Assembly: GCA_017557425.1 (NCBI GenBank)
Contig: JAFYYU010000012.1
Location: forward strand, 186,001 to 250,000
From: Muribaculaceae bacterium
GTDB taxonomy: Bacteria > Bacteroidota > Bacteroidia > Bacteroidales > Muribaculaceae
Length of the DNA: 64,000 nucleotides
Reading direction: 5' to 3'
In this document: in pieces, positions 1-64,000 of the stretch
Position numbering within the stretch: the stretch's first letter is position 1
Layout: the number at the start of each line of letters is the position of its first letter
Made by a program: the position numbers and the translations under genes
Notes under the pieces: generated by a model
The model's input: only the letters and a program-made list of their open reading frames with translations
Told to the model about the DNA's origin: nothing
Databases searched by the model: none

Positions 1-31
1 GGTATTCCTGTTCGGTCTTGATTTGTGCCAT
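1..31 (-). CDS. higA: HigA-type antitoxin, N-terminal fragment (cut by window edge)
   Basis: Only the first ten codons are present, reading MAQIKTEQEY on the minus strand from an ATG at 29-31. The start follows the stop codon of the HigB-like toxin by two bases, the usual toxin-first order of HigBA modules. The opening residues resemble the N-terminus of HigA-family helix-turn-helix antitoxins, which bind the toxin and repress the operon. Family assignment rests mostly on position, since the DNA-binding domain lies outside the window. Confidence 0.6.
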   Translation of the reverse strand, partial: MAQIKTEQEY

Positions 32-33
32 GA

Positions 34-330
34 TTATATTGTTTTAATGTCTTTAATCTTGTCATATTCGTCATGAGTGCCGACGAAGCGGATATAGACC
101 GTTTGCGGTGTGAACAATATGATGACTACTAATCGATATTCGTTACCCTTAATGTTGAACACATATCGCTTGTTGCCAACGCTGTCCACGCTGTTAAACG
201 AGCGCTTGATGTCCGCATAACATGTCCATTCTGCATTGCTTGTTTTCTCATACCAGTCCTCCAATGCTGTTTTGGCCTTAGGATTCTTGGTATAAAACTC
301 AACCAATGCGCTTTTAGCTATTATTCTCAT
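34..330 (-). CDS. higB: HigB-family mRNA interferase toxin
   Basis: A 98-residue protein starting MRIIAKSALVEFYTKNPKAK, with the family's conserved stretches AEWTCYADIKRSF, VFNIKGNEYRLVV and IRFVGTHDEYDKI near its C-terminus. HigB toxins are RelE-superfamily ribosome-dependent mRNA endonucleases neutralised by HigA, whose gene begins two bases downstream. An in-frame ATG lies 63 bases upstream at 393, but a -7 promoter element sits at 351-358, so the start at 330 is chosen and also matches family length. Length and motifs look intact, so the toxin is probably functional. Confidence 0.9.
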   Translation of the reverse strand: MRIIAKSALVEFYTKNPKAKTALEDWYEKTSNAEWTCYADIKRSFNSVDSVGNKRYVFNIKGNEYRLVVIILFTPQTVYIRFVGTHDEYDKIKDIKTI

Positions 331-350
331 ATCAATTCTTTTGTTTGGCG

Positions 351-358
351 CAAAAATA
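351..358 (-). promoter_or_regulatory. -7 promoter element of higBA
   Basis: TATTTTTG on the minus strand matches the Bacteroidetes TAnnTTTG consensus and lies about 21 bases upstream of the higB start at 330. Confidence 0.5.
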
Positions 359-506
359 ATGCCAAAATTCCGATATTCCAAATTATTTTTCAAAAAATGG
401 AATAATCCAGCAGTTACCCATGATACCTGTTTAATGCGAAATCATTGTAATTAGCATTAGTCCCGTCCGATTTGGGCCCGCAGGTGTCCGTTGTCAAAAA
501 AAGTAT

Positions 507-514
507 TACCTTTG
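507..514 (+). promoter_or_regulatory. -7 promoter element of M64 peptidase gene
   Basis: TACCTTTG followed by C matches the Bacteroidetes -7 consensus. It lies just upstream of ATG codons at 523 and 535 and excludes the longer reading frame that opens at 472. Confidence 0.6.
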
Positions 515-534
515 CAAGAAAAATGGTGACAACG

Positions 535-1956
535 ATGAAAAGATTTCTAATTTCCCTCACAATCGTCATGGCAGGCTTGACGGCTTGTGCCCAGTCGTTT
601 GACGAGTGGTTCAACGACAGCACCCTGCGCCTGGACTACGTCTTTGCCGGCAACAACCGTGACCAGCAGATCTTCTTCGAGAAAGCCTGTTCCACGCCGC
701 GCTGGGCGGGACGCAAGGGCCGTCTCGCCGAAGTGCCCCTCAAGGGCAACGGCCAGCTGACCGTCAAGGACCATGCCACGGGGCAGCCGTTGTATGTCCA
801 CACCTTCTCCACGCTCTTCCAGGAGTGGCAGGCAACCGAGGAGGCCACTAAGGTCAACCGTGCCTTCGAGACGAGTTACAACGTCCCCATGCCCAAGCAG
901 CCCGTGGACATCACGGTCACGCTAACCGACTTCCACGGCAAGGTCGTCACCTCGATGACCCACACCGTTGACCCCGCCGATATCCTTATCCGTCGGCTGG
1001 GCGACAACGGCATCCCATATCACTACGTCTGGAAAGGGCAGACCCTCCCCGTAGAAACGCAGAATCCCGCCTCTCCCGACCAGCCTGGACAACGCAACTT
1101 CACACCCACCGAGGGCCCCCTTGACGGCGAACCCGACATCACCTCGTGCATCGACCTGGCCATTGTCGCCGAGGGCTATACCCATGCCCAGATGGGCAAA
1201 TTCTACAGCGACTGCCAGCGTGCCGTCGATGCCCTGTTCGCCCGTGAGCCGTTCAAGTCGCTCAAGAACCGCTTCAATGTCGTCGCCGTCGCTGCCGAGT
1301 CGCTCCAGGGCGGCCCCAGCGTGCCCCACTTGGGCCGTTGGCGCAACACCGCCGTGAGCTCCAACTACGACACCTTCTACAGCGACCGCTACCTCACCAC
1401 CCGCGACATCCATCACCTCTACGACCTGCTGGCGTGCGTCCCCTTTGAGCACATCATCGTCCTCGTCAACAGCGACACCTACGGCGGCGGAGGCATATAC
1501 AATCAGGTGATGGTCACCACGAGCGACCACCCGACTTTTGCCCAGGTGCTGGTCCATGAGTTCGGCCATTCCTACGGCGGACTGGGTGACGAGTACTTCT
1601 ACGACGATGCCTACGAGACCATGTATCCCGCCGACACCGAGCCCTGGGAGCCCAACCTGACCACCCTCGTGGACTTCGACAGCAAGTGGGCCGACATGCT
1701 CCCCAAGGGCACTGCCATACCCACGCCGCCCGACCCCAAGGTGCCCAACTACCGCAAAATCACCAACGACAAGGAGCGGCGCCTGCTCAACGCCTCCACC
1801 CAGCGTGTCGGCGTGTTTGAGGGTGGGGGATACCAGTCCAAGGGCGTGTACCGCCCGGCTCAGGAGTGCCGCATGAAAATCAACGAGGTCGAGGACTTCT
1901 GCCCCGTCTGCTCCCGCTCCATCCAACGCATCACCGATTTCTACACCAGCCATTGA
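535..1956 (+). CDS. Secreted M64-family (IgA peptidase-type) metallopeptidase
   Basis: About 473 residues. The start at 535 (MKRFLISLTIVMAGLTACAQ) gives a signal peptide that could be read as a lipobox (LTAC) or as a signal peptidase I site after CAQ; an ATG at 523 is the alternative. An N-terminal beta-rich domain is followed by a linker (about residues 170-205) and the peptidase domain, with the zinc motif HEFGHSYGGLGDEYF near residue 342; the two His plus downstream acidic residues are the expected ligands. M64 peptidases are secreted zinc endopeptidases of gut Bacteroidales and Clostridia. The linker carries a decayed copy of a palindromic repeat (1054-1075, encoding ETQNPAS) and a second repeated stretch (1111-1137, EGPLDGE). 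No dockerin or T9SS tail is present. Confidence 0.88.
   Translation: MKRFLISLTIVMAGLTACAQSFDEWFNDSTLRLDYVFAGNNRDQQIFFEKACSTPRWAGRKGRLAEVPLKGNGQLTVKDHATGQPLYVHTFSTLFQEWQATEEATKVNRAFETSYNVPMPKQPVDITVTLTDFHGKVVTSMTHTVDPADILIRRLGDNGIPYHYVWKGQTLPVETQNPASPDQPGQRNFTPTEGPLDGEPDITSCIDLAIVAEGYTHAQMGKFYSDCQRAVDALFAREPFKSLKNRFNVVAVAAESLQGGPSVPHLGRWRNTAVSSNYDTFYSDRYLTTRDIHHLYDLLACVPFEHIIVLVNSDTYGGGGIYNQVMVTTSDHPTFAQVLVHEFGHSYGGLGDEYFYDDAYETMYPADTEPWEPNLTTLVDFDSKWADMLPKGTAIPTPPDPKVPNYRKITNDKERRLLNASTQRVGVFEGGGYQSKGVYRPAQECRMKINEVEDFCPVCSRSIQRITDFYTSH
1051..1088 (+). repeat. Decayed in-frame palindromic element in M64 linker
   Basis: This stretch matches the element at 18844-18883 at roughly 31 of 38 positions by eye and is read in the same frame, giving VETQNPASPDQP against VETQNLASPDQP. 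Substitutions fall in both palindrome arms, so the hairpin is weakened here. Confidence 0.7.
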
Positions 1957-1974
1957 TGCTTGCTGGCGCAAGCA
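1957..1974 (+). terminator. Possible hairpin terminator after the M64 gene
   Basis: TGCTTGC and GCAAGCA form a 7-bp stem with a TGGC loop directly after the TGA stop. No T-run follows, so it may stabilise the 3' end rather than terminate. Confidence 0.4.
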
Positions 1975-1978
1975 GATT

Positions 1979-2039
1979 AGTGATTAGAGATTAGTGGTTA
2001 GAGAGGCATCCGCAGCCCTAACACCTAAATCCCTAACCT
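1979..2039. repeat. TTAG-rich low-complexity intergenic tract
   Basis: Reiterated GATTAG/GGTTAG units are followed by complementary CTAA-rich units, so the tract can fold on itself. It is part of a 363-base gene-free stretch (1957-2319) that otherwise holds the inverted repeat at 2091-2149, the dispersed repeat at 2177-2202 and the gpmI promoter. Similar tracts occur near 18781, 55643 and 56781. Confidence 0.6.
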
Positions 2040-2090
2040 GCCACGCACGCGTCTCACGCAAAACAACTGGAGCTATAACCGCCCTTGCAG

Positions 2091-2149
2091 GCGGGAAATT
2101 AAACAAGTTTTGAAATAAAATTTTATATCTAATTTGTTTAATTTCCCGC
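2091..2149. repeat. Perfect 16-bp inverted repeat with AT-rich loop
   Basis: Arms GCGGGAAATTAAACAA (2091-2106) and its exact reverse complement (2134-2149) flank a 27-base AT-rich loop. It could form a cruciform or RNA hairpin between the M64 and gpmI genes; no T-run suggests it is not a standard terminator. Confidence 0.85.
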
Positions 2150-2176
2150 GAGCCTTGCGAGCGATCCCAATAATAT

Positions 2177-2202
2177 CTTAGCGCCTTTGCGCCTTAGCGT
2201 GA
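2177..2202 (-). repeat. Dispersed 26-bp repeat, copy 1
   Basis: The reverse complement of this stretch matches 58208-58233 at 24 of 26 positions. Both copies are intergenic. The core CGCTAAGGC recurs in both. Confidence 0.8.
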
Positions 2203-2266
2203 GGCCGTGCGTGCACCGGCGGACGAAATAATTTGGTTTTGTGTTCAACTTGCACAAATAATGTAC

Positions 2267-2274
2267 TATCTTTG
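2267..2274 (+). promoter_or_regulatory. -7 promoter element of gpmI
   Basis: TATCTTTG matches the Bacteroidetes -7 consensus and lies 45 bases upstream of the gpmI start. Confidence 0.65.
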
Positions 2275-2319
2275 TGCCCAAAATCAGGTTTATAAACATC
2301 AACAAGATAAAAACAAGTT

Positions 2320-3843
2320 ATGGCAAAGAAAGCATTATTAATGATACTGGACGGTTGGGGCGAGGGTCCCAAGGGTCACAGCAACGCGATTTACAGTACT
2401 CCCACGCCTTATCTCGACTTCCTGCGCGCGGCTTATCCGCACAGCACGCTCAAGGCCTGCGGCGAGGACGTCGGTCTGCCCGATGGACAGATGGGCAACA
2501 GCGAGGTGGGCCACCTGAACATCGGTGGCGGCCGCGTCGTTTATCAGGACCTGGTCAAGATCAACAAGAGCATCAAGGACGGTTCCATCATGAAGAGCCC
2601 CGAGATCGTGAAGGCCTACACCTATGCCAAGGAGAACGGCAAGGCCCTGCACATCATGGGACTGACCAGCACTGGCGGCGTGCACAGTTCGCAGGAGCAC
2701 CTCATGGCGCTGTGCGACATCGCCAAGGAATATGGCCTGGAGCGTGTTTTTGTGCACTGCTTCATGGATGGCCGCGACACCGACCCCGAGAGCGGCAAGG
2801 GCTTTGTGGGCACGGTGGCAGAGCACTGCAGGCAGAGCGCGGGCACCGTGGCAACCGTCATCGGCCGCTACTATGCGATGGACCGCAACAACAACTGGGA
2901 CCGCATCAAGATTGCCTATGACATGCTCACCGCCGGCGAGGGCAAGAAGAGTGACGACATGGTAAGGGCCATCCAGGAGTCCTATGACGAAGGGGTGACC
3001 GACGAGTTTATCAAGCCCATCGTCAACTCGACGGTTGACGGCCGCATCCAGGAGGGCGACGTGGTCATCTTCTTCAACTTCCGCAACGACCGCGCCAAGC
3101 AGATTACCATCGCCCTGACGCAGCAGGACAAGCCCGAGGACGGCATGAAGGTCATCCCCGGCCTGCAATACTACTGCATGACGCCCTATGACCCCACGTT
3201 CAAGGACGTGCACGTGCTCTTCCCCAAGGAGAACGTGGACAATACCTTGTCAGAGTACCTGTCGAGCCAGGGCAAGCGTCAGCTGCACATCGCCGAGACC
3301 GAGAAATATGCCCACGTCACCTTCTTCTTCAGCGGCGGACGGGAGCAGCCCTTTGACGGCGAGGACCGCATCCTGGTGCCTTCGCCCGACGTGGCCACCT
3401 ATGACCTCAAGCCCGAGATGAGCGCCTATGAGGTGCGCGACAAGCTGGTTGCCGCCATCCGTGAGGACAAATATGACTTTATCGTGGTAAACTACGCCAA
3501 CGGCGACATGGTGGGACACACGGGCGTGTATGACGCCATCACCCAGGCCGTCAAGGCCGTGGACCGCTGTGTGCACGACACCGTCGAGGCCGCACGCGCA
3601 ACGGGATATGAGGTCATCATCATCGCCGACCACGGCAACGCCGACCACGCCATCAACACCGACGGAACGCCCAACACGGCCCATTCGCTCAACCCCGTGC
3701 CCATCATTTATGTGACCGAGGATCCCGAGCTCATCATCAACACGGGCCGACTGGCCGACGTGGCACCCAGCATCCTGCAGATCATGGGCCTGCCGCAACC
3801 CGCCGAGATGACGGGCCACGGCCTGATCGACGTGACCAAGTAG
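2320..3843 (+). CDS. gpmI: 2,3-bisphosphoglycerate-independent phosphoglycerate mutase
   Basis: A 507-residue cytoplasmic enzyme interconverting 3- and 2-phosphoglycerate in glycolysis with two metal ions (usually Mn). The N-terminal metal site [10 protein letters not shown], the catalytic serine in [40 protein letters not shown] and the C-terminal metal-site motifs [12 protein letters not shown] and [10 protein letters not shown] are all present. Length is typical for the family (about 505-515). It is monocistronic, with its own promoter and a hairpin at 3876-3908 before the convergent protease gene. No defects are visible. Confidence 0.98.
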
Positions 3844-3875
3844 CAGAAAACAGAAAGGGTTAGACAATAGAATTT

Positions 3876-3908
3876 GGGGCCGTTGCCGCGATGGTGGTAA
3901 ACGGCCCC
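3876..3908. terminator. Hairpin between convergent gpmI and S8 protease genes
   Basis: GGGGCCGTT (3876-3884) pairs with AACGGCCCC (3900-3908) as a 9-bp stem with a 15-base loop. It sits between converging genes; no strong T-run follows on either strand. Confidence 0.55.
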
Positions 3909-3919
3909 GATTCCGTTGG

Positions 3920-6148
3920 TTACTCGTTGGAAGTCAAGAGGATGTCGATGATGCTGGTAACATCGGCAATGGAAATGCCCCCGTCGTAGTCGATATCGGC
4001 GGCATTCTCGTTAAAGGGTTTGGGACCGGAGCCCAGGAGATAGTCAATCAAGGTGGTCACATCGCTGATGTTGACGACGCCGTCGCAGTTCACGTCGCCA
4101 GAGCCGTAGCCTTGACGCTGAAGAACCAACCGCATGCCCGCCAGAGCGTCAATCTTGCCGTTGGGACCGAAGTGGGTACGCTTGCTGCCTGTGGTGAAAT
4201 TGTCGTGGATGGCCGTCTGGGCAATAATGTCCTTAATCTGCCTGACACACAGCCTGGGATTGGCTTGAAGCCACAGGGCAATGATACCGGCCACCGTGGG
4301 TGCCGCCATCGAGGTGCCGCTCATCACGCACCAGGGACTCCCGTCCTCGGCCTTCATCACAGTGTAAGACGAATTGGATGCGTAGGCGTTGTAACGGTTG
4401 CCCGCAGCCACAACATCACTGCCGGGAGCACAGATGGTGGGTAACGCCTTGCCCGTGGGACCGCTCCCCTCGACAGCATAGCTCGAGAAACCGGCAATCT
4501 GCCCGACAGTCACCGCATTGTTGGTGACAATCTTGTCGCTCAACAACGAATAATAGGAATTGCGGGCGACATAGGCGCCCACCGAGATGACAGAGTCGTG
4601 TACGGCATAGGTGCCGATGGAGCAGTCGCTGTTGGAAGGTACAAAGAAGCCAGGGAGCGTATCGCCCTCCATCGTCGTCACAGTGTGGGTATATTGGGCA
4701 AAACGGCCATTGCTGTTGCTTACCCAAGCGTCAATGTCGGTATTTTTGCGCGGTGTGATTGTCACGCCCAGGGCATAACGGCTGTATTTGGTGCTCCCGT
4801 TGCCGGATGTGATGTACTGGGTGCTCTGCAGGTTGCGTGCCTGGACAATCAGGTGATATTTCTTACCGTCGGTAGAGGTCTGGACCGTCCCCTTGAGATA
4901 ATGGGTCGGAGAGCCCTCGACGGGAGTGTAGTAATCCGACACCAGCGAGAGATCCATATTCACGGTGGAGACACTCTCGTCCGATTCCCATACAATTTGG
5001 TTGGTAGTCAAGTCAAGGACGTGGAACTTGAAATCAAAGCGTGTGAAGTCGTTGCGCATCCAGATGTCGGCAACGAAGTTTATGTAGCAATAGGTTGAGT
5101 CGTAGCCCGTGCCGTCCTTCTGCATGAACATGAAATGCCTCGTCTGCGTCGGGGAAGCAATACAATGGGCATAGGTGGGGTTGCTGCCGTTGTTGCCCGC
5201 CGCGATAACGAATATCTTACCCGGGCCTACTAACTGGGCAATAGCCTTGGACAGGTAGTCCCTGCCGTCGTGGGGCCCGTCAGTGGTGCTTACGCTCACG
5301 TTGACAACGTAAGGCTTGCCCACGCTGTCGGCATAGCAATCAATATACCGGATACAGTTCGCCACCTCGACCGTTGACAGCCCCGTCCCCATCTCGCTCA
5401 CGGCACACAAGACGATATCTGCCCCAGGAGCCATGCCCCCATAGCCGTTGACATGGGTTCCGGCAGCAATGCTCGAGGTGTGGGTGCCGTGGCTGTTGTC
5501 AGGCTCGTCGGTGGTCAACGACAGGACTTCATCGTCGATGAAAACCGAGCCCGTGAGCACCGAATTCTTGTATCTGACTTTGTGCCCTGTCTTGTCGCTG
5601 GTGTCATAGACTCTGACGATGCGGCACCGCGAAGGGTCATCGGCACGCCTGAAAGCCAGATGCTGATAATCAAAGCCCACGTCGATGATGCCGACGATGA
5701 CCCCCGAACCGTCATAATTGAACGGCAAATCGTTGGCTTTGCCGTTCAAGACGTTGATGGTGTGGGTCGCCCTCATGGTGCTGTCGGTACACAATTCCAA
5801 TTTGGGACTGACCTCAACGTCGCTAACGCCGACAATCTGAGACACCTGGGCCAACAGGTCAACCGGAACCTGAGCCGTCACAAAGCCGTCAAACTCACAG
5901 TTGACGTCAACACCTGCCATCCGCAGCCTGGGTATAATCCCCTCGTTATCGATGGCAATAAAACAATCAATCATCTCTCGACCGTCGACCATGCGCGAAG
6001 AAGCAAAACGGGAGAATACTGTTTCTTGCTCCCCCAGGGCACGCTCGTTGAGGTATTGCCTCACGGTGGTGGGTAGGATATGCTGAGCCTGAACTCCGAC
6101 GTAGGCCAGAGCCAGCATGAACACTGTAATCATCGTCTTTTTTACCAT
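3920..6148 (-). CDS. Secreted subtilisin-like (S8) serine protease with C-terminal dockerin
   Basis: A 742-residue protein with a signal peptide (about residues 1-22). The S8 catalytic triad is visible: Asp near 156 in VGIIDVGFDYQ, His near 220 in NSHGTHTSSIAAG and Ser near 613 in SGTSMAAPTVAG. The wide gap between His and Ser holds a long inserted beta-rich region. The last 60 residues form two dockerin-like calcium loops, GDVNCDGVVNISDVTTLIDY and DIDYDGGISIADVTSIIDIL. It lies 38 bases downstream of a paralogous protease on the same strand and no promoter element was seen between them, so they are probably co-transcribed. The role is likely extracellular protein degradation; substrate cannot be told. 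Confidence 0.9.
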   Translation of the reverse strand: MVKKTMITVFMLALAYVGVQAQHILPTTVRQYLNERALGEQETVFSRFASSRMVDGREMIDCFIAIDNEGIIPRLRMAGVDVNCEFDGFVTAQVPVDLLAQVSQIVGVSDVEVSPKLELCTDSTMRATHTINVLNGKANDLPFNYDGSGVIVGIIDVGFDYQHLAFRRADDPSRCRIVRVYDTSDKTGHKVRYKNSVLTGSVFIDDEVLSLTTDEPDNSHGTHTSSIAAGTHVNGYGGMAPGADIVLCAVSEMGTGLSTVEVANCIRYIDCYADSVGKPYVVNVSVSTTDGPHDGRDYLSKAIAQLVGPGKIFVIAAGNNGSNPTYAHCIASPTQTRHFMFMQKDGTGYDSTYCYINFVADIWMRNDFTRFDFKFHVLDLTTNQIVWESDESVSTVNMDLSLVSDYYTPVEGSPTHYLKGTVQTSTDGKKYHLIVQARNLQSTQYITSGNGSTKYSRYALGVTITPRKNTDIDAWVSNSNGRFAQYTHTVTTMEGDTLPGFFVPSNSDCSIGTYAVHDSVISVGAYVARNSYYSLLSDKIVTNNAVTVGQIAGFSSYAVEGSGPTGKALPTICAPGSDVVAAGNRYNAYASNSSYTVMKAEDGSPWCVMSGTSMAAPTVAGIIALWLQANPRLCVRQIKDIIAQTAIHDNFTTGSKRTHFGPNGKIDALAGMRLVLQRQGYGSGDVNCDGVVNISDVTTLIDYLLGSGPKPFNENAADIDYDGGISIADVTSIIDILLTSNE

Positions 6149-6186
6149 ATTCTGTTTCTTTTATTTGTTTATCTTGTCCAAGCAAT

Positions 6187-8487
6187 TCACACTCCTAATA
6201 AGATGTCTATCAGGGAGGTAAGGTCGCGAATATTGATAACCCCATCAGGATAAACGTCAGCAGCTTCTATAACGAAGTTTTCGTTGGGTATGTCCAGCAG
6301 GTAATCAATCAACGTAGTGACATCCTTAATGTTGATTGCACCGTCGCCATTAACATCTCCTGGAGTGAAATTAATTCCGAGCAACAGCCTTGCTCCAGCC
6401 ATGGCATCGATCTTGCCGTTTGGCCCGAAACGGACACCTGTAGTGGGGTCGTTCGTATAATCGTCTTTGATGGCGGTTTTTGCAATGATGTCCTTGACTT
6501 GGCTGGGAGAAAGGTTAGGGTTGATCTGCAGCCATTGGGCAATGATACCAGCTACGGTAGGAGCAGCCATCGAGGTTCCAGTCAAGATTGCCCAGTAATC
6601 TTTGCCTACTCTCATTACAGTATTCGCAACAGTGTCATTCACACCTGTAAAATGGTTAATTGCCGAAACCACATTAAAACAAGGGGCTGTAATCGTGGGC
6701 AAGGCCTTTCCAGTTGGCCCAAATCCAGGATACTCGTAGCTCGACTGCCACCACTGGCTGCCTATGGGACTATTAGGTATTACAATGGTCTGATGATCAG
6801 GCAACGAAAAGTAACTGTCACGCGCAATATAGCCGCCCGCCGAGATGATGGAGTCGTTAACAGTATAGGTGCCTACACTGCAATGGTTGCTAGGGCTAGT
6901 GTAGAAGTTCTCAATCGTTTGGGTCACTGTATCACCATCTTCGGTGACCATGTCGCGATGAATTGGAGCTGGGTATGATAACGCGCGCCCATTAGCAGTG
7001 CAGATCCATGAGTCTATATAGCAACTGTCAGGCTGGTTGGCGATGGCTGCTGAGGGGGGATAAATGGAAACACCAATCTGATAACGGCTTGTAATATTAC
7101 CATTTGCATCTACAGTATAGTGCTTGCTCATCAGATTTTTGAATTCACATTTTACTGTATACTTTGAGTTGCTGGGGTTTATGGAAATAAGTCCGGACAT
7201 ATAACCAGTATCGCCCATTACTCCTGTTTGAGGCTGAAAATATTCTTTGATTTCTGAAGATGTTGGATACTTTTTATATACTATAATCAGTTCAGATTCC
7301 CACACGATATGGTTAGTCTGTTTGTCAAGGATGTGAAATTGTAGAACGGGCAGAACATTTATATCGCGCACCCAGGCCGTCAGCCACGTATTGTAATAAA
7401 GAAAAGAATCGTCAGCATGGGGTAAACTATATCCGATAGCCATACTCATGGGCTTGTTAGCCAACGCAGGACCATGTGAATAGATGTTGCCGGTCCCGTT
7501 ATTGCCTGCAGCAACTACGAAAATACGGCCTGGCCCAACGCATTGGGCAACAGCCTTCGAGACCTTGTCTTTGCCGTCATGCGGGCCAAATCGGTTGCTC
7601 ATGCTGATGTTAATGACACAGGGCTTGCCCACGCTATCGGCATAAGCATAAATGTATTTGATGCAGTTGATCATTTCCGCCTCCGAGAAACTGCCGTGAA
7701 GGTTGCGCATGGAACACAATACGATATCTGCCCCAGGTGCCATGCCGCCGTAACCGTTCACGTGCCGTCCGGCAGCAATTCCTGTCGTGTGAGTGCCGTG
7801 AGAAGTATCATAAGTATCAGTAGTTAAAGTGTCTATTTGTGTGCCCATGAAGATTGAGCCGGACAACTTGTTTCCATCAATGATGGCTGGGTATCCCGTG
7901 GAATCGTTTGGATCATAGACGCGCACGATGCGGGTTTTTGTGGTGTCATCCGAACAACGGAATGCCGTGTGTTGGTAATCATAGCCTGTATCAATCATGC
8001 CGATGATGACACCTGTTCCGTCATAAGCCTGTGGCAATCCGTAATTCGCCCCGTCGAGTACCAGTCCGGCTCTGGTCGCTACTAATGTGCTATCGGTACA
8101 CAGCTCTGCCACGCCGCTGATTTCCAGGTTTTTCACTCCCTTGAGCTTGGATATGGCCTCAAGTCGGTTAACAGGAACCAGGGCGGTCAAGAAATCGTCA
8201 AAGACGCAATGCACCATCACACCGTTGGCTTTAAGCATGGGGATGATACCAGTGTTTTCAAAGTCGATGAACACATCTGCCATCTCAGTGCCATTGACGA
8301 TGCGGGTTGGGGCAAATCGGGATTTCAGGAATTCTGACGCATTGCTGCCTTGATATGTCTGGAGGTTGCTGTTCATCGACCGTTCCTCAAGGAAAAGGTG
8401 AACTGTGGGTGACAGCATGTCCTGTAATTGGGCGAACCCTGCCGCTAGTGTCAATAAAGCAGTGAAAGTGATGAGTTGTCTCTTCAT
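6187..8487 (-). CDS. Secreted subtilisin-like (S8) serine protease with C-terminal dockerin, tandem paralog
   Basis: About 766 residues from the ATG at 8487 (MKRQLITFTALLTLAAGFAQ, a clear signal peptide); an ATG 60 bases upstream would put about 20 hydrophilic residues before it and is not favoured. Triad motifs are GVIIGMIDTGYDYQ (Asp), DTSHGTHTTGIAAG (His) and LTGTSMAAPTVAG (Ser, near 639). The C-terminus carries two dockerin loops, GDVNGDGAINIKDVTTLIDY and DVYPDGVINIRDLTSLIDIL. Domain order and many blocks match the next gene, so the pair is a tandem duplication. It lies 62 bases downstream of holA on the same strand. Confidence 0.9.
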   Translation of the reverse strand: MKRQLITFTALLTLAAGFAQLQDMLSPTVHLFLEERSMNSNLQTYQGSNASEFLKSRFAPTRIVNGTEMADVFIDFENTGIIPMLKANGVMVHCVFDDFLTALVPVNRLEAISKLKGVKNLEISGVAELCTDSTLVATRAGLVLDGANYGLPQAYDGTGVIIGMIDTGYDYQHTAFRCSDDTTKTRIVRVYDPNDSTGYPAIIDGNKLSGSIFMGTQIDTLTTDTYDTSHGTHTTGIAAGRHVNGYGGMAPGADIVLCSMRNLHGSFSEAEMINCIKYIYAYADSVGKPCVINISMSNRFGPHDGKDKVSKAVAQCVGPGRIFVVAAGNNGTGNIYSHGPALANKPMSMAIGYSLPHADDSFLYYNTWLTAWVRDINVLPVLQFHILDKQTNHIVWESELIIVYKKYPTSSEIKEYFQPQTGVMGDTGYMSGLISINPSNSKYTVKCEFKNLMSKHYTVDANGNITSRYQIGVSIYPPSAAIANQPDSCYIDSWICTANGRALSYPAPIHRDMVTEDGDTVTQTIENFYTSPSNHCSVGTYTVNDSIISAGGYIARDSYFSLPDHQTIVIPNSPIGSQWWQSSYEYPGFGPTGKALPTITAPCFNVVSAINHFTGVNDTVANTVMRVGKDYWAILTGTSMAAPTVAGIIAQWLQINPNLSPSQVKDIIAKTAIKDDYTNDPTTGVRFGPNGKIDAMAGARLLLGINFTPGDVNGDGAINIKDVTTLIDYLLDIPNENFVIEAADVYPDGVINIRDLTSLIDILLGV

Positions 8488-8549
8488 TGTCTTGATGCTA
8501 TTTTGATTGTTTTTTCTCATATCACGTGAATCCCCTTTTTTATGCAAGG

Positions 8550-9596
8550 TTATGCATGGAGGATTTTATAAACCAGTTCCTTGAGCAACGCATATTGGTC
8601 TTGCCTTGAACCGATTCCCTTGCTGCGGGTGTCGCACTCACGCAGGGAGCCGATGATGTTAATCAGCGAGCTGGTATTGTACATGCGTGTCGCGTCCAGA
8701 AACTTGCGGACACGCCACGAGGATGATGCACCAGTAAGCGCCATCACGTTCTCGGGCGATTTGTCCCTTGCCGTCGAGGCAATCAACGTGCCAGAGAAGA
8801 ACGAGTAAAGCATCGCGATGACTTGTGGTGTGGGGTTGTTTTTGGGATTACGCTCAAAATAGTCCACTATGCGGAATGCTTTAAGCGCATTGCGGCGGGC
8901 CAGCGCATCTTCCAACTCAAAGTTGTTGAAATCCTTGCTGATGCCCACATTGCGTTCGATGAGCAAGGGCGTGATGTTCTTGTCCTCGCTGAGGATGGCC
9001 AGTTTGTCCAATTCGCTGAACTGCCGGCTGATGTCGGTGCCGATGTGGTCGGCGAGCATACTGGTGGCCTTGCTGTCGATGTTGCATCCCAGCGATGCGG
9101 CGTAGTTCACGATCATTGTCTCCAGGTCACGTCCTTCACGCACCTTGTTGGAACTGAATACCACTCCGCTCTTGGCCGACTTGAGCACGTCGGTAAAGGG
9201 TTTGCTCTTGAGCACGCCGCCCTTGTGGCAGATGACAAGGATGGTGGACGGCAACGGCTTCTCGGCATAGGAGGCAAATAGGTCCAAATCATTCTTGTGC
9301 CCAGGTTGTTTCGTGATGAGTTGGGCCTCGCGCACAACCACGACCTTGTACTGCGAGAAGGCTGGATATTGCTGGCAGGCACTGATGACCTCCCGCACGT
9401 TGGCGGTGTTGCCGTAGTATAGCGTGAGGTTGAAATCACGCTGATCTTCGGTAAGCGCGGTGTCGATGATGAGTTGCTGCAGCAGGTCGATGAAGTAGGG
9501 CTCCTCGCCTTGCAGGACGTAGATGTTCCTGAAGGCGCCGCTTTTGATTTCCTTATTAAGGGATGTGAAGGTTACCGTTTCTCGTTTAACTGCCAT
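8550..9596 (-). CDS. holA: DNA polymerase III subunit delta
   Basis: About 348 residues, a cytoplasmic clamp-loader subunit that opens the beta clamp during replication. The N-terminal region (FRNIYVLQGEEPYFIDLLQQ) and the middle and C-terminal helical regions match bacterial HolA. A longer reading frame opens at 9647, but a -7 element at 9618-9625 on this strand lies inside that extension, so the ATG at 9596 (MAVKRETVTF) is chosen; it gives the usual family length. The secreted protease pair lies downstream. Confidence 0.9.
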   Translation of the reverse strand: MAVKRETVTFTSLNKEIKSGAFRNIYVLQGEEPYFIDLLQQLIIDTALTEDQRDFNLTLYYGNTANVREVISACQQYPAFSQYKVVVVREAQLITKQPGHKNDLDLFASYAEKPLPSTILVICHKGGVLKSKPFTDVLKSAKSGVVFSSNKVREGRDLETMIVNYAASLGCNIDSKATSMLADHIGTDISRQFSELDKLAILSEDKNITPLLIERNVGISKDFNNFELEDALARRNALKAFRIVDYFERNPKNNPTPQVIAMLYSFFSGTLIASTARDKSPENVMALTGASSSWRVRKFLDATRMYNTSSLINIIGSLRECDTRSKGIGSRQDQYALLKELVYKILHA

Positions 9597-9617
9597 GGGG
9601 TCCAATTTTTCTACTTG

Positions 9618-9625
9618 CAAAGGTA
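9618..9625 (-). promoter_or_regulatory. -7 promoter element of holA
   Basis: TACCTTTG followed by C on the minus strand, 21 bases upstream of the ATG at 9596; it decides the holA start. Confidence 0.65.
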
Positions 9626-9671
9626 ATGATTTTTTTAAGAGAGACAAAATAATTTTCCATCTCCAGTTAAA

Positions 9672-10865
9672 TCAGATTTTATGGCAAATGTAGAGTTGAT
9701 GTTGACCCATGGCGTTTGTGGTGCCGAAAACATAAATGTCACCACCGTCTTTCAGCTTCAGTCGTTGGCGCAGCTGCTGAGCCGTTAAAGGGAAGTTGCG
9801 GGTGGCAACGTTGGCGCATGTGATACCGGCAAAGGCTTGTGCCTGCTCCTTCTTGTTCGTTGTTGTGACGGCGTCAATGATAAAGCTGCGGCCCGGGAAG
9901 TCCTTGATTTCGTTGTTGGACACAAACAGATGGCTGGCAGTGGCCAGTGCCGCAACGGGATATCGCTGCGTGACAACACTAAAACAACCGGCTTTCATGA
10001 TTGAAGCATTGGGCTCGTACAGATATTTGGCGTCATTGTTGCCGGCAATAGTAGGGACCCCGTTATCATCTGATGCCGTATAAATGAGCGACTTGCCATC
10101 GTTTACACAATGGATGACAGGTTCACCTTGATGATTGGAACTCATTAGTATGAGCAATTCTTTGCATTCATTGTTGATGCTCACGATATGGACCTGGGCA
10201 ACGCATTGCCCCAAATCATTTACTGCCTTGTGCCAGTCAAGCATCGGGGAAAGCTTAATGAGAATGTGGCGGGCGACCCCGAACAGCCGGGGCAGCAACG
10301 CCAGCATGTTGGGCGTGCAGTCTTCAATAGCATACGTGCGGGCACTGTTGCCGTCGCGGCGTGCCGGATCCAGATAGAGCAGGGTAGAGGCCGGGTCGGC
10401 AGTCATCTCATCCAGTACACTCTCGGCGTCCCTGTTGATGACGGTGGCATTGCGCAGTCCCAATAGTTCAAAATTGTTTTTCGCTATCTCACACAGATGT
10501 TCCTGGCGCTCGACATAGATGGCACGGCAGCAGCACTTTGCCATAAAGGCGAAATCCACGCCAAAGCCTCCTGTTAGGTCTATCAGCGTCTCACGGCACT
10601 CTTCAGGCAGGCTGTTCACGATGCCATTTTTATAGATTGCGGTCGCTTCACTCGAACATTGTTCCATGGAGAGGTGAGGCGGATAAACGATGCCGTCGAT
10701 GGCGGCCCACGATGGCAGTTTGCGGCGTGCCGTCTGCCAGCCCTGAATCTGATCCAGCGCCCATGGCAGGTCAACGCCCTCGTCGCGGCAACCGCGCAGC
10801 GCCAGCGTTCTTACATCTTCCTCGCGGTGCTCCCGCACAAACCTTATCGTCTCCCCGTTCTTCAT
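9672..10865 (-). CDS. Class I SAM-dependent methyltransferase with THUMP-like domain
   Basis: About 397 residues. The central Rossmann-type methyltransferase region shows a SAM-binding motif I (LIDLTGGFGVDFAFMAK), an acidic motif near AIYVERQEHL and LLYLDPARRD as a motif IV. The C-terminal part, ending in GGDIYVFGTTNAMGQHQLY, resembles the THUMP/ferredoxin-like domain of the Porphyromonas PG_1098 family. Substrate is unknown; an RNA target is plausible from the fold but is inference. The ATG at 10865 is chosen because the promoter element at 10873-10880 excludes the upstream ATG at 10931. It is divergent from the M6 protease gene. Confidence 0.82.
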   Translation of the reverse strand: MKNGETIRFVREHREEDVRTLALRGCRDEGVDLPWALDQIQGWQTARRKLPSWAAIDGIVYPPHLSMEQCSSEATAIYKNGIVNSLPEECRETLIDLTGGFGVDFAFMAKCCCRAIYVERQEHLCEIAKNNFELLGLRNATVINRDAESVLDEMTADPASTLLYLDPARRDGNSARTYAIEDCTPNMLALLPRLFGVARHILIKLSPMLDWHKAVNDLGQCVAQVHIVSINNECKELLILMSSNHQGEPVIHCVNDGKSLIYTASDDNGVPTIAGNNDAKYLYEPNASIMKAGCFSVVTQRYPVAALATASHLFVSNNEIKDFPGRSFIIDAVTTTNKKEQAQAFAGITCANVATRNFPLTAQQLRQRLKLKDGGDIYVFGTTNAMGQHQLYICHKI

Positions 10866-10872
10866 TTTGGTG

Positions 10873-10880
10873 CAAAGATA
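10873..10880 (-). promoter_or_regulatory. -7 promoter element of THUMP-like methyltransferase gene
   Basis: TATCTTTG followed by C on the minus strand, 7 bases from the ATG at 10865, implying a very short leader. Confidence 0.6.
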
Positions 10881-10913
10881 GGGCAAAAATCCGATTATTT
10901 GAAAAAAACAATT

Positions 10914-10921
10914 TATCTTTG
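10914..10921 (+). promoter_or_regulatory. -7 promoter element of M6 protease gene
   Basis: TATCTTTG followed by C, 62 bases upstream of the ATG at 10984, divergent from the methyltransferase promoter. Confidence 0.65.
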
Positions 10922-10983
10922 CAGAAATCAAACAGCCGCCCCTATTGCGGATTAATCATTTACAACATTAACTATTAAACGAC

Positions 10984-12759
10984 ATGGGATTTTCATTTAA
11001 CATCAACAAGTTCATCGGGGTGCTCTCTTTCATTGTTATCGGAGCATTGACGGCGTCGGCCGTACCCGCTCATCCCAGACCCGTGGATGTGACACAAAGT
11101 GACGGGACCCAATTGACGGTCCGTCTGGTGGGTGATGAGTTTTATCATTTTTCTATGACTACCGACGGCTACACGCTGCTCCAGCGTAGCAATGGCGACT
11201 ACGTTTACGCTGTTCAGTCTGGCTCGCGGTTGATTGCAAGTGATGTGCTTGCCCATAACCCGCAAATGCGTGACGCCAGTGAGTTAAAGATGGTGTCAAC
11301 GCTCAAGAAGGGCCTCACTGACCAGACGTCCATTGCCCAGGGCAAGCGTGTGCGCAGCAATCGTGATAAGCTGATGGATCCTCGCAGGACCGACTACAAG
11401 GACTTTCGCGGTCTTGTCATTCTCATCGAATACACGGATAAATCGTTTACCTACGGGAATGATTATTTCTACGACATCATGAACAAGGAGAACTATACCG
11501 GTTATTATAGTTCTGGAGGTTATTTTGTGCCCTGTACCGGTAGTGCGAGGGATTATTATTACGACAACAGCATGGGCGAGTTCAGTCCTCAGTTCGATGT
11601 AGTGGGTCCTGTGCCGGTGAATTATTCATGCACTGCGCCACAGGGCTATAACAACGTGGGTGACATTTTTGTCTCGGCAGTTGATGCACTGGACTCATCG
11701 GTTGACTTCAGCAAGTATGATGGAGATGATGATGGCATAGTGGACATGATTTATTTTATTGTCGCTGGTTATACCGCCAATTTCTCGGGCAATAACAGCG
11801 GTTATCTGTGGCCGCATCAATTTTATATGTATTACTATACCAGTGACTTATATGACGGTGTGTATCTGGGCCGTTATTCATGTTCCGGTGAAATCTATGG
11901 TTGGGAATACTATGGCTACACCGACCCAGACGGCATTGGCACGATAGTCCACGAGTTCACCCATGCCCTGGGATTGATGGATTTGTATGATACTGATTAT
12001 GAGGTGAATGGACAGGCCAATGACCCTGATGACTGGGATGTGATGGCAGGTGGTTGTTATCTGAACAGTTCGCGTACTCCGGCAGGATACTCGATTTGGG
12101 AGCGCTACCGTCTGGGTTTTGCCGACATAGAACAGATTACCGAAAAGAAACAATATACATTGGAGCCTGTAAATACCTCCAATAAGGGTTACTGGATTGA
12201 AACACCCAATGACAATGAGTATTTCATCCTGGAGAACCGCCAGTGGACAGGATGGGACGCCTATCTGCCGGGACACGGCATGCTGGTGACCAGGGTCGAG
12301 TATGACCAGGACCAATGGTGGAACAACTCCATCAACGCCCAAGCATCCCACATGTACTATGAACTGTTGCGTGCAGGCAATGGTTTCGGGTCAAGCGGCA
12401 GTGATCCGTTCCCGGGCACCGACGGTGTGACCACTCTCAATAACTTGACCACACCGAGCCTGAATACGTGGAGAGGTCAAGAAAATGAAATGGGCTTGAA
12501 TGACATTGCCGAGAATAACGGTATCATCACTTTCGGCGTCGTGAACGGTGACGGCACAGCGCCAGTGCACGGGTACAGTGTTGGTGACGTGAACCATGAC
12601 GGGGCCGTCAATATCGCCGATGTGACCCGGTTGATTGATTATTTGCTTGGTATACAGAATGTTGAATGTACTGTTTGTGCCGACGTCAAGGCTGATGGTG
12701 CCATCAATATTGCCGATGTGACTTCTTTGATAGATCTGCTGCTCGGCGTCAACAATTAA
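10984..12759 (+). CDS. Secreted M6-family metalloprotease (immune inhibitor A-like) with dockerin
   Basis: A 591-residue protein with an N-terminal hydrophobic signal (about residues 10-27, ending near ASAVPAHP). The zinc motif HEFTHALGLMDLYD is near residue 323, typical of M6 peptidases, which degrade host or dietary proteins. A calcium-loop-like DGDDDGIVDM precedes it. After the catalytic and beta-sandwich region comes a two-repeat dockerin, GDVNHDGAVNIADVTRLIDY and DVKADGAINIADVTSLIDLL, joined by a CTVC pair. It has its own promoter and is followed by a strong hairpin shared with the convergent TPR gene. Confidence 0.9.
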   Translation: MGFSFNINKFIGVLSFIVIGALTASAVPAHPRPVDVTQSDGTQLTVRLVGDEFYHFSMTTDGYTLLQRSNGDYVYAVQSGSRLIASDVLAHNPQMRDASELKMVSTLKKGLTDQTSIAQGKRVRSNRDKLMDPRRTDYKDFRGLVILIEYTDKSFTYGNDYFYDIMNKENYTGYYSSGGYFVPCTGSARDYYYDNSMGEFSPQFDVVGPVPVNYSCTAPQGYNNVGDIFVSAVDALDSSVDFSKYDGDDDGIVDMIYFIVAGYTANFSGNNSGYLWPHQFYMYYYTSDLYDGVYLGRYSCSGEIYGWEYYGYTDPDGIGTIVHEFTHALGLMDLYDTDYEVNGQANDPDDWDVMAGGCYLNSSRTPAGYSIWERYRLGFADIEQITEKKQYTLEPVNTSNKGYWIETPNDNEYFILENRQWTGWDAYLPGHGMLVTRVEYDQDQWWNNSINAQASHMYYELLRAGNGFGSSGSDPFPGTDGVTTLNNLTTPSLNTWRGQENEMGLNDIAENNGIITFGVVNGDGTAPVHGYSVGDVNHDGAVNIADVTRLIDYLLGIQNVECTVCADVKADGAINIADVTSLIDLLLGVNN

Positions 12760-12785
12760 TTGACCGTTTTTTAGACCTTATAATC

Positions 12786-12832
12786 GAGGCTGCGTTATCA
12801 TGCCATGTTTTGCTGGCAGGTAACGCAGCCTC
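12786..12832. terminator. Strong bidirectional hairpin terminator
   Basis: Perfect 12-bp arms GAGGCTGCGTTA and TAACGCAGCCTC, with further inner pairing TGCCA/TGGCA, lie between the convergent M6 protease and TPR genes. Confidence 0.75.
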
Positions 12833-12855
12833 AATCTATGTGTTTTTATCAATTA

Positions 12856-14559
12856 CTAGGGATTCTTGTGCAGGAACGGTTGCAGGAACTCGTCAAGGGT
12901 TGCGACATTCAGTTTGTGGGCAATCTGCGTCCTCTTGTTGGAAACGGTTCTCAAGTTGGTGTACCGCATGCAGATCATGATTACGGTCCTCGAGAATCCA
13001 TGGCAGTGCAGGGCAATCATGTTGATTTCGTCGTCACGCAGGGTGCCGCCAGCGGCTTCCTGGGCTTTTACCAGCACGTTGTCATACATTTCGTTGGCAA
13101 GCGCTTGCAGATTGTCCCAATAAGATGCACCGACCTCATCGGGAGCGTGCATCGTCATCAGTTTGTTGAAACGCTTGGCAAATGTTGTCTCGTTGCACTC
13201 GTAGGACCACTGCAGCAACTGGTGCACCACCTGAATTTGGTTGTCCACAATGTTCTTCAACTCATCGGACTGCTGATGGGATGTCTCACGCTGTGAGAGC
13301 GTTGTTTGCATCTGCTGCAGGCTGGTAATGGACTGGTCTAAATCAGACTTCATCAATTCGTATTCTGCCTGCTGGATTTTCAGGCGGCTGCGGTAGCGCC
13401 ACACCAGGAAGGCGAGTCCCAATGCTGCCAGTGCCAGCAGTGCCAGCCCCAACAGCGTCCCCTTGAGGCGTGAACTCAGCATGGTGTTTTCGAGTTCAGC
13501 CTTTTGGCTGTCGTATTGCTTCTCTACCTCCATCAGCCGGTCGTTCATGCTGCTCATCGTTACCGAGTCTGCCAAATGGTGGGTGATGGTCAGGTAGTTG
13601 ATGGCATCATTCAGATTATGGTCATGGCGTGCCAGATCGGCCAATAGCTGGAAGTGCATAATGCTGTCGGCAACGGTGGACATCGCCGGTGCCTGATTCA
13701 GGTAGTAACGGGCAGAGTCTGCTCGTCCTAAGTGCAGGAATGCCTCTGCGGCGGTGTAATGGATTCTCGGGTGGATTTTCAGGTTCCCGATCCAGGAAAT
13801 CGCCTCGACAGCGTCATCTTTAGCTCCTTGATAATCGCCGCGCGCTGCTCTGAACTCGGCACGGCTAAAGAGATTTGCCACCACAAAATTTGGTTCGATT
13901 TCATGTTTGGCAAGGTCTATCGCAGCATTTATGAAGTGCATGGCGCTATCCTGTTTCTCCGGGTTGATGCGGTACAGGCCGCCCAACTCGCTCAGGCAGA
14001 TGATCTGGTGATGCTTGTCATCGGTTTGACGGAACAGTTCCAACGCCTCGCGGTATTTCTCGGCGCCAACGGTCTTGGCACCCACGACCTGGCTCTGGTA
14101 CAGTTCACCCATCATCATCTTGGCCATCGCGCGGTTCTTGAGGTCGTCGCCAGCAGCAACGTCCTCGGCATGACGCAGGTTGGTTATTGCCTGGTCCAGG
14201 TCACCAAGTTGCTTGTTGACGCATCCCTGATAGAGTAGGGCACGGGCTTGTTTCTCCTTGTCGCCGTGGGCTTGGAAGTAGCGCACTGCCTCACTGATGT
14301 CTTTATCGCTGGCCACCGTGATGTTGCAGGCGAGGTTTGCCTGGGTGGTCAACAACGTCTGATAGGCTTTATCGTGATGATTAAAAGACGAGGTGTTGAG
14401 CATCTGGAGCATCTGCAACGCTTCCTCGCCCCGGTTCTGAGCCAGTAGTGAGTCCACGGCAACAAGTTGGATGTTGTCTTCCTGGTGACCGCACCCGCTC
14501 ATGATTATGAGAAGTGAAACTGCGGTCAACAGAATCAGCATATGTTTATTGCATCTCAT
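12856..14559 (-). CDS. TPR-containing membrane-anchored regulator (lipoprotein-type N-terminus)
   Basis: A 567-residue protein beginning with a lipoprotein-like signal ending MSGCGHQ, then repeated helical hairpins of TPR type across about residues 25-330, a predicted transmembrane helix (LLGLALLALAALGLAFLVWRY, near 370-390), a coiled coil, and a C-terminal helical region (LRDDEINMIALHCHGFSRTV and following) resembling the helix-turn-helix end of Bacteroidetes TPR regulators. This layout suggests a sensor that crosses the membrane and ends in a cytoplasmic nucleic-acid-binding domain; a lipobox and a second membrane helix together are hard to reconcile, so topology is uncertain. An ATG at 14541 is an alternative start. 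The signal sensed is unknown. Confidence 0.75.
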   Translation of the reverse strand: MRCNKHMLILLTAVSLLIIMSGCGHQEDNIQLVAVDSLLAQNRGEEALQMLQMLNTSSFNHHDKAYQTLLTTQANLACNITVASDKDISEAVRYFQAHGDKEKQARALLYQGCVNKQLGDLDQAITNLRHAEDVAAGDDLKNRAMAKMMMGELYQSQVVGAKTVGAEKYREALELFRQTDDKHHQIICLSELGGLYRINPEKQDSAMHFINAAIDLAKHEIEPNFVVANLFSRAEFRAARGDYQGAKDDAVEAISWIGNLKIHPRIHYTAAEAFLHLGRADSARYYLNQAPAMSTVADSIMHFQLLADLARHDHNLNDAINYLTITHHLADSVTMSSMNDRLMEVEKQYDSQKAELENTMLSSRLKGTLLGLALLALAALGLAFLVWRYRSRLKIQQAEYELMKSDLDQSITSLQQMQTTLSQRETSHQQSDELKNIVDNQIQVVHQLLQWSYECNETTFAKRFNKLMTMHAPDEVGASYWDNLQALANEMYDNVLVKAQEAAGGTLRDDEINMIALHCHGFSRTVIMICMRYTNLRTVSNKRTQIAHKLNVATLDEFLQPFLHKNP

Positions 14560-14587
14560 TTTTGAGGTCTTTTTATGGTTTTCACCG

Positions 14588-14595
14588 CAAAAATA
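14588..14595 (-). promoter_or_regulatory. -7 promoter element of TPR regulator gene
   Basis: TATTTTTG on the minus strand, 28 bases upstream of the start at 14559. Confidence 0.5.
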
Positions 14596-14737
14596 CGCCT
14601 TTTTTCTGAGCTATTTTGCACCCTGAAACGACAAATTACCGACAAATGACCTTTTTCTTTTTTAATCCTTTGAAAATCAAGTGTTTCGATTTTGAGGAAT
14701 GACCATCAAATGTCAGCTGTTTTTCAAATAACCGTTG

Positions 14738-14745
14738 TAATTTTG
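14738..14745 (+). promoter_or_regulatory. -7 promoter element of first TonB-like gene
   Basis: TAATTTTG followed by C, 30 bases upstream of the ATG at 14776; it excludes the longer frame opening at 14692. Confidence 0.55.
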
Positions 14746-14775
14746 CAAGCAAAGATTAACCCAATTTTTACAGTT

Positions 14776-15429
14776 ATGGAACATGGAAGATTTATCTGCG
14801 ATACGCTTAAAGCCATCCGGCTTGATATCGCGCGTGCCAACGGTATTGAGTATGCTCCCATCAAGTGTAACCACAAGGGAGAGTGTGCTGGAACCTGTCC
14901 TGCTTGTGAGAGCGAGATAAGTTTTCTCGAGCGGGAAATCGCTCGCCGCCGTTCTCTCGGCAAGGTGGCCCTTGTTGCCGGCGTGAGTCTTGTATTGTCG
15001 AATTTAACAGCAATGGCGGGTAATGGCACCTCACGGTCGGCGATGATGTCAGAGCATGCACCAATCCATGCAAGTGACACGACGAAGAGAGTTGAATTTT
15101 TTGGGAATTGCGAACAGATGCCTCATTTCCGCGGTGGCGATGCTGCTTTGATGAAGTATCTTCAGGAGAATGTTGTTTATCCGCCCGAGGCTGTCAAAAA
15201 TAAGATTCAGGGAAGAGTTGTTGTACAGTTGCTTATTGACAAGGCTGGAAGTGTGAGTGAAGTGAAAGTTGTGCGTTCAGTTCATGAGCTTCTTGACGCG
15301 GAGGCTGTTAGAGTTGTCAAGACACTGCCTAAATTCTTCCCGGGCCGCTCATTTGGCAAAGCCATCAGTGTATGGCTCACCTTGCCCGTGACGTTCAAGT
15401 TGCAGACTGAGAAGTATGACAATAAATGA
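14776..15429 (+). CDS. TonB C-terminal domain protein with Cys-rich cytoplasmic N-terminus (copy 1)
   Basis: About 217 residues. The N-terminus (1-62) carries a compact motif with Cys at 31, 37, 41 and 44 (CNHKGECAGTCPACE) and an adjacent His, then a charged helix (FLEREIARRR), one transmembrane helix (about 64-81) and a C-terminal TonB-like domain (about 115-215; VVYPPEAVKNKIQGRVVVQL, ending in LPVTFKLQ). TonB domains contact outer-membrane transporters, but a Cys-rich cytosolic N-terminus is not part of classical TonB. The four Cys look suited to bind zinc or an iron-sulfur cluster; this is inference. A close paralog follows and a radical SAM gene lies after that. Confidence 0.78.
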   Translation: MEHGRFICDTLKAIRLDIARANGIEYAPIKCNHKGECAGTCPACESEISFLEREIARRRSLGKVALVAGVSLVLSNLTAMAGNGTSRSAMMSEHAPIHASDTTKRVEFFGNCEQMPHFRGGDAALMKYLQENVVYPPEAVKNKIQGRVVVQLLIDKAGSVSEVKVVRSVHELLDAEAVRVVKTLPKFFPGRSFGKAISVWLTLPVTFKLQTEKYDNK

Positions 15430-15461
15430 GCAATAGTTTTGGATTATTGACTTTTTAGGAT

Positions 15462-15469
15462 TACATTTG
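15462..15469 (+). promoter_or_regulatory. -7 promoter element of second TonB-like gene
   Basis: TACATTTG followed by C, 18 bases upstream of the ATG at 15488. Confidence 0.6.
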
Positions 15470-15487
15470 CAGCAAAACTATTAGGTT

Positions 15488-16201
15488 ATGAGAAACGGAA
15501 AATATATCTGCGACACGCTCAAGAAGGTTAGGCTAGACATAGCTCGTGCCAACGGTATCGAGTATACGCCTCGGGAGTGCCATCACGAGGGCGAGTGTTC
15601 AGGCACCTGCCCTGCCTGCGAAAGCGAAATGCGTTTTCTGGAGCGGGAAATTGCCCGCAAGCGTACCTTCGGCAAAGCCGCTCTTGTTGCCGGAGTGAGC
15701 CTGGGGCTGACATGCCTCACAGCCACCTCGTGTGACCAGATTAATCAAACAGTCCAATCGATTGTAAAATCATGCAATCACAACGAGGGGCCCCTTGAAG
15801 GCGAAGTCCCGGCCCCTAGTCTGGAAGAAGACTCGATAAAGGCCGAACTGTATACCATGCAGGGCCACGAGAGGTTTATCGATAAGGCCTATATGGATGG
15901 TCCCAAGGCAGTTTTCCCTGGAGAAAAGGGCGCCTTGTTCAAGTTTATCAAGGATAATTTTGTGTGTCCTGAGGTAGAAGATGAGAATACCTTCGCGATC
16001 ATCGAGTTAGTCATTGACCCCGAGGGGAATGTACAGAATGCAATGGCTTCCTTTACTGTTGATTCAGTCTTTAATGCCGAGGCTTTGAGAGTCACTAACC
16101 TCCTGCCCAAGTTTGAGCCGGCTCGTGACGACAAAGGTACTGCTGTTTATTCCACGTATTATCTTCTTTTTGATGCAAAGAGGCTTGGTCCTGAGAAATA
16201 A
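15488..16201 (+). CDS. TonB-like protein with Cys-rich cytoplasmic N-terminus (copy 2)
   Basis: A 237-residue paralog of the preceding protein. The first 60 residues are nearly the same, with Cys at 31, 37, 41 and 44 in CHHEGECSGTCPACE. A hydrophobic helix (about 64-82) follows, then a divergent linker that includes EGPLEGEVPAP, encoded by DNA resembling part of the M64 linker, and a C-terminal region (FAIIELVIDPEGNVQNA, LRVTNLLPKFEPARD) that keeps the TonB-domain pattern but is weaker. The 12-base gap to the radical SAM gene suggests co-transcription. Function is unknown. Confidence 0.7.
   Translation: MRNGKYICDTLKKVRLDIARANGIEYTPRECHHEGECSGTCPACESEMRFLEREIARKRTFGKAALVAGVSLGLTCLTATSCDQINQTVQSIVKSCNHNEGPLEGEVPAPSLEEDSIKAELYTMQGHERFIDKAYMDGPKAVFPGEKGALFKFIKDNFVCPEVEDENTFAIIELVIDPEGNVQNAMASFTVDSVFNAEALRVTNLLPKFEPARDDKGTAVYSTYYLLFDAKRLGPEK
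15785..15811 (+). repeat. Coding repeat resembling M64 linker 1111-1137
   Basis: GAGGGGCCCCTTGAAGGCGA and the next bases match 1111-1137 closely and in the same reading frame, giving EGPLEGE here and EGPLDGE in the M64 peptidase. The outer bases AGGGGCC and GGCCCCT also form an inverted repeat here. Confidence 0.5.
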
Positions 16202-16213
16202 TCGGGTAAGTGT

Positions 16214-16846
16214 ATGGCTGCGGTTGAACATATCGCGCCACTCATCGCAGTGGCGAGGCATCGACTGGCTGTTGACGGGCAGGGGGTGACCACATTGGTC
16301 GCTTTTCACGGCTGCACCCTGCATTGCCGGTATTGTCTGAATGCGCACTGCCTGCGGCCCGATGGCTTGTGGCGCACCGTTACCCCCGAAGACCTGCTTG
16401 ACGAGGTGATGATCGACAACTTGTATTTTCTGGCAACGGGCGGAGGAATCACCTTCGGCGGCGGCGAGCCAGCCATCCGCAGCGAGTTCATTGAGGAATT
16501 TTGCCGCATCGCTCCCCCCGAATGGCATATTACTATGGAAACCGCACTCAACGTGGAACGTCACCACCTGGAGCGCCTCTTGCCATATATCCATGAATAC
16601 CATATCGATATCAAGGAAGCCAACCCCGAAATTTACAGACGGTACACCGGGCAGGACAACCGTCGCATGCTCGACAATCTGCAATGGCTGTTGCAGCATG
16701 ACGGCATGGCTGACCACATCGTCGTGCGCGTGCCCCATATCCTCGACTACAACACCGGTGAGGACGTCTGCCGCACCCGTGATCACCTCACATCACTAGG
16801 CATCACACGCATCGATGAATTTACCTACCAGCGACTTACTCATTAG
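16214..16846 (+). CDS. Small radical SAM protein, activating-enzyme-like
   Basis: A 210-residue cytoplasmic protein with the radical SAM cluster motif CTLHCRYC near residue 34 and a SAM-contact motif GGGITFGGGEP near 77, the arrangement seen in glycyl-radical-enzyme activases of the PflA type. It has no extra ferredoxin-like Cys clusters and is shorter than PflA (about 245). No glycyl radical enzyme is encoded nearby, so the substrate is unknown. It sits 12 bases after the second TonB-like gene and probably shares its transcript, which links it to the Cys-rich N-terminal module. Confidence 0.82.
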   Translation: MAAVEHIAPLIAVARHRLAVDGQGVTTLVAFHGCTLHCRYCLNAHCLRPDGLWRTVTPEDLLDEVMIDNLYFLATGGGITFGGGEPAIRSEFIEEFCRIAPPEWHITMETALNVERHHLERLLPYIHEYHIDIKEANPEIYRRYTGQDNRRMLDNLQWLLQHDGMADHIVVRVPHILDYNTGEDVCRTRDHLTSLGITRIDEFTYQRLTH

Positions 16847-16887
16847 ATGTTTTTTTAAACTTTTTTGGTCAGTTCGTGTCAATATAC

Positions 16888-16895
16888 TATATTTG
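16888..16895 (+). promoter_or_regulatory. -7 promoter element of coiled-coil protein gene
   Basis: TATATTTG followed by C, 38 bases upstream of the ATG at 16934. Confidence 0.65.
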
Positions 16896-16933
16896 CAGAA
16901 TTGAAACTAAGTTTAATTTAAATACAACTAATT

Positions 16934-17560
16934 ATGAAGAAATTATTATTGATGGCAGCATTGTTCTGCTTTGCTGCAGCTCCCGCAGCAATGGCTCAGA
17001 ATTATGAGACGCCACAAAAGGTAGAGCCCGTCAAGGTTGATCAGGAACAGTACGGCAAGAACGCCGAGGCTGCCAAGAAGCAGGCCGAGGCCGCTAAGAA
17101 ACAGAAGCAGGCCTACGAAGAGCAAGAGAAGAAGGCCAAGGAAGCCAAGAAGTCTGCCGAAAAGCAGGAAAAGGAAGCCAAGAAAGCCGAAAAAGAGGCT
17201 AAAAAGGCTCAAAAAGAGGCAGAAAAGCGTCAAAAGGCTACCGAGAAGTACAACAAGGCCGTTGACAAGTTGAAAGAGGCTGAGAAGAAGAAAGCCGAGG
17301 CCCAAGAGAAATACAGCGGTCTGCCCGAGACTCAAATGCGCGAGAAAGCCAAACTCGAGGAGAAGCATGACAAGGCCGAAGCAAAAGGTCTTACCGACGA
17401 GAAACGTCTGAAACAGGACGGCGAGAGACTCAAACTTGACGAAAAGCACGCCAAGCAAAATGTTAAGGCTCAGCAAGCTCTCGAAAAAGCCATCAAGAAT
17501 TATGACAAGGCTGTCGAGAACCTTGAGAAAGCCAAAAAGGAAATGAATAAATACAATTAA
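16934..17560 (+). CDS. Secreted lysine/glutamate/alanine-rich coiled-coil protein
   Basis: A 208-residue protein with a clean signal peptide (about 1-21, ending MAQ) followed almost entirely by charged helical sequence made of reiterated AKKQAEAAKK, KEAKKAEKEA and similar units. The pattern predicts a long coiled coil in the periplasm or at the surface. No catalytic motif or family was recognised. It is monocistronic, with its own promoter and a strong terminator. Low complexity makes similarity searches unreliable; a periplasmic spacer or polyanion-binding role would be guesswork. Confidence 0.75.
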   Translation: MKKLLLMAALFCFAAAPAAMAQNYETPQKVEPVKVDQEQYGKNAEAAKKQAEAAKKQKQAYEEQEKKAKEAKKSAEKQEKEAKKAEKEAKKAQKEAEKRQKATEKYNKAVDKLKEAEKKKAEAQEKYSGLPETQMREKAKLEEKHDKAEAKGLTDEKRLKQDGERLKLDEKHAKQNVKAQQALEKAIKNYDKAVENLEKAKKEMNKYN

Positions 17561-17569
17561 TCATTCAGG

Positions 17570-17600
17570 GAGACGCAAAGCATTTGCGTCTCTTTTTTTT
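17570..17600 (+). terminator. Rho-independent terminator built from the GAGACGC palindrome
   Basis: Perfect 10-bp arms GAGACGCAAA and TTTGCGTCTC with a 3-base loop are followed by a run of eight T. The arms match the palindromic element translated inside lptG and lptD. Confidence 0.9.
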
Positions 17601-17619
17601 GTCTCTACTAAAAAATCAC

Positions 17620-17627
17620 TACCTTTG
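17620..17627 (+). promoter_or_regulatory. -7 promoter element of tgt-lptG
   Basis: TACCTTTG, 25 bases upstream of the tgt start. Confidence 0.65.
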
Positions 17628-17652
17628 TGCGTTTTTTACTGAAGACGACTGA

Positions 17653-18783
17653 ATGGATTATCAACTCATAGCCACACCCGGTGGCACCAACGCCCGCGCT
17701 GGCCTCATCACGACCGACCACGGCCAGATCGAGACTCCTATCTTCATGCCTGTAGGCACGGTAGGAGCCGTCAAGGCGGTGCACATGACCGAGTTGCGCG
17801 AGGATATCAAGGCACAGATCATCCTGGGCAACACATACCACCTGTACCTGCGTCCCGGCATGGACATCATTGAGCGCGCCGGCGGCTTGCACAAGTTCAA
17901 CGGCTGGGACCGTCCCATCTTGACCGACAGTGGCGGTTTCCAGGTGTTTTCCCTTGCCGACAACCGCAAACTGACTGATGAGGGTGTGACTTTCCGCAGC
18001 CACATCGACGGCAGCAAGCACCTGTTTACCCCCGAGAAGGTGGTGGACATCGAACGTACCATCGGCAGTGACATCATGATGGCGCTTGACGAGTGCCCGC
18101 CGGGCACTAGCGACTACAATTATGCCCGCAAATCGTTGACACTGACGCATAACTGGCTGGCCCGCGGTTGGAAACATTTCAAGAATACCCAGCCCCGTTA
18201 CGGTCACTCTCAGGCCTATTTCCCCATCGTGCAGGGTTGTGTCTATAAGGATCTGAGACAGGAATCCTCCAAGTTTGTCGCCGACCTGGGAGCTGACGGA
18301 AACGCTATCGGGGGTCTCGCCGTGGGTGAGCCCACCGAGGTCATGTATGAGATGATAGAAATCGTCAATGATATCCTGCCGCAGGACCACCCCCGTTACT
18401 TGATGGGTGTGGGTACGCCAGCCAACATGCTTGAGGCCATTGACCGCGGCGTGGACATGATGGACTGTGTGATGCCCACCCGCAACGGCCGCAACGGCAT
18501 GCTGTTCACCCGTCACGGCATCATGAACATGCGCAACAAGAAGTGGGCCGATGACTTCACTCCCCTTCAGGAAGACGGTCCCTCGATTGTGGATCATATC
18601 TACAGCAAGGCCTATGTGCGCCACCTGTTTATCGCTCAGGAAATCCTTGCCATGCAGATTGCCAGCATCCACAACCTGGCCTTCTACCTGTGGCTCGTGG
18701 GCGAGGCCCGCAAGCATATCATCGAGGGCGATTTCCCCGCATGGAAGCGACAAATGCTCCACGATGTGCAGCAGAGGCTATAG
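17653..18783 (+). CDS. tgt: tRNA-guanine(34) transglycosylase
   Basis: A 376-residue cytoplasmic enzyme that exchanges guanine-34 in GUN-anticodon tRNAs for preQ1 in queuosine synthesis. The family blocks TPIFMPVGTVGAVK, ILGNTYHLYLRPG, ILTDSGGFQVFSL, VTFRSHIDGSKH, LMGVGTP and DCVMPTRNGRNGMLFTRHG are present, including the catalytic aspartates. The C-terminal zinc site (CxCxxC plus His in Escherichia coli Tgt) is not: the matching stretch reads TPLQEDGPSIVDHIYSKAYV with no cysteine. I believe this loss is shared by other Bacteroidetes Tgt, from memory. lptG starts 24 bases downstream on the same transcript. Confidence 0.95.
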   Translation: MDYQLIATPGGTNARAGLITTDHGQIETPIFMPVGTVGAVKAVHMTELREDIKAQIILGNTYHLYLRPGMDIIERAGGLHKFNGWDRPILTDSGGFQVFSLADNRKLTDEGVTFRSHIDGSKHLFTPEKVVDIERTIGSDIMMALDECPPGTSDYNYARKSLTLTHNWLARGWKHFKNTQPRYGHSQAYFPIVQGCVYKDLRQESSKFVADLGADGNAIGGLAVGEPTEVMYEMIEIVNDILPQDHPRYLMGVGTPANMLEAIDRGVDMMDCVMPTRNGRNGMLFTRHGIMNMRNKKWADDFTPLQEDGPSIVDHIYSKAYVRHLFIAQEILAMQIASIHNLAFYLWLVGEARKHIIEGDFPAWKRQMLHDVQQRL

Positions 18784-18807
18784 GCTTTAGGCTTTAGGTT
18801 TTAGGAA
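18781..18807. repeat. GGCTTTAG direct-repeat spacer between tgt and lptG
   Basis: The short intergenic gap consists of near-tandem TAGGCTTTAG/TAGGTTTTAG units, akin to the TTAG-rich tracts at 1979, 55643 and 56781. Confidence 0.55.
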
Positions 18808-20001
18808 ATGGAAGAAGAACTCAAAGACATAGAGATGCAGCCTGTAGAGACGCAAAATCTTGCGTCTCCCGATCAGCCGGTCCAGGACACCCAACCCGTC
18901 CAGCCTGCCCGCAAGCGCTACCCGTGGTATTACGTGAAGCGCTTTGACCGCTACATCATCAAGAATTTCTTGGGCACCTTCTTCTTTGCCATCCTGCTGC
19001 TGTTTGCCATCGTTGTGGTGTTTGATATCAACGAGAAGCTGGATGCCGTGCTCACCGCGCCGCTCAAGGCGACCGTGTTCCAGTATTTCATGAACTTTCT
19101 GCCCTTTGTGCTCAGCCAGTTCAGCCCGCTGTTCACCTTTATCGCGGTGATTTTCTTCACCTCGCGCCTGGCCGACCGCAGCGAGGTCATCGCGATGCTC
19201 TCCAACGGCATCAGTTTCCACCGCCTGACGTTACCTTACCTGTTCTCGGCGGCAGTGATTGCCGTGGGCAGTTATCTGTTGTCGGCCTATATCATCCCCC
19301 CTGCCAACGTCGAGCGCATCGCTTACACGAACAAGTGGGTCAAGAACAAGGAAGTGGTGTATGGCGACAATATCCAGTTGCAGGTCAAACCCGGCGTGAT
19401 GGCCTATATGGCGCGCTATGACAATACGACCCGCAGCGGTTTCCGTTTCTCGCTGGAGGAATTTGACGGCACCACGCTCAAGTCACGCCTCACTGCCGAG
19501 ACCATCCGTTATGATTCGGTGGGGCTGTGGACTGTGCGCAACTACACCATCCGTCATTTCAAGGGCTTGAACGAGACGATGACACGGGGCAATGTGATGG
19601 ACACGCTGCTGAATATCGACCCGCGTGACTTCCTCATCAGCAAGAACGACGAGCAGACCATGACCTCGCCCGAGCTCAAGGAGTACATCAACAAGCAGAA
19701 GGCCCGCGGTGTGGCCAACATCAAGAACTTTGAAATCGAGTACGAGCGCCGCATCGCCATGACGGCGGCCTCGTTTATCCTCACCATTATCGGCCTGTCG
19801 CTCTCGTCGCGCAAGGTGAGGGGCGGTATCGGTCTGAACATCGGATTGGGCCTGCTGTTGAGTTTTTCCTACATCCTGTTCATGACCGTGACCTCGACGT
19901 TTGCCGTGTCAGGTTACACCAGCCCGCGTGTGGCCATGTGGATTCCCAACTTTGTCTATATCATCATCGCCGCTGTCCTCTATTACCGCGCTTCGCGTTA
20001 A
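18808..20001 (+). CDS. lptG: LptG/LptF (YjgP/YjgQ) family lipopolysaccharide export permease
   Basis: A 397-residue inner-membrane protein of the LptB2FG transporter that extracts LPS and hands it to the periplasmic bridge. Two N-terminal transmembrane helix groups (about 48-72, 92-150), a periplasmic beta-jellyroll region (about 160-300) and three C-terminal helices match the family. The family core begins near residue 35 (YPWYYVKRFDRYIIKNFLGT); the first 34 residues are an extra hydrophilic N-terminal extension containing VETQNLASPDQP, encoded by a perfect palindrome. This extension probably arose by insertion of that element. LptF and LptG cannot be told apart with confidence here. Confidence 0.88.
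   Translation: MEEELKDIEMQPVETQNLASPDQPVQDTQPVQPARKRYPWYYVKRFDRYIIKNFLGTFFFAILLLFAIVVVFDINEKLDAVLTAPLKATVFQYFMNFLPFVLSQFSPLFTFIAVIFFTSRLADRSEVIAMLSNGISFHRLTLPYLFSAAVIAVGSYLLSAYIIPPANVERIAYTNKWVKNKEVVYGDNIQLQVKPGVMAYMARYDNTTRSGFRFSLEEFDGTTLKSRLTAETIRYDSVGLWTVRNYTIRHFKGLNETMTRGNVMDTLLNIDPRDFLISKNDEQTMTSPELKEYINKQKARGVANIKNFEIEYERRIAMTAASFILTIIGLSLSSRKVRGGIGLNIGLGLLLSFSYILFMTVTSTFAVSGYTSPRVAMWIPNFVYIIIAAVLYYRASR
18843..18883 (+). repeat. In-frame palindromic element in lptG
   Basis: Perfect 9-bp arms GAGACGCAA and TTGCGTCTC around AATC (18847-18868), read as ETQNLAS. The flanks TGTA and CCGATCAGCCGG are shared with the M64 copy (the latter) and mirrored in the lptD copy (TACA). Confidence 0.88.
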
Positions 20002-20070
20002 ATCTTATCGGTTTTACTGATTTCTGTGATTATTTGTAAGCGATTTGTGCAATAATCAGGATTTTTTCTT

Positions 20071-20078
20071 TATATTTG
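20071..20078 (+). promoter_or_regulatory. -7 promoter element of secreted protein gene 20117
   Basis: TATATTTG followed by C, 38 bases upstream of the ATG. Confidence 0.6.
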
Positions 20079-20116
20079 CGGCATAATCGTTTATTGTTTT
20101 TAAATCACATTGCATT

Positions 20117-21781
20117 ATGAAAAGATTCTTTACTCTATTGATGTTGGCGACCATGACCGTCGGAATCATGTTTGCCGAGTGGAAACCCAGTGACACCGAG
20201 GCCATCCGTCTGGATGCCGAGAACGCTTCCGGTCAGGTGCAGATGAAGTCCGTGCGCACCGATGACGGTAAGATCGTCCTCAGCTGGTTGCGTGGTGAGA
20301 GAACCGATGGCGTTTTCTCCTACAAATTGCACTTGCAGCTGTTTAATGCAAACGGTGAGGCCATGTTTGGCGACGAGGGCGTCATCGTCTGCGATAAGCC
20401 TACCCGTACCTGGACTACCGACTATGGAATGACGTTGGCTCCCAATGGCGATATCCTGTTGGCTTACACCGATATACGTAATGATCCAAATGAGGAAAAT
20501 GCCGAGACCTACCTCTATCGCTATAACCAGCAGGGACAGCCCGTGTGGGGCGTGGACGGCATCCTGTTCCCGTCAGGAAAGATTCATGAGACTGCTTTCG
20601 CAGTCGAAGATGTTGCTCCTGCAATTTGCGTGAGTGGTGACAACATTTTTGCTACAGCCTACCATACCGAGTATTACATGGAGGAGGCCAACGAAGATAA
20701 CTGGCAGCCCTCGCCCTGGTTCCCCAACCAGCAGATGCCCGACTCGGTACAAGTGAGCTCCGGTGCTTGGATTGTAGTGCTCATGAACGACGACGGCAGC
20801 ATTGCCACCACCGAGCCGATGTCACTTGACAGCAAAATCCTGACGATGAATCCCGCTCCCGAGGGCAATGTATATGCCGTTTATGACAACGAGGCGATGG
20901 GTCTTGACGCCCAGCTGCTCAATGCCGAGGTGAAGAATGTGTGGGAGGCTCCCGTGACCCTCGAGGAGCGTTCGCTCTCGGGCGGCATGTATATGCCCAC
21001 GCCGATCACCGCTGTGAACGAGAACGACAACCTGATGCTGACCTATCGCGTGCTGGCTTCGTTCTATGGCTATCAGGTAGTTAATCACTTGACCCCCGAG
21101 GGCGAGACCGCTGCTGAGGCTGTCAGCCTGAACAATAGCATTGACGGCGACGCCGGCTCTGCTGCCATGGGCGTCAAGGAGAATCGTGCGTTTGTGGCTT
21201 GGGGATGGGCTTATTCGGGCTCGGCCAACTACATGAATGTAAACGTCGTGGACGACTACAACAACTACTTTTGGACCGGTGACAACACCTATGGCGTGTC
21301 GCTCGACTTCAACGAGGACTGGGGCTTCACCCCTGTCAAGGTGATTCCGGTTGCCGACGGTTGGGTTGTGCTCTATGGCAACAGCACCAGCTGGAACGGC
21401 GCAAACTTTATGGTGACTATGGTTGACGAGTTTGGCGAGGTTGTATGGACCAAGCAGATCTGTGAGGACAACTTCAAGTCAAGCGGATTCTCGGTAGTTT
21501 ATGACGACAAGAATGCCTATATCTTCTACACCCAGGAGGCACAGTATGACGACAACTGGGAGGAAATCCCCGGCACGGCCGGCATGTTTGTCATGTGTGT
21601 TGACATCACTGGCAATGGCGGCGCTTCGTCGATCGAGGAGATCCAGACCAGCACCAAGCTGAACACTGTCGAGATCTACACCATCGATGGCCGTCAGGTC
21701 AATGAGTTGACCAAGGGCGTGAACATCATCCGCACCACCGACGAGAACGGTGTGGTAACCACCAAGAAAGTGCTCAATTAA
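20117..21781 (+). CDS. Secreted protein with type IX secretion-like C-terminal tail
   Basis: A 554-residue protein with a signal peptide (about 1-20). The middle looks like a repeated beta-propeller or beta-sandwich structure, with recurring units such as GKIVLSWLRG, GDILLAYTDI and GWVVLYGNST, but no catalytic motif was recognised. The last about 50 residues (VEIYTIDGRQVNELTKGVNI and on to KKVLN) resemble the short T9SS type A sorting tails of Bacteroidetes, suggesting surface delivery. It is monocistronic, flanked by its own promoter and a T-rich terminator. Function unknown. Confidence 0.78.
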   Translation: MKRFFTLLMLATMTVGIMFAEWKPSDTEAIRLDAENASGQVQMKSVRTDDGKIVLSWLRGERTDGVFSYKLHLQLFNANGEAMFGDEGVIVCDKPTRTWTTDYGMTLAPNGDILLAYTDIRNDPNEENAETYLYRYNQQGQPVWGVDGILFPSGKIHETAFAVEDVAPAICVSGDNIFATAYHTEYYMEEANEDNWQPSPWFPNQQMPDSVQVSSGAWIVVLMNDDGSIATTEPMSLDSKILTMNPAPEGNVYAVYDNEAMGLDAQLLNAEVKNVWEAPVTLEERSLSGGMYMPTPITAVNENDNLMLTYRVLASFYGYQVVNHLTPEGETAAEAVSLNNSIDGDAGSAAMGVKENRAFVAWGWAYSGSANYMNVNVVDDYNNYFWTGDNTYGVSLDFNEDWGFTPVKVIPVADGWVVLYGNSTSWNGANFMVTMVDEFGEVVWTKQICEDNFKSSGFSVVYDDKNAYIFYTQEAQYDDNWEEIPGTAGMFVMCVDITGNGGASSIEEIQTSTKLNTVEIYTIDGRQVNELTKGVNIIRTTDENGVVTTKKVLN

Positions 21782-21818
21782 TGCTCTAGGATAGAGGCTG
21801 TATAAAGCCTTGAACGTT

Positions 21819-21857
21819 AAAAAGGCAGGAAAAAATCATTTTTCCTGCCTTTTTTTT
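21819..21857 (+). terminator. Rho-independent terminator
   Basis: GGCAGGAAAAA pairs with TTTTTCCTGCC around ATCAT and is followed by a T-run of eight to nine. Confidence 0.9.
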
Positions 21858-21877
21858 AGGATTTGGTCAAGAATGTT

Positions 21878-21885
21878 TATCTTTG
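21878..21885 (+). promoter_or_regulatory. -7 promoter element of the TlpA-Omp28 operon
   Basis: TATCTTTG followed by C, 40 bases upstream of the ATG at 21926. No further such element was seen before 27518, so it probably drives all five genes. Confidence 0.65.
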
Positions 21886-21925
21886 CGACTTTAAAAATAT
21901 GATGAATTCAAATTTCTAGTTGTAT

Positions 21926-22417
21926 ATGAGAAAGTGTATTTTAACTACCGTGATTTGCCTGCTGGCCGCCGTGGGCGTGGCACAGGCCCAGTTGCCTGCC
22001 GTGACGTTGAAGACCCTTGACGGGACAACAGTCAATACCGGGACCTTGAGCAACGACGGCAAACCCTTCATCATCGACTTTTTTGCTACCTGGTGCAAGC
22101 CCTGCAACCGCGAACTCTCGGCCATCGCCGATGTCTATGACGAATGGCAGGAGGAAACCGGTGTGAAAATCTATGCCGTGAGCATCGACCAGGCGCAGAA
22201 CATCAATAAGGTAAAGCCGCTCGTTGACCAGAATGAATGGGAATATGAGGTCTTGCTCGATCCCAACAGTGAGCTGCTCAAAGCCCTGGGCGGACAGATG
22301 ATTCCCTTTGTCATAGTCGTTGACGGCAACGGAAACATCGTGTCGAAACACAGCGGCTACACTGACGGCGCCGAGGGAGAATTGATAGAGGAAGTCCGCA
22401 AGCTACTCGAAGAATAA
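21926..22417 (+). CDS. TlpA-family periplasmic thioredoxin-like protein
   Basis: About 163 residues with a signal peptide (MRKCILTTVICLLAAVGVAQ) and a thioredoxin fold. The redox motif is FFATWCKPCNREL near residue 57, with the cis-proline loop in GGQMIPFVIVVDGNG near 130. TlpA/ResA-like proteins reduce or oxidise thiols of exported proteins. The ATG at 21926 is used; a TTG two codons upstream is less likely. It is the first gene of a tight five-gene operon with two Omp28-like proteins that also carry CxxC motifs, so those may be partners (inference). Confidence 0.9.
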   Translation: MRKCILTTVICLLAAVGVAQAQLPAVTLKTLDGTTVNTGTLSNDGKPFIIDFFATWCKPCNRELSAIADVYDEWQEETGVKIYAVSIDQAQNINKVKPLVDQNEWEYEVLLDPNSELLKALGGQMIPFVIVVDGNGNIVSKHSGYTDGAEGELIEEVRKLLEE

Positions 22418-22434
22418 ATCCATCATACTGAGGA

Positions 22435-24084
22435 ATGATCCGATTGAAACCAATACATTTAATGCTGCCGGTGCTGTTGCTGGTGGCATTACCTGTTTAT
22501 TCACAGGTTACGCTCAGCGGTAGCATCCAGAGTGACATCCTGGTACCCCAGGATGATGAAAAGATCGGTACCGAACACTCCGAGGATAAGGTGTTGACTA
22601 ACACCTATCTGGATTTGAATCTGGGTAGTAAGTATGTGGATGCCGGCGCACGTTTTGAGTTCCTGAAGTACCCGTTGCCCGGCTATGAGCCTGATTTTAA
22701 GGGATGGGGCGTGCCTCATTTTTATGTGAAAGGACACGTCAATAACGTGGAACTCACGCTGGGTGACTATTACGAGCAATTCGGTTCCGGTTTTATCCTG
22801 CGCACCTACGAAGAGCGCTCGCTGGGCATCGACAATGCCCTGCGCGGAGCTCGCCTGAGCTTTAAACCGGTGAATGGCGTGAACCTGAAAGCCCTGACAG
22901 GTAAACAGCGCCGCTACTGGCATCACAACGATGCCCTCGTCAGCGGCGTGGACTTGGAATTGGGCTTGGATCAGTTTTTCAAGTCGCTTGAGGGCCACGA
23001 TACGCACATCACCCTGGGCGGCTCATGGGTTAACAAGCATGAGGATGCCGACGCCGATGCCATCTTTGTTGATGCCACCCACAAGCTCAACCTGCCGGAG
23101 TATGTCAACGCATGGGACGCACGTGTCAACGTGGCCCACAAGGGTTTCAATATACTTGCCGAGTATGCTCAGAAGAGCCAGGACCCGTCATTTGACAACG
23201 GCTACCACTACGGAAAGGGCAATGTGGCCATGCTCAGCACTTCCTATTCCAAAAAGGGCATGAGTGTGTTGCTGCAGGCCAAGCGCAGCGAGGGTATGGC
23301 TTTTCGCAGCCGTCGCAGCATGAGCGGCACCTCCAGCTTTATCAACCACTTGCCGGCCTTCACACATGACCACACTTATGCTTTGCCGGCCAACTATCCC
23401 TATGCCACGCAGTTTGACGGCGAATGGGCGTTACAGGCCGAGTTCGGCTACTCTTTCAAGAAAAATACGTCATTGGGTGGCAAGTACGGCACCAAGTTTT
23501 TATTGAATATCTCTCATGTGCGTGGACTTGACTACGACGGTTTAAAGAATCCCGTGCTCGATGGCCGCATCATGGGTAGTGATGGTCACAAGTCGGACTT
23601 CTTCAAGATGGGTGAGCTGTACTACCAGGACATCAACGTCATGATGGACAAACGCTTCACGCGTGACTTTTCACTCATTTTCATGTACATGAACCAGCGT
23701 TACAACATGACGGTGGTCGAGGGACACGGCGGCATGATCAAGTCCAACATCCTTGTTGCTGACGGTAAGTACAAAATCTCGCCCAAGTTGACGCTGCGCT
23801 GTGAACTGCAGTACCAGTTCTGTGAAGGGGACGATGGCGATTGGGCCTACGGTCTGGCAGAACTCTCCTGGGCTCCTCACTGGATGTTCACCGTGAGTGA
23901 CATGTGGAACTGTGGGGAAACCAAGGTGCATTATTATCAGGCATTGGTGACCTATAGTCTCAAATCCCATCTCATTCAGGCTGGTTACGGCCGCACGGCC
24001 GAAGGGTTTAACTGCTCTGGCGGTGTCTGCCGCTGGGTACCCGCTACCCGAGGTTTCACGTTGTCATATAATTACTCGTTCTAA
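22435..24084 (+). CDS. DUF6029-family outer-membrane beta-barrel protein
   Basis: A 549-residue protein with a signal peptide (about 1-24, ending VYSQ) followed by alternating amphipathic strands typical of a beta barrel and ending in the aromatic strand FTLSYNYSF, a standard outer-membrane barrel signature. Stretches such as VELTLGDYYEQFGSGFILRT and LSFKPVNGVNLKALTGKQRR match my recollection of DUF6029 proteins, which are Bacteroidetes-specific and of unknown function. It sits 17 bases after the TlpA-like gene and 3 bases before the Omp28 lipoprotein, implying a joint role in the outer membrane. Confidence 0.85.
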   Translation: MIRLKPIHLMLPVLLLVALPVYSQVTLSGSIQSDILVPQDDEKIGTEHSEDKVLTNTYLDLNLGSKYVDAGARFEFLKYPLPGYEPDFKGWGVPHFYVKGHVNNVELTLGDYYEQFGSGFILRTYEERSLGIDNALRGARLSFKPVNGVNLKALTGKQRRYWHHNDALVSGVDLELGLDQFFKSLEGHDTHITLGGSWVNKHEDADADAIFVDATHKLNLPEYVNAWDARVNVAHKGFNILAEYAQKSQDPSFDNGYHYGKGNVAMLSTSYSKKGMSVLLQAKRSEGMAFRSRRSMSGTSSFINHLPAFTHDHTYALPANYPYATQFDGEWALQAEFGYSFKKNTSLGGKYGTKFLLNISHVRGLDYDGLKNPVLDGRIMGSDGHKSDFFKMGELYYQDINVMMDKRFTRDFSLIFMYMNQRYNMTVVEGHGGMIKSNILVADGKYKISPKLTLRCELQYQFCEGDDGDWAYGLAELSWAPHWMFTVSDMWNCGETKVHYYQALVTYSLKSHLIQAGYGRTAEGFNCSGGVCRWVPATRGFTLSYNYSF

Positions 24085-24087
24085 GTG

Positions 24088-24882
24088 ATGAAAAAGTTAT
24101 ACTACATATTGATGCTGGCAGCATTAGGTTTTCTGGCCTCCTGTGACGAGATATCCCAAGACGAGCGCCTCACCTATGTGGAACCGCCGCAAGTGAGCCG
24201 TGCTGTGCTCATCGAGGATTACACTGGCCAGTACTGTGTGAACTGCCCGCGTGCTACCGAGGAGATAGAACGCCTCATCGAGCAGTATGGCGATACCACG
24301 GTCATCGCGGTGGCCATCCATTCCGGCCCGTTTGGCAAGTACAAGGGAGAGCCCTCGCCACTTTATACCGAGACGGGTGACATGTACTTCAGCAAGTGGG
24401 GCATGTCGGCGCAGCCAGTGGGCTTAGTGGACCGGCTTTTTGGCCCGATGCTGTTCAGCTACACCGATTGGGCTGGTGGTGTGAACTACGAGATAGCTTT
24501 TAAGGCTCCTGTGTCGTTCATGACCGAGGCTTCCTATGACGAGGAAACCCGCCAAGCCGCTATCGAGGTGCAGACCATCGGCTTGGACTCGGCGCTGGTC
24601 AGCGGCAAACTCCAGGTATGGCTCATCGAGGACAGTATCGACAGTTTCCAACTCATGCCTGACGGGTCAAGGCAGGAACACTATAACCACATGCACGTGT
24701 TCCGCGCCAGCGTGAACGACCCGTGGGGTGACGAGGTGAGCGTGGCTCACGGCCAGGTAGCTGCCAAGAACTATGCCATCAGGCTCGATCCCGCTTGGGT
24801 GCCTGAGCATTGTGCGATTGTTACCTTCCTCTATGACGATGAGGGTGTTAAACAAGTTGCTAAAAAGAGACTGATTGACTAA
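24088..24882 (+). CDS. Omp28-family outer-membrane lipoprotein
   Basis: About 264 residues. The signal peptide ends in the lipobox LASC, so the mature protein is lipid-anchored at Cys 18. Residues about 48-62 read DYTGQYCVNCPRATEE, with a CxxC in thioredoxin-like context, the Omp28 hallmark, and the cis-proline-like MSAQPVGLVDR lies downstream. A GTG codon directly before the ATG is an alternative start. The gene lies between DUF6029 and a dockerin protein. Omp28 was described as a Porphyromonas gingivalis surface protein; biochemical function remains unclear. Confidence 0.88.
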   Translation: MKKLYYILMLAALGFLASCDEISQDERLTYVEPPQVSRAVLIEDYTGQYCVNCPRATEEIERLIEQYGDTTVIAVAIHSGPFGKYKGEPSPLYTETGDMYFSKWGMSAQPVGLVDRLFGPMLFSYTDWAGGVNYEIAFKAPVSFMTEASYDEETRQAAIEVQTIGLDSALVSGKLQVWLIEDSIDSFQLMPDGSRQEHYNHMHVFRASVNDPWGDEVSVAHGQVAAKNYAIRLDPAWVPEHCAIVTFLYDDEGVKQVAKKRLID

Positions 24883-24904
24883 ACATAAAAAACCTAAAAT
24901 AATT

Positions 24905-25588
24905 ATGAGGAAATTCTTTACTTTATTATTATTTGGCCTGTCCATGTTGGCTTGGCCTATCCAAGCTCAGGAAATTGACGAGAGCTACATGTTCATGGAC
25001 GATGAAGGCAATATCATCGAGAATGGCGCCACTGTCATCCGCAATGTGGTTGAATCCTACGACGAGGGGACCGAAGTCATTTATTCGGGGATTTATGTCA
25101 TCAATATGACGGGTTCGACCGATTTTCTGTCTGTTCACTACGTGATTGAGAAAATCGACAACGGCACTTACCAGATTTGTTTCCCCACTACCTGCAACAC
25201 CAAGAATACAGTGGGATCTTATGAGACCAGTACTGGACAACTCATGGCCGACGTCCAAAACATTGAGAGCGAATGGTTCCCCGTGGCCGATGGCGAGTGT
25301 ATCGTGACCCTCACCATCGAACTTTATACCAAGATGGGACTGTTCCCGCCCACCTATGTCCACAAGGGCTGGGGACCCACGATGACGTTGAGGTTCGTCA
25401 AGGGCAATGTTCCTGTTCCTGTTACGGGAGATGTCAATGGTGACGGCGAGGTGAATATTGCCGACGTTAATGCGGTCATCGACATGATTTTGAGTGGTGT
25501 GAACGGCGAGAATGGTGATGTGAACGGTGACAACGAGGTGAACATTGCCGACGTCAACGCCATTATCGATATCATCCTCAAGTCATAA
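24905..25588 (+). CDS. Small secreted dockerin-domain protein
   Basis: About 227 residues from the ATG at 24905 (MRKFFTLLLFGLSMLAWPIQ, signal peptide ending AQ). The middle about 130 residues form a compact beta-rich domain that I do not recognise. The C-terminus has two dockerin-type calcium loops, GDVNGDGEVNIADVNAVIDM and GDVNGDNEVNIADVNAIIDI, of the VN subtype also seen in the 46205 gene. It is the fourth gene of the TlpA-DUF6029-Omp28 operon, 22 bases after the lipoprotein. Confidence 0.85.
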   Translation: MRKFFTLLLFGLSMLAWPIQAQEIDESYMFMDDEGNIIENGATVIRNVVESYDEGTEVIYSGIYVINMTGSTDFLSVHYVIEKIDNGTYQICFPTTCNTKNTVGSYETSTGQLMADVQNIESEWFPVADGECIVTLTIELYTKMGLFPPTYVHKGWGPTMTLRFVKGNVPVPVTGDVNGDGEVNIADVNAVIDMILSGVNGENGDVNGDNEVNIADVNAIIDIILKS

Positions 25589-25634
25589 GCCTTATACTAC
25601 AAAAGGAATTCTAGCCATTAAACAAGATAATAAC

Positions 25635-27518
25635 ATGAAAAAAATCTTACTTCTTTTAACCGCAGCATTGTTGCTGCCGTTGGCTGTTGAAGCTCAAAGC
25701 GCAATGCCTAGACCAGATGTGAGAAAGTGTCCTTTAGTCGTCCATGCCCCTGCCAAGATGGATTTGCAGGAGAACCAGAGGATAATGGGCCACTATGACA
25801 ATGATGTAGTTGGAACTGAGGGTGTTGGCTTGACGACCACTACCGGCAAGGTTTCGATTGGCACAATCCTGGAGTCTGAAGAACTTGATATCTTCAATGG
25901 CGGTAAAATCGTTTCATTCCGTGTCGGCTTGGCCGAGAGTACTCCCGTTACCAAGGTCTTTGTCGTCCCCATCACATCAGGCGGTGCCTACGGGTCGATG
26001 GTTTCCTGGCCTTGTGAAGTCAGCGCTACCGGATGGAATGTCATCAATCTAACGTCTCCTTACCAGCTCAATCTGAGCGAAGGTGGACGCTTGCTGATCG
26101 GCTTTGAGTACGAGCAGACCCAGACGAATAAACCTCTCGCACTGGTAAACGAGGGCGATGAGGCTTATGACACATACTGGTACAAGAAAGCCGGTCATCA
26201 ATACCGCTGGACGACCGCAGGCTTGAAGTCCTATGGCAACTTGTGCATACAGTGCGTCGTTGAAAAAGACCATTTTCCCGAAGTGCTCATCAAAACCGGT
26301 AATCTGCAGTGTCCCGGCTTTGTGAAAAAGGGTGATGAAATGCCATTTTCCTTTACAGTAAAAAACAGGGGAACCCAGGCACTGAATCCCAACGATTTGA
26401 CCTTTGATGTGAACATCGATGGAGAAAAGGTTGCCACCATCAGCAATCCCGAGGTGCTTGAGTCGGGAATCACCACAACTATCGAAGGCATAATTGAAAC
26501 CTCAGAGTTGACTTCCGGTAGCCACACCTTGACCATCAACAATGCGGTTGCCCTTGGCGAGACGCTGGATTATGTCTATCCCATGAACGCCGAATTCATG
26601 ATTCACAGCGGCACCTATCCCAGGCAGAAGCATTATGTCGAGCAGTACACTTCGACCTATTGCACCTATTGCCCGCTGGGCAACTCCATGCTGAGCATCC
26701 TCAAGCAAATGCGTGACGACATCATCTGGGTGGGTGTGCATGCCAACTTTAACGGCGTTGACCCCATGTCCTGTGCCCAGGGCGACAGCATCATGGACTA
26801 CGTGGGCAATAATTCCTATCCTTCGGCCACATTCGACCGCTCAACCGGTTGGGAAAACGAGAGGCAACTGGTAAACAGCATCGGCTACTATGCCGATTAT
26901 CACCAGCAAATAGCTGAGGAATTGGGCCATTTCTTTGACTATATTACGGAACAGAACCCCACTTTCGCCTCCATTGAGATCAGCCCTGTCGTAGATCCCG
27001 AGACACGTGAAGCCGTAATCATCGTTTCAGGTGAGATGACTCCCGACTTCGATTTGCTGCTGGGCGATGACAACGTGCTCAACGTCTTTATTACCGAGGA
27101 CAGTGTTGTCGCTCCCCAGTTGAACAGTGGAATGTGGGTTTCACAGTATGTTCACAATGGCGTGTTCCGCTGCGCATTGGGCTCAGTCAAGGGCGTTGGC
27201 TTCAATAGGGTGGATGGCGGCTATAGCAACGAGTTTACAGTTACCATCCCCGAGGAGTGGGTATTGGACAACCTGAACGTTGTCGCGTTTATCTCACGTC
27301 CCATTGCCGCCGGTGTTCTGACCGATATGGAGTTGAATAACGCTGAATCGGTAAGGCTTTATAACCCGTCACATAGCATTGAGGAAATATTGGCTGATGG
27401 CGATGCGGTTCCCGTGGAATACTACGACATCATGGGACATCGCACCAATGGGCCCCGTCAGGGCATCAACATCGTCAAGATGAGCGACGGAACGGCAAGG
27501 AAAGTGCTTGTGAAGTAA
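25635..27518 (+). CDS. Omp28-related secreted protein with type IX-like C-terminal tail
   Basis: About 627 residues from the ATG at 25635 (MKKILLLLTAALLLPLAVEA, signal peptide); a longer frame upstream overlaps the previous gene and is rejected. The N-terminal half is beta-rich and includes a CARDB-like adhesive domain (FSFTVKNRGTQALNPNDLTF). The C-terminal half is Omp28-like, with the thioredoxin-type motif EQYTSTYCTYCPLGNSML near residue 340. The end (YYDIMGHRTNGPRQGINIVK and on to KVLVK) resembles a T9SS type A sorting tail. It closes the five-gene operon and adds a third CxxC protein to it. Confidence 0.87.
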   Translation: MKKILLLLTAALLLPLAVEAQSAMPRPDVRKCPLVVHAPAKMDLQENQRIMGHYDNDVVGTEGVGLTTTTGKVSIGTILESEELDIFNGGKIVSFRVGLAESTPVTKVFVVPITSGGAYGSMVSWPCEVSATGWNVINLTSPYQLNLSEGGRLLIGFEYEQTQTNKPLALVNEGDEAYDTYWYKKAGHQYRWTTAGLKSYGNLCIQCVVEKDHFPEVLIKTGNLQCPGFVKKGDEMPFSFTVKNRGTQALNPNDLTFDVNIDGEKVATISNPEVLESGITTTIEGIIETSELTSGSHTLTINNAVALGETLDYVYPMNAEFMIHSGTYPRQKHYVEQYTSTYCTYCPLGNSMLSILKQMRDDIIWVGVHANFNGVDPMSCAQGDSIMDYVGNNSYPSATFDRSTGWENERQLVNSIGYYADYHQQIAEELGHFFDYITEQNPTFASIEISPVVDPETREAVIIVSGEMTPDFDLLLGDDNVLNVFITEDSVVAPQLNSGMWVSQYVHNGVFRCALGSVKGVGFNRVDGGYSNEFTVTIPEEWVLDNLNVVAFISRPIAAGVLTDMELNNAESVRLYNPSHSIEEILADGDAVPVEYYDIMGHRTNGPRQGINIVKMSDGTARKVLVK

Positions 27519-27521
27519 ACA

Positions 27522-28067
27522 TCAGAACTGTATTGTAGCAGTCAATCCATAGGCCCGGTCACCAAAGGTGGTCGGGCTTATTGCTACGTCAACATCCTTG
27601 ACAAACGGTCGTGTAAAGATGAAAGCAGTCCCTGCCCCGATGGCGGCACCGCCCAATACGTCCCACCAGTCATGGCGGTCGGTGTGGACACGCCCCCAAG
27701 CGACAAAACTCGACACGGCATAGGCGGGAACGCCCCATTTCCAGCCATAACGCTTCATCAGGAACGTGGAACCGTTGAAGGCGACTGCCGTGTGGGTGCT
27801 GGGAAACGCGTGGTGGCCCGTGCCGTCAGGACGGTCTTTGCGGATGCACAGTTCCAAGCCGTAATTCACGGCGATGCAGGTGGCGGCACTCAATCCCAGC
27901 TGTTTGAGACCTTCATTGTCGTGTTTTGCGATGGCCACACCCAGCGCGGTGGCGTCGGGCAACAGGCACAACACGTCGGTAGTGTGCCGCAAGGCATCAT
28001 CGTCAGCTTGAATGTGCAGGCCGCATGCCAATATCAGGGCTGCAAGAAATATACGGGCGGTTTTCAT
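27522..28067 (-). CDS. PAP2-superfamily phosphatase, periplasmic
   Basis: A 181-residue protein with a signal peptide (about 1-21) and the three phosphatase motifs of the PAP2 superfamily: KDRPDG near 78, PSTHTAVAF near 89 and GRVHTDRHDWWDVLGG near 122, with the catalytic His in the second and third. Such enzymes dephosphorylate lipid phosphates, including undecaprenyl pyrophosphate and lipid A; which applies here is unknown. It is shorter than many family members but all motifs are intact. Its start overlaps the stop of the YgiQ gene by four bases, so translation is probably coupled. Confidence 0.88.
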   Translation of the reverse strand: MKTARIFLAALILACGLHIQADDDALRHTTDVLCLLPDATALGVAIAKHDNEGLKQLGLSAATCIAVNYGLELCIRKDRPDGTGHHAFPSTHTAVAFNGSTFLMKRYGWKWGVPAYAVSSFVAWGRVHTDRHDWWDVLGGAAIGAGTAFIFTRPFVKDVDVAISPTTFGDRAYGLTATIQF

Positions 28068-29914
28068 CGTTGGGGATAGAGTTTGCGCAGCAGGTCGCTG
28101 CGGTGGATACGTTTCAGCGCTGCGGTGATGGCGGCGCGGTTTTTGCGGTCATACCAGAAGAAGAAAAGCCGTTGAGCCTGTTTCTCCATGGGTGTTTTGG
28201 CACAAAAGACAGGCTTCAGCGTGTAAGGATGTATGCCAGTGAAATAGGTCTCGGTAGAGACGGTCATGGGCGTGGGCGTGAAATCCTGTACCTGTTCCAG
28301 ACGGAAGTCCAATTCTTTTGTGATAGCGGCGAGTTCGGCCATATCAGCCTCATGGCAGCCTGGATGAGACGAGATGAAGTAGGGGATGAGCTGCTGCCGC
28401 AGGTTGTACTTCGTGTTCACACGGTCGAACAGCGCTTTGAATCGCTTGAACAGCTCAAATGAGGGCTTGCGCATCAACATCAGCACGTCGTCGCTGGTGT
28501 GCTCGGGGGCGACTTTCAGGCGTCCCGACACATGATAGCGGATGAGCTCCTCGTTGTATTGGGCATTGATTTTGTCCACACGCGGGTCGCCAGTGCGGTG
28601 CATCGACAGGTCGTAGCGCACGCCGCTGCCGATGAACGACTTCTTTACCTCTGGCAAGGCGTCCACAGCATGATAGATGTCCAGCAGTTGGCTATGGTCG
28701 GTGTTGAGGTTGCCGCATGGCTGCGGGTGCAGGCACGACGGGCGTTGGCAACGCTGGCAGCGTTCCAGGTCCTTCCCGTGCATGCCGTACATGTTGGCGC
28801 TGGGACCGCCCAGGTCGCTGATGTAGCCCTTGAAATCCTCCATTTGCACTACCTGCTTGACTTCTCGCAGGATGGACTGTTTGCTGCGTGAGGCGATGAA
28901 TTTGCCCTGGTGGGCGCTGATGGTGCAGAAGGCGCAGCCGCCAAAGCAGCCGCGGTGCATGCACACCGAGTGCCGTATCATCTCATATGCAGGAATGCGT
29001 TTGCCCTGATAGCGGGGGTGGGGCAGGCGGGTATAGGGCAGGTCAAACGAGGCGTCGATTTGCTCAGTGGTCATTGGCGGGTTGGTGCGGTTGACCTTGA
29101 CGGCGATGTCTCCGGTGGCCTGCCACACGTTGTGGCCGTGCCACAGGTTGCTCTCCACCTCGATGACCTTGAAATTCTGGGCTTGCGCCTTCATCGATTT
29201 TTGGCATTCTTCATAACTGTGCAGTACCACGTCGGTGTCGCTATTGGCCATAGGTAGCTCGCTCAACGGGCGGCGCACAACCGTTTGAGGGATGTCAGTC
29301 AGTTCGTCGATGTGTTTTCCGGCTGCCAGTGCATCGGCAATGGCGATATTGGGCAGCTCGCCCATGCCATAGACGAGCATATCGGCATGACAGTCCATGA
29401 GAATGGATGGCCTGAGGCGGTCTTGCCAGTAGTCATAATGAGCCAGTCGCCTGAGTGACACTTCGATGCCTCCGGCCACAACGGGTACGTCAGGAAACAG
29501 TTGTTTCAGAATATCACTATAGACGATGGTCGGGTAGTCGGGGCGGGCTCCCGCACGGCCATCGGGCGTGTAGGCGTCGTCACTGCGTTTGCGGCGGGCT
29601 GCCGTGTAATGGTTCACCATCGAGTCCATCGCTCCTGCCGAGACGCCGAAGAATAGCCGTGGGCGTCCCAGTTTCTTGAAGTCCCGCAGGTCGTCGCGCC
29701 AGTTGGGTTGCGGTACAATGGCCACCTTGTAGCCGTGGGCTTCAAGCACGCGACCCACCACCGCCGTGCCCATCGACGGGTGATCGATATAGGCATCACC
29801 CGTGAACAGGATCACGTCGGCTTGCTCCCAGCCCAGGTGTTCCATCTCCTTACGGGTGGTGGGCAGCCACTGGCCCTTGATGCGGTGGTCGGTATGTTGT
29901 TTGTCGCGTTTCAA
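28064..29914 (-). CDS. YgiQ-family radical SAM protein
   Basis: A 616-residue protein with an N-terminal B12-binding-like region (VILFTGDAYIDHPSMGTAVV), the radical SAM cluster motif in MHRGCFGGCAFCTISAHQGK near residue 315, and a Cys-rich stretch RCQRCQRPSCLHPQPC near 385 that may bind a second cluster. YgiQ proteins are widespread and of uncertain function, often annotated UPF0313. Both ends overlap the neighbouring genes by four bases (uvrB upstream, PAP2 downstream), so the three form one translationally coupled operon. Confidence 0.92.
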   Translation of the reverse strand: MKRDKQHTDHRIKGQWLPTTRKEMEHLGWEQADVILFTGDAYIDHPSMGTAVVGRVLEAHGYKVAIVPQPNWRDDLRDFKKLGRPRLFFGVSAGAMDSMVNHYTAARRKRSDDAYTPDGRAGARPDYPTIVYSDILKQLFPDVPVVAGGIEVSLRRLAHYDYWQDRLRPSILMDCHADMLVYGMGELPNIAIADALAAGKHIDELTDIPQTVVRRPLSELPMANSDTDVVLHSYEECQKSMKAQAQNFKVIEVESNLWHGHNVWQATGDIAVKVNRTNPPMTTEQIDASFDLPYTRLPHPRYQGKRIPAYEMIRHSVCMHRGCFGGCAFCTISAHQGKFIASRSKQSILREVKQVVQMEDFKGYISDLGGPSANMYGMHGKDLERCQRCQRPSCLHPQPCGNLNTDHSQLLDIYHAVDALPEVKKSFIGSGVRYDLSMHRTGDPRVDKINAQYNEELIRYHVSGRLKVAPEHTSDDVLMLMRKPSFELFKRFKALFDRVNTKYNLRQQLIPYFISSHPGCHEADMAELAAITKELDFRLEQVQDFTPTPMTVSTETYFTGIHPYTLKPVFCAKTPMEKQAQRLFFFWYDRKNRAAITAALKRIHRSDLLRKLYPQR

Positions 29915-31980
29915 GCTTCTTTCTCTTTGAGCATTTCTTCGAGTTTGAGGATCTCGTCGCGGTACTGGGCAGCTTCAAGGAAGTCCATCCGCTTAGCGGC
30001 CTCAATCATCTGGGTCTTCAAGCGGTCGATGGCGGCCTGCATGTCCTTGGTGCCCATGTAGGCGACTACGGGATCGGCGGCGACACCCGCGCTGCTGTCA
30101 AATTCCTCGGTGTAACGCATGGCGGGAGTGCCGGGCATCGGCGACTGGTTGTGTCGGCTGGGCACCGTCGGATGATGCATGTCGGTGTCTTGGCCAATGA
30201 TGGCTGTGCGGGCCTTGATGATGGCCGTGGGGGTGATACCGTTTTCCTCGTTGTACTTGAGCTGCAGGGTGCGGCGACGCTCGGTCTCGTCGATGGTCTG
30301 ACGCATCGAGTCGGTAATGTTGTCGGCATACATGATGACGGTTCCATTCAGGTTGCGGGCCGCACGGCCAGCCGTCTGGGTCAGTGAGCGGCGGCTGCGC
30401 AGGAAACCCTCTTTGTCGGCGTCAAGGATGGCGACCAGTGACACCTCGGGCAGGTCCAGACCCTCGCGCAGCAGGTTCACACCCACCAGCACATCGATGG
30501 CGCCGGCACGCAGGGCGTCAATGATCTCGATGCGTTCCAGCGTCTCCACGTCGCTGTGCATATAGGCGGTGCGGATGTCCAGCCGTTTCAGGTAGTCGCT
30601 CAGCTCCTCGGCCATTCGCTTGGTCAAGGTCGTTACCAGGGTGCGCTCGCCTCGCTCGATGCGCAGCTGTATTTCCTCGACCAGGTCATCGACTTGACCT
30701 TGTGAGGGGCGCACGATGATTTGCGGGTCGAGCAGGCCCGTCGGGCGGATGAGTTGCTCGGTGATGATGCCTTCGCTCTTGTTCAGCTCATAATCGGCGG
30801 GTGTGGCGCTCACATAGATCGTCTGGTGAGTCAGTTCCTCAAATTCTTCAAACCGCAACGGCCTGTTGTCCAAGGCGGCCTCCAGTCGGAAACCGTAGTG
30901 CACCAGGTTGGTCTTGCGGGATTGGTCGCCGCCGTACATGGCGCGAATCTGCGGCACGGTCACGTGGCTCTCGTCGATAATGGTGAGGAAATCGTCAGGG
31001 AAATAGTCCAGCAGGCAGAAAGGCCGCATGCCGGGACGGCGGCCGTCGAAATACCTCGAATAGTTCTCGATGCCAGAGCAATAGCCCACCTCGCGCATCA
31101 TCTCCATGTCATAGGTCACACGCTCATTGAGCCGCTTGGCCTCGGCAAAGCGGTTCTCGCGGGCAAACGCGGCGACCTGGTTCTCGCGGTCGAGGTCGAT
31201 TTGCCCCATGGCCGCTTTCATGCGCTCTTTGGTGGTAACAAAGATGTTGGCGGGGAAAATCTTAAAACCCTCCACGTCCTCGGTGGGCAACTGCGTTTCG
31301 CTGTCGAGAATCTGGATGCGTTCGATTTCGTTGCCCCAAAAGATTATGCGCAGCATGATGTCCTCATCGCTCAGGAACACGTCAATCGTGTCGCCCTTGA
31401 CGCGGAAGGTGCCCATCCTGAGTTCGGTGTCGCTGCGGGAGTAGAGCGCATCCACCAGGCGGTGCAGCAGCTCGTCACGCCCGATTTGGTCACCCACTTT
31501 GAGCTCAATGGCGTTGGCAGTGATGTCCTCGGGGTTGCCCATGCCGTAGAGGCACGATACGCTCGACACCACGATGATGTCGCGGCGCCCGCTCAACAGG
31601 GCGGTTACGGTGGCGAGCCTGAGGCGTTCAATCTCGTCGTTGATGGCGAGGTCTTTCTCGATGTACTTGTCGGTCGAGGGGATATAGGCCTCGGGCTGGT
31701 AGTAGTCGTAGTAGGAGACGAAGTAGTGCACGGCGTTCTCGGGGAAGAAACCCTTGAACTCGGCATACAGCTGGGCCGCCAGCGTCTTATTGTGCGACAA
31801 GACCAGGGTGGGACGGCCCGTTTGGGCAATGACGTTGGCCATGGTGAACGTTTTTCCGGACCCTGTAACGCCAAGCAGCGTCTGGTAAGGGACACCGTCG
31901 TTCACACCGCCTGCCAGCTCAGCAATCGCTTGTGGCTGGTCACCGGTGGGATCATATTCGGCTCGCAATTTATATTCCAT
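29911..31980 (-). CDS. uvrB: Excinuclease ABC subunit B
   Basis: A 689-residue nucleotide excision repair helicase that receives damaged DNA from UvrA and recruits UvrC. The Walker A motif GVTGSGKTFTMAN is near residue 40, the damage-probing beta hairpin (YFVSYYDYYQPEAYIPSTD) near 87, the DESH box (IIDESHVTVPQI) near 338, helicase motifs V and VI (GVNLLREGLDLPEVSLV, QTAGRAARN) and a C-terminal UVR domain (ending about residue 685) that binds UvrC. Complete and typical in length. First gene of the uvrB-ygiQ-PAP2 operon, with its own promoter. Confidence 0.98.
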   Translation of the reverse strand: MEYKLRAEYDPTGDQPQAIAELAGGVNDGVPYQTLLGVTGSGKTFTMANVIAQTGRPTLVLSHNKTLAAQLYAEFKGFFPENAVHYFVSYYDYYQPEAYIPSTDKYIEKDLAINDEIERLRLATVTALLSGRRDIIVVSSVSCLYGMGNPEDITANAIELKVGDQIGRDELLHRLVDALYSRSDTELRMGTFRVKGDTIDVFLSDEDIMLRIIFWGNEIERIQILDSETQLPTEDVEGFKIFPANIFVTTKERMKAAMGQIDLDRENQVAAFARENRFAEAKRLNERVTYDMEMMREVGYCSGIENYSRYFDGRRPGMRPFCLLDYFPDDFLTIIDESHVTVPQIRAMYGGDQSRKTNLVHYGFRLEAALDNRPLRFEEFEELTHQTIYVSATPADYELNKSEGIITEQLIRPTGLLDPQIIVRPSQGQVDDLVEEIQLRIERGERTLVTTLTKRMAEELSDYLKRLDIRTAYMHSDVETLERIEIIDALRAGAIDVLVGVNLLREGLDLPEVSLVAILDADKEGFLRSRRSLTQTAGRAARNLNGTVIMYADNITDSMRQTIDETERRRTLQLKYNEENGITPTAIIKARTAIIGQDTDMHHPTVPSRHNQSPMPGTPAMRYTEEFDSSAGVAADPVVAYMGTKDMQAAIDRLKTQMIEAAKRMDFLEAAQYRDEILKLEEMLKEKEA

Positions 31981-32003
31981 GGTCGACGTTAGCGTTTAAA
32001 CTG

Positions 32004-32011
32004 CAAAGATA
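32004..32011 (-). promoter_or_regulatory. -7 promoter element of uvrB operon
   Basis: TATCTTTG followed by C on the minus strand, 23 bases upstream of the uvrB ATG. Confidence 0.65.
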
Positions 32012-32097
32012 AAACTTTTCGGTGAAATGGTTCATGAATGAGAACAGATTTCATCCGTCCGCACAGTCCATTTCCCTATCCCTCCAATCCGTTGGCT

Positions 32098-32655
32098 TCA
32101 AGCATCGGTAACGCTTGAATCGTAGTCACTCGTTACCACGTAGTCCAGCGGACGGTCATGCGGCTCTACCGGTACCTCGTCAACCAGCTGGAAGCCGCAC
32201 GCCACGCCGATGGTGGGGCAGGTCGTGGTGCTCAGCAGGCGGTCGTAGAAGCCCTTGCCGCGCCCCAGGCGGTTACGCTGCTTGTCCAGCGCCACGGCGG
32301 GCACGATAATCAGCTCCAGGCAAGATGCATCCACGGCGTCGCCCACAGGTTCGCCGATATGGAACTTATTGTTGTCGTCGAGGCTTTCAGGTCCCAGGTA
32401 GGGCACTATTTCCAGGTCATCGCCCTTGACGCGCGGCAGGTAAATGTTCTTGCCGAGGGCCAGCCACCGGTTCACCGCCTCGTGGGTCGGCAACTCGTCA
32501 GGCAGCGACCAGTAGCACAGGATGTGCTGTGCATGCTGCCACACGGGCATCGAGCGTATCTTATTGAATACCATATCGGCCTCTACCTCACGCACCGCTG
32601 CAGGGGTCATCGCCTTGAGCTGTTTGATTTGTTGTCTTAATTCTTTCTTCGTCAT
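32098..32655 (-). CDS. 5-formyltetrahydrofolate cyclo-ligase
   Basis: About 185 residues; converts 5-formyl-THF to 5,10-methenyl-THF with ATP in one-carbon metabolism. The N-terminal basic region (KKELRQQIKQLKAMTP), the substrate region CYWSLPDELPT and the family signature GRLGRGKGFYDRLL-type motif (here NRLGRGKGFYDRLLS) are present. The ATG at 32655 is chosen because a -7 element at 32680-32687 overlaps the upstream ATG at 32682. It lies upstream of uvrB on the same strand and is divergent from trkA. Confidence 0.92.
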   Translation of the reverse strand: MTKKELRQQIKQLKAMTPAAVREVEADMVFNKIRSMPVWQHAQHILCYWSLPDELPTHEAVNRWLALGKNIYLPRVKGDDLEIVPYLGPESLDDNNKFHIGEPVGDAVDASCLELIIVPAVALDKQRNRLGRGKGFYDRLLSTTTCPTIGVACGFQLVDEVPVEPHDRPLDYVVTSDYDSSVTDA

Positions 32656-32679
32656 CTCTTCATCGTTGTTTTTCACTGA

Positions 32680-32687
32680 CAAAGGTA
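32680..32687 (-). promoter_or_regulatory. -7 promoter element of 5-formyl-THF cyclo-ligase gene
   Basis: TACCTTTG on the minus strand, 24 bases from the chosen ATG; it decides the start. Confidence 0.65.
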
Positions 32688-32750
32688 GTGCAAATTCCGG
32701 CTCAAAGTAACATTTTTAGCCACATCCATGCAGTTTTAAGAATTATTGTT

Positions 32751-32758
32751 TAATTTTG
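32751..32758 (+). promoter_or_regulatory. -7 promoter element of trkA-trkH
   Basis: TAATTTTG followed by C, 26 bases upstream of the trkA ATG. Confidence 0.6.
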
Positions 32759-32784
32759 CCATTTGTAAATAATGTTTTTATAGA

Positions 32785-34131
32785 ATGAGAGTCATTATCT
32801 TAGGTGCCGGCGCTATTGGCGCCCATTTGGCGGACCTGTTCTCAAAAATCAATCAGGACATCGTCGTGATTGATGATGATGAGCAGAAGTTGGAACGCAT
32901 TCAGGAGAATTGCGACCTGATGACTGTGCATTCGTCATCCAATGCACCCATCAAAGCGATGAAAGACGCCAAGGTGGGGAATGCCGACTTGTTCATCGCC
33001 GTCACCCGTGACGAGTATATGAATTTGAGCCAGTGTGTGTTGGCTCACTCGCTGGGGGCATCACGCACAGTTGCCAAAGTGGAAAACAGGGAATTGACGA
33101 TTCCACAAGTTGTCAACGCTTTTAGCGAGGCCGGCGTGTCATCGGTCATTGACCCTGACAACCTCGCTGCGCTGGATATCGTCAACAGCTTGAAAATGAC
33201 TTGGGTGAGACAGCGGTGGGACGTCCATGGCGGAGCACTCACGCTGTTGGGCATCAAGGCTTGGGAGGGATGCGAAATCCTCAACATCCCGTTCAAGCAG
33301 GTCTTCAAACCCGATTCACCCTATCATGTCGTGGCGATCAAGCGCGGCAATGACACCATCATTCCCACGGGCGACGATATGATCAAGACTGGCGACCTGG
33401 TCTATTTCATGACGATGCGCGAGAATATGGCCAGCATGAAGAAGCTCATGGGCAAGAGCCATTATCCTGAGGTGAAAAACGTGATCATCGTCGGCGGTGG
33501 CAGGACGGCCGTGAGGGTGGTGAACATGCTGCCTGACGGCATCCGCGCCAAGATATTTGAGAGCGACCCGCACCGTTGTGAGGAACTGACGGAACTGGTG
33601 AACAACGATCGGGTGATGGTGATCAATGCCGACGGACGGTCGGTATCTAACCTGATGGAAGAGAACATCAAGTCGGCCCAGGCTTTCATCGCACTCATGG
33701 GCAATGCCGAGGCCAATATTCTGGCTTGTCTCACCGCCAAGGAATTAGGCGTTCCCAAGACCATCGCCATGGTCGGGAACATGGACTATGTGGGCATTGC
33801 CGGCAATGTGGATATCGGTACCATCATCAACAAGCAGGCGTTGACCGCCAGTCACATCTACCAGTTGCTGCTTGACGGCGACGTGCGCAACATCCGTAAT
33901 CTGATAACCGTCAATGCCGACGTGGCTGAATTCACGGCGCACCCGGGCTCGCGGATCACGATGAAGAAAGTGCGCGACCTGGGATTCCCCGTCGAGGCCG
34001 AGTTGGGTGGACTGGTCAGGAACGGCAAAGGCATCCTGGTCAACGGCGAGACAATGATTGAGCCGGGCGACAACGTGGTGGTATTCTGTCACGGTACCCC
34101 CATCAGCAAGATAGAGAAATACTTCAAGTAG
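32785..34131 (+). CDS. trkA: Trk potassium uptake regulatory subunit TrkA
   Basis: A 448-residue peripheral membrane protein gating the TrkH channel. It has two RCK units, each a Rossmann NAD-binding domain (VIILGAGAIGAHLADLF near residue 3 and NVIIVGGGRTAVRVVNML near 233) followed by a RCK-C domain (about 135-220 and 365-447). The duplicated architecture and length are standard. It ends 10 bases before trkH, so both subunits are made from one transcript. Confidence 0.96.
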   Translation: MRVIILGAGAIGAHLADLFSKINQDIVVIDDDEQKLERIQENCDLMTVHSSSNAPIKAMKDAKVGNADLFIAVTRDEYMNLSQCVLAHSLGASRTVAKVENRELTIPQVVNAFSEAGVSSVIDPDNLAALDIVNSLKMTWVRQRWDVHGGALTLLGIKAWEGCEILNIPFKQVFKPDSPYHVVAIKRGNDTIIPTGDDMIKTGDLVYFMTMRENMASMKKLMGKSHYPEVKNVIIVGGGRTAVRVVNMLPDGIRAKIFESDPHRCEELTELVNNDRVMVINADGRSVSNLMEENIKSAQAFIALMGNAEANILACLTAKELGVPKTIAMVGNMDYVGIAGNVDIGTIINKQALTASHIYQLLLDGDVRNIRNLITVNADVAEFTAHPGSRITMKKVRDLGFPVEAELGGLVRNGKGILVNGETMIEPGDNVVVFCHGTPISKIEKYFK

Positions 34132-34141
34132 CGGCAGGCAG

Positions 34142-35599
34142 ATGATCAACACAAAGCTGATATGCAAGATTTTGGGCATGCTGTTATGGGTCGAGGCGGC
34201 TTTTATGGCGTTGTGCCTGCTCATGGCGGTCTGCTATCGTGAGAGCGATATCAAGGCCTTTGCCATTACTATCGGCATCACGCTTGCTGTCGGATTCCTG
34301 TTGCGGCGGCACGGCCGACACGCGTCCAACGCCTTGTCGCGTCGGGATACCTATCTGTTGGTGAGCCTCGTGTGGGTAGCCTTCGCCATGATGGGGGCAT
34401 TGCCGTTTCTCATCGGCGGCTATCTGACGAGTGTGACCGACGCCTTTTTCGAGACCATGTCGGGACTCACGACTACAGGCGCGACGATTATGGAGCACGT
34501 GGAGGGACTGCCGCATGGGCTGCTGTTCTGGCGGTCGTTGACGCAGTGGATTGGCGGTATGGGTATCGTGCTGTTCACGATTGCCATTATACCGTCGTTT
34601 GTGGGCGGCTCAGTGATGTTCTTCTCGGCCGAAACCACCGGGCCTGTGAAGTCGAAGATGCATCCCCGTCTTACCACGACGGCCAAGGCTTTATGGGGCA
34701 TTTACCTCTGTCTGACGCTCGCGTGTGCCGTCTTTTTCTTCGTCTTCGGCATGGGGCCTTTTGATGCTATGAACTATGCCATGACCATCACCGCGACAGG
34801 CGGTTTCGCCACCCACGACGCCAGCACAGGCTATTTCAACAACTCGGCTATCGAATATACCGCCATCATCTTCATGTTCCTGTCGGGAATCAGTTTCACG
34901 CTGCTCTATACGGCCATTTTCAAGGGCAAGGTCAAGCGGCTGTTCAAGAATGCCGAATTCCGGTTCTATTCCGTGCTCACGCTTGGTGCGACGGCTTTCA
35001 TCGTCTATTTCCTGTTGAGGGACAATCACTACAACTTCCCCGATGCCATTCGTGTGGCGCTGTTCCAAGTCGTGTCATTCCTTACTACTACGGGCATGTT
35101 CAACGAGGATGCCGCCCAATGGCACCATATCACTTGGGTCGTCCTGAGCTTCTGCATGTTCTTCGGAGGCTGTGCGGGCAGTACGGCAGGCGGCTTTAAA
35201 TGTGCCAGAGGCGTTATCGCGTTGAAGATCCTTCGCAACGAGATGCGGCATCTGTTGCACCCCAAGGCCGTCCTTCCTGTCAAGGTGAACGACAGCACCG
35301 TGCATTCGTCGGGACAGATTACACTCATGGCGTTCTTTATCGCCTATTTCGCTTTGTGTTTTACCGCCTTTTTCATCATGATTCTCGTCGGCGTGGACAG
35401 CACCAATTCCTTCACCATCGCCTTGAGTTGCGGCAGTAACGTGGGTCCCACGCTGGGCCTGGAGATTGGCCCCACCATGTCATGGAGCATCCTCCCGGAC
35501 TTTGTGAAGTGGATTCTCTCGGCACTCATGCTCATGGGACGTCTCGAGATTTTCACCTTCCTCGTCATCTTCGTCCCCTCATTCTGGAAAAACAACTAA
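34142..35599 (+). CDS. trkH: Trk potassium uptake channel TrkH
   Basis: A 485-residue inner-membrane protein that conducts K+ with TrkA as regulator. Four membrane-pore-membrane repeats are recognisable by their filter-like stretches: MSGLTTTGATIM near residue 108, TITATGGFATHDA near 217, VVSFLTTTGMFN near 311 and LSCGSNVGPTLG near 432. A conserved WIGGMGIVLF and SAGGFK-like loop (GCAGSTAGGFK) fit the family. Directly follows trkA. No promoter between them. Confidence 0.96.
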   Translation: MINTKLICKILGMLLWVEAAFMALCLLMAVCYRESDIKAFAITIGITLAVGFLLRRHGRHASNALSRRDTYLLVSLVWVAFAMMGALPFLIGGYLTSVTDAFFETMSGLTTTGATIMEHVEGLPHGLLFWRSLTQWIGGMGIVLFTIAIIPSFVGGSVMFFSAETTGPVKSKMHPRLTTTAKALWGIYLCLTLACAVFFFVFGMGPFDAMNYAMTITATGGFATHDASTGYFNNSAIEYTAIIFMFLSGISFTLLYTAIFKGKVKRLFKNAEFRFYSVLTLGATAFIVYFLLRDNHYNFPDAIRVALFQVVSFLTTTGMFNEDAAQWHHITWVVLSFCMFFGGCAGSTAGGFKCARGVIALKILRNEMRHLLHPKAVLPVKVNDSTVHSSGQITLMAFFIAYFALCFTAFFIMILVGVDSTNSFTIALSCGSNVGPTLGLEIGPTMSWSILPDFVKWILSALMLMGRLEIFTFLVIFVPSFWKNN

Positions 35600-35619
35600 T
35601 CCTCCCTCCTAATATAACA

Positions 35620-35811
35620 ACAAGAAATACAATAAGCACAATTTATAAATCAAAGACAATCAATAATCTGTTTCAATGCTAATTCCGCTAATAATACGAA
35701 TTTAACGAAAAATATAATAAATTTGAAAAATTCGCGAAATTAGCATTAGCCCCGCAGGGATCAGTTGTTTGATTGAGGGCGGATGCTTTTTGTGTTTGTT
35801 GTATTTCTTGT
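35620..35811. mobile_element. MITE-like inverted-repeat element between trkH and rpsA
   Basis: The 362-base gap 35600-35961 holds terminal inverted repeats of 21 bases (35620-35640 ACAAGAAATACAATAAGCAC plus A, and 35791-35811) matching at 19 positions. Nested inside is a second inverted repeat (35675-35688 and 35734-35747, AATGCTAATTCCGC, one mismatch). The end sequence resembles the inverted repeat at 49812-49880 between hydG and hydF. No reading frame lies inside. A non-autonomous element is the likeliest reading, but no target duplication was identified. Confidence 0.5.
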
Positions 35812-35889
35812 TTTCGGTTTGGGTTGTTGTCTTTTAAAAAATATTGTTGAAAAAAGTGTCGTTTCGGCTTGTGAATCAGGAATTTTTTG

Positions 35890-35897
35890 TACCTTTG
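35890..35897 (+). promoter_or_regulatory. -7 promoter element of rpsA
   Basis: TACCTTTG followed by C, giving an rpsA leader of roughly 60 bases. Confidence 0.7.
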
Positions 35898-35905
35898 CAG
35901 TCGCG

Positions 35906-35929
35906 CTTTTCGGGAACGTGTCCGAAAAG
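35906..35929 (+). promoter_or_regulatory. 5' leader hairpin of rpsA
   Basis: CTTTTCGGG (35906-35914) pairs with TCCGAAAAG (35921-35929), including one G-T pair, with a 6-base loop. It lies at the very start of the transcript and is followed by an AT-rich unstructured region to the ATG. S1 represses its own translation in other bacteria, so an autoregulatory role is possible. Confidence 0.5.
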
Positions 35930-35961
35930 GCTGTTTAACTAACTTATTATTAACAATTTAA

Positions 35962-37890
35962 ATGAGCGAAGAATTAAAAAATTCTCCAATCGCCGATTTC
36001 GATTGGGACGCCTATGAAAAAGGCGAGACCAAAAGAGACAAATCTTTTGAAGAACTGGAAAAAACCTACGACAACTCCCTGAACAAGTTCCAGGAGGATG
36101 AAGTGACCGAAGGTACTGTTATCTCGATCAACAAGCGCGAGGTAGTGGTTAACATCGGTGCTAAGTCGGACGGCATCATTCCCGTTAGCGAATTCCGTTA
36201 CAACCCCGACCTCAAGGTAGGTGACACTGTTGAAGTGTATGTAGAGAACCGCGAGGACAAGAAGGGTCAGCTCGTGCTGTCGCACCGCAAGGCTCGTCAG
36301 GCCAAGAGCTGGGACCGCGTTAACGAAGCGCTTGAGAACAACGAGATCATCAAGGGTTACATCAAGTGCCGCACCAAGGGTGGTATGATCGTCGATGTAT
36401 TTGGCATCGAGGCCTTCCTGCCCGGTTCGCAGATCGACGTACGCCCCATCCGCAACTATGATGACTACGTTGACAAGACCATGGAGTTCAAGATCGTGAA
36501 GATCAACCAGGACTTCCGCAATGTTGTTGTGAGCCACAAGGCCCTGATCGAGGCCGAGCTCGAACAGCAGAAGAAAGAGATCATGTCCAAGCTCGAGAAA
36601 GGTCAGGTACTCGAGGGTACCGTCAAGAACATCACCAACTACGGTGTGTTCATCGACCTGGGTGGCGTGGACGGTCTGATTCACATCACCGATCTGTCGT
36701 GGGGCCGTGTGAACAACCCCGCCGACATCGTTCAACCCGAGCAGAAGCTCAACGTGGTGATCCTCGACTTCAACGAGGAGAAGAACCGCATCGCTTTGGG
36801 TCTGAAGCAGCTCCAGCCGCATCCCTGGGATGCTCTGGATCCCGACCTCAAGGTGGGCGACCACATCAAGGGCAAAGTTGTCGTTATGTACGACTACGGT
36901 GCATTTGTTGAGGTGGCTCCCGGCGTCGAGGGCCTGATTCACGTCAGCGAGATGAGCTGGTCACAGCGTCTGCGTCCCGCCCAGGACTTCATGAAGGTGG
37001 GCGACGAGGTAGAGGCCGTTATCCTGGCTCTGGACCGCGAGGACCGCAAGATGTCGCTGGGCATCAAGCAGCTCACCAACGATCCTTGGGACACCATCGA
37101 GGAGAAGTACCCCGTTGGCAGCAAGCATGCCGCCAAGGTGCGCAACTTCACCAACTTCGGTATCTTTGTTGAGATGGAAGAGGGCGTTGAGGGTCTGATT
37201 CACATCAGCGACCTGTCCTGGACCAAGAAGATCAAACACCCGAGCGAGTTTACCAAGGTTGACGCTCCCATCGACGTTGTCGTTCTCGACATCGACAAGG
37301 AGAACCGTCGTTTGAGCCTGGGTCACAAGCAGCTCGAGGAGAATCCTTGGGAAACCTACGAGACCATCTTCACCAAGGGCAGTGTACACGAGGGTACCAT
37401 CAGCGAGCTCACCGAGCGTGGCGGCCAGATCCGTCTGGATCCCTACGGCGTTGAGGGCTTTGCTACCCCCAAGCACCTGACCAAGGAAGACGGCACCACC
37501 GCCAAGCAGGGCGAGACCTTGCAGTTCAAGGTGATCGACTTCAACAAGGACAGCAAGCACATCATCCTGTCGCACAGCCGCATCTTTGAGGATGAGCAGC
37601 GCAGCGAGGCCCGCAAGGCCCGCCGTCAGGCTGCCGCCAACAAGCCTGCTGCCGAGGAGGCTCCCGCAGTTCCTCAGGTAGAGAAGACTACCCTGGGTGA
37701 CGTGACCGGTCTGGCCGCCCTCAAGGCTAAGCTTGAGAAGGCTGAGGCAAAGGCTGAGCCCAAGGCAAAGAAGGCTGAGAAGGCCGAAAAGGCTGAAGAG
37801 CCCAAGGCTGAGAAGGCTGAAGAGCCCAAGGCTGAGGCTCCCGTAGAGGAGGCTCCCAAGGCTGACGAGACTCCCAAGACCGAGGAGTAA
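35962..37890 (+). CDS. rpsA: 30S ribosomal protein S1
   Basis: A 642-residue RNA-binding protein that recruits mRNA to the ribosome. Six S1 domains are visible, starting near residues 45, 135, 218, 303, 393 and 478, each with a pattern such as GVFIDLGGVDGLIHITDLSW. The last about 90 residues are a low-complexity Ala/Lys/Glu/Pro tail with near-repeats of EKAEEPKAE. Bacteroidetes lack general Shine-Dalgarno use, so S1 may matter more for initiation. Own promoter with a leader hairpin, and a rho-independent terminator follow the pattern of a monocistronic gene. Confidence 0.97.
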   Translation: MSEELKNSPIADFDWDAYEKGETKRDKSFEELEKTYDNSLNKFQEDEVTEGTVISINKREVVVNIGAKSDGIIPVSEFRYNPDLKVGDTVEVYVENREDKKGQLVLSHRKARQAKSWDRVNEALENNEIIKGYIKCRTKGGMIVDVFGIEAFLPGSQIDVRPIRNYDDYVDKTMEFKIVKINQDFRNVVVSHKALIEAELEQQKKEIMSKLEKGQVLEGTVKNITNYGVFIDLGGVDGLIHITDLSWGRVNNPADIVQPEQKLNVVILDFNEEKNRIALGLKQLQPHPWDALDPDLKVGDHIKGKVVVMYDYGAFVEVAPGVEGLIHVSEMSWSQRLRPAQDFMKVGDEVEAVILALDREDRKMSLGIKQLTNDPWDTIEEKYPVGSKHAAKVRNFTNFGIFVEMEEGVEGLIHISDLSWTKKIKHPSEFTKVDAPIDVVVLDIDKENRRLSLGHKQLEENPWETYETIFTKGSVHEGTISELTERGGQIRLDPYGVEGFATPKHLTKEDGTTAKQGETLQFKVIDFNKDSKHIILSHSRIFEDEQRSEARKARRQAAANKPAAEEAPAVPQVEKTTLGDVTGLAALKAKLEKAEAKAEPKAKKAEKAEKAEEPKAEKAEEPKAEAPVEEAPKADETPKTEE

Positions 37891-37912
37891 TCCTAATCGA
37901 AATCAATGAGTA

Positions 37913-37947
37913 CTGGCGCCCTGTTCGCGGGGTGCCAGTCTTTTTTT
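37913..37947 (+). terminator. Rho-independent terminator of rpsA
   Basis: CTGGCGCC pairs with GGTGCCAG (one G-T pair) and is followed by TC and seven T. Confidence 0.9.
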
Positions 37948-38010
37948 GCATTTTTAGACATTATAGTATAAATATTTGCCGAAAAATTTCCGTAATCAAA
38001 ATAAATGGAG

Positions 38011-38018
38011 TACTTTTG
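38011..38018 (+). promoter_or_regulatory. -7 promoter element of hydBAC
   Basis: TACTTTTG, 63 bases upstream of the hydB start. The leader is AT-rich with no obvious ribosome binding site. Confidence 0.55.
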
Positions 38019-38081
38019 GGGTTCGAAAACCGTACATAAACAAAACAAATAATCAACTAATAACTAATTAATTCCTACAAC

Positions 38082-39989
38082 GTGAAAATACTTTCTATTA
38101 ACGACCTCAACAATTTGAGGAAGCGTGCGCAACAGGCGCTCGCGCTGCGCGAGGAAAGTTCTGACCAACAGTCGGAGCAGTGTTGTGGTCTTGCAACGGG
38201 TGCCGAGCACTTGCAGGTGCTGTGCTGCGGTGGTACCGGTTGCAAGGCGTCTTACAGCCACAAAATCGTTGATAATCTGAAAGCTGCAGTCGAGGAGAAC
38301 GACATTGCCGACAAGGTGGATGTCATTACCACGGGTTGCTTTGGCTTCTGCGAGAAGGGCCCCATTGTCAAGATTATGCCTGACAATACCTTCTACACCC
38401 AGGTGAAGCCCGAGGATGCTGCTGAAATCGTCAAGGAGCACATCATTGGCGGCCGTCGCGTGGAGCGTCTGCTCTATGTGGACCCCAAGACCCAAAAGAC
38501 GGTGAGCGACAGCAAGCACATGGACTTCTACCGCAAGCAGATGCGTATCGCCCTGCGTAACTGCGGCCTGATCGACCCCGAGAACATCGAGGAGTACATC
38601 GCCCGCGACGGTTACCAGGGTATCGCTAACGCCCTGCTCAACCAGACCCCCGAAGAGGTGATCGAGATCATCAAGGCCTCGGGACTGCGCGGTCGTGGTG
38701 GCGCTGGCTTCCCCACCGGCATGAAGTGGGGCTTTGCCCGCGGCTATGATGCCGATGAGAAGTATGTGGTCTGCAATGCTGACGAGGGCGACCCCGGTGC
38801 ATTCATGGACCGCTCCATCATGGAGGGTGACCCCAACTCGGTGATCGAGGCAATGACCGTCTGCGGTTACTGCATCAACTCCCACAAGGGTCTGATTTAT
38901 ATCCGTGCCGAGTATCCCCTGGCCGTTAACCGCTTGAAGATCGCTATCCAACAGGCTCGTGAGTATGGTTTGCTTGGCAAGAAGATCCTGGGTACCGACT
39001 TTGACTTTGATATCGAGATCCGCTACGGTGCCGGCGCATTCGTCTGCGGTGAGGAGACCGCCCTTATCCACTCGATGGAGGGTAAGCGTGGTGAGCCCAC
39101 CTTGAAGCCGCCCTTCCCCGCCGAGGCTGGTTACAACATGAAGCCTACCAACGTGAACAACGTCGAGACGCTCGCCAACGTGCCCATCATCCTGACCAAG
39201 GGCGCTGACTGGTTCGCCTCGATCGGTACCGAGAAGAGCAAGGGTACCAAGGTGTTCGCCCTGGCCGGTAAGATCAACAACGTGGGCCTTATCGAGGTTC
39301 CCATGGGCACCACCCTGCGTGAGATCATCTACGACATCGGTGGTGGCGTGAAGAACGGTAAGGAGTTCAAGGCTGTGCAGACCGGTGGCCCCTCGGGTGG
39401 CTGCTTGACGCAAAAGCACCTGGATACTCCTATCGATTATGAGCACCTGGCTGCTTCGGGCTCGATGATGGGCTCCGGCGGTATGATCGTCATGGACGAG
39501 GACGACTGCATGGTCAGCGTGGCCAAGTTCTACCTTGAGTTTACCGTTGACGAGAGCTGCGGTAAGTGCACGCCCTGCCGTATCGGCAACAAGCGCCTGC
39601 TCGAGATCCTCACCCGTATCACCCAGGGCCGTGGCACCATGGCCGACCTGGAGACCCTCAAGACCTTGAGCGAGGTCATCAAGGATACCGCCCTGTGCGG
39701 TCTGGGCCAGACTTCTCCCAATCCTGTGTTGTCGACCATCAACAACTTCTGGGACGAGTATGTGGAGCACGTGCAGTATCACAAGTGCCGTGCTAAGCAG
39801 TGCAAGGATCTCGTGACCTACAGCATTGACCCGGCCAAGTGTAAGGGCTGTACCGCCTGCGCACGCAAGTGCCCCGTCAGCGCCATCACGGGCGAGGCTC
39901 GCAATCCTCACAGTATTAACCCCGATAAGTGTATCCGCTGTGGCATGTGTATCTCTACCTGCCGCTTCGATGCCATCTCAATTTCCTAA
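38082..39989 (+). CDS. hydB: Bifurcating [FeFe] hydrogenase, NADH-binding beta subunit (NuoF-like)
   Basis: A 635-residue cytoplasmic flavoprotein with a GTG start (no ATG nearby). Order: N-terminal thioredoxin-like 2Fe-2S domain (CCGGTGC near residue 48 and CFGFC near 86), NuoF-type FMN/NADH domain (GLRGRGGAGFPTGMKWG near 203; NADEGDPGAFMDR; GAGAFVCGEETALIHSMEG), a 4Fe-4S site (ESCGKCTPCRIG near 491) and a C-terminal pair of 4Fe-4S ferredoxin motifs (CKGCTACARKCP, CIRCGMCISTCR). This is the layout of HydB in electron-bifurcating hydrogenases, which couple NADH and reduced ferredoxin oxidation to H2 release. hydA starts 14 bases downstream. Confidence 0.95.
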   Translation: MKILSINDLNNLRKRAQQALALREESSDQQSEQCCGLATGAEHLQVLCCGGTGCKASYSHKIVDNLKAAVEENDIADKVDVITTGCFGFCEKGPIVKIMPDNTFYTQVKPEDAAEIVKEHIIGGRRVERLLYVDPKTQKTVSDSKHMDFYRKQMRIALRNCGLIDPENIEEYIARDGYQGIANALLNQTPEEVIEIIKASGLRGRGGAGFPTGMKWGFARGYDADEKYVVCNADEGDPGAFMDRSIMEGDPNSVIEAMTVCGYCINSHKGLIYIRAEYPLAVNRLKIAIQQAREYGLLGKKILGTDFDFDIEIRYGAGAFVCGEETALIHSMEGKRGEPTLKPPFPAEAGYNMKPTNVNNVETLANVPIILTKGADWFASIGTEKSKGTKVFALAGKINNVGLIEVPMGTTLREIIYDIGGGVKNGKEFKAVQTGGPSGGCLTQKHLDTPIDYEHLAASGSMMGSGGMIVMDEDDCMVSVAKFYLEFTVDESCGKCTPCRIGNKRLLEILTRITQGRGTMADLETLKTLSEVIKDTALCGLGQTSPNPVLSTINNFWDEYVEHVQYHKCRAKQCKDLVTYSIDPAKCKGCTACARKCPVSAITGEARNPHSINPDKCIRCGMCISTCRFDAISIS

Positions 39990-40003
39990 AATCCGACAGC
40001 ATC

Positions 40004-41773
40004 ATGGAAGAAAAGAATATGATCACTCTGACGATTGATAAACACGAGGTTACTGTTCCTGCTGGAACGATGTTGCTCGATGCGGCCAAGACGGTGGGCA
40101 TCTCCATTCCTACCCTGTGCCACATCAACCTCGAGGGCACCTGTGTGCAGAATATGCCCGCTTCGTGCCGCATTTGTGTTGTGGAGATTGAAGGCCGCCG
40201 CAATCTGGCACCCGCCTGCGCTACCCGCGTGACCCCCGGCATGGTGGTCCACACCAACAGCGCCCGCGTTATCCGCGCCCGCAAGACCGTTGCCGAGCTC
40301 ATGCTCAGCGACCATCCCAACGATTGCTTGACCTGCCCCAAGTGCAGTGACTGTGAGCTGCAGCGACTGGTGATGCGTTTCAACATCCGCACAATGCCTT
40401 ACAACTACGGTGAGCAGAGCGTGCGCAAGCAGGAAATGACCCCGTCGATTACCCGCAACATGGAGAAGTGCGTTTACTGCCGCCGTTGCGAGAGTGTCTG
40501 CAACAACGTGCAGTCGGTGGGCGTCCTCAGCGCTATCCGCCGCGGTTTCAACACCACGATTGCTCCCACGTTCGACGAGATGTTCTCCGACACCAACTGT
40601 ACCTACTGCGGTCAGTGTGTCGCCGTTTGTCCTACTGGCGCCCTCACCGAGCGTGATTATACCGACCGCCTCATGGAGGACCTGAACAACCCCGACAAGG
40701 TGGTGATCGCTCAGCCCGCTCCCGCCGTGCGCTTCGCGTTGGGCGAGGAATTCGGCATGCAACCCGGTACTATCGTGACCGGCAAGATGGCCACCGCATT
40801 GCGTGACCTCGGTTTCGACTATGCATTCGATACCGACTTCGGTGCCGACCTCACCATTATGGAGGAGGGTACCGAGATCCTGCATCGCCTCAACAAGTTC
40901 CTTGCTGGCGATAAGGACGTGAAGTTGCCGATTATGACCTCGTGCTGCCCCGCATGGGTGAACTTCTATGAGCACGAGTTCCCCGATCTGCTCGACTATC
41001 CCTCGACTGCCAAGTCTCCCGCCCAGATGTTCGGCGCTATTGCCAAGACCTACTGGGCCGAGAAGATGGGCATCCCCCGCGAGAAACTCGTGGTCGTTTC
41101 GATTATGCCCTGCTTGGCTAAGAAATTCGAGGCTGAGCGCGACGAGTTCAAGGTGGATGGCAATCCCGATGTGGACTACAGCATCTCGACCCGCGAATTG
41201 GGCCGCCTGATCAAGCGTGCCAACATCGACTTCGTCAACCTGCCCGACAGCGACTTTGACTCGCCCATGGGTGAATCGACCGGTGCTGCCGCCATCTTCG
41301 GTATCACTGGCGGTGTGATGGAGGCTGCCCTGCGTACGGTTTATGAGGTACACACCGGCAAGACCCTGCCGCATCTCGAGTTTAACGAGGTACGCGGTTT
41401 CGAGGGCATCAAGGAGGCCACCATCGACCTCAACGGCTTTGAGTTGAAGGTCTGTGTGGCTCACACGCTGAGCAACGCCCGCAAGGTGATGGACAAGCTG
41501 CGTGCCGGCGAGCTCAACTACCATGTGGTTGAGGTGATGGCATGTCCCGGCGGTTGCATCGGCGGCGCCGGCCAGCCCTACCACCACGGCAATGTGGAGA
41601 TCCTCAAGGCACGTGCTGCTGCCGTTTACCGTGAGGACGAGGGCAAGAAGCTGCGCAAGAGCCACGAGAACCCCGACATCCAGAAACTCTACAAGGAATT
41701 CCTGGGCGAGCCTTGTGGCGAGAAGTCTCACCACCTGCTTCACACGCATTATTTTGACAAATCTATTCATTGA
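40004..41773 (+). CDS. hydA: [FeFe] hydrogenase catalytic alpha subunit
   Basis: About 589 residues from the ATG at 40004; an upstream ATG overlaps hydB and adds hydB-frame shadow sequence. N-terminal 2Fe-2S ferredoxin domain (about 1-80), a His-ligated cluster site (HPNDCLTCPKCSDCELQ near 104), two 4Fe-4S motifs (CVYCRRCESVCN, CTYCGQCVAVCP), then the H-cluster domain with all three signatures: TSCCPAW near 312, MPCLAKKFEA near 368 and ACPGGCIGGAGQP near 510. All cluster ligands are present, so the enzyme should be active once matured by HydEFG; hydF and hydG lie about 7 kb downstream. Confidence 0.97.
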   Translation: MEEKNMITLTIDKHEVTVPAGTMLLDAAKTVGISIPTLCHINLEGTCVQNMPASCRICVVEIEGRRNLAPACATRVTPGMVVHTNSARVIRARKTVAELMLSDHPNDCLTCPKCSDCELQRLVMRFNIRTMPYNYGEQSVRKQEMTPSITRNMEKCVYCRRCESVCNNVQSVGVLSAIRRGFNTTIAPTFDEMFSDTNCTYCGQCVAVCPTGALTERDYTDRLMEDLNNPDKVVIAQPAPAVRFALGEEFGMQPGTIVTGKMATALRDLGFDYAFDTDFGADLTIMEEGTEILHRLNKFLAGDKDVKLPIMTSCCPAWVNFYEHEFPDLLDYPSTAKSPAQMFGAIAKTYWAEKMGIPREKLVVVSIMPCLAKKFEAERDEFKVDGNPDVDYSISTRELGRLIKRANIDFVNLPDSDFDSPMGESTGAAAIFGITGGVMEAALRTVYEVHTGKTLPHLEFNEVRGFEGIKEATIDLNGFELKVCVAHTLSNARKVMDKLRAGELNYHVVEVMACPGGCIGGAGQPYHHGNVEILKARAAAVYREDEGKKLRKSHENPDIQKLYKEFLGEPCGEKSHHLLHTHYFDKSIH

Positions 41774-41797
41774 TCGAATTAAAACAACAATAACGAT

Positions 41798-42289
41798 ATG
41801 AAGAAACAAGAAATCAAACTGGCGTGTACTGTTGTTAAACAGGTAGAGGAAATCTGCGACAAGCACGGCAACAAGCCCGGTGAATTGATTAATGTGCTGC
41901 ACGAGTGCCAGCACCTGCATGGCTATCTCCCCGAGGAGATGCAGCGCATCATCGCCCGCAAGCTGGGCGTGCCCGCCTCCAAGGTTTATGGCGTGGTGAC
42001 GTTCTACTCGTTCTTCACCATGACCCCCAAGGGCAAGCACCCGATTTCAGTGTGCCTGGGTACCGCTTGCTACGTGCGCGGCTCAGAGCGTCTGCTGGAG
42101 GAAATCAAGCGCATCCTCAATATCGAGGTGGGCGAGACGACCCCCGACGGCAAATTCTCGCTCGACTGCCTGCGCTGCGTGGGCGCCTGCGGTCTTGCAC
42201 CTGTTGTGATGGTCGGTGAGCACGTTTATGGACGTCTCGACGCCAAGGACATCCGCAAGATCCTTGACGAAGTCGCCGCTGAAGAATAA
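41798..42289 (+). CDS. hydC: Bifurcating hydrogenase gamma subunit (NuoE-like 2Fe-2S protein)
   Basis: A 163-residue thioredoxin-fold ferredoxin. Four cysteines that bind a 2Fe-2S cluster are seen in SVCLGTACYVRG (near 84-89) and LDCLRCVGACGLAP (near 125-133), with the helical N-terminal domain (VLHECQHLHGYLPEEMQRII) typical of NuoE. It completes the trimeric HydABC complex and is the last gene of the hydB-hydA-hydC operon, 24 bases after hydA and followed by a strong hairpin. Confidence 0.95.
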   Translation: MKKQEIKLACTVVKQVEEICDKHGNKPGELINVLHECQHLHGYLPEEMQRIIARKLGVPASKVYGVVTFYSFFTMTPKGKHPISVCLGTACYVRGSERLLEEIKRILNIEVGETTPDGKFSLDCLRCVGACGLAPVVMVGEHVYGRLDAKDIRKILDEVAAEE

Positions 42290-42315
42290 TCATTAAACAT
42301 CACTATTTCAATTGC

Positions 42316-42351
42316 TTGGGAGCAGGAAGGCTCGAAACTTCCTGCTCCCAA
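42316..42351 (+). terminator. Hairpin terminator of the hydBAC operon
   Basis: Perfect 14-bp arms TTGGGAGCAGGAAG and CTTCCTGCTCCCAA around an 8-base loop. No T-run follows. Confidence 0.8.
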
Positions 42352-42391
42352 TCTGTATAGATGAGGGTTGGAGACAAGATTGATATAAATC

Positions 42392-42446
42392 ACCGAAAAA
42401 TAAGAGAAAATGAGGTGTTTAGCGGGAAAAATCGCTATCTTTGCCC
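42392..42446 (+). promoter_or_regulatory. Promoter cassette (copy 1) with -7 element at 42436-42443
   Basis: TATCTTTG followed by C, preceded by ACCGAAAAATAAGAGAAAAT and GGTGTTTAGCGGGAAAAATC. The upstream block recurs before the genes at 44224 and 45444 and in weaker form near 47780 and 48297. Confidence 0.6.
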
Positions 42447-42475
42447 CTATAGAAAAAATGACTAATGAGAATAAT

Positions 42476-44128
42476 ATGAAAACGAAACGATTTCTCTCTT
42501 TCCTCGTGGTGACGTTGGCGCTGGCAGTCACTCCGTCGTGGGCATGTACCAATCTGATCGTTGGTAAGGCAGCCTCGGTAGATGGCTCCGTGATTTGTAC
42601 ATATAATTGTGACGGTTACGGCTTCGCCGGCTCGCTATCACGCACCCCTGGCGGCAGGCATGAGAAGGACGAGAAGATTGCCGTCCGCGAGTGGGGCCGG
42701 GGCGCCGTGAAAGGCTATATTCCTCAAGTGGAATACACCTATGACGTCATCGGCTTTATTAATGAAAAGCAGGTGAGCATCGTGGAAACCACCTTTGACG
42801 GTCGCCTAGAGTTGCGGAACCCCGAAGGTCTGCTCGACTATTTCACCATGATGCACCTGGGGCTGGAGCGTGCTGCCACGGCACGTGAGGCCATTGTCAT
42901 CATGACTAATCTAGTGCGGGATTATGGTTACAATAGCACGGGAGAGAGTATTACCGTGTGCGACAAAAACGAGGCCTGGATTCTCGAAATCATAGGCAAG
43001 GGCCCGGGCGTGAAAGGTGCCGTGTGGGTCGCCGTTCGCATCCCCGACGACTGCATCAGTGCCCACGCCAACCTCTGCCGCATACGCCAGTTCCCGTTGA
43101 AGGACCCCAAGAACTGCCTGTATTCCAAGGACGTGATTTCCTTTGCGCGCGAGAAAGGCTATTTCAGTGGCAAGGACGAGGATTTCAGCTTCCGCGATGC
43201 CTATTGCCCGATCTCCTTCTCGGCAGTGCGCTATGCCGACGCCCGTGTGTGGAGTTTCTTCCGCCACCACTACGACCAGGCCGAGATGGACAAGTACCTG
43301 CCCTACATCAACGGCCAGTATGACGTTTGCGACCATCTGCCGCTCTACATCAAGCCCGACCGCAAGTTGTCGGTGCGTGACATCATGAATGACATGCGCG
43401 ACCATTACGAGGGCACACCGCTGGACATGACAGCCGACATGAGCGCAGGACCCTGGAGCTCACCTTACCGTCCGCTGCCCATGAACTGGGAAGTCGACGG
43501 GAAGAGCTATTTCCGTGAGCGTGCCATCGGCACCCCGCAGTCGGGATTCACGCTGGTTTCTCAGCTTCGCAGCTGGCTCCCCGATGAGGTGGGAGGCATC
43601 ATGTACTTCAACTGCGACGATGCCAACATGATAGCCTACGTGCCTGTGTATTGCTGCGTGAATGAGGTGCCCGAAGCCTTCCGCCGCGAGAACAACGTGA
43701 ACACCGAGTTCAGCGAGCACGGCGCCTTCTGGATGAACAATCTGGTGGCGAACATGATTTATCCGCGATACAGCGCCATGATAGGGGACCTGCGTGAGGC
43801 GCAACAGGAGTTGGAGGACTTCTACGCTGCTGATCAGACGCAGGTATTGAAAGATATAGAGCCCCTCACCAAGCGTGAGCGCGTCAGCTACCTCACCAGC
43901 AAGAGTGCAGCCTATACCGCCCAGATGATGCAGCGTTGGGACAAGCTCTTCCGCCTCATCGTTGTGAAGCACAACGACCAGATCATGAAGCCTTCAGAGA
44001 ATGGTGCCGTCGTTCCGGGACGTTATACTACACCGGGCTATGACCAGCAGTTCCGTGAGCAGATCAGCAAGGACACCGGTACCCGTTACCTGATGCCCGA
44101 AAGCTCTGGAGACATCAAGTCGCTGTAA
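42476..44128 (+). CDS. Secreted C69-family dipeptidase
   Basis: About 550 residues. The signal peptide MKTKRFLSFLVVTLALAVTP ends SWA, and cleavage exposes the N-terminal nucleophile Cys of CTNLIVGKAASVDGSVICTY, the hallmark of the PepD/C69 N-terminal nucleophile hydrolases. Downstream blocks (GESITVCDKNEAWILEI, VPIYCC-like VPVYCCVNEVPEAF) match the family. It hydrolyses dipeptides in the periplasm, complementing the secreted proteases elsewhere in the window. The ATG at 42476 is preferred over one at 42458 because it directly begins the signal peptide. Confidence 0.93.
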   Translation: MKTKRFLSFLVVTLALAVTPSWACTNLIVGKAASVDGSVICTYNCDGYGFAGSLSRTPGGRHEKDEKIAVREWGRGAVKGYIPQVEYTYDVIGFINEKQVSIVETTFDGRLELRNPEGLLDYFTMMHLGLERAATAREAIVIMTNLVRDYGYNSTGESITVCDKNEAWILEIIGKGPGVKGAVWVAVRIPDDCISAHANLCRIRQFPLKDPKNCLYSKDVISFAREKGYFSGKDEDFSFRDAYCPISFSAVRYADARVWSFFRHHYDQAEMDKYLPYINGQYDVCDHLPLYIKPDRKLSVRDIMNDMRDHYEGTPLDMTADMSAGPWSSPYRPLPMNWEVDGKSYFRERAIGTPQSGFTLVSQLRSWLPDEVGGIMYFNCDDANMIAYVPVYCCVNEVPEAFRRENNVNTEFSEHGAFWMNNLVANMIYPRYSAMIGDLREAQQELEDFYAADQTQVLKDIEPLTKRERVSYLTSKSAAYTAQMMQRWDKLFRLIVVKHNDQIMKPSENGAVVPGRYTTPGYDQQFREQISKDTGTRYLMPESSGDIKSL

Positions 44129-44148
44129 ACGCGGGAGAACTCTGTATA

Positions 44149-44199
44149 CCGAAAATTAAGGGAAAAATGAGCGTTTAGCGAGAAAATTCACTACCTTTG
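44149..44199 (+). promoter_or_regulatory. Promoter cassette (copy 2) with -7 element at 44192-44199
   Basis: TACCTTTG, preceded by ACCGAAAATTAAGGGAAAAA and TGAGCGTTTAGCGAGAAAA, closely matching the block before the C69 gene. Confidence 0.6.
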
Positions 44200-44223
44200 T
44201 GACAACACTAAATACTGTTTATT

Positions 44224-44706
44224 ATGAAAAAAGCATTTATGATTTTACTGATGGCCTTGATGGCCAACCTCGTTTCGACGGCCACAGATTTCAAAACCTT
44301 TGAGAATGAGATTTTTACCATCAACTATCCTGCTGACTGGGAGGAGACTTATGTCGATGATGATTGCCTGAACGTGGCTACTGAAGATGGTCAGATACGT
44401 TTTGATGTCACTTACAATGAACGCGGTCCAATGAAGGATCAACTGCAAGAGGCCGTTGACAATTGGGTGTACATGAAAGAGAGCCATGGCCACCAGGTGG
44501 ACCAGAAAGTGGTGAAAGACGACTATGCGCTCGTGCGTTCGATAGAGACCGACGAGGATGACGGTACGCAAACCGTAGTGGTGTGGTTCTTGATGATCAC
44601 CCAGGAGCCGCAATGCTTCTCGGGATCAATCCAGAGCCCATTTGATCGCGCCAACGAAGCGGCCAACATTCTGGTGGAAATGCTCGCAACCCTCTCCCAG
44701 AAATAA
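44224..44706 (+). CDS. Small secreted protein, PsbP/DcrB-like
   Basis: A 160-residue protein with a signal peptide (about 1-20, ending VSTAT). The pattern FENEIFTINYPADWEETYVD followed by alternating strands and a final helix resembles PsbP/DcrB-fold proteins (often DUF1795-like), which are small secreted proteins of mostly unknown role. The assignment is by pattern only. It has a copy of the promoter cassette and is 30 bases upstream of the frameshifted membrane protein gene. Confidence 0.7.
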   Translation: MKKAFMILLMALMANLVSTATDFKTFENEIFTINYPADWEETYVDDDCLNVATEDGQIRFDVTYNERGPMKDQLQEAVDNWVYMKESHGHQVDQKVVKDDYALVRSIETDEDDGTQTVVVWFLMITQEPQCFSGSIQSPFDRANEAANILVEMLATLSQK

Positions 44707-44736
44707 CAAAAGCAGAATAAGTTCAATTGTGGCATT

Positions 44737-45256
44737 ATGAAGCGTGAAGAGACAGGGAACCTTAGCAGAGAGGAATTGTTTGAGAAGATCAAACGCAAGT
44801 GCATATCAAGGTCACGTATCGATTTCTACAGTGGACTTCTGATCCTGTTCATTATAATTGTATTATTCATCTACCGTGGTACAAATCCATTTGATGATAA
44901 TGATATTTTTAAGCTTCATCTATGCTATAGTTCTTGCATGTATGGCGGGATGGCTAGCTCTGTACAGTTATTTGTATCAAAAGAAAATTCAAAAAACTGA
45001 CGATCCAGGTCAGTTATTGCACTTCTATGAAAAGAGAAGCCAAAACCTCATCATATTTTGTCTTATCGGTTGGTTGATATGGCTTGGACCGAAATTTGTG
45101 GGATTTTTCAGAACAGCCAGTGATTATGAAGATGTGTTATTGGCTATCGTGTTTGTTGCATCTGTATACTTCATTTACAAAACCCATAAACCTGGCTCTG
45201 TGGGTGTTAAAGATATGGAGATTATAGAACAACTACAAGACCTTATTGATGAGTAA
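44737..45256 (+). pseudogene. Small multi-helix membrane protein gene with a +1 frameshift
   Basis: The first frame (44737-45000) encodes MKREETGNLSREELFEKIKR and one membrane helix; the second (from about 44911 to 45256) continues with three more helices and ends EIIEQLQDLIDE. Together they would give about 172 residues matching the layout of the paralog at 45444 (185 residues). The frames meet at a run of five T (44906-44910); four T would restore one frame, reading DNDILSFIYAIV. It may be a true pseudogene, a phase-variable gene or an assembly error. Function unknown. Confidence 0.75.
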
Positions 45257-45263
45257 TGATGCC

Positions 45264-45347
45264 GTCTTTTCAAGGCAACAAGCGGTTGAAGAACATGATA
45301 CAAAATTGCAAATCTCAGGACGAGTAGCAGCGCCTCATGAACAATCA
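45264..45347 (+). repeat. 3' flank cassette, copy 1
   Basis: An 84-base stretch downstream of the frameshifted gene that matches 46013-46096 at roughly 80% by eye without gaps. It begins with a hairpin-prone segment TTCAAGGC...TTGAA (45269-45290) and ends CGCCTCATGAACAATCA. Confidence 0.75.
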
Positions 45348-45351
45348 TTCT

Positions 45352-45401
45352 CCCAAAAATAATAGATCATGAAGTGTTTAGTGTAATAATCGCTATCTTT
45401 G
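45352..45401 (+). promoter_or_regulatory. Promoter cassette (copy 3) with -7 element at 45394-45401
   Basis: TATCTTTG followed by C, preceded by GAAGTGTTTAGTGTAATAAT; aligned with copies 1 and 2. Confidence 0.6.
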
Positions 45402-45443
45402 CATAATAATATTTTTAGTGACCAACAATTAAAGCATATCATT

Positions 45444-46001
45444 ATGAAACTGGAAGATTTATACTTGATTAACAAAGAAGAATGGCTGGATGTTATCAAG
45501 GACAAGTGCAAGAAAAAAGCGAAAACTCATTTCTGGGTTGGGTTGGTTTCTTTGATACTTCTCCTGATAATGGTGACAATTGCAATTTATGTTGAGCTTC
45601 ATCCAGACATTCATTATTCGGCACATGATAAAAGAGGTTTTGTTTTGCTCTTGGCTATGGTTTTATGGGCCCTTATGTCAGGCTGGTGGATTCTAAAATC
45701 TCACAGCTTTTTAAAAACCATCGACGGTCTCGGCAATCCAGAACAGCTATTGGACAAGTTCAAAAAGTACATTAAAGACAAAAGTATCATCTGGACGATA
45801 GGACGTCTGATTTTTATCGGGTGGTGGGTTTATTACACATTTACCTCTGATTTGGGTATTATAGTGAAAGTGATTACTTGGATCTTGTTCTTAGCCGCCG
45901 CTACAGTGGATATTTCCAGATTAATACGCGGTAAATATTTAAAAGGCTCCAGTGATGAGGATATCACCCATCGTCTGCAAGAACTCATCGGGGAAGAGTA
46001 A
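45444..46001 (+). CDS. Four-helix inner-membrane protein, unknown function
   Basis: About 185 residues from the ATG at 45444 (MKLEDLYLINKEEWLDVIKD); the upstream ATG at 45399 overlaps the -7 element. Hydrophobic helices are near 32-54, 66-84, 112-135 and 140-155, between a charged N-terminus and a C-terminus ending DITHRLQELIGEE. It is the intact paralog of the frameshifted gene at 44737, sharing the charged N-terminus, helix layout and QLxxLIxE end. No family was recognised. Lower G+C than the housekeeping genes suggests accessory origin. Confidence 0.7.
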   Translation: MKLEDLYLINKEEWLDVIKDKCKKKAKTHFWVGLVSLILLLIMVTIAIYVELHPDIHYSAHDKRGFVLLLAMVLWALMSGWWILKSHSFLKTIDGLGNPEQLLDKFKKYIKDKSIIWTIGRLIFIGWWVYYTFTSDLGIIVKVITWILFLAAATVDISRLIRGKYLKGSSDEDITHRLQELIGEE

Positions 46002-46012
46002 CCTCATTCCCC

Positions 46013-46096
46013 TTCTTTTCAAGGCATAGAGCCGTTGAAGTGCTTAATACAAAATTGTAAAAGTCGGGACGAATACCAGCGCCTCATGAACAATCA
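46013..46096 (+). repeat. 3' flank cassette, copy 2
   Basis: Matches 45264-45347 over 84 bases. The hairpin TTCAAGGC/GCCGTTGAA is the best formed of the three copies. Confidence 0.75.
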
Positions 46097-46149
46097 ATCA
46101 TCAAAATCTAAGAGAAAATAGCGAAAAAATGCCTGCCTGTGCAGGTCAA

Positions 46150-46170
46150 GAGTTTGTCAAAAGACAACTC
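46150..46170 (+). other. Short hairpin upstream of the FGE-domain gene
   Basis: GAGTTTGTC and GACAACTC pair around AAAA with one bulged T. No promoter element of the standard type was seen in 46097-46204, so how the next gene is transcribed is unclear. Confidence 0.4.
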
Positions 46171-46204
46171 ACCGAGAGAATATAACCATTAAACATAACA
46201 TATT

Positions 46205-47746
46205 ATGAAAAAGAACCTCTTATTATTGTTTACTTCCCTTTTGGTGGCCTTGTGCGCCAATGCGCAAGTATCGGTGTGTGGTGTTAATCCCGATGATAAC
46301 GGCCACTTCGATTGTCCTTACATCAAGAGCGGCTCCGTCACTTGGAACGCTACCAGCAAGACCCTGACCCTGTACAATGCTGTTATTGAGTACAGCAGCA
46401 ACAATCCCCAGGATGGCATCAGGCCCATTCGTGTCACCGGCGATGCGACCATCGTTGTTCATGGAAACTGCCGATTGACCTCCACTGGCCATGTAGCTAT
46501 CGCAATAGACTCCTATACCTCCAAGAATGTGATTATCAAGGGCAATGGCTCCCTTTCCACATACAGCTCCTGGATTGACATTTTCCTTGTTGTCGCCCAT
46601 TTGACCATCCAGGATATCACATTGAATACCGTCAAGGGAATCGCCAATAATGCCGAAGGCAATGGCGTAGGACTCACATTCGACAATGTGCAGGCCACCA
46701 TTATGGGTGAGGTTGCAAGAATCGGCGATGGCATCACCTTCAATAACTGCGCTATCACTTACCCCGAAGACGCCTATTTAGAACAATCATCCTATGGCTA
46801 TAGCATCTATTGTGGCAACCATCAAAGTCCCGACAAGATTATCATCTCTCGAAATGGTGGGCTTAAAGGTGATGTCAATGGTGACGGGGAGATAAATATC
46901 GCCGACGTGAATGTGATAATCACCATGATTCTGGGCGACAGTGGCAGCTATACTTCGGCGGACGTCAATGCTGATGACGAGGTCAATATTGCCGATGTCA
47001 ACGCTATCATCAATATCATCCTTGGCGACGGTTCCACTCCAATGGTCATCGAGACGTTCACCGCGAATGGCGTGGAGTTCAAAATGGTAAAGGTCGATGG
47101 CGGTACCTTCACAATGGGCGCTACCCCTGAACAAGGTGACGACGCCTACAGTAGTGAGAAGCCGGCTCACCAGGTGACCCTGTCCAGCTACAGAATCGGC
47201 CAGACCGAGGTGACTCAGGAGTTGTGGACGGCCGTGATGGGCTACAACTGGAGCCATTTCACTGGCGACATGAACCTCCCAGCCGATCAGCTGTCCTGGA
47301 GTGAATGCCAGGAATTCATTACCAAACTGAACCAACTCACCGGAAAGACGTTCAGAATGCCCACCGAGGCCGAATGGGAATATGCTGCGCGCGGCGGCAA
47401 ACAGAGCAAGGGCTACAAATACGCCGGCAGCAACAATATCGACGAAGTCGCTTGGTATGACGATGGCAACAGCCCCTGTGCAACAAAACCTGTCGCCACC
47501 AAAAAGCCTAATGAGTTGGGCATTTATGACATGTCGGGCAATGTGATGGAGTGGTGCAGCGATTGGTATGGCCCCTATAGCAGTGAAGCGCAGATTGATC
47601 CGGTTGGCCCTGAAACTGGCACAGATCGCATTACCCGTGGCGGCTGCTATAGTTTCTCATTGCCGAGGATGTGCCGTGTGTCGGCCCGGCGCTACTATAG
47701 CCCTACGTTTGAGGCTCCAGCCAATGGCCTTCGTCTGGCCCTCTGA
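46205..47746 (+). CDS. Secreted protein with internal dockerin and C-terminal FGE-sulfatase-like domain
   Basis: A 513-residue protein with a signal peptide (about 1-21). Residues about 22-215 form a beta-rich, possibly beta-helical domain; about 220-277 hold two dockerin loops (GDVNGDGEINIADVNVIITM and DVNADDEVNIADVNAIINII); about 285-512 form a formylglycine-generating-enzyme-like domain (GGTFTMGATPEQGDD, TEVTQELWTAVMGYNWSHF, RMPTEAEWEYAARGG, YDMSGNVMEWCSDWYG). The catalytic Cys pair of true FGE is not clearly placed (GGCYSFSLPRMCRVSARRYY), so a non-catalytic or different role is likely. A dockerin between two domains is unusual here; the others are C-terminal. Confidence 0.85.
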   Translation: MKKNLLLLFTSLLVALCANAQVSVCGVNPDDNGHFDCPYIKSGSVTWNATSKTLTLYNAVIEYSSNNPQDGIRPIRVTGDATIVVHGNCRLTSTGHVAIAIDSYTSKNVIIKGNGSLSTYSSWIDIFLVVAHLTIQDITLNTVKGIANNAEGNGVGLTFDNVQATIMGEVARIGDGITFNNCAITYPEDAYLEQSSYGYSIYCGNHQSPDKIIISRNGGLKGDVNGDGEINIADVNVIITMILGDSGSYTSADVNADDEVNIADVNAIINIILGDGSTPMVIETFTANGVEFKMVKVDGGTFTMGATPEQGDDAYSSEKPAHQVTLSSYRIGQTEVTQELWTAVMGYNWSHFTGDMNLPADQLSWSECQEFITKLNQLTGKTFRMPTEAEWEYAARGGKQSKGYKYAGSNNIDEVAWYDDGNSPCATKPVATKKPNELGIYDMSGNVMEWCSDWYGPYSSEAQIDPVGPETGTDRITRGGCYSFSLPRMCRVSARRYYSPTFEAPANGLRLAL

Positions 47747-47804
47747 TCGGTTCAGGTCTCAAAAGTTCAGAAATAATTGAAGAGTATTTAGGGCGAATAA
47801 TCGC

Positions 47805-47812
47805 TATATTTG
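47805..47812 (+). promoter_or_regulatory. Promoter cassette (copy 4), -7 element
   Basis: TATATTTG followed by C, preceded by AGAGTATTTAGGGCGAATAA, a weaker match to the cassette before 42476 and 45444. It drives the frameshifted small gene at 47842. Confidence 0.55.
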
Positions 47813-47841
47813 CAAGCGGCAATATCATATATCTCGAAGTT

Positions 47842-47972
47842 ATGTCTGATAATGAAAAAGTAAAAAAGAGAGAAAAAAGATAATTATCATAACGTCTTGT
47901 TTCTTTGCTTTTCTGATAGCCTTCTGTCTAATTTTTGCGATGGTTTTGATAGTGGCTTATTACAACCTATAG
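47842..47972 (+). pseudogene. Frameshifted small single-helix membrane protein gene (copy 1)
   Basis: The ATG at 47842 reads MSDNEKVKKREKR then stops. The downstream copy at 48354 has a run of seven A where this one has six (47862-47867); adding one A restores MSDNEKVKKERKKIIIITSC and a hydrophobic helix ending VAYYNL, about 43 residues. The leader GCAATATCATATATC and first codons are nearly identical between copies. It lies in a 331-base gap (47747-48077) that otherwise holds a promoter cassette and a third 3' flank cassette. Confidence 0.7.
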
Positions 47973-47996
47973 TAAAAATGCTTTATTAGAATCCCC

Positions 47997-48047
47997 GTCT
48001 TTTCAAGGCGTAAACGGTTGAACATCTTATACCAAAATTATAAAACT
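47997..48047 (+). repeat. 3' flank cassette, copy 3 (partial)
   Basis: GTCTTTTCAAGGCGTAAACG and the following bases match the first part of the cassettes at 45264 and 46013, including the TTCAA/TTGAA hairpin, then diverge. Confidence 0.65.
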
Positions 48048-48077
48048 AAATAAGTATTTAGTTTCTAATTAACAACT

Positions 48078-48308
48078 ATGAACAGAAAAATTAAATCTGC
48101 AATAATATCAATTATTGTCATTGTAGCAATAATAGTAGACATCATTTGGGATGTCTTATTATGGACAAATGCTTACGTTGATGGCAAATATATTTTTGGA
48201 GACAATGATACTTATTATTTGAGAGTTGGTAGCCTATCAGCTGCTATGTTCATCAATCTTGTTGTTATTATCGTATTGCTACTCATTTTAGCAACCAGAA
48301 GAAAATGA
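48078..48308 (+). CDS. Small two-helix membrane protein, unknown function
   Basis: A 76-residue protein, MNRKIKSAIISIIVIVAIIV onwards, with hydrophobic helices near 7-28 and 50-72 separated by a polar loop (NAYVDGKYIFGDNDTYYLRV). Strongly AT-rich compared with the surrounding housekeeping genes. It sits between the two copies of the MSDNEKV gene. No family was recognised; such proteins may be envelope stress or toxin-like peptides, but nothing in the sequence decides it. Confidence 0.6.
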   Translation: MNRKIKSAIISIIVIVAIIVDIIWDVLLWTNAYVDGKYIFGDNDTYYLRVGSLSAAMFINLVVIIVLLLILATRRK

Positions 48309-48353
48309 GTGTTTAGCGAATTTACTAGTAGCAATATCATATATCTTGAAGTT
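48297..48353 (+). promoter_or_regulatory. Degenerate promoter cassette (copy 5)
   Basis: GAAGAAAATGAGTGTTTAGCGAATT matches the upstream half of the cassette, but the TAnnTTTG element is missing and the sequence runs directly into the leader shared with the 47842 copy. It overlaps the end of the previous gene by 12 bases. Confidence 0.45.
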
Positions 48354-48512
48354 ATGTCTGATAATGAAAAAGTAAAAAAAGAGAGAAAAAAGATGATTAT
48401 CTTAAAGTCATGTTTCTTTGGTTTTCTGATAGCATTTTGTCTCATTAATATTTTGGTGTTTATAATAGCTCTATTTCTAGGTGATGCAGGCGGTTGGCTT
48501 ACCTTTGCGTAA
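48354..48512 (+). CDS. Small single-helix membrane protein (copy 2, intact)
   Basis: A 52-residue protein beginning MSDNEKVKKERKKMIILKSC, with a basic N-terminus followed by one membrane helix (about 19-42) and a short tail GDAGGWLTFA. It is the intact homolog of the frameshifted copy at 47842. A longer frame from 48309 includes the promoter cassette and is rejected. A basic N-terminus plus one helix is also the shape of type I toxin peptides, but no antisense RNA was identified. Confidence 0.6.
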   Translation: MSDNEKVKKERKKMIILKSCFFGFLIAFCLINILVFIIALFLGDAGGWLTFA

Positions 48513-48580
48513 ACCAACCGTTTTTATGATACTCACGATAAATGTAATCTTGGCAACGTTGAAGTAAGGCAATGCTTCTA

Positions 48581-49783
48581 TTATGGTAGAGATACTTTGT
48601 TGAGGATGCCCTTGAGGTGGGCGATGGCGATGCCGTAGTTGGTCATTGGCACGCCCTGGGCGCGGCATTGCTCCACACGCTGGAGCATGAAACGGCGGTT
48701 AAACATGCATGCGCCGCAATGGATGATGAGGTCATAGCTCGTCAAATCCTCGGGGAAGTCCTTTCCCGCTACAATATCAATTTGCAAGCCTTCTCCTACA
48801 CGCTTTCGCAGCATGCGGGGTATTTTCTCGCGCCCGATGTCCTCAGGCAGAGGAGCGTGGGTGCAGGCTTCGGCGATAAGAACCCGCGATTGCTCGGTCA
48901 AGCGGTCAATGGCTGCTGCACTCTCGGTAAAGTAACGGATGTCGCCTTTATGGGCCGCCATTAGCACCGAGAACGAGGTGAGCAGGCTGCCTTCTGGCTT
49001 TTTCTTCTCCACGATGTCAAACACCTGCGAGTCGGTGATGATGAGTCGTGGCGGCTCCCTCAAGGCGGCTAGTGAGCGGTCGATGTCCTCGGTTGTACAG
49101 CAGATGGCGATGCAACCCTTGTCCATCAGGTCGCGCAGGGTTTGCACCTGGGGCAGGATGAGCCGTCCCTTGGGCGCCTGCGGGTCTTGAGGCATGACCA
49201 GCAGCACGGTATCACCTGCCTTTGCCAAATCGCCTGTGAGTGACTGTTTCCCTTGGTCAGGAACCAGTCTGGCCAACGTCTGCCGCAGCAAGTCCAGTCC
49301 AGTCCCTTGCAAAGCGCTTACGGCGATGACCTCACCTCCTAACCGTTTGGCAATGTTGTCGAGTAGGGTAGAGGGCACTTTTCCCATCAGGTCCACCTTG
49401 TTGAGCACGACCACATAGGGGACATCGGCTTGCTTGAGCAACGCTGCCCATGCCGCCTCGTCATCGAGCGAGGTGGCGTCGGTGACTAGGATGGCGATAT
49501 CAGTCTGTTTGATGACTTCGCGGGTGCGTTCGGTGCGCAGGTCGCCCACTTTGCCGCTGTCGTCAAAGCCTGCCGTGTCAATCAGCACACAGGGGCCCAA
49601 CGGCAGAATCTCCATCGATTTGATGACAGGGTCAGTCGTGGTGCCGGGAACGTCGCTCACCAGGGCAATGTGCTGCCCCGTGAGTGCATTGATAAGCGAC
49701 GACTTGCCCACATTGCGTCGTCCAAACAGTGCAATGTGCAGCCGCTCACTCTGCGGCGCCCTATTAAAAGCATTATCAGCCAT
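48581..49783 (-). CDS. hydF: [FeFe] hydrogenase H-cluster maturation GTPase HydF
   Basis: About 400 residues from the ATG at 49783. The N-terminal GTPase domain has the P-loop GRRNVGKSSL near residue 21, switch-region PGTTTDP, DTAGFDD and NKVD. The C-terminal domain carries the cluster-binding signature CTHAPL near 307 and IIHCGACMFN near 357 (CxH...HCxxC). HydF is the scaffold on which the 2Fe subcluster is built and transferred to HydA. It lies downstream of hydG on the same strand, separated by a 109-base gap with a large inverted repeat. Confidence 0.95.
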   Translation of the reverse strand: MADNAFNRAPQSERLHIALFGRRNVGKSSLINALTGQHIALVSDVPGTTTDPVIKSMEILPLGPCVLIDTAGFDDSGKVGDLRTERTREVIKQTDIAILVTDATSLDDEAAWAALLKQADVPYVVVLNKVDLMGKVPSTLLDNIAKRLGGEVIAVSALQGTGLDLLRQTLARLVPDQGKQSLTGDLAKAGDTVLLVMPQDPQAPKGRLILPQVQTLRDLMDKGCIAICCTTEDIDRSLAALREPPRLIITDSQVFDIVEKKKPEGSLLTSFSVLMAAHKGDIRYFTESAAAIDRLTEQSRVLIAEACTHAPLPEDIGREKIPRMLRKRVGEGLQIDIVAGKDFPEDLTSYDLIIHCGACMFNRRFMLQRVEQCRAQGVPMTNYGIAIAHLKGILNKVSLP

Positions 49784-49811
49784 GAAAAGGCAAACCAACG
49801 GTTATAAAAGG

Positions 49812-49880
49812 AAAACAATAAGTACAATAATCACAATGCTATCAGAGCAAAAAAATAGTATTTATTGTACTTCTTGTTTT
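49812..49880. mobile_element. MITE-like inverted repeat between hydG and hydF
   Basis: Arms AAAACAATAAGTACAATAA (49812-49830) and its reverse complement at 49862-49880 match at 18 of 19 positions around a 31-base spacer. The arm resembles the ends of the element at 35620-35811 (ACAAGAAATACAATAAGCAC). No T-run marks it as a terminator. Confidence 0.5.
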
Positions 49881-49892
49881 CATTATCTCAGT

Positions 49893-51308
49893 TTAGAAGT
49901 AGAAGTCGCGCTTCCCGTTTGCAATGTCGTTAATGCGCTGGGTGGCGATTTCACGCACTCTGGGATTGGATATCAAACTGAGATCTTTCTCGATGAGGGC
50001 GTTGCCCTTGGCGCGGGTGTCCTCGCTGGCAAAGTCCATGAGGTACTCCTTGAGCGTCATCAGCGCGTTGGGGGTGCAGATGTCGCCGATCTTGCCTGCC
50101 TTGACCAGCTCCATGAAACGGTCTCCCGTGCGGCCCGAGCGGTAGCAGGCGGTGCAGAAGCTGGGGATATAGCCGATGGACAGCAACCAGTTGATGACCT
50201 CGTCAAGGGTGCGCGTGTCGCTCACGTCGAACTGTGCCGTCTCGTCGTGACGCTCCACAGTCGTGTAGCCACCGACGCTGGTGCGGCTGCCGCCGCTGAT
50301 CTGAGACACGCCCAGGTCAAGCACCTTGCTGCGCACAGCTTGGCTCTCGCGGGTCGAGATGATCATGCCGGTGTAGGGCACAGCCAAGCGGATAACGGCG
50401 ATGATGCGGCAGAAGATTTCGTCGGGCAGCACGTCGGGGAACTCGTCGAGGCTGATGTCCTCGGCAGGGCAGATGCGGGGTACACTGATGGTGTGCGGTC
50501 CCACACCGAAGCGGGCTTCCAGGTGCTCGGCATGCATGAGCAGACCCACAAAGTCATAGCGGTAGGTCGTCAGGCCGTAAAGCACGCCGATGCCCACATC
50601 GTCGCAGCCACCCAGCTGGGCGCGGTCCATCGCCTCGGTGTGGTAGCAATAGTTGCTCTTAGGTCCCGTAGGATGCAGGGCTTCGTAGTTCTTGCGGTTA
50701 TAGGTTTCCTGGAACAGGATATAGGTGCCGATTCCGGCGGCCTTGAGCTTTTCATATGCTTCGACCTCGGTTGCGGCGATGTTCACGTTCAGACGGCGGA
50801 TTTCGCCGTTGCCCACCTTGGTGTCATATATGGTGTGGATCGATTCCAGGATATATTCCAGGGGATTCATCACGGGGTGCTCGCCAGCCTCCAATGCCAG
50901 ACGCTTGTGTCCCATCTTGACGAGCGCCTCAACCTCGGCGCGGATTTCGTCCTGTGACAGTTTCTTGCGCGGGATGGTCTTGTTGATGGCGTGGTAAGGA
51001 CAATAGACGCAGCCGTTGATGCAGTAGTTTGACAGATACAACGGAGCAAACAGAACAATGCGGTTGCCGTAGAAACGCCGTTTAACGTCCTTGGCCAGTT
51101 GTTCATAGCGTTCAATCAGGTCCGGCTGGTCGCAATCGAGCAACACAGCGGCCTCGCGGTGTGTTAAGCCCTTGCACAGGGCGGCTTTGTTGATGATTTC
51201 TTCTATCAGGGCACGGTTGCTCTTATTCTTTTCAGCGTATGCTAGGGTGTCTAGTATCTCGCTATCGTCGATGAATTCATCGGCATGGTTAGACTTGACG
51301 TTATACAT
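49893..51308 (-). CDS. hydG: [FeFe] hydrogenase maturase HydG (radical SAM tyrosine lyase)
   Basis: About 471 residues. The ATG at 51308 (MYNVKSNHADEF) is used because the -7 element at 51342-51349 excludes the longer frame from 51365. The radical SAM motif is NYCINGCVYCPYH near residue 92, and the C-terminal auxiliary cluster site is CTACYRSGRTGDRFM plus GDICTPNA near 410-440. HydG cleaves tyrosine to make the CO and CN ligands of the H-cluster via an Fe-S synthon. All cysteines expected for both clusters are present. hydF follows; the third maturase, hydE, is not in the window. Confidence 0.96.
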   Translation of the reverse strand: MYNVKSNHADEFIDDSEILDTLAYAEKNKSNRALIEEIINKAALCKGLTHREAAVLLDCDQPDLIERYEQLAKDVKRRFYGNRIVLFAPLYLSNYCINGCVYCPYHAINKTIPRKKLSQDEIRAEVEALVKMGHKRLALEAGEHPVMNPLEYILESIHTIYDTKVGNGEIRRLNVNIAATEVEAYEKLKAAGIGTYILFQETYNRKNYEALHPTGPKSNYCYHTEAMDRAQLGGCDDVGIGVLYGLTTYRYDFVGLLMHAEHLEARFGVGPHTISVPRICPAEDISLDEFPDVLPDEIFCRIIAVIRLAVPYTGMIISTRESQAVRSKVLDLGVSQISGGSRTSVGGYTTVERHDETAQFDVSDTRTLDEVINWLLSIGYIPSFCTACYRSGRTGDRFMELVKAGKIGDICTPNALMTLKEYLMDFASEDTRAKGNALIEKDLSLISNPRVREIATQRINDIANGKRDFYF

Positions 51309-51341
51309 GATATTTATGTCGTTATTAGTTGTTACAATCGG

Positions 51342-51349
51342 CAAATTTA
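51342..51349 (-). promoter_or_regulatory. -7 promoter element of hydG
   Basis: TAAATTTG followed by C on the minus strand, 33 bases upstream of the ATG at 51308. Confidence 0.5.
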
Positions 51350-51503
51350 GCAAAAATTTGTGCAAGGTGAATACAAACCAACAAGATTTTTGAGTTTTGT
51401 TGAGCCACAGCCAAATTTATCCAAAAGTAATCAGTTGTTATTCACATGTTGCTAAAAAAAGATAATAAAATTAAATCTTGCTTGCTTTGCTGTTCATTTG
51501 CAC

Positions 51504-51511
51504 TATCTTTG
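51504..51511 (+). promoter_or_regulatory. -7 promoter element of lptD
   Basis: TATCTTTG followed by C, with a TTG 19 bases upstream that would fit the -33 element. It lies within the apparent upstream end of the lptD reading frame and so rules out a start before it. Confidence 0.65.
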
Positions 51512-51536
51512 CCGAATATTTGGCCAACGGATAGCA

Positions 51537-54269
51537 TTGACGACGAGAAGTCTCCATATTATCCTGTTTTTGGTGGCGGCATGTGTGCTGTTGCCTGCTT
51601 TGTCGCATGGGCAGGTCTTGACTGGAAAGACAATCGACCTGACCCAGGCGGTTGATTCTGTCATCAAGGCCGAGAGCGACTCGGCGGAGACGCAAAATCT
51701 TGCGTCTCTACAGGCTCGTGACACGAGCCGTTTTGTGCGTGAGCGCGTGGATCTTGATCATATTGTCGAGTTCAATGCCAAGGACAGCATCATCCTTTTT
51801 GGCCGCAACCATGCGGTGATGTATGGTGGCAGCAAGATCCAGTACGGCGATATCGACATGAGCGCGTCGCAGATCAGCATGGACATGGACAGCAGCCAGG
51901 TGCAGGCCGTTGGTGTGCTAGACAGCATTGGCGAACTGACGGGCAAACCCGTGTTCAAGGACAATAGCGGCGAGTATGAGTCCAGGGTGATGAAGTACAA
52001 CTTCAAGACCAAACGAGGCTATATCACCGACATCGTCACTGAGCAGGGCGAGGGCTACCTCACCGGTGGCATCACCAAAAAGACTGAGGACGACTACTAT
52101 TACATCAAGGATGGCCGGTACACTACCTGTGACGACCATGACCATCCGCACTTCTACTTCCAGCTCACCAAGGCCAAAGTCAAACCCAAATCAAATGTGG
52201 TGACCGGCCCGGCCTATATGGTGCTGGAGGACCTGCCCCTGCCCATCGCGGTACCCTTTGGCTACTTCCCCTTCAGCGAGAAATACCAGAGCGGTATCCT
52301 GGTGCCCACCTTCGGCGAGGACTATAACCGCGGTTTTTATCTGCGCAATGGCGGTTACTACCTGGCGCTGAGTCAGTATGCCGACCTGGCATTGACAGGT
52401 GAGATCTATACCCGTGGGTCATGGGGGCTGACTGCCCAGTCGTCCTACTCCAAACGCTATAAGTTCTCAGGCTCGTTCAACGTCAGTTATCTGACCACCG
52501 TCACGGGTGAGAAGGGTGACCCGGACTACAGTAAGATGAAGAACTTCCAGGTGCAGTGGAGCCACAGCCAGAATCAGAAGGCAAACCCGTATCTGACCTT
52601 CTCGGCAAGTGTGAATTTTGCTACCTCGGGTTATGCCCGTAACAGCCTGAATACTTATTATACCAACGCCTTTACTGAGAACACCAAGAGCAGCACGGTC
52701 AACCTGACCTATAAGATTCCCAACAGCAAGTGGACCATCTCAACTACGGCCAACATTTCGCAACGCACTGCCGATTCGACGCTCACCGTGTCGTTCCCCA
52801 ACCTGACAATCAACATGAGCCAGACTGCGCCGTTCAAGCGCAAACGTGTCGTCGGTGACGAGCGCTGGTATGAAAAAATCAAGATCAGCTACAATGGCAA
52901 GTTCCAGAACTCCTTGACCGCCAAGCAGGACGAGTTCCTGCACAAGAGTCTGGTCAAGGACTGGCGCAACGGCATGAGCCACACCGTACCCGTTCAGGCG
53001 ACCTTCAACGTGATGAAGTATTTCAACATCACTCCATCGATGACGTTGAATGACCGCATGTACACCAGCAAGATACGACAGCAGTGGGATCCTAACGCCA
53101 GTGCGGTGGTTCGCGACACTACCTATGGCTTCTACAACATCTTTGATTTCAATTTCGCTGTTTCATTGAGCACCAAGGTCTATGGTTTCTTCAAACCGCT
53201 GAAGTTCTTGGGCAAACTCAGCGAAAAGCTGCAGATGGTGCGTCACGTGATGACCCCGACCATCTCGTTCTCGGCCGCTCCCGACTTCGGCTCTCCATAT
53301 TGGGGCTACTATGGTGACCTGGATTATGTGGACAACAACGGAGTGCACCACAATGGGCGTTACAGCTATTTCCAGCACGGGCTTTACGGCAATGCACCCA
53401 ATGGAAAGTCTGGAACGTTGTCATTTAACATCGCCAACAACCTTGAAGCCAAGGTCAAGAGCGAGAACGACAGCACGGGCTTTAAGAAGATATCTCTCAT
53501 CGAGAATTTCACCTTGACCCAATCCTGCAACCTGGCAGCCGACTCGTTGCAGTGGAGCAACCTCAACACCAGCATCATGCTTAGACTCACCAGGGGCTTT
53601 AACCTCAACCTGAGCGCCACGTGGGATGTCTATAAATATGCCCTCAACGAGTCAGGTGCTCCCGTGAGAATCAACAAACTGCGCCTGTTCAACGGTGGCG
53701 GATGGGGCCGCCTCTCCAGCACGGGTACTTCATTCTCCTACACGTTCAACAACGACACCTTCAGGCGCAAGAAGGACAATACAAAATCCGAAGACAACAA
53801 AAAGACCCCCGAGGGCAACCTCAATAAGGACAAAAACGAGGAACAGCCAGACGAAGAAGGCGGCGGACCGACCACCGACCTGGAACTTATCGACGGCTAT
53901 GCCAAGTGGGACTGCCCGTGGAACCTCACGGTCAATTATTCGCTGTCCTACGGCTACGGAAAGTTCAATTACGACAAACTCGAGTATAACGGGCGGTGGA
54001 CGCAGAACCTGAGCATGAATGCCAGTATCCGTCCCACAAAGAACTGGTCCTTCTCGGCTTCGGCAAGCTACAACTTTGACACGCACAAAATCGCCTACAT
54101 GAATTGCAGCATTTCACGCCAGATGCACTGCTTTGAGATGAGTGCCAGCTTTGTTCCCGTGGGTCCCTACAAGAGTTACAACTTCCACATTGCCGTCAAG
54201 TCATCCATCCTCCAAGATGTGAAATATGACAAGCATTCCAGCCTCAACAATGGAGTCACGTGGTATTAG
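51537..54269 (+). CDS. lptD: LptD-like outer-membrane LPS assembly protein
   Basis: About 910 residues. No ATG gives a sensible N-terminus; a TTG at 51537 yields a signal peptide (TTRSLHIILFLVAACVLLPA, ending SHGQ) downstream of the promoter and is the likely start. An N-terminal OstA-like domain (about 70-200, IILFGRNHAVMYGGSKIQYG) is followed by a long beta barrel. A charged low-complexity loop (KKDNTKSEDNKKTPEGNLNK) sits near residue 760. LptD inserts LPS in the outer leaflet. Just after the signal peptide, residues 51-57 (ETQNLAS) come from a perfect palindromic repeat. The YiiX-like gene overlaps its 3' end. Confidence 0.88.
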   Translation: MTTRSLHIILFLVAACVLLPALSHGQVLTGKTIDLTQAVDSVIKAESDSAETQNLASLQARDTSRFVRERVDLDHIVEFNAKDSIILFGRNHAVMYGGSKIQYGDIDMSASQISMDMDSSQVQAVGVLDSIGELTGKPVFKDNSGEYESRVMKYNFKTKRGYITDIVTEQGEGYLTGGITKKTEDDYYYIKDGRYTTCDDHDHPHFYFQLTKAKVKPKSNVVTGPAYMVLEDLPLPIAVPFGYFPFSEKYQSGILVPTFGEDYNRGFYLRNGGYYLALSQYADLALTGEIYTRGSWGLTAQSSYSKRYKFSGSFNVSYLTTVTGEKGDPDYSKMKNFQVQWSHSQNQKANPYLTFSASVNFATSGYARNSLNTYYTNAFTENTKSSTVNLTYKIPNSKWTISTTANISQRTADSTLTVSFPNLTINMSQTAPFKRKRVVGDERWYEKIKISYNGKFQNSLTAKQDEFLHKSLVKDWRNGMSHTVPVQATFNVMKYFNITPSMTLNDRMYTSKIRQQWDPNASAVVRDTTYGFYNIFDFNFAVSLSTKVYGFFKPLKFLGKLSEKLQMVRHVMTPTISFSAAPDFGSPYWGYYGDLDYVDNNGVHHNGRYSYFQHGLYGNAPNGKSGTLSFNIANNLEAKVKSENDSTGFKKISLIENFTLTQSCNLAADSLQWSNLNTSIMLRLTRGFNLNLSATWDVYKYALNESGAPVRINKLRLFNGGGWGRLSSTGTSFSYTFNNDTFRRKKDNTKSEDNKKTPEGNLNKDKNEEQPDEEGGGPTTDLELIDGYAKWDCPWNLTVNYSLSYGYGKFNYDKLEYNGRWTQNLSMNASIRPTKNWSFSASASYNFDTHKIAYMNCSISRQMHCFEMSASFVPVGPYKSYNFHIAVKSSILQDVKYDKHSSLNNGVTWY
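51687..51712 (+). repeat. In-frame palindromic element in lptD
   Basis: Perfect arms GAGACGCAA and TTGCGTCTC around AATC, identical over 22 bases to the lptG copy and read in the same frame (ETQNLAS). The trailing TACA mirrors the TGTA preceding the lptG copy, suggesting a longer ancestral palindrome. Confidence 0.88.
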
Positions 54270-54924
54270 AATCCTGGCCCTGTTGTTAACGGCCTTTTCT
54301 GCCATTACGCTCTCGGCATTGGAGTTGCAGGAGGGCGACCTGCTTTTCTGCTGTGCAGACTCGCCGAATGCCATCACCGAAGTCACCACCGCGGCCAAAG
54401 ACTTGCTCATCGACCATGTGGCTATTGTCCACCGTATCGGAGGCGACAACGGGTTGTTGTACGTCATCGAAGCTAAAAAGCCTGCCGTTTGCCTCACGCC
54501 CATAGACACATTCTGGAACGAGAACCCCGGCGGAGTATTGATTTGTAGGGTCAATGCCGATGTGGACATCCATAAATCCATCAGGCGTTGTTTGATGATG
54601 GTGGGGCGGCCCTATGACGACCTGTTTTTGCCTGGTGACAGCGCCATCTATTGCAGCGAACTGGTGCAGATGAATTATGTTGATCACCAGGGCCATCTCA
54701 TCTTTGACCCGGTGCCCATGTCGTTCCATGATGAGACAGGGCAGGTAACTGACTATTGGCGCGAGTTCTATGCCCAGCGTGGCATGGCGGTGCCAGAAGG
54801 GGCCCCAGGCTCCAACCCTGGTGAGTTGTCACTTCGCCCCCAGATTATGAATATTGGTTATAGGCTTTCATGCGTTGATATCCAGCAAGTGAAAAAACGC
54901 TATAAAAAAACTGGTGACCAGTAA
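54250..54924 (+). CDS. YiiX/YebB-like permuted papain-fold (NlpC/P60-type) hydrolase
   Basis: About 224 residues from the ATG at 54250, overlapping the lptD end by 20 bases; an ATG at 54226 is possible. A signal peptide (GIRILALLLTAFSAITLSAL) precedes the domain. The permuted order of catalytic residues is seen: His in LLIDHVAIVHRIG near residue 55, Cys in IYCSELVQMNY near 135. Such enzymes (C92-like) cleave amide or ester bonds in the envelope; substrate unknown. The C-terminal linker EGAPGSNPGE is encoded by G+C-rich DNA with a small inverted repeat. Confidence 0.85.
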   Translation: MESRGIRILALLLTAFSAITLSALELQEGDLLFCCADSPNAITEVTTAAKDLLIDHVAIVHRIGGDNGLLYVIEAKKPAVCLTPIDTFWNENPGGVLICRVNADVDIHKSIRRCLMMVGRPYDDLFLPGDSAIYCSELVQMNYVDHQGHLIFDPVPMSFHDETGQVTDYWREFYAQRGMAVPEGAPGSNPGELSLRPQIMNIGYRLSCVDIQQVKKRYKKTGDQ

Positions 54925-54946
54925 CCATCAACTGAAATCTTTTTAT

Positions 54947-54954
54947 TACCTTTG
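54947..54954 (+). promoter_or_regulatory. -7 promoter element of LysE-family gene
   Basis: TACCTTTG, 27 bases upstream of the GTG start. Confidence 0.6.
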
Positions 54955-54981
54955 TAAGTTTTACTAACGAATCTCCTGTAC

Positions 54982-55638
54982 GTGGGTACCATTATATCCA
55001 TATTGATTGGTTGCGCGTCGATAGGCATCATCTTATCGGCACCCATGGGCCCTATTGGCATCCTGTGTATCCAACGCACGTTGAACAAGGGCCGCAATTC
55101 GGGCTTTTTCACGGGAGTGGGGGCTGCGGCGAGCGATTTGTTCTACTGCCTGCTGGTGGGGCTGGGCATCTCGCTGGTGACCGATTTTATAGCTGATCAT
55201 GTTAACCTGTTGCAGATTATCGGCAGTGTCATCCTGATTGTCTATGCCGTGTACATGATATTCCACAACCCTGTCAGCCAGATTAAGGAGAACATAGACC
55301 AGCGCGACGACCACTGGCGAGACATGGCCACGGGTTTCCTGTTCACCTTGAGCAATCCGCTCATCATGTTCTTGATTATTCCGCTGTTTGCGCGATTCAG
55401 TTTTCCTTTGCCCGAATTCAAGTTCTATCACATCATCATCGGCTACGCCTCGATAGTGTTGGGCGCGCTGTTGTGGTGGTCGGTGATCACCTTCTTTGTG
55501 GACAAGGTGCGCACTCACTTCAACATCCGTTCGATGTGGCTCATCAACCGCATCATCGGCAGCATCATCTTGATACTCTCCCTCTACGGCCTCGTCACCG
55601 GAACGATTGCCTATCTCCAGCAACTCCACGTGATTTAA
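54982..55638 (+). CDS. LysE-family transporter
   Basis: A 218-residue inner-membrane protein with a GTG start and six predicted helices. The opening SIGIILSAPMGPIGILCIQR is the LysE family signature with its conserved proline-glycine pair, and GFFTGVGAAASDLFYCLLVG and FTLSNPLIMFLII follow in the expected places. LysE-type proteins export amino acids or related small molecules; substrate is not predictable. Has its own promoter and converges on buk, with hairpins between. Confidence 0.9.
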   Translation: MGTIISILIGCASIGIILSAPMGPIGILCIQRTLNKGRNSGFFTGVGAAASDLFYCLLVGLGISLVTDFIADHVNLLQIIGSVILIVYAVYMIFHNPVSQIKENIDQRDDHWRDMATGFLFTLSNPLIMFLIIPLFARFSFPLPEFKFYHIIIGYASIVLGALLWWSVITFFVDKVRTHFNIRSMWLINRIIGSIILILSLYGLVTGTIAYLQQLHVI

Positions 55639-55642
55639 AAAA

Positions 55643-55674
55643 GTTAGAGTCTAGGGAACTCCCTAAACTCTAAC
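55643..55674. repeat. TTAG-type hairpin downstream of the LysE gene
   Basis: GTTAGAGT, C, TAGGGA pairs with TCCCTA, A, ACTCTAAC: 14 pairs with one mismatch and a 2-base loop. Related in sequence to the TTAG-rich tracts at 1979, 18781 and 56781. Confidence 0.7.
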
Positions 55675-55691
55675 CTCTAAACTTTAAACTT

Positions 55692-55716
55692 CAACGGAGC
55701 AAAATTTGCTCCGTTG
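55692..55716. terminator. Bidirectional hairpin terminator between LysE and buk genes
   Basis: Perfect 12-bp arms CAACGGAGCAAA and TTTGCTCCGTTG around a single A lie between converging genes. Confidence 0.8.
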
Positions 55717-55722
55717 ACTGTA

Positions 55723-56778
55723 TCAGTATTTCTTGACCTCAATCTCACCTTTCAGGACTGCGGCGGCGTTGGCGGCCAGAGCCGACATCTCGTCCTCGCC
55801 GGGATAGACGTGGATAGGAGCCATCCAGCTGACGCGTTTCTTGAGTTCTTGAATCATGTACTCCCAGTAGGCGATACCGCCGGTGATGAGAATGGCGTCG
55901 ATGTTGCCGCACAGGACAGCGCCCTTCTCGGCAATGGCCTTGGCAATATGATAGATCATTGCGTTGATGACGAGTTTGGCTTTCTCGTCACCGGCGTTCA
56001 TGCGGCGCTCGGCCTCAATCATGTCGGTCGTGCCCAAGTGTGAGAATACGCCACCCTTGCCTGATATCATTTTGAGGATCTCGTCTTTGGTGTACTCACC
56101 GCTGAAGCACAGGTTGATCAGGTCACGGGCAGGAAGGCTGCCGGCACGCTCAGGTGAGAACGGTCCCTCACCATCCAGTGCGTTGTTCACGTCAACGGCG
56201 CGGCCATGCTCGTGGGCTGCTACCGAGATGCCGCCACCCAGGTGGGCGACGATGAGGTTCAAATCCTCGTAGCGCTTACCGTTCTCCTTGGCAAAGCGGC
56301 GTGCGATGGCGCGCTGGTTCAATGCGTGCCAGATGCTCTCGCGCTTGAACATGGATAAACCGCAAACACGGGCATAATCGTTCAGTTCGTCGGTCACGAC
56401 AGGGTCAGCAATGTAGCAGGGGCAACCCAGACCTTTGGCGATCTCGCGGGCAATTACACAACCCAGGTCGCAGGCGTGCTGGTGTTCGCTGGCATAGGTA
56501 GCCTGAATCATGTTCTCGTCAACAGCATATACTCCGCCAGGAAGCGGTTTGGTCAGACTGCCACGAGCGACAATTGCGTCAAATTCGACAGGAATACCTG
56601 CTTTCTCCAACTCGCCGAGAATCATCTGGCGGCGGAAGTCAAACTGATCAGTAATCTTGGCGTACGGGGCCAGTTCTTCGGCAGTGTGGCGGATAACTTT
56701 GATCAGGCGGGGCTCGCCGTCTTCGACAACGGCCATCTTGGTGGATGTTGAACCAGGATTGATAACTAAGATTTTCAT
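55723..56778 (-). CDS. buk: Butyrate kinase (acyl kinase)
   Basis: A 351-residue ASKHA-fold kinase that converts butyryl phosphate (or branched-chain acyl phosphate) and ADP to the acid and ATP. The acetokinase-family motifs ILVINPGSTSTKMAV at the N-terminus, GGGISVAAHEHGRAVD near 190 and ILITGGIAYW near 300 are all present, and length is typical. It lies downstream of ptb, 49 bases apart, as in other Bacteroidales fermenters. True substrate may be butyrate, isobutyrate or isovalerate. Confidence 0.95.
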   Translation of the reverse strand: MKILVINPGSTSTKMAVVEDGEPRLIKVIRHTAEELAPYAKITDQFDFRRQMILGELEKAGIPVEFDAIVARGSLTKPLPGGVYAVDENMIQATYASEHQHACDLGCVIAREIAKGLGCPCYIADPVVTDELNDYARVCGLSMFKRESIWHALNQRAIARRFAKENGKRYEDLNLIVAHLGGGISVAAHEHGRAVDVNNALDGEGPFSPERAGSLPARDLINLCFSGEYTKDEILKMISGKGGVFSHLGTTDMIEAERRMNAGDEKAKLVINAMIYHIAKAIAEKGAVLCGNIDAILITGGIAYWEYMIQELKKRVSWMAPIHVYPGEDEMSALAANAAAVLKGEIEVKKY

Positions 56779-56827
56779 CTTTTAGTTGTGAGTTATTAGT
56801 GTTTAGTTGTTAGTACAGTTGAAAGCA
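56779..56827. repeat. TTAG-rich spacer between ptb and buk
   Basis: The gap is made of TTTAGTTGTGAGTTATTAG-type units, similar to the other TTAG-rich tracts in the window. Confidence 0.5.
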
Positions 56828-57739
56828 TTATTCGGCTGCCATGGTGGCTACAGCAAGGCTGTAGAACTTGGACTGGGCGCTGTCGGCACGCGAGGGAACC
56901 ACGGCGGGGCACTTGGCGCCCAGGAGCAGACCGGCGGTGCTGGCTCCGGCAAACAGCGTGATGGCTTTGTAGAAGACGTTACCTGCTTCGATGTCGGGCA
57001 TGATAAGCACGTCACTGTCGCCCTGCAGGGGAGACGTCAGGCCCTTGGCCTCCATGGCGTGCAGGCTGCATGCGCACTTGGCATCCAGCGGTCCGTCAAC
57101 GATGCATTTGCCCAGCTCACCCTTGTTGGCCATGTCGATGATGACAGGATAGTCCTCGGTGAAGGGGAAGTGCTTGCCGTTCACCTTCTCGGTGCAGTGG
57201 ATCAGGGCCACTTTGGGCTCCTCGATGCCGAAGCTGCGGGCCACATTGGACATGTACTTCACCATCTCGACGCGCTGCTCTCGGTTGGGATAGGGAATTA
57301 CAGCGGCATCGGTGAAGATCAGGAACTTGTGGTAGCTGGGAATGGACGCTACGGCGGCGTGGGTCAGTACATTGCCCTTGGGCAGGATGCCGGTTTCCTT
57401 GTTGAGGACGGCGCGCAGCAGGTTGTCGGTGTTGATCAGACCCTTCATCAGCACGTCGGCCTTGCCTTCGCGTACCAGGGCAACAGCCTTGGCAGCGGCG
57501 TCATCGGCATCGCTGGCATCCACATAGCTTATGCTGGCGGCAAAGGACTTCAGGGCCTCATTGGCCTTGAGTTTCTCTTCACAACCCACAAAGATGGCTT
57601 CGATGAAGCCAGCCTCAAGTGCTTGGGCACAAGCGGCGGGAGTCTTCTCATCGGCGGGCCACACGACAGCCACGCGTTTTTTAACGTTGTTTTCTTTGAG
57701 ATGAGCAAGCAGCTCGTCAAAATTCTTAATGGTATTCAT
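56828..57739 (-). CDS. ptb: Phosphate acyltransferase, phosphate butyryltransferase type
   Basis: A 303-residue enzyme of the PTA/PTB family that converts acyl-CoA and phosphate to acyl phosphate. Blocks ADVLMKGLINTDNLLRAVLN, FTDAAVIPYPN, SDVLIMPDIEAGNVFYKAI and GLLLGAKCPAVVPSRADSA match the family. It precedes buk, so the pair forms ATP from acyl-CoA at the end of butyrate or amino-acid fermentation. No CoA-dehydrogenase genes lie nearby, so the source of acyl-CoA is elsewhere. Confidence 0.94.
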   Translation of the reverse strand: MNTIKNFDELLAHLKENNVKKRVAVVWPADEKTPAACAQALEAGFIEAIFVGCEEKLKANEALKSFAASISYVDASDADDAAAKAVALVREGKADVLMKGLINTDNLLRAVLNKETGILPKGNVLTHAAVASIPSYHKFLIFTDAAVIPYPNREQRVEMVKYMSNVARSFGIEEPKVALIHCTEKVNGKHFPFTEDYPVIIDMANKGELGKCIVDGPLDAKCACSLHAMEAKGLTSPLQGDSDVLIMPDIEAGNVFYKAITLFAGASTAGLLLGAKCPAVVPSRADSAQSKFYSLAVATMAAE

Positions 57740-57779
57740 TAATTTTACTAGATAAAGAAGTTAATGGTTTTTGATGCCA

Positions 57780-57787
57780 CAAAGGTA
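57780..57787 (-). promoter_or_regulatory. -7 promoter element of ptb-buk
   Basis: TACCTTTG on the minus strand, with a TTG exactly 20 bases further upstream (minus-strand CTTGCC near 57808-57811) fitting the Bacteroidetes -33 spacing. Confidence 0.7.
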
Positions 57788-57800
57788 GTGCAAGCCGAGC

Positions 57801-57837
57801 GAAATGGCAAGAAAAAACTGTTTTTTTCTTGCATTTC
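57801..57837. repeat. AT-rich hairpin upstream of ptb
   Basis: GAAAT(G)GCAAGAAAAAA pairs with TTTTTTCTTGCATTTC with one bulge. It overlaps the presumed -33 region of the ptb promoter. Confidence 0.55.
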
Positions 57838-57845
57838 CAAGGCGT

Positions 57846-57879
57846 AGCCTACCTTGCCCGAGGACGGCAGGCCGTAGGG
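57846..57879. repeat. G+C-rich imperfect hairpin between ptb and tatA promoters
   Basis: CCTACCTTGCC pairs imperfectly with GGCAGGCCGTAGG. The composition differs sharply from the AT-rich surroundings, as expected for a small repetitive element. Confidence 0.4.
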
Positions 57880-57939
57880 AAAAGTGCTGCTTTTTTGCAA
57901 CATGGCACAAAAAAATGGAGGTAACTTAAAAAAAATAAC

Positions 57940-57947
57940 TATCTTTG
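57940..57947 (+). promoter_or_regulatory. -7 promoter element of tatA
   Basis: TATCTTTG followed by C, 33 bases upstream of the ATG at 57981; it overlaps and excludes a longer frame from 57945. Confidence 0.65.
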
Positions 57948-57980
57948 CCTTCAGTAATAACCATTAATCAATTAGGAATC

Positions 57981-58196
57981 ATGGAACTGAATGGAATACT
58001 GGCTGTTTTTAACCTGGGAACAGGTGAGATTATCCTGATTGTGGCAATTATCTTGCTGCTTTTCGGCGGCAGGAAGATTCCCGAGCTCATGCGAGGTCTG
58101 GGCAAGGGCGTCAAAAGCTTCAAGCAGGGCATGAACGAGGTCGAGGACGAGCTGAAAAAGCCCCTCGAAGACCTCGACAAGAAAGAAGACGCCTAA
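57981..58196 (+). CDS. tatA: Twin-arginine translocase subunit TatA/E
   Basis: A 71-residue protein with one transmembrane helix (about 14-32, IILIVAIILLLFGGRKIPEL), the conserved FGGRKIPEL hinge, an amphipathic helix (GLGKGVKSFKQGMNEVEDEL) and an acidic tail. TatA oligomers form the pore for folded proteins with twin-arginine signals. tatC follows after 147 bases that hold a dispersed repeat; no tatB gene is seen, as is usual in Bacteroidetes. Confidence 0.94.
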   Translation: MELNGILAVFNLGTGEIILIVAIILLLFGGRKIPELMRGLGKGVKSFKQGMNEVEDELKKPLEDLDKKEDA

Positions 58197-58207
58197 ATGA
58201 ACAAATC

Positions 58208-58275
58208 TCACGCTAAGGCACAAAGACGCTAAGGACTTATTATTTATTTCTTAGCGTTTTAGCGACTTAGCGTGA
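58208..58275. repeat. Inverted repeat containing dispersed 26-bp repeat, copy 2
   Basis: Arms 58208-58233 (TCACGCTAAGGCACAAAGAC and CGCTAAG) and 58250-58275 match as an inverted repeat at about 19 of 26 positions. The left arm matches the reverse complement of 2177-2202 at 24 of 26 positions. It lies between tatA and tatC. Confidence 0.75.
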
Positions 58276-58343
58276 GGCTTGTATTCGCTGAACAGTTAAA
58301 TGCGGATTCTAATTAGTTAAATTCGCGTAATTCGTAGTTTTTT

Positions 58344-59150
58344 ATGGCCGAGGAAAAACTGCAGGAGATGTCCTTTTGGGATCATATCGACGCGTTGCGC
58401 TCGGTATTGGTCCGCATTGTCGTCGTCTTGGTGGTGATGACGTTGGGGCTGTTTTTTGTCATGCCTTCCATCTTCGATCGCGTGATACTGGCTCCCTGTC
58501 ACGGCGATTTTGTGCTTTACCGCTTGTTTGAGCGCATGACGTCGTCGGTGTCTTGGCTTCCCCAGTTCACTACCGATGGCTTTCAGGTAGAGCTCATCAA
58601 CATCAAACTCGCCTCCCAGTTCTTTATCCACATGTCCACGTCGTTCTGGCTGGCGCTGGTGTTGACGTTCCCAATCGTGCTTTACCTACTGTGGTCCTTT
58701 GTCGCACCGGCCTTGTATCCCCGCGAGAAACGGGGGGTCAAGACTGCTTTCCTGATAGGCTGTCTGATGTTCTTCCTGGGTGTGGCAGTGGGCTATTTCA
58801 TTGTTTTTCCCGTCACCCTGCGTTTCCTGGCCGACTACCATGTGAGCCAGCTGGTGCCCAACCAGATTTCGCTCGACAGCTATATGGACACCTTTCTGAT
58901 GCTCATCTTTATCATGGGCATCATCTTTGAGTTGCCATTGGTGGCATGGTTGTTGGGTACGCTGGGTGTCCTGCATCGAGGCTTCTTCAGGACCTATCGT
59001 CGCCATGCCGTCGTCGTGTTGCTGGTGCTTGCCGCCATCATCACCCCCACCGGCGACCCCTTTACACTGATGGTCGTCTTTCTGCCCATCTATCTCCTCT
59101 ACGAGGTCAGCGCCTACCTTGTTCCGAAGTCATCAGTTTCTAGTCTTTAA
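58344..59150 (+). CDS. tatC: Twin-arginine translocase subunit TatC
   Basis: A 268-residue inner-membrane receptor for twin-arginine signal peptides with six predicted helices. The N-terminal FWDHIDALRSVLVRI (family pattern HLxELRxR-like), the conserved FPIVLYLLWSFVAPALYPRE and the helix-5 FELPLVAWLLG region with the glutamate are present. Together with TatA it makes a minimal Tat system. Length is typical. Confidence 0.96.
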   Translation: MAEEKLQEMSFWDHIDALRSVLVRIVVVLVVMTLGLFFVMPSIFDRVILAPCHGDFVLYRLFERMTSSVSWLPQFTTDGFQVELINIKLASQFFIHMSTSFWLALVLTFPIVLYLLWSFVAPALYPREKRGVKTAFLIGCLMFFLGVAVGYFIVFPVTLRFLADYHVSQLVPNQISLDSYMDTFLMLIFIMGIIFELPLVAWLLGTLGVLHRGFFRTYRRHAVVVLLVLAAIITPTGDPFTLMVVFLPIYLLYEVSAYLVPKSSVSSL

Positions 59151-59224
59151 CCCTTATTTGCTCCGATTTATTGAAAAAATGACATGTTTTTTGTCATTTG
59201 CTTTGTTCATTGTCAAATTCGATA

Positions 59225-59232
59225 TATATTTG
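59225..59232 (+). promoter_or_regulatory. -7 promoter element of secreted dockerin protein gene 59288
   Basis: TATATTTG followed by C, 55 bases upstream of the ATG. Confidence 0.6.
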
Positions 59233-59287
59233 CAAGTTGTATAAAACCAGACAAATCACTTTAATTAATCATTAATATTTTTGAATT

Positions 59288-60709
59288 ATGAAAAAGATTT
59301 CTTTACTTTTCGTGATGTTGCTGGCCTTCACCATCAGCACAACGGCCCAAAGCCTGCCCAAACCCGCTATGCCAGAATTAACGGAATTCATTGATTACGG
59401 TATGGATGATCCTATAAGTCCTGGAATTAATTTGGGTTATACTATCACTGAAGATTTTGACGGTAATCTTGTTGGTGACGACTACACCCTTGATAAGTAT
59501 TTTGCTGGTGAAGATTATTCTATATTGGATCCTAGCAAGGTATACTTTAGCATTTTTACCGACAATGACCAGATTTTCACTTTCACTCCTGAGTTGTTCC
59601 CCGATGCCCCCATTCAGGTAACTTACCCAATGACACAATTCCCTTACAGTGGAAGACAGCCTAATGGTAGTATTGGATACTGGGATATTCACATCAAGGC
59701 GTCAAATCTAGTTGAGAACGAAAGCGATAGGCTCTTTAACTGGCGCATTGGTATCCAGACCATTTATATTGATGGTGAAGAGACTAGTTATTCTGACATA
59801 TATTATATGGAGGTCTATCCTCAACTCCAAGAAGCAAAGAATGTTACTTCTACCTCTTTCCTTGCTGACTGGATCTGCAACGAAGAGAACACATTTATCA
59901 TCAATAACTTCTATGGTGAAGGTTGCGGCTATTTCCTGTATGTCATCGACAAGGCTACCCAAGAAGTTGTGTTGACGCAAAATGTTGCTCCCACCAATTA
60001 CGCTTTTGACGAATGGGGTAATGAATATCCTCTTCCTGGTGCAACTTACACTGTAGAAGGCTTAACTCCTGGCAAAACCTACCAGTTCTATGTGGTCGTA
60101 AAGCAAAATACAGGTATGGCTTATCAGTCAGTAGTTCGTGAGGTGACTCTGCCCGAGACAGTTTACATGCTGGGCGGTGATGACCAGAATTGGGATTGCA
60201 CTAAGGGCACTGAGTTTGAATATAACGCTGAGAACAACAACTATACCGCTACCATTAATTTCCCCGCTGAGTTTAACTATTTCGGTTTTACTACCAGACT
60301 GGCTGAGAACAACGATGATGGTGGTTGGGCGTATATCGAGCCCTACCGATTTGGCGCTGTTGCAGATGAGAACACCGACTTCTGGTACTCCGATGAACTT
60401 AATGGCCAACCCATCAACATGACATGGGACGCATATCACGCTGTCCGTATTGCTAGTGGTGAGTACAAGCTGACCGTTGACCTTGCCAACATGACGCTCG
60501 TCATCGAGAAGATTGAGCCCGAACACGGTTACGACCTGGGCGATGTGAACCACGACCATGCGGTAAATATTGCCGACGTGACCGTGCTGATCGACTACCT
60601 GCTGGGTACCGGTACGGTTTGCCAAATCTGCGCAGATGTGAACGGTGACAAGGCTATCAACATCGCCGACGTGACTGCTCTGATTGATGTTCTGCTTACT
60701 GGTAACTAA
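59288..60709 (+). CDS. Secreted protein with Fn3-like and SusE/F-like domains and dockerin
   Basis: A 473-residue protein with a signal peptide (about 1-20). The N-terminal half is beta-rich, followed by an Fn3-like segment (about 175-285; ending GLTPGKTYQFYVVVKQ) and a domain (about 293-400; VYMLGGDDQNWDCTKGTEFE, FGFTTRLAENNDDGGWAYIE) resembling the starch-binding SusE/SusF outer-membrane family. The dockerin at the end has loops GDVNHDHAVNIADVTVLIDY and DVNGDKAINIADVTALIDVL with a CQIC pair between. The last third is nearly the same as in the following gene, so these are paralogs. No SusC/SusD genes lie nearby. Confidence 0.85.
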   Translation: MKKISLLFVMLLAFTISTTAQSLPKPAMPELTEFIDYGMDDPISPGINLGYTITEDFDGNLVGDDYTLDKYFAGEDYSILDPSKVYFSIFTDNDQIFTFTPELFPDAPIQVTYPMTQFPYSGRQPNGSIGYWDIHIKASNLVENESDRLFNWRIGIQTIYIDGEETSYSDIYYMEVYPQLQEAKNVTSTSFLADWICNEENTFIINNFYGEGCGYFLYVIDKATQEVVLTQNVAPTNYAFDEWGNEYPLPGATYTVEGLTPGKTYQFYVVVKQNTGMAYQSVVREVTLPETVYMLGGDDQNWDCTKGTEFEYNAENNNYTATINFPAEFNYFGFTTRLAENNDDGGWAYIEPYRFGAVADENTDFWYSDELNGQPINMTWDAYHAVRIASGEYKLTVDLANMTLVIEKIEPEHGYDLGDVNHDHAVNIADVTVLIDYLLGTGTVCQICADVNGDKAINIADVTALIDVLLTGN

Positions 60710-60757
60710 TTGATATCGCTATCCATTAGAGATTCTTATCAGGATATACTGACTAAA

Positions 60758-60795
60758 ATGATGCGGTGTGCCCGATTTCAGGCGCGCCGCATCAT
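60758..60795 (+). terminator. Hairpin terminator after gene 59288
   Basis: ATGATGCGGTGTGCC pairs with GGCGCGCCGCATCAT (two G-T pairs) and is followed by TGTTTT. The same hairpin with altered bases follows the next gene. It lies in the 356-base gap 60710-61065 with the promoter and leader of the next gene. Confidence 0.8.
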
Positions 60796-60913
60796 TGTTT
60801 TAGACCGCCAATTAACAACCGAAACAGTTAACCAAAAGGCTTTCATTCCATCACTTTTCGATGAGATGTAAAAAAATAATTTGAAAATCTTGTTGATAGT
60901 AGAAAAATATAGT

Positions 60914-60921
60914 TATTTTTG
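60914..60921 (+). promoter_or_regulatory. -7 promoter element of gene 61066
   Basis: TATTTTTG followed by C, implying an unusually long leader of about 140 bases. Confidence 0.6.
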
Positions 60922-61065
60922 CGAAAGGATTTCAAAAGTTAACCAAAATTGGAGTCATACTTGCCAATTTTTATATTACTCCAATTGGAAACCTTTGGAT
61001 AAATCTGTATGTAAACAATTGAGTGTTAACTCCAAATAATTATTAATTTAAACGTTTAAACATTT
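60922..61065 (+). promoter_or_regulatory. Long structured 5' leader, copy 1
   Basis: The leader contains a hairpin CCAAAATTGGAGT (60943-60955) with ACTCCAATTGG (60978-60988) and the conserved block ATAAATCTGTATGTAA, GAGTGTTAACTCCAAATAAT before the ATG. A second copy precedes gene 63458, where the stem differs but still pairs. Confidence 0.5.
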
Positions 61066-63099
61066 ATGAAGAAACTTCTCTTTTTACTCATGAGCGTGGC
61101 AGTATTATCTGCCAGCGCAGGGATTACCAAATCTCCGCTGCAGAAGAATGTTGCTAAAATTGAGCGCAACAAGGTTAAGACCGAGTTGGTATCTCCCTTT
61201 AAGATGAACCGTGTAATCGACAATCAGGTTCTCAGGGCTCCCATTACCGAGCAACCCGAAGGCGAAGTGAGGACATACCTTCGTTCCGGTGATTGTCTTT
61301 ATGTTCCTGGTCAGTATATTGAGCATGGTACTCAGGACGGTTACATTGAACTGATCTTTGCTGCAGACAACAAGGTTTGGTTCAAGAACATCTTCTACCT
61401 TTGTGGTTCTACTTATGGTAACAGTTATGTGTATGGTACACTGAGTGAAGATGGCACAAAGATCACCGTTCCCATGGGCCAGTCAATTTACTATAGTACT
61501 TCCTATCAAGCTGATGTTGTGTTGTCATATGGCACCTCTTCAGTAGGTAGCAGCATTGTCTGGACCCCTGACGAGAGTGTGACCGAGGTTGTCTATGCAA
61601 TTGACGGCAACACCATCACCCTGGAAGGCTGCGCCGGCGCCACTCCTTCAGGCTCAGATTATCCTCAGTACGAGTACACCGGTCTGGGTTCAGTTTGGAC
61701 TGACGACGGCACGTTTGGTGGCTTCCTTGAGTGGGAAACTGTGTTTACTTTCGCTGTTATTCCGCAGATACCTCAGAATCTGGCTGTTGAGCCGGGTGTT
61801 ACCACGGCTGATGTAACCTGGGCTTCCGATGAGAATGCCGAGGGTTGGGATCTGCGCTATCGCCCCTATGTTGACACCAGTGGCAGTCCCATCAACATTA
61901 CTCTTCCCGCTGATGGTTATGAATCTCAACTTGACGGCATTTCTATTCTTGACGCTGATGGAGATGGTGAAGGTTGGGACATCACCGCAGTAGACGAAGA
62001 AGAAACCGATCTTTGCTTCTATTCTATTTCATATTACCAGGGAACTGCATACGATGCAGACAACTGGTTGATCATGCCACTTCACAAACTGGAGGGTGAC
62101 TTGAGGTTCAAAGCATGGAGTTTAACATCCCAGTGGCCTGATGACATTCAAATTATGATTGGTAAGGAGGATGCTATCGAAGGCAATACTGTTTATACCG
62201 ACATGTTCGAGACTATCGCAACTTACACATGCGATAGTGAGGAACCCCAAGAGTACTACATAGATTTGAGTGAATATAATGGTGAATTGGGTTATGTCGT
62301 ATTCCGTCACCAGAATTACAACCAGTATGTCTTGTTCCTCGATGACATCTTCATTGGCGATCCCAATGCAGAAGTTGTTGTGCCCTACGAGTGGACCATT
62401 ATACCTGCTCTGGAGACCAACGAATGCACCATCCCTGGCCTGACTCCTGAAACTACCTATGAGGTACAGGCAATGGCTTATAACGGTGATATAGAGACTG
62501 ACTGGTGTGGCTCAGTGATCTTCACCACGCTGCCCGAGCCCGTAATTCCTGATGTTTACATGTTGGGAGGTAGCGGACAAACTTGGGATCCCACCAGTGG
62601 AACCAAGTTCGACTATAACGCTGAGGACAACATCTACACCAAGACCATTACCTTCCCAGACGAGAATAACTACTTCGGCTTCACCACAAAGCTCGCTGAG
62701 AACAACGATGATGGTGGCTGGGCGTACATTGAGCCCTTCCGCTTCGGCGCCGTGAGCGTGGGTAACTTCGACTATCTTGACGAGTATAACGGCCTGCCCA
62801 TCGATCTGACTTGGGATGCGTATCAATCCATCCATATCGCTGGTGGCGAGTACAATCTGACCGTTGACCTCACGAGCATGAAGCTCATCATCGTGAAGGT
62901 TGTTCCTCCCCACAATTACGATAAGGGTGACGTGAACCACGACCGTGCCGTCAACATCTCTGACGTAACGACTCTGATCGACTACCTACTGGGTATCGGT
63001 ACAGTTTGCGAGATCTGTGCTGACGTGAACGGTGATGGCCCCATCAACATTAGTGATGTTACTGCTTTGATTGATGTGCTGCTCGGTGGCAGCAACTAA
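61066..63099 (+). CDS. Secreted protein with cleaved-adhesin-like and SusE/F-like domains and dockerin
   Basis: A 677-residue protein with a signal peptide (about 1-18). An unrecognised N-terminal domain is followed by an Fn3-like segment interrupted (about 285-445) by a jelly-roll cleaved-adhesin/choice-of-anchor J-type domain (DGISILDADGDGEGWDITAV, DNWLIMPLHKLEGDLRFKAW), as in gingipain adhesins. Then come the same SusE/F-like domain (FGFTTKLAENNDDGGWAYIE) and dockerin (GDVNHDRAVNISDVTTLIDY, DVNGDGPINISDVTALIDVL, CEIC pair) as in the previous gene. The adhesin domain may bind host or dietary glycans or proteins. Confidence 0.85.
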   Translation: MKKLLFLLMSVAVLSASAGITKSPLQKNVAKIERNKVKTELVSPFKMNRVIDNQVLRAPITEQPEGEVRTYLRSGDCLYVPGQYIEHGTQDGYIELIFAADNKVWFKNIFYLCGSTYGNSYVYGTLSEDGTKITVPMGQSIYYSTSYQADVVLSYGTSSVGSSIVWTPDESVTEVVYAIDGNTITLEGCAGATPSGSDYPQYEYTGLGSVWTDDGTFGGFLEWETVFTFAVIPQIPQNLAVEPGVTTADVTWASDENAEGWDLRYRPYVDTSGSPINITLPADGYESQLDGISILDADGDGEGWDITAVDEEETDLCFYSISYYQGTAYDADNWLIMPLHKLEGDLRFKAWSLTSQWPDDIQIMIGKEDAIEGNTVYTDMFETIATYTCDSEEPQEYYIDLSEYNGELGYVVFRHQNYNQYVLFLDDIFIGDPNAEVVVPYEWTIIPALETNECTIPGLTPETTYEVQAMAYNGDIETDWCGSVIFTTLPEPVIPDVYMLGGSGQTWDPTSGTKFDYNAEDNIYTKTITFPDENNYFGFTTKLAENNDDGGWAYIEPFRFGAVSVGNFDYLDEYNGLPIDLTWDAYQSIHIAGGEYNLTVDLTSMKLIIVKVVPPHNYDKGDVNHDRAVNISDVTTLIDYLLGIGTVCEICADVNGDGPINISDVTALIDVLLGGSN

Positions 63100-63149
63100 T
63101 TGATAAACACTGTCCATTAGAGATTTCTAACAGGATAGTATTGAATAAA

Positions 63150-63187
63150 ATGATGCGGTATGCTGGATTTATGGCACACCGCATCAT
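63150..63187 (+). terminator. Hairpin terminator after gene 61066
   Basis: ATGATGCGGTATGC pairs with the matching GGCACACCGCATCAT arm, then TGTTTT. Its sequence differs from 60758-60795 but pairing is mostly kept. It lies in the 358-base gap 63100-63457 that repeats the layout of 60710-61065. Confidence 0.75.
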
Positions 63188-63305
63188 TGTTTTGGACAAC
63201 CGATTAACTAGCGAAACAGTTAACAAAAAATGGTTGCAACACATCGCTAGGCAATGTGTTGTTAAAAAAAATTATTAAGCATATTGTCAATAGGGAAAAA
63301 ATAGT

Positions 63306-63313
63306 TATTTTTG
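63306..63313 (+). promoter_or_regulatory. -7 promoter element of gene 63458
   Basis: TATTTTTG followed by C, in the same context as the element at 60914-60921. Confidence 0.6.
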
Positions 63314-63457
63314 CGAAAATATTTCAAAGTTTAACCAAAACCGGGGTTATTTATCCAGTTTTATTTTATTTCTCGTTTTGGAAGCCTTTGATAAATCTGT
63401 ATGTAAGCTATTGAGTGTTAACTCCAAATAATTATTAATTTAAACTTTTAAACGTTT
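63314..63457 (+). promoter_or_regulatory. Long structured 5' leader, copy 2
   Basis: The same length (144 bases) as copy 1 and closely similar outside the hairpin loop. Here CCAAAAC (63335-63341) pairs with GTTTTGG (63375-63381), where copy 1 pairs with different bases. Confidence 0.5.
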
Positions 63458-64000
63458 ATGAAGAAATTTTTAGTTTTACTCTTAGGCATGGCAGTTGCTG
63501 TATCTGCCAGTGCAGGGATTAACAAATCTCCGCTGCAAAAGAAGGTGACTGACGCCCCCAAGGCAAAGATTGAGAAGGTAACCCGCGCAAATGGTTTGGT
63601 TGCTCCCTCAACCAGCATCCAGTTCAATGGCTGGGACAAGTTTGCAAGCCACGTTTTGAGGTCTGATCAAGCCATTACTTGGGACTTTGAGGATGAAGGC
63701 CAGTTTGCTGAATTCCAGGCTCTCGATGCCGATGGTGACGGCTTCAACTGGAAGTACTTCAACAATGAGGGTTTGACCAGTGGCATAATGACTGCTCATG
63801 GTGGTTATGGCCTCGTTGCTTCGGCAAGTTATGACAAAGACAGCAGTACGCCCTTGACTCCCAACAACTGGCTGGTTTCGCCTGAGGTAACTCTGGGTGG
63901 TGCCTTGACGTTCTGGGCAGTAGGTCAGGATGATAGCTATGCGGAAGAGGTATTCGCAGTTTATGTATGTGTTGGCACGCCTTCCAGTACTGCCGACTTC
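63458..64000 (+). CDS. Secreted cleaved-adhesin-like protein, 5' part (runs off window end)
   Basis: The open frame starts at ATG 63458 (MKKFLVLLLGMAVAVSASAG, a signal peptide) and continues without stop to the window end, giving 181 residues. The first 25 residues closely match the start of the preceding protein (ASAGI, KSPLQK). From about residue 68 a cleaved-adhesin/choice-of-anchor J domain begins (ITWDFEDEGQFAEFQALDAD; NNWLVSPEVTLGGALTFWAV). It is a third member of the local secreted-protein family; whether it ends in a dockerin cannot be seen. Confidence 0.85.
   Translation, partial: MKKFLVLLLGMAVAVSASAGINKSPLQKKVTDAPKAKIEKVTRANGLVAPSTSIQFNGWDKFASHVLRSDQAITWDFEDEGQFAEFQALDADGDGFNWKYFNNEGLTSGIMTAHGGYGLVASASYDKDSSTPLTPNNWLVSPEVTLGGALTFWAVGQDDSYAEEVFAVYVCVGTPSSTADF

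Follow-up and report, generated by a model that had tools for sequence, protein, structure and literature searches.

Known systems and the element described here

The small dispersed repeats of cyanobacteria, reportedly described by Elhai et al. in 2008, are very small mobile palindromic repeats and are in this respect like the element considered here. The closest described systems are REPs associated with subclass 2.4 TnpA_REP proteins, which are REP-associated tyrosine transposases (RAYTs). In the part of Quentin 2018 (PMC6006769) available to us, these are 'double foot' REPs with a 5' GTAG, a 3' CTAC, and a long hairpin; they flank tnpA_REP and also occur inside the gene, between HuH and Y, where the frame is unbroken. 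The proteins carry the motifs NH[IFV]H, WQ, and YIxNNP and are distributed among Bacteroidetes, Cyanobacteria, and scattered phyla (PMC6006769). Intragenic REPs are also described in the available part of Di Nocera 2013 (PMC3733652), where RPE-4 and RPE-6 of Rickettsia are treated as CGTC-type REPs.

The palindromes analyzed here are very probably REP elements of the kind mobilised by subclass 2.4 RAYTs. Likened by description, the two agree in feet, long hairpin, RAYT-flanking and RAYT-internal sites, protein motifs, and taxa. Elements of this kind have been described before; the cases inside the lptG, lptD, M64, and NRPS genes are new, and they come, like the frame count, from the present analysis. 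With the GTAG REPs, as covered in the available text of PMC3733652, the element shares a GTAG-tagged palindrome, head-to-head dimers, a position downstream of genes, and copies within genes, where linkers and termini tolerate them, but the families listed in that text are for Proteobacteria, Cyanobacteria, Chloroflexi, and PVC, not Bacteroidetes. The analogy with Rickettsia palindromic elements, drawn in a preliminary description of this DNA, holds in that palindromes are translated in frame within many genes (here 21 Pfam-supported proteins). By description, RPE-4 and RPE-6 are set apart from the present element, since they are of the CGTC type with no dedicated transposase (PMC3733652, in the part available), whereas the present element has GTAG feet and a flanking RAYT.

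Identical palindromes inside two genes

The window is the whole 64,000-nucleotide stretch of Muribaculaceae DNA that was analyzed. It contains GAGACGCAAAATCTTGCGTCTC at 18847-18868 in lptG and at 51687-51708 in lptD, the identity extending over 22 nt, and both copies are read as ETQNLAS (in-frame stretches QPVETQNLASPDQ in lptG and DSAETQNLASLQA in lptD). The coordinates, identity, and frame given in the preliminary description were confirmed. A scan of the window with up to three mismatches returned these two sites only, each of which also matches the opposite strand with two mismatches, and 100 dinucleotide shuffles returned 0 matches.

18808..20001, + strand: lptG (LptF_LptG family; Pfam E 1.8e-61, residues 48-394)
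18844..18868, + strand: REP in lptG, GTAGAGACGCAAAATCTTGCGTCTC, with a 5' GTAG foot; VETQNLAS is encoded by codons 13-20
51498..54269, + strand: lptD ORF (LptD_2; Pfam, residues 234-712), its start being the first possible start codon (TTG) and not necessarily the true start
51687..51711, - strand: REP in lptD, GAGACGCAAAATCTTGCGTCTCTAC, with a CTAC foot at the right end; ETQNLASL

The Pfam domains of both LptG and LptD begin downstream of the REP, and the lptG REP lies within an N-terminal extension ahead of the LptF_LptG domain. The dispensable spots proposed earlier fit what was found, a dispersed palindromic element present in genes at such places and in a preferred frame. Each of the two REPs has one GTAG foot, in opposite orientations; a longer palindrome had been suspected from the flanks, and the 5' GTAG of lptG and the 3' CTAC of lptD bear this out. 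Predicted RNA hairpins have energies of -13.8 kcal/mol (z -4.2) for the lptG REP and -16.1 kcal/mol (z -4.2) for the lptD REP.

The window has two further copies, one decayed in an M64 peptidase gene and one intergenic at 17570-17592.

472..1956, + strand: M64 peptidase ORF with domains M64_N (43-162) and Peptidase_M64 (222-440)
1051..1075, + strand: decayed REP, GTAGAAACGCAGAATCCCGCCTCTC, read as VETQNPAS; frame kept, hairpin lost
17567..17595, + strand: intergenic REP-derived hairpin and T run, GGGAGACGCAAAGCATTTGCGTCTCTTT, terminator-like

The decayed REP sits between the M64_N and Peptidase_M64 domains, and its fold does not surpass that of shuffled sequences (-1.8 kcal/mol, z +0.74). It differs by an L to P replacement and by three codon changes that are synonymous, with VETQN-AS retained. 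The intergenic hairpin, 3' of ORF 16934-17560 and ahead of ORF 17653-18783, folds at -16.2 kcal/mol (z -6.6). A terminator scan of 17000-19500 gave 2 sites versus a shuffle mean of 3.3, so a match to the pattern carries no significance by itself.

In the genome to which the window belongs, seven exact-arm copies (GAGACGCAA, 0-12 nt, TTGCGTCTC) are present and the backwards pattern is absent; double-foot 28-mers number one exact and two with one mismatch. The intragenic copies found there, in M64, lptG, lptD, and an NRPS gene, are all in the same frame (4/4), and the intergenic copies all lie 3' of a gene, with T at 8 to 10 of the 12 positions that follow the hairpin (4/4). A much looser palindrome (GACGC, 2-24 nt, GCGTC) was discarded as near chance, 73 versus 57 in the control. 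Rfam at the gathering threshold on six loci reported tRNA only.

Architecture and distribution

The family consensus is a double-foot 28-mer, GTAGAGACGC-N8-GCGTCTCTAC, with constant outer arms of 10 nt. The inner 8-mer varies: 61 distinct viral copies contain 26 distinct 8-mers, in 21 of which at least 3 of the 4 positions pair. Among 59 distinct cores (loci L411-L480), the left foot alone is present in 25 and the right foot alone in 21; both feet are present in 10 and neither in 3. Six of eight closely spaced REP pairs have GTA and TAC feet at their outer ends only.

The strict double-foot pattern occurs in 7 of 149 family genomes (94 copies in G064, 14 in G044), and the reversed control is 0 in every genome. 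28-mers with both feet were present in all 44 genomes reached through matched loci, in up to 128 copies. The earlier proposal of a specifically Bacteroidales element is not supported, as exact 28-mers occur across about 12 phyla, judged by the titles of matched records. A literature search for the DNA of the element gave no paper with the 22-mer among the matches listed, and a search for its peptides found no description.

Association with RAYTs

A REPtron is present in the same genus: in G197, contig C71 (L465) carries a RAYT ORF at 3144-3668 (175 aa, 247 bits) with paired REPs on either side, at a distance of about 25 nt on the upstream side and about 20 nt on the downstream side; this RAYT gene has no internal palindrome. 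Nine of 11 newly aligned RAYTs carry the palindrome inside the gene between HuH and Y, eight in the frame that reads VET and one reading RDAINRVST, these nine being drawn from stretches chosen for holding the palindrome. The RAYT-internal palindrome is also read RDAINRVST in three g23 genomes, one of these being the same gene as L061.

When a RAYT profile was run on the 149 family genomes, five scored above 196 bits, all of them among the seven genomes with the palindrome, and the next scored 165 bits; the profile (A1) includes the RAYT of G023 itself, and the G023 score is partly circular. At 25 lower-scoring RAYT loci (L289-L313), no double-foot palindrome was found in or near the gene. The sole PDB match of the profile (E up to 0.01) is TnpA_REP 4ER8 (E 1.5e-8). 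NCBIfam REP_Tyr_transpos is matched by all eight RAYTs scanned (E about 1e-13 to 4e-15), with scores of 50-56 bits that are below the model cut-off of 80, and Pfam PF01797 at E 0.001 missed all five palindrome-linked RAYTs scanned. The 14-copy draft genome G044 yielded no close RAYT, and in the window's own genome (G000, a draft, 85% complete) the best score was 54 bits, likewise not a close RAYT. As no cognate RAYT was detected in that genome, its copies probably remain from activity in the ancestor or in sister species.

IS200-like Y1 transposases were considered as the mover and rejected: PF01797 is found in 88 of 149 family genomes without tracking the palindrome, G023 has the palindrome yet no PF01797 gene, and a profile from IS200-like Y1 proteins gave one match (L104) among the palindrome loci searched. 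Other RAYTs (G163, G177, Hymenobacter) are associated with different hairpins.

Orthologous sites

The same REP is present at the same lptG site in the congeners G209, G212, and G197, and the four lptG genes are identical there in DNA, not in peptide alone; in lptG of G211 and G194 the peptide is altered to ETQNPAP and ETQDPVS. Among 28 loci aligned, the lptD element is found in its own genome only; in the nearest species its place is taken by unrelated sequence only 3 nt shorter. At the NRPS site the element is intact in G000 and has decayed in both G197 and G200; it is absent in six species, three of which show no length difference. The clean insertion boundaries anticipated earlier were not found, the lptD and NRPS sites being of near-equal length without the element. 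Nor was ETQNLAS seen with diverged codons in distant orthologs, the outcome named earlier as evidence of an ordinary peptide; the lptG copies are confined to close congeners.

Outside genes, the hairpin downstream of fba is common to G200, G213, and G197, has variants in G209 and G211, and is missing from 6 of 12 genomes, and six of seven sequences aligned at the ackA-pheS site have the element. No ortholog in the genus was found to align at the asnS site. The g23 genomes were set aside for empty-site comparison as too divergent.

Reading frame of translated copies

A frame bias, which the preliminary description had named as an outcome that would support it, emerged from a count of intragenic copies. 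The VET frame is used in 18 of 21 Pfam-supported proteins (p 0.0007), and in 16 of 19 (p about 0.002) when the two genes that prompted the count, lptG and lptD, are left out; for this count 30 further ORFs were scanned and the 12 without a Pfam match excluded. Among ORFs of at least 200 aa, the VET frame is found in 20/24 of a first set and 8/11 of a second (together p 0.00025). Taken by itself, the second set does not reach significance at 200 aa (p 0.11); at other cut-offs it gives 10/13 at 150 aa (p 0.046) and 7/8 at 300 aa (p 0.035). The host proteins are unrelated (kinase, CHAT, ABC ATPase, IleRS, HsdR, HsdM, UvrD, phage portal), and the peptide is mostly in linkers or tails. The bias persists with other inner 8-mers, as in VETHGRASL and VETRHGASL. 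The RDA frame is also found, both in genuine genes (HsdM, DNA_alkylation, TPR protein) and in the RAYTs L286-L288.

Proposed mechanism and alternatives

The basic unit, GTAG-AGACGC-N8-GCGTCTC, would be a hairpin that carries a GTAG foot; a REPIN would consist of two inverted units of this kind, and its collapse would give the double-foot 28-mer. The RAYT, a HuH/Y1 single-strand endonuclease, would recognise the GTAG foot and hairpin on single-stranded DNA and, judging from its family, would move or copy the hairpin. Intergenic copies lie directly downstream of genes and, with a T run after them, resemble intrinsic terminators. Gene-borne copies would persist only at spots and in frames that the protein tolerates, those in lptG, lptD, the NRPS gene, and, decayed, the M64 peptidase gene being the presumed survivors. 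Of the three frames through the double-foot form, one contains TAG, and of the other two the hydrophilic VET-xxx-ASL would be tolerated more often than RDA-xxx-VS, hence the same peptide in many genes.

It is possible, though unlikely, that an RNA or DNA role as terminator or mRNA hairpin retains the copies and that the frame is incidental. The T runs behind all four intergenic copies of the genome are consistent with such a role, as is the fba-downstream hairpin, retained with altered sequence in G209 and G211. But the M64 copy has lost its hairpin, a terminator-like hairpin inside lptG or lptD would be without a T run, and 3' intergenic placement is a general habit of REPs, according to the available part of PMC3733652.

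Distinctly less plausible is a frame imposed at insertion, in which integration favours a target phase or sequence that yields VET and selection has no part. VET in eight of nine RAYT-internal copies, in phage and bacterial genes alike, and across differing inner 8-mers, would be expected of such a preference; the RDA-frame copies in HsdM, DNA_alkylation, the TPR protein, and the RAYTs L286-L288 argue against it, and no target consensus was established.

We regard as very improbable that ETQNLAS is domesticated, in the sense of having some function in LptG, LptD, and further proteins and being held by selection. The four same-frame copies of the genome, VETQN-AS surviving in M64 after loss of the hairpin, and an lptG site that persists in at least four species all agree with domestication, but the peptide resides in unrelated proteins, mostly in linkers or tails, lptD of sister species does without it, G211 and G194 have changed it in lptG, and it is the DNA itself that is identical in four lptG genes. 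Of the two options in the preliminary description, REP-like DNA was right and domestication as protein sequence is unsupported.

There is next to no chance of an ordinary conserved peptide or chance similarity: species that lack the element do have ETQ-like low-complexity text around their lptG site, but the shuffles gave 0, seven exact copies stand against 0 reversed, 28-mers are found in many phyla, and copies outside genes refute it.

Significance

With the palindromes taken as RAYT-mobilised REPs, recurring short identical peptides in unrelated bacterial and phage proteins are footprints of one mobile DNA hairpin. The analysis yields a frame count for translated REPs and connects an element found in the genes of one bacterium with a RAYT from the genus to which that bacterium belongs. 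A further idea, which we find doubtful, is that coding tolerance is a selected trait of this mobile palindrome, which occurs in phages and about 12 phyla, its arms encoding the bland VET-xxx-ASL in the frame that its own transposase gene mostly uses. If so, the element could spread cheaply through genes, essential ones included. Should the frame preference prove to belong to the element itself, REPs would offer a direct test case of a selfish sequence adapting to translation.

Anatomy of the palindromic element

The preliminary description reported a 22-nt palindrome, identical in the LPS-export genes lptG and lptD and translated ETQNLAS in both, which holds; shuffled versions of the window contain none. 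It also proposed a longer palindrome from the flanks, and the complete element, GTAGAGACGC-N8-GCGTCTCTAC, indeed carries feet (GTAG at the 5' end, CTAC at the 3' end) beyond the 22-nt core. Constant outer arms enclose 8 variable inner nt. The 61 distinct viral copies contain 26 distinct inner 8-mers, of which 21 are complementary at 3 or 4 of the 4 pairs; this is what maintenance of the hairpin itself would produce.

The one-footed form is commonest in sister species of the genus: 59 distinct cores (loci L411-L480) comprise 25 with the left GTA only, 21 with the right TAC only, 10 with both and 3 with neither. The foot is 5' in the lptG copy and 3' in the lptD copy, so that these are single REPs (small palindromes with a GTAG foot) in opposite orientation; the palindromic symmetry accounts for their identical peptides. 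The members of close REP pairs (n = 8) are separated by 17-56 nt, and six pairs have their feet solely at the outer ends, the arrangement of a REPIN (two inverted REPs). In one relative (G064; loci L374, L375, L376), the palindrome is repeated within a longer conserved unit, with CATTTCAATGTGGCA ahead and a second hairpin, GAGACGCGGCACGCCACGTC, behind.

Copies in the genome and their history

In the whole source genome (G000; 2.58 Mb, 24 contigs, 85% complete), GAGACGCAA followed after 0-12 nt by TTGCGTCTC has seven matches and the backwards pattern none. Three of these exact copies are genic (lptG, lptD and an NRPS gene, between its PP-binding and Condensation domains) and four are intergenic.

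Copies and derivatives in the window
1051-1075: decayed REP GTAGAAACGCAGAATCCCGCCTCTC in an M64 peptidase gene, between two Pfam domains, read VETQNPAS
17567-17603: terminator-like hairpin derived from a REP, then eight T; flanking ORFs 16934-17560 and 17653-18783
18847-18868: 22-nt palindrome in lptG
51687-51708: 22-nt palindrome in lptD

All four intragenic copies (lptG, lptD, NRPS, M64) share one frame. The text 3' of the M64 copy, CCCGACCAGCCTG, also stands after the lptG copy of G212, a congener. Short repeats of the GGCTTTAGGCTTTAGGTTTTAGG type lie directly ahead of lptG (18782-18806) and elsewhere, and sister genomes hold many matches to the motif.

Among 12 close lptG orthologs, the core is identical in four (G000, G209, G212, G197), altered in two (G211, and G194 with the complementary changes GAGACACA and TGTGTCTC) and absent in six. 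In lptD the element occurs in G000 alone among 28 aligned loci. Clean insertion boundaries, the support hoped for initially, were not found at the lptD and NRPS sites: element-free sites are almost equal in length (in G209 and G212 the lptD site is shorter by 3 nt; NRPS sites differ by 0 or 3 nt). Both old insertion followed by decay in some lineages and replacement fit these data.

In all four intergenic copies of G000, the 12 nt 3' of the hairpin include 8 to 10 T, consistent with a terminator role. Several species share the fba-downstream and ackA-pheS hairpins. Downstream of the fba-like ORF (L001, ~1501; orthologs L411-L440), REP-free species carry other sequence, which in several cases contains another inverted repeat (of the GCAAGGCCACTTGC type); it looks as though hairpins replaced one another at this terminator site.

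Distribution

The strict double-foot pattern, which is blind to single-foot copies, occurs in 7 of 149 family genomes and 2 of 30 genera (94 copies in G064; reversed-pattern controls 0). Single-foot copies are many in the congeners G197, G200, G212 and G213. The exact 28-mer with inner AAAATCTT occurs in at least 118 stretches of genome contigs; the 80 matches listed include Bacteroidota, Planctomycetota, Chloroflexi, Nitrospirae, Spirochaetaceae, Patescibacteria, Calditrichaeota, Balneolales, Synergistales, Desantisbacteria, gammaproteobacteria and deltaproteobacterial genera. In viral sequence, the 22-mer occurs in 24 stretches; if any inner 8 nt are allowed, the 28-mer occurs in 81. A MITE-like repeat of ~230 bp, self-matching in both orientations, lies in G064 (L374, 15778-16010), with many copies in G125 and G112.

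Reading-frame preference

Of the three frames of a double-foot element, one contains TAG, the second reads VET-xxx-ASL and the third RDA-xxx-VS; an element with only the 3' foot has no closed frame. Spanning ORFs of at least 200 aa used the VET frame in 20 cases, RDA in 4 and the TAG frame in none in a first census (182 distinct 28-mers), and VET in 8 and RDA in 3 (p 0.11) in a second (other viral contigs, 61 distinct). Pooled, VET accounts for 28 of 35 (p 0.00025). When single-foot cores are added (288 distinct, 44 in such ORFs), the counts are VET 32, RDA 10 and third frame 2, one of the last being antisense to lptG.

Because an ORF alone is no proof of a gene, 30 ORFs were scanned with Pfam; 18 contain a family, 15 in the VET and 3 in the RDA frame (HsdM, DNA_alkylation and a TPR protein). 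With lptG, lptD and NRPS added, VET is used in 18 of 21 Pfam-supported genes (p 0.0007), which bears out the frame bias that the preliminary description had named as a test. The sites range from linkers (IleRS, UvrD, HsdR) to the inside of a domain match (kinase, CHAT, ABC, HsdM). A Calditrichaeota kinase domain (L102, 1460-2400) has two consecutive translated copies (VETQNLAYSEKNNSLVETQNLASL).

A candidate mover

RAYT-like ORFs (RAYT, REP-associated tyrosine transposase) were found in loci fetched for the palindrome; the co-occurrence is an observation within loci chosen for holding it. In 9 of 11 aligned RAYTs (one type, with one outlier), the palindrome lies between the MPNH[IV]H and WQ/Y motifs, eight times read VET-xxx-ASL and once RDAINRVST; in the remaining two it lies in the C-terminal tail (L100) or ahead of the likely start (L187). 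A profile built from these RAYTs, which include G023's own gene, scores >196 bits in five of the 149 family genomes (G112, G064, G023, G098, G082; next 165 bits), all among the seven palindrome genomes. At the 25 RAYT loci that score lower, no double-foot palindrome lies within the gene or close to it. At loci L286, L287 and L288 the palindrome is inside the RAYT gene, and L284 and L285 have VETQNFAS-like text. The profile finds no RAYT of this type in G044 (14 palindrome copies) or G000. A contig of the congener G197 (C71) encodes a RAYT (175 aa, 247 bits); a REPIN lies ~25 nt upstream of it and two further REPs lie ~20 nt downstream. This is a REPtron (RAYT gene flanked by REPs) in the same genus. 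The sole structural relative of the profile by sequence is TnpA_REP 4ER8. NCBIfam REP_Tyr_transpos matches all eight RAYTs scanned, below cut-off, and Pfam PF01797 missed all five scanned.

Relation to known systems and proposed mechanism

For subclass 2.4 of TnpA_REP, REPs with a double foot are described, as are REPs in frame within the tnpA_REP gene; loss of the centre of an inverted dimer can give rise to a double foot (Quentin 2018, PMC6006769). Intragenic GTAG and CGTC REPs, including Rickettsia RPE-4 and RPE-6, are also described (Di Nocera 2013, PMC3733652). The kind of element is therefore known, and the present element is a new case of it; the passages of these papers considered here do not state a frame preference. 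What this analysis establishes is the family, its anatomy, a REPtron in the genus and the frame preference. The RAYT would mobilise the element through single-stranded DNA, insertions that are tolerated would survive, and intergenic copies may be used as terminators.
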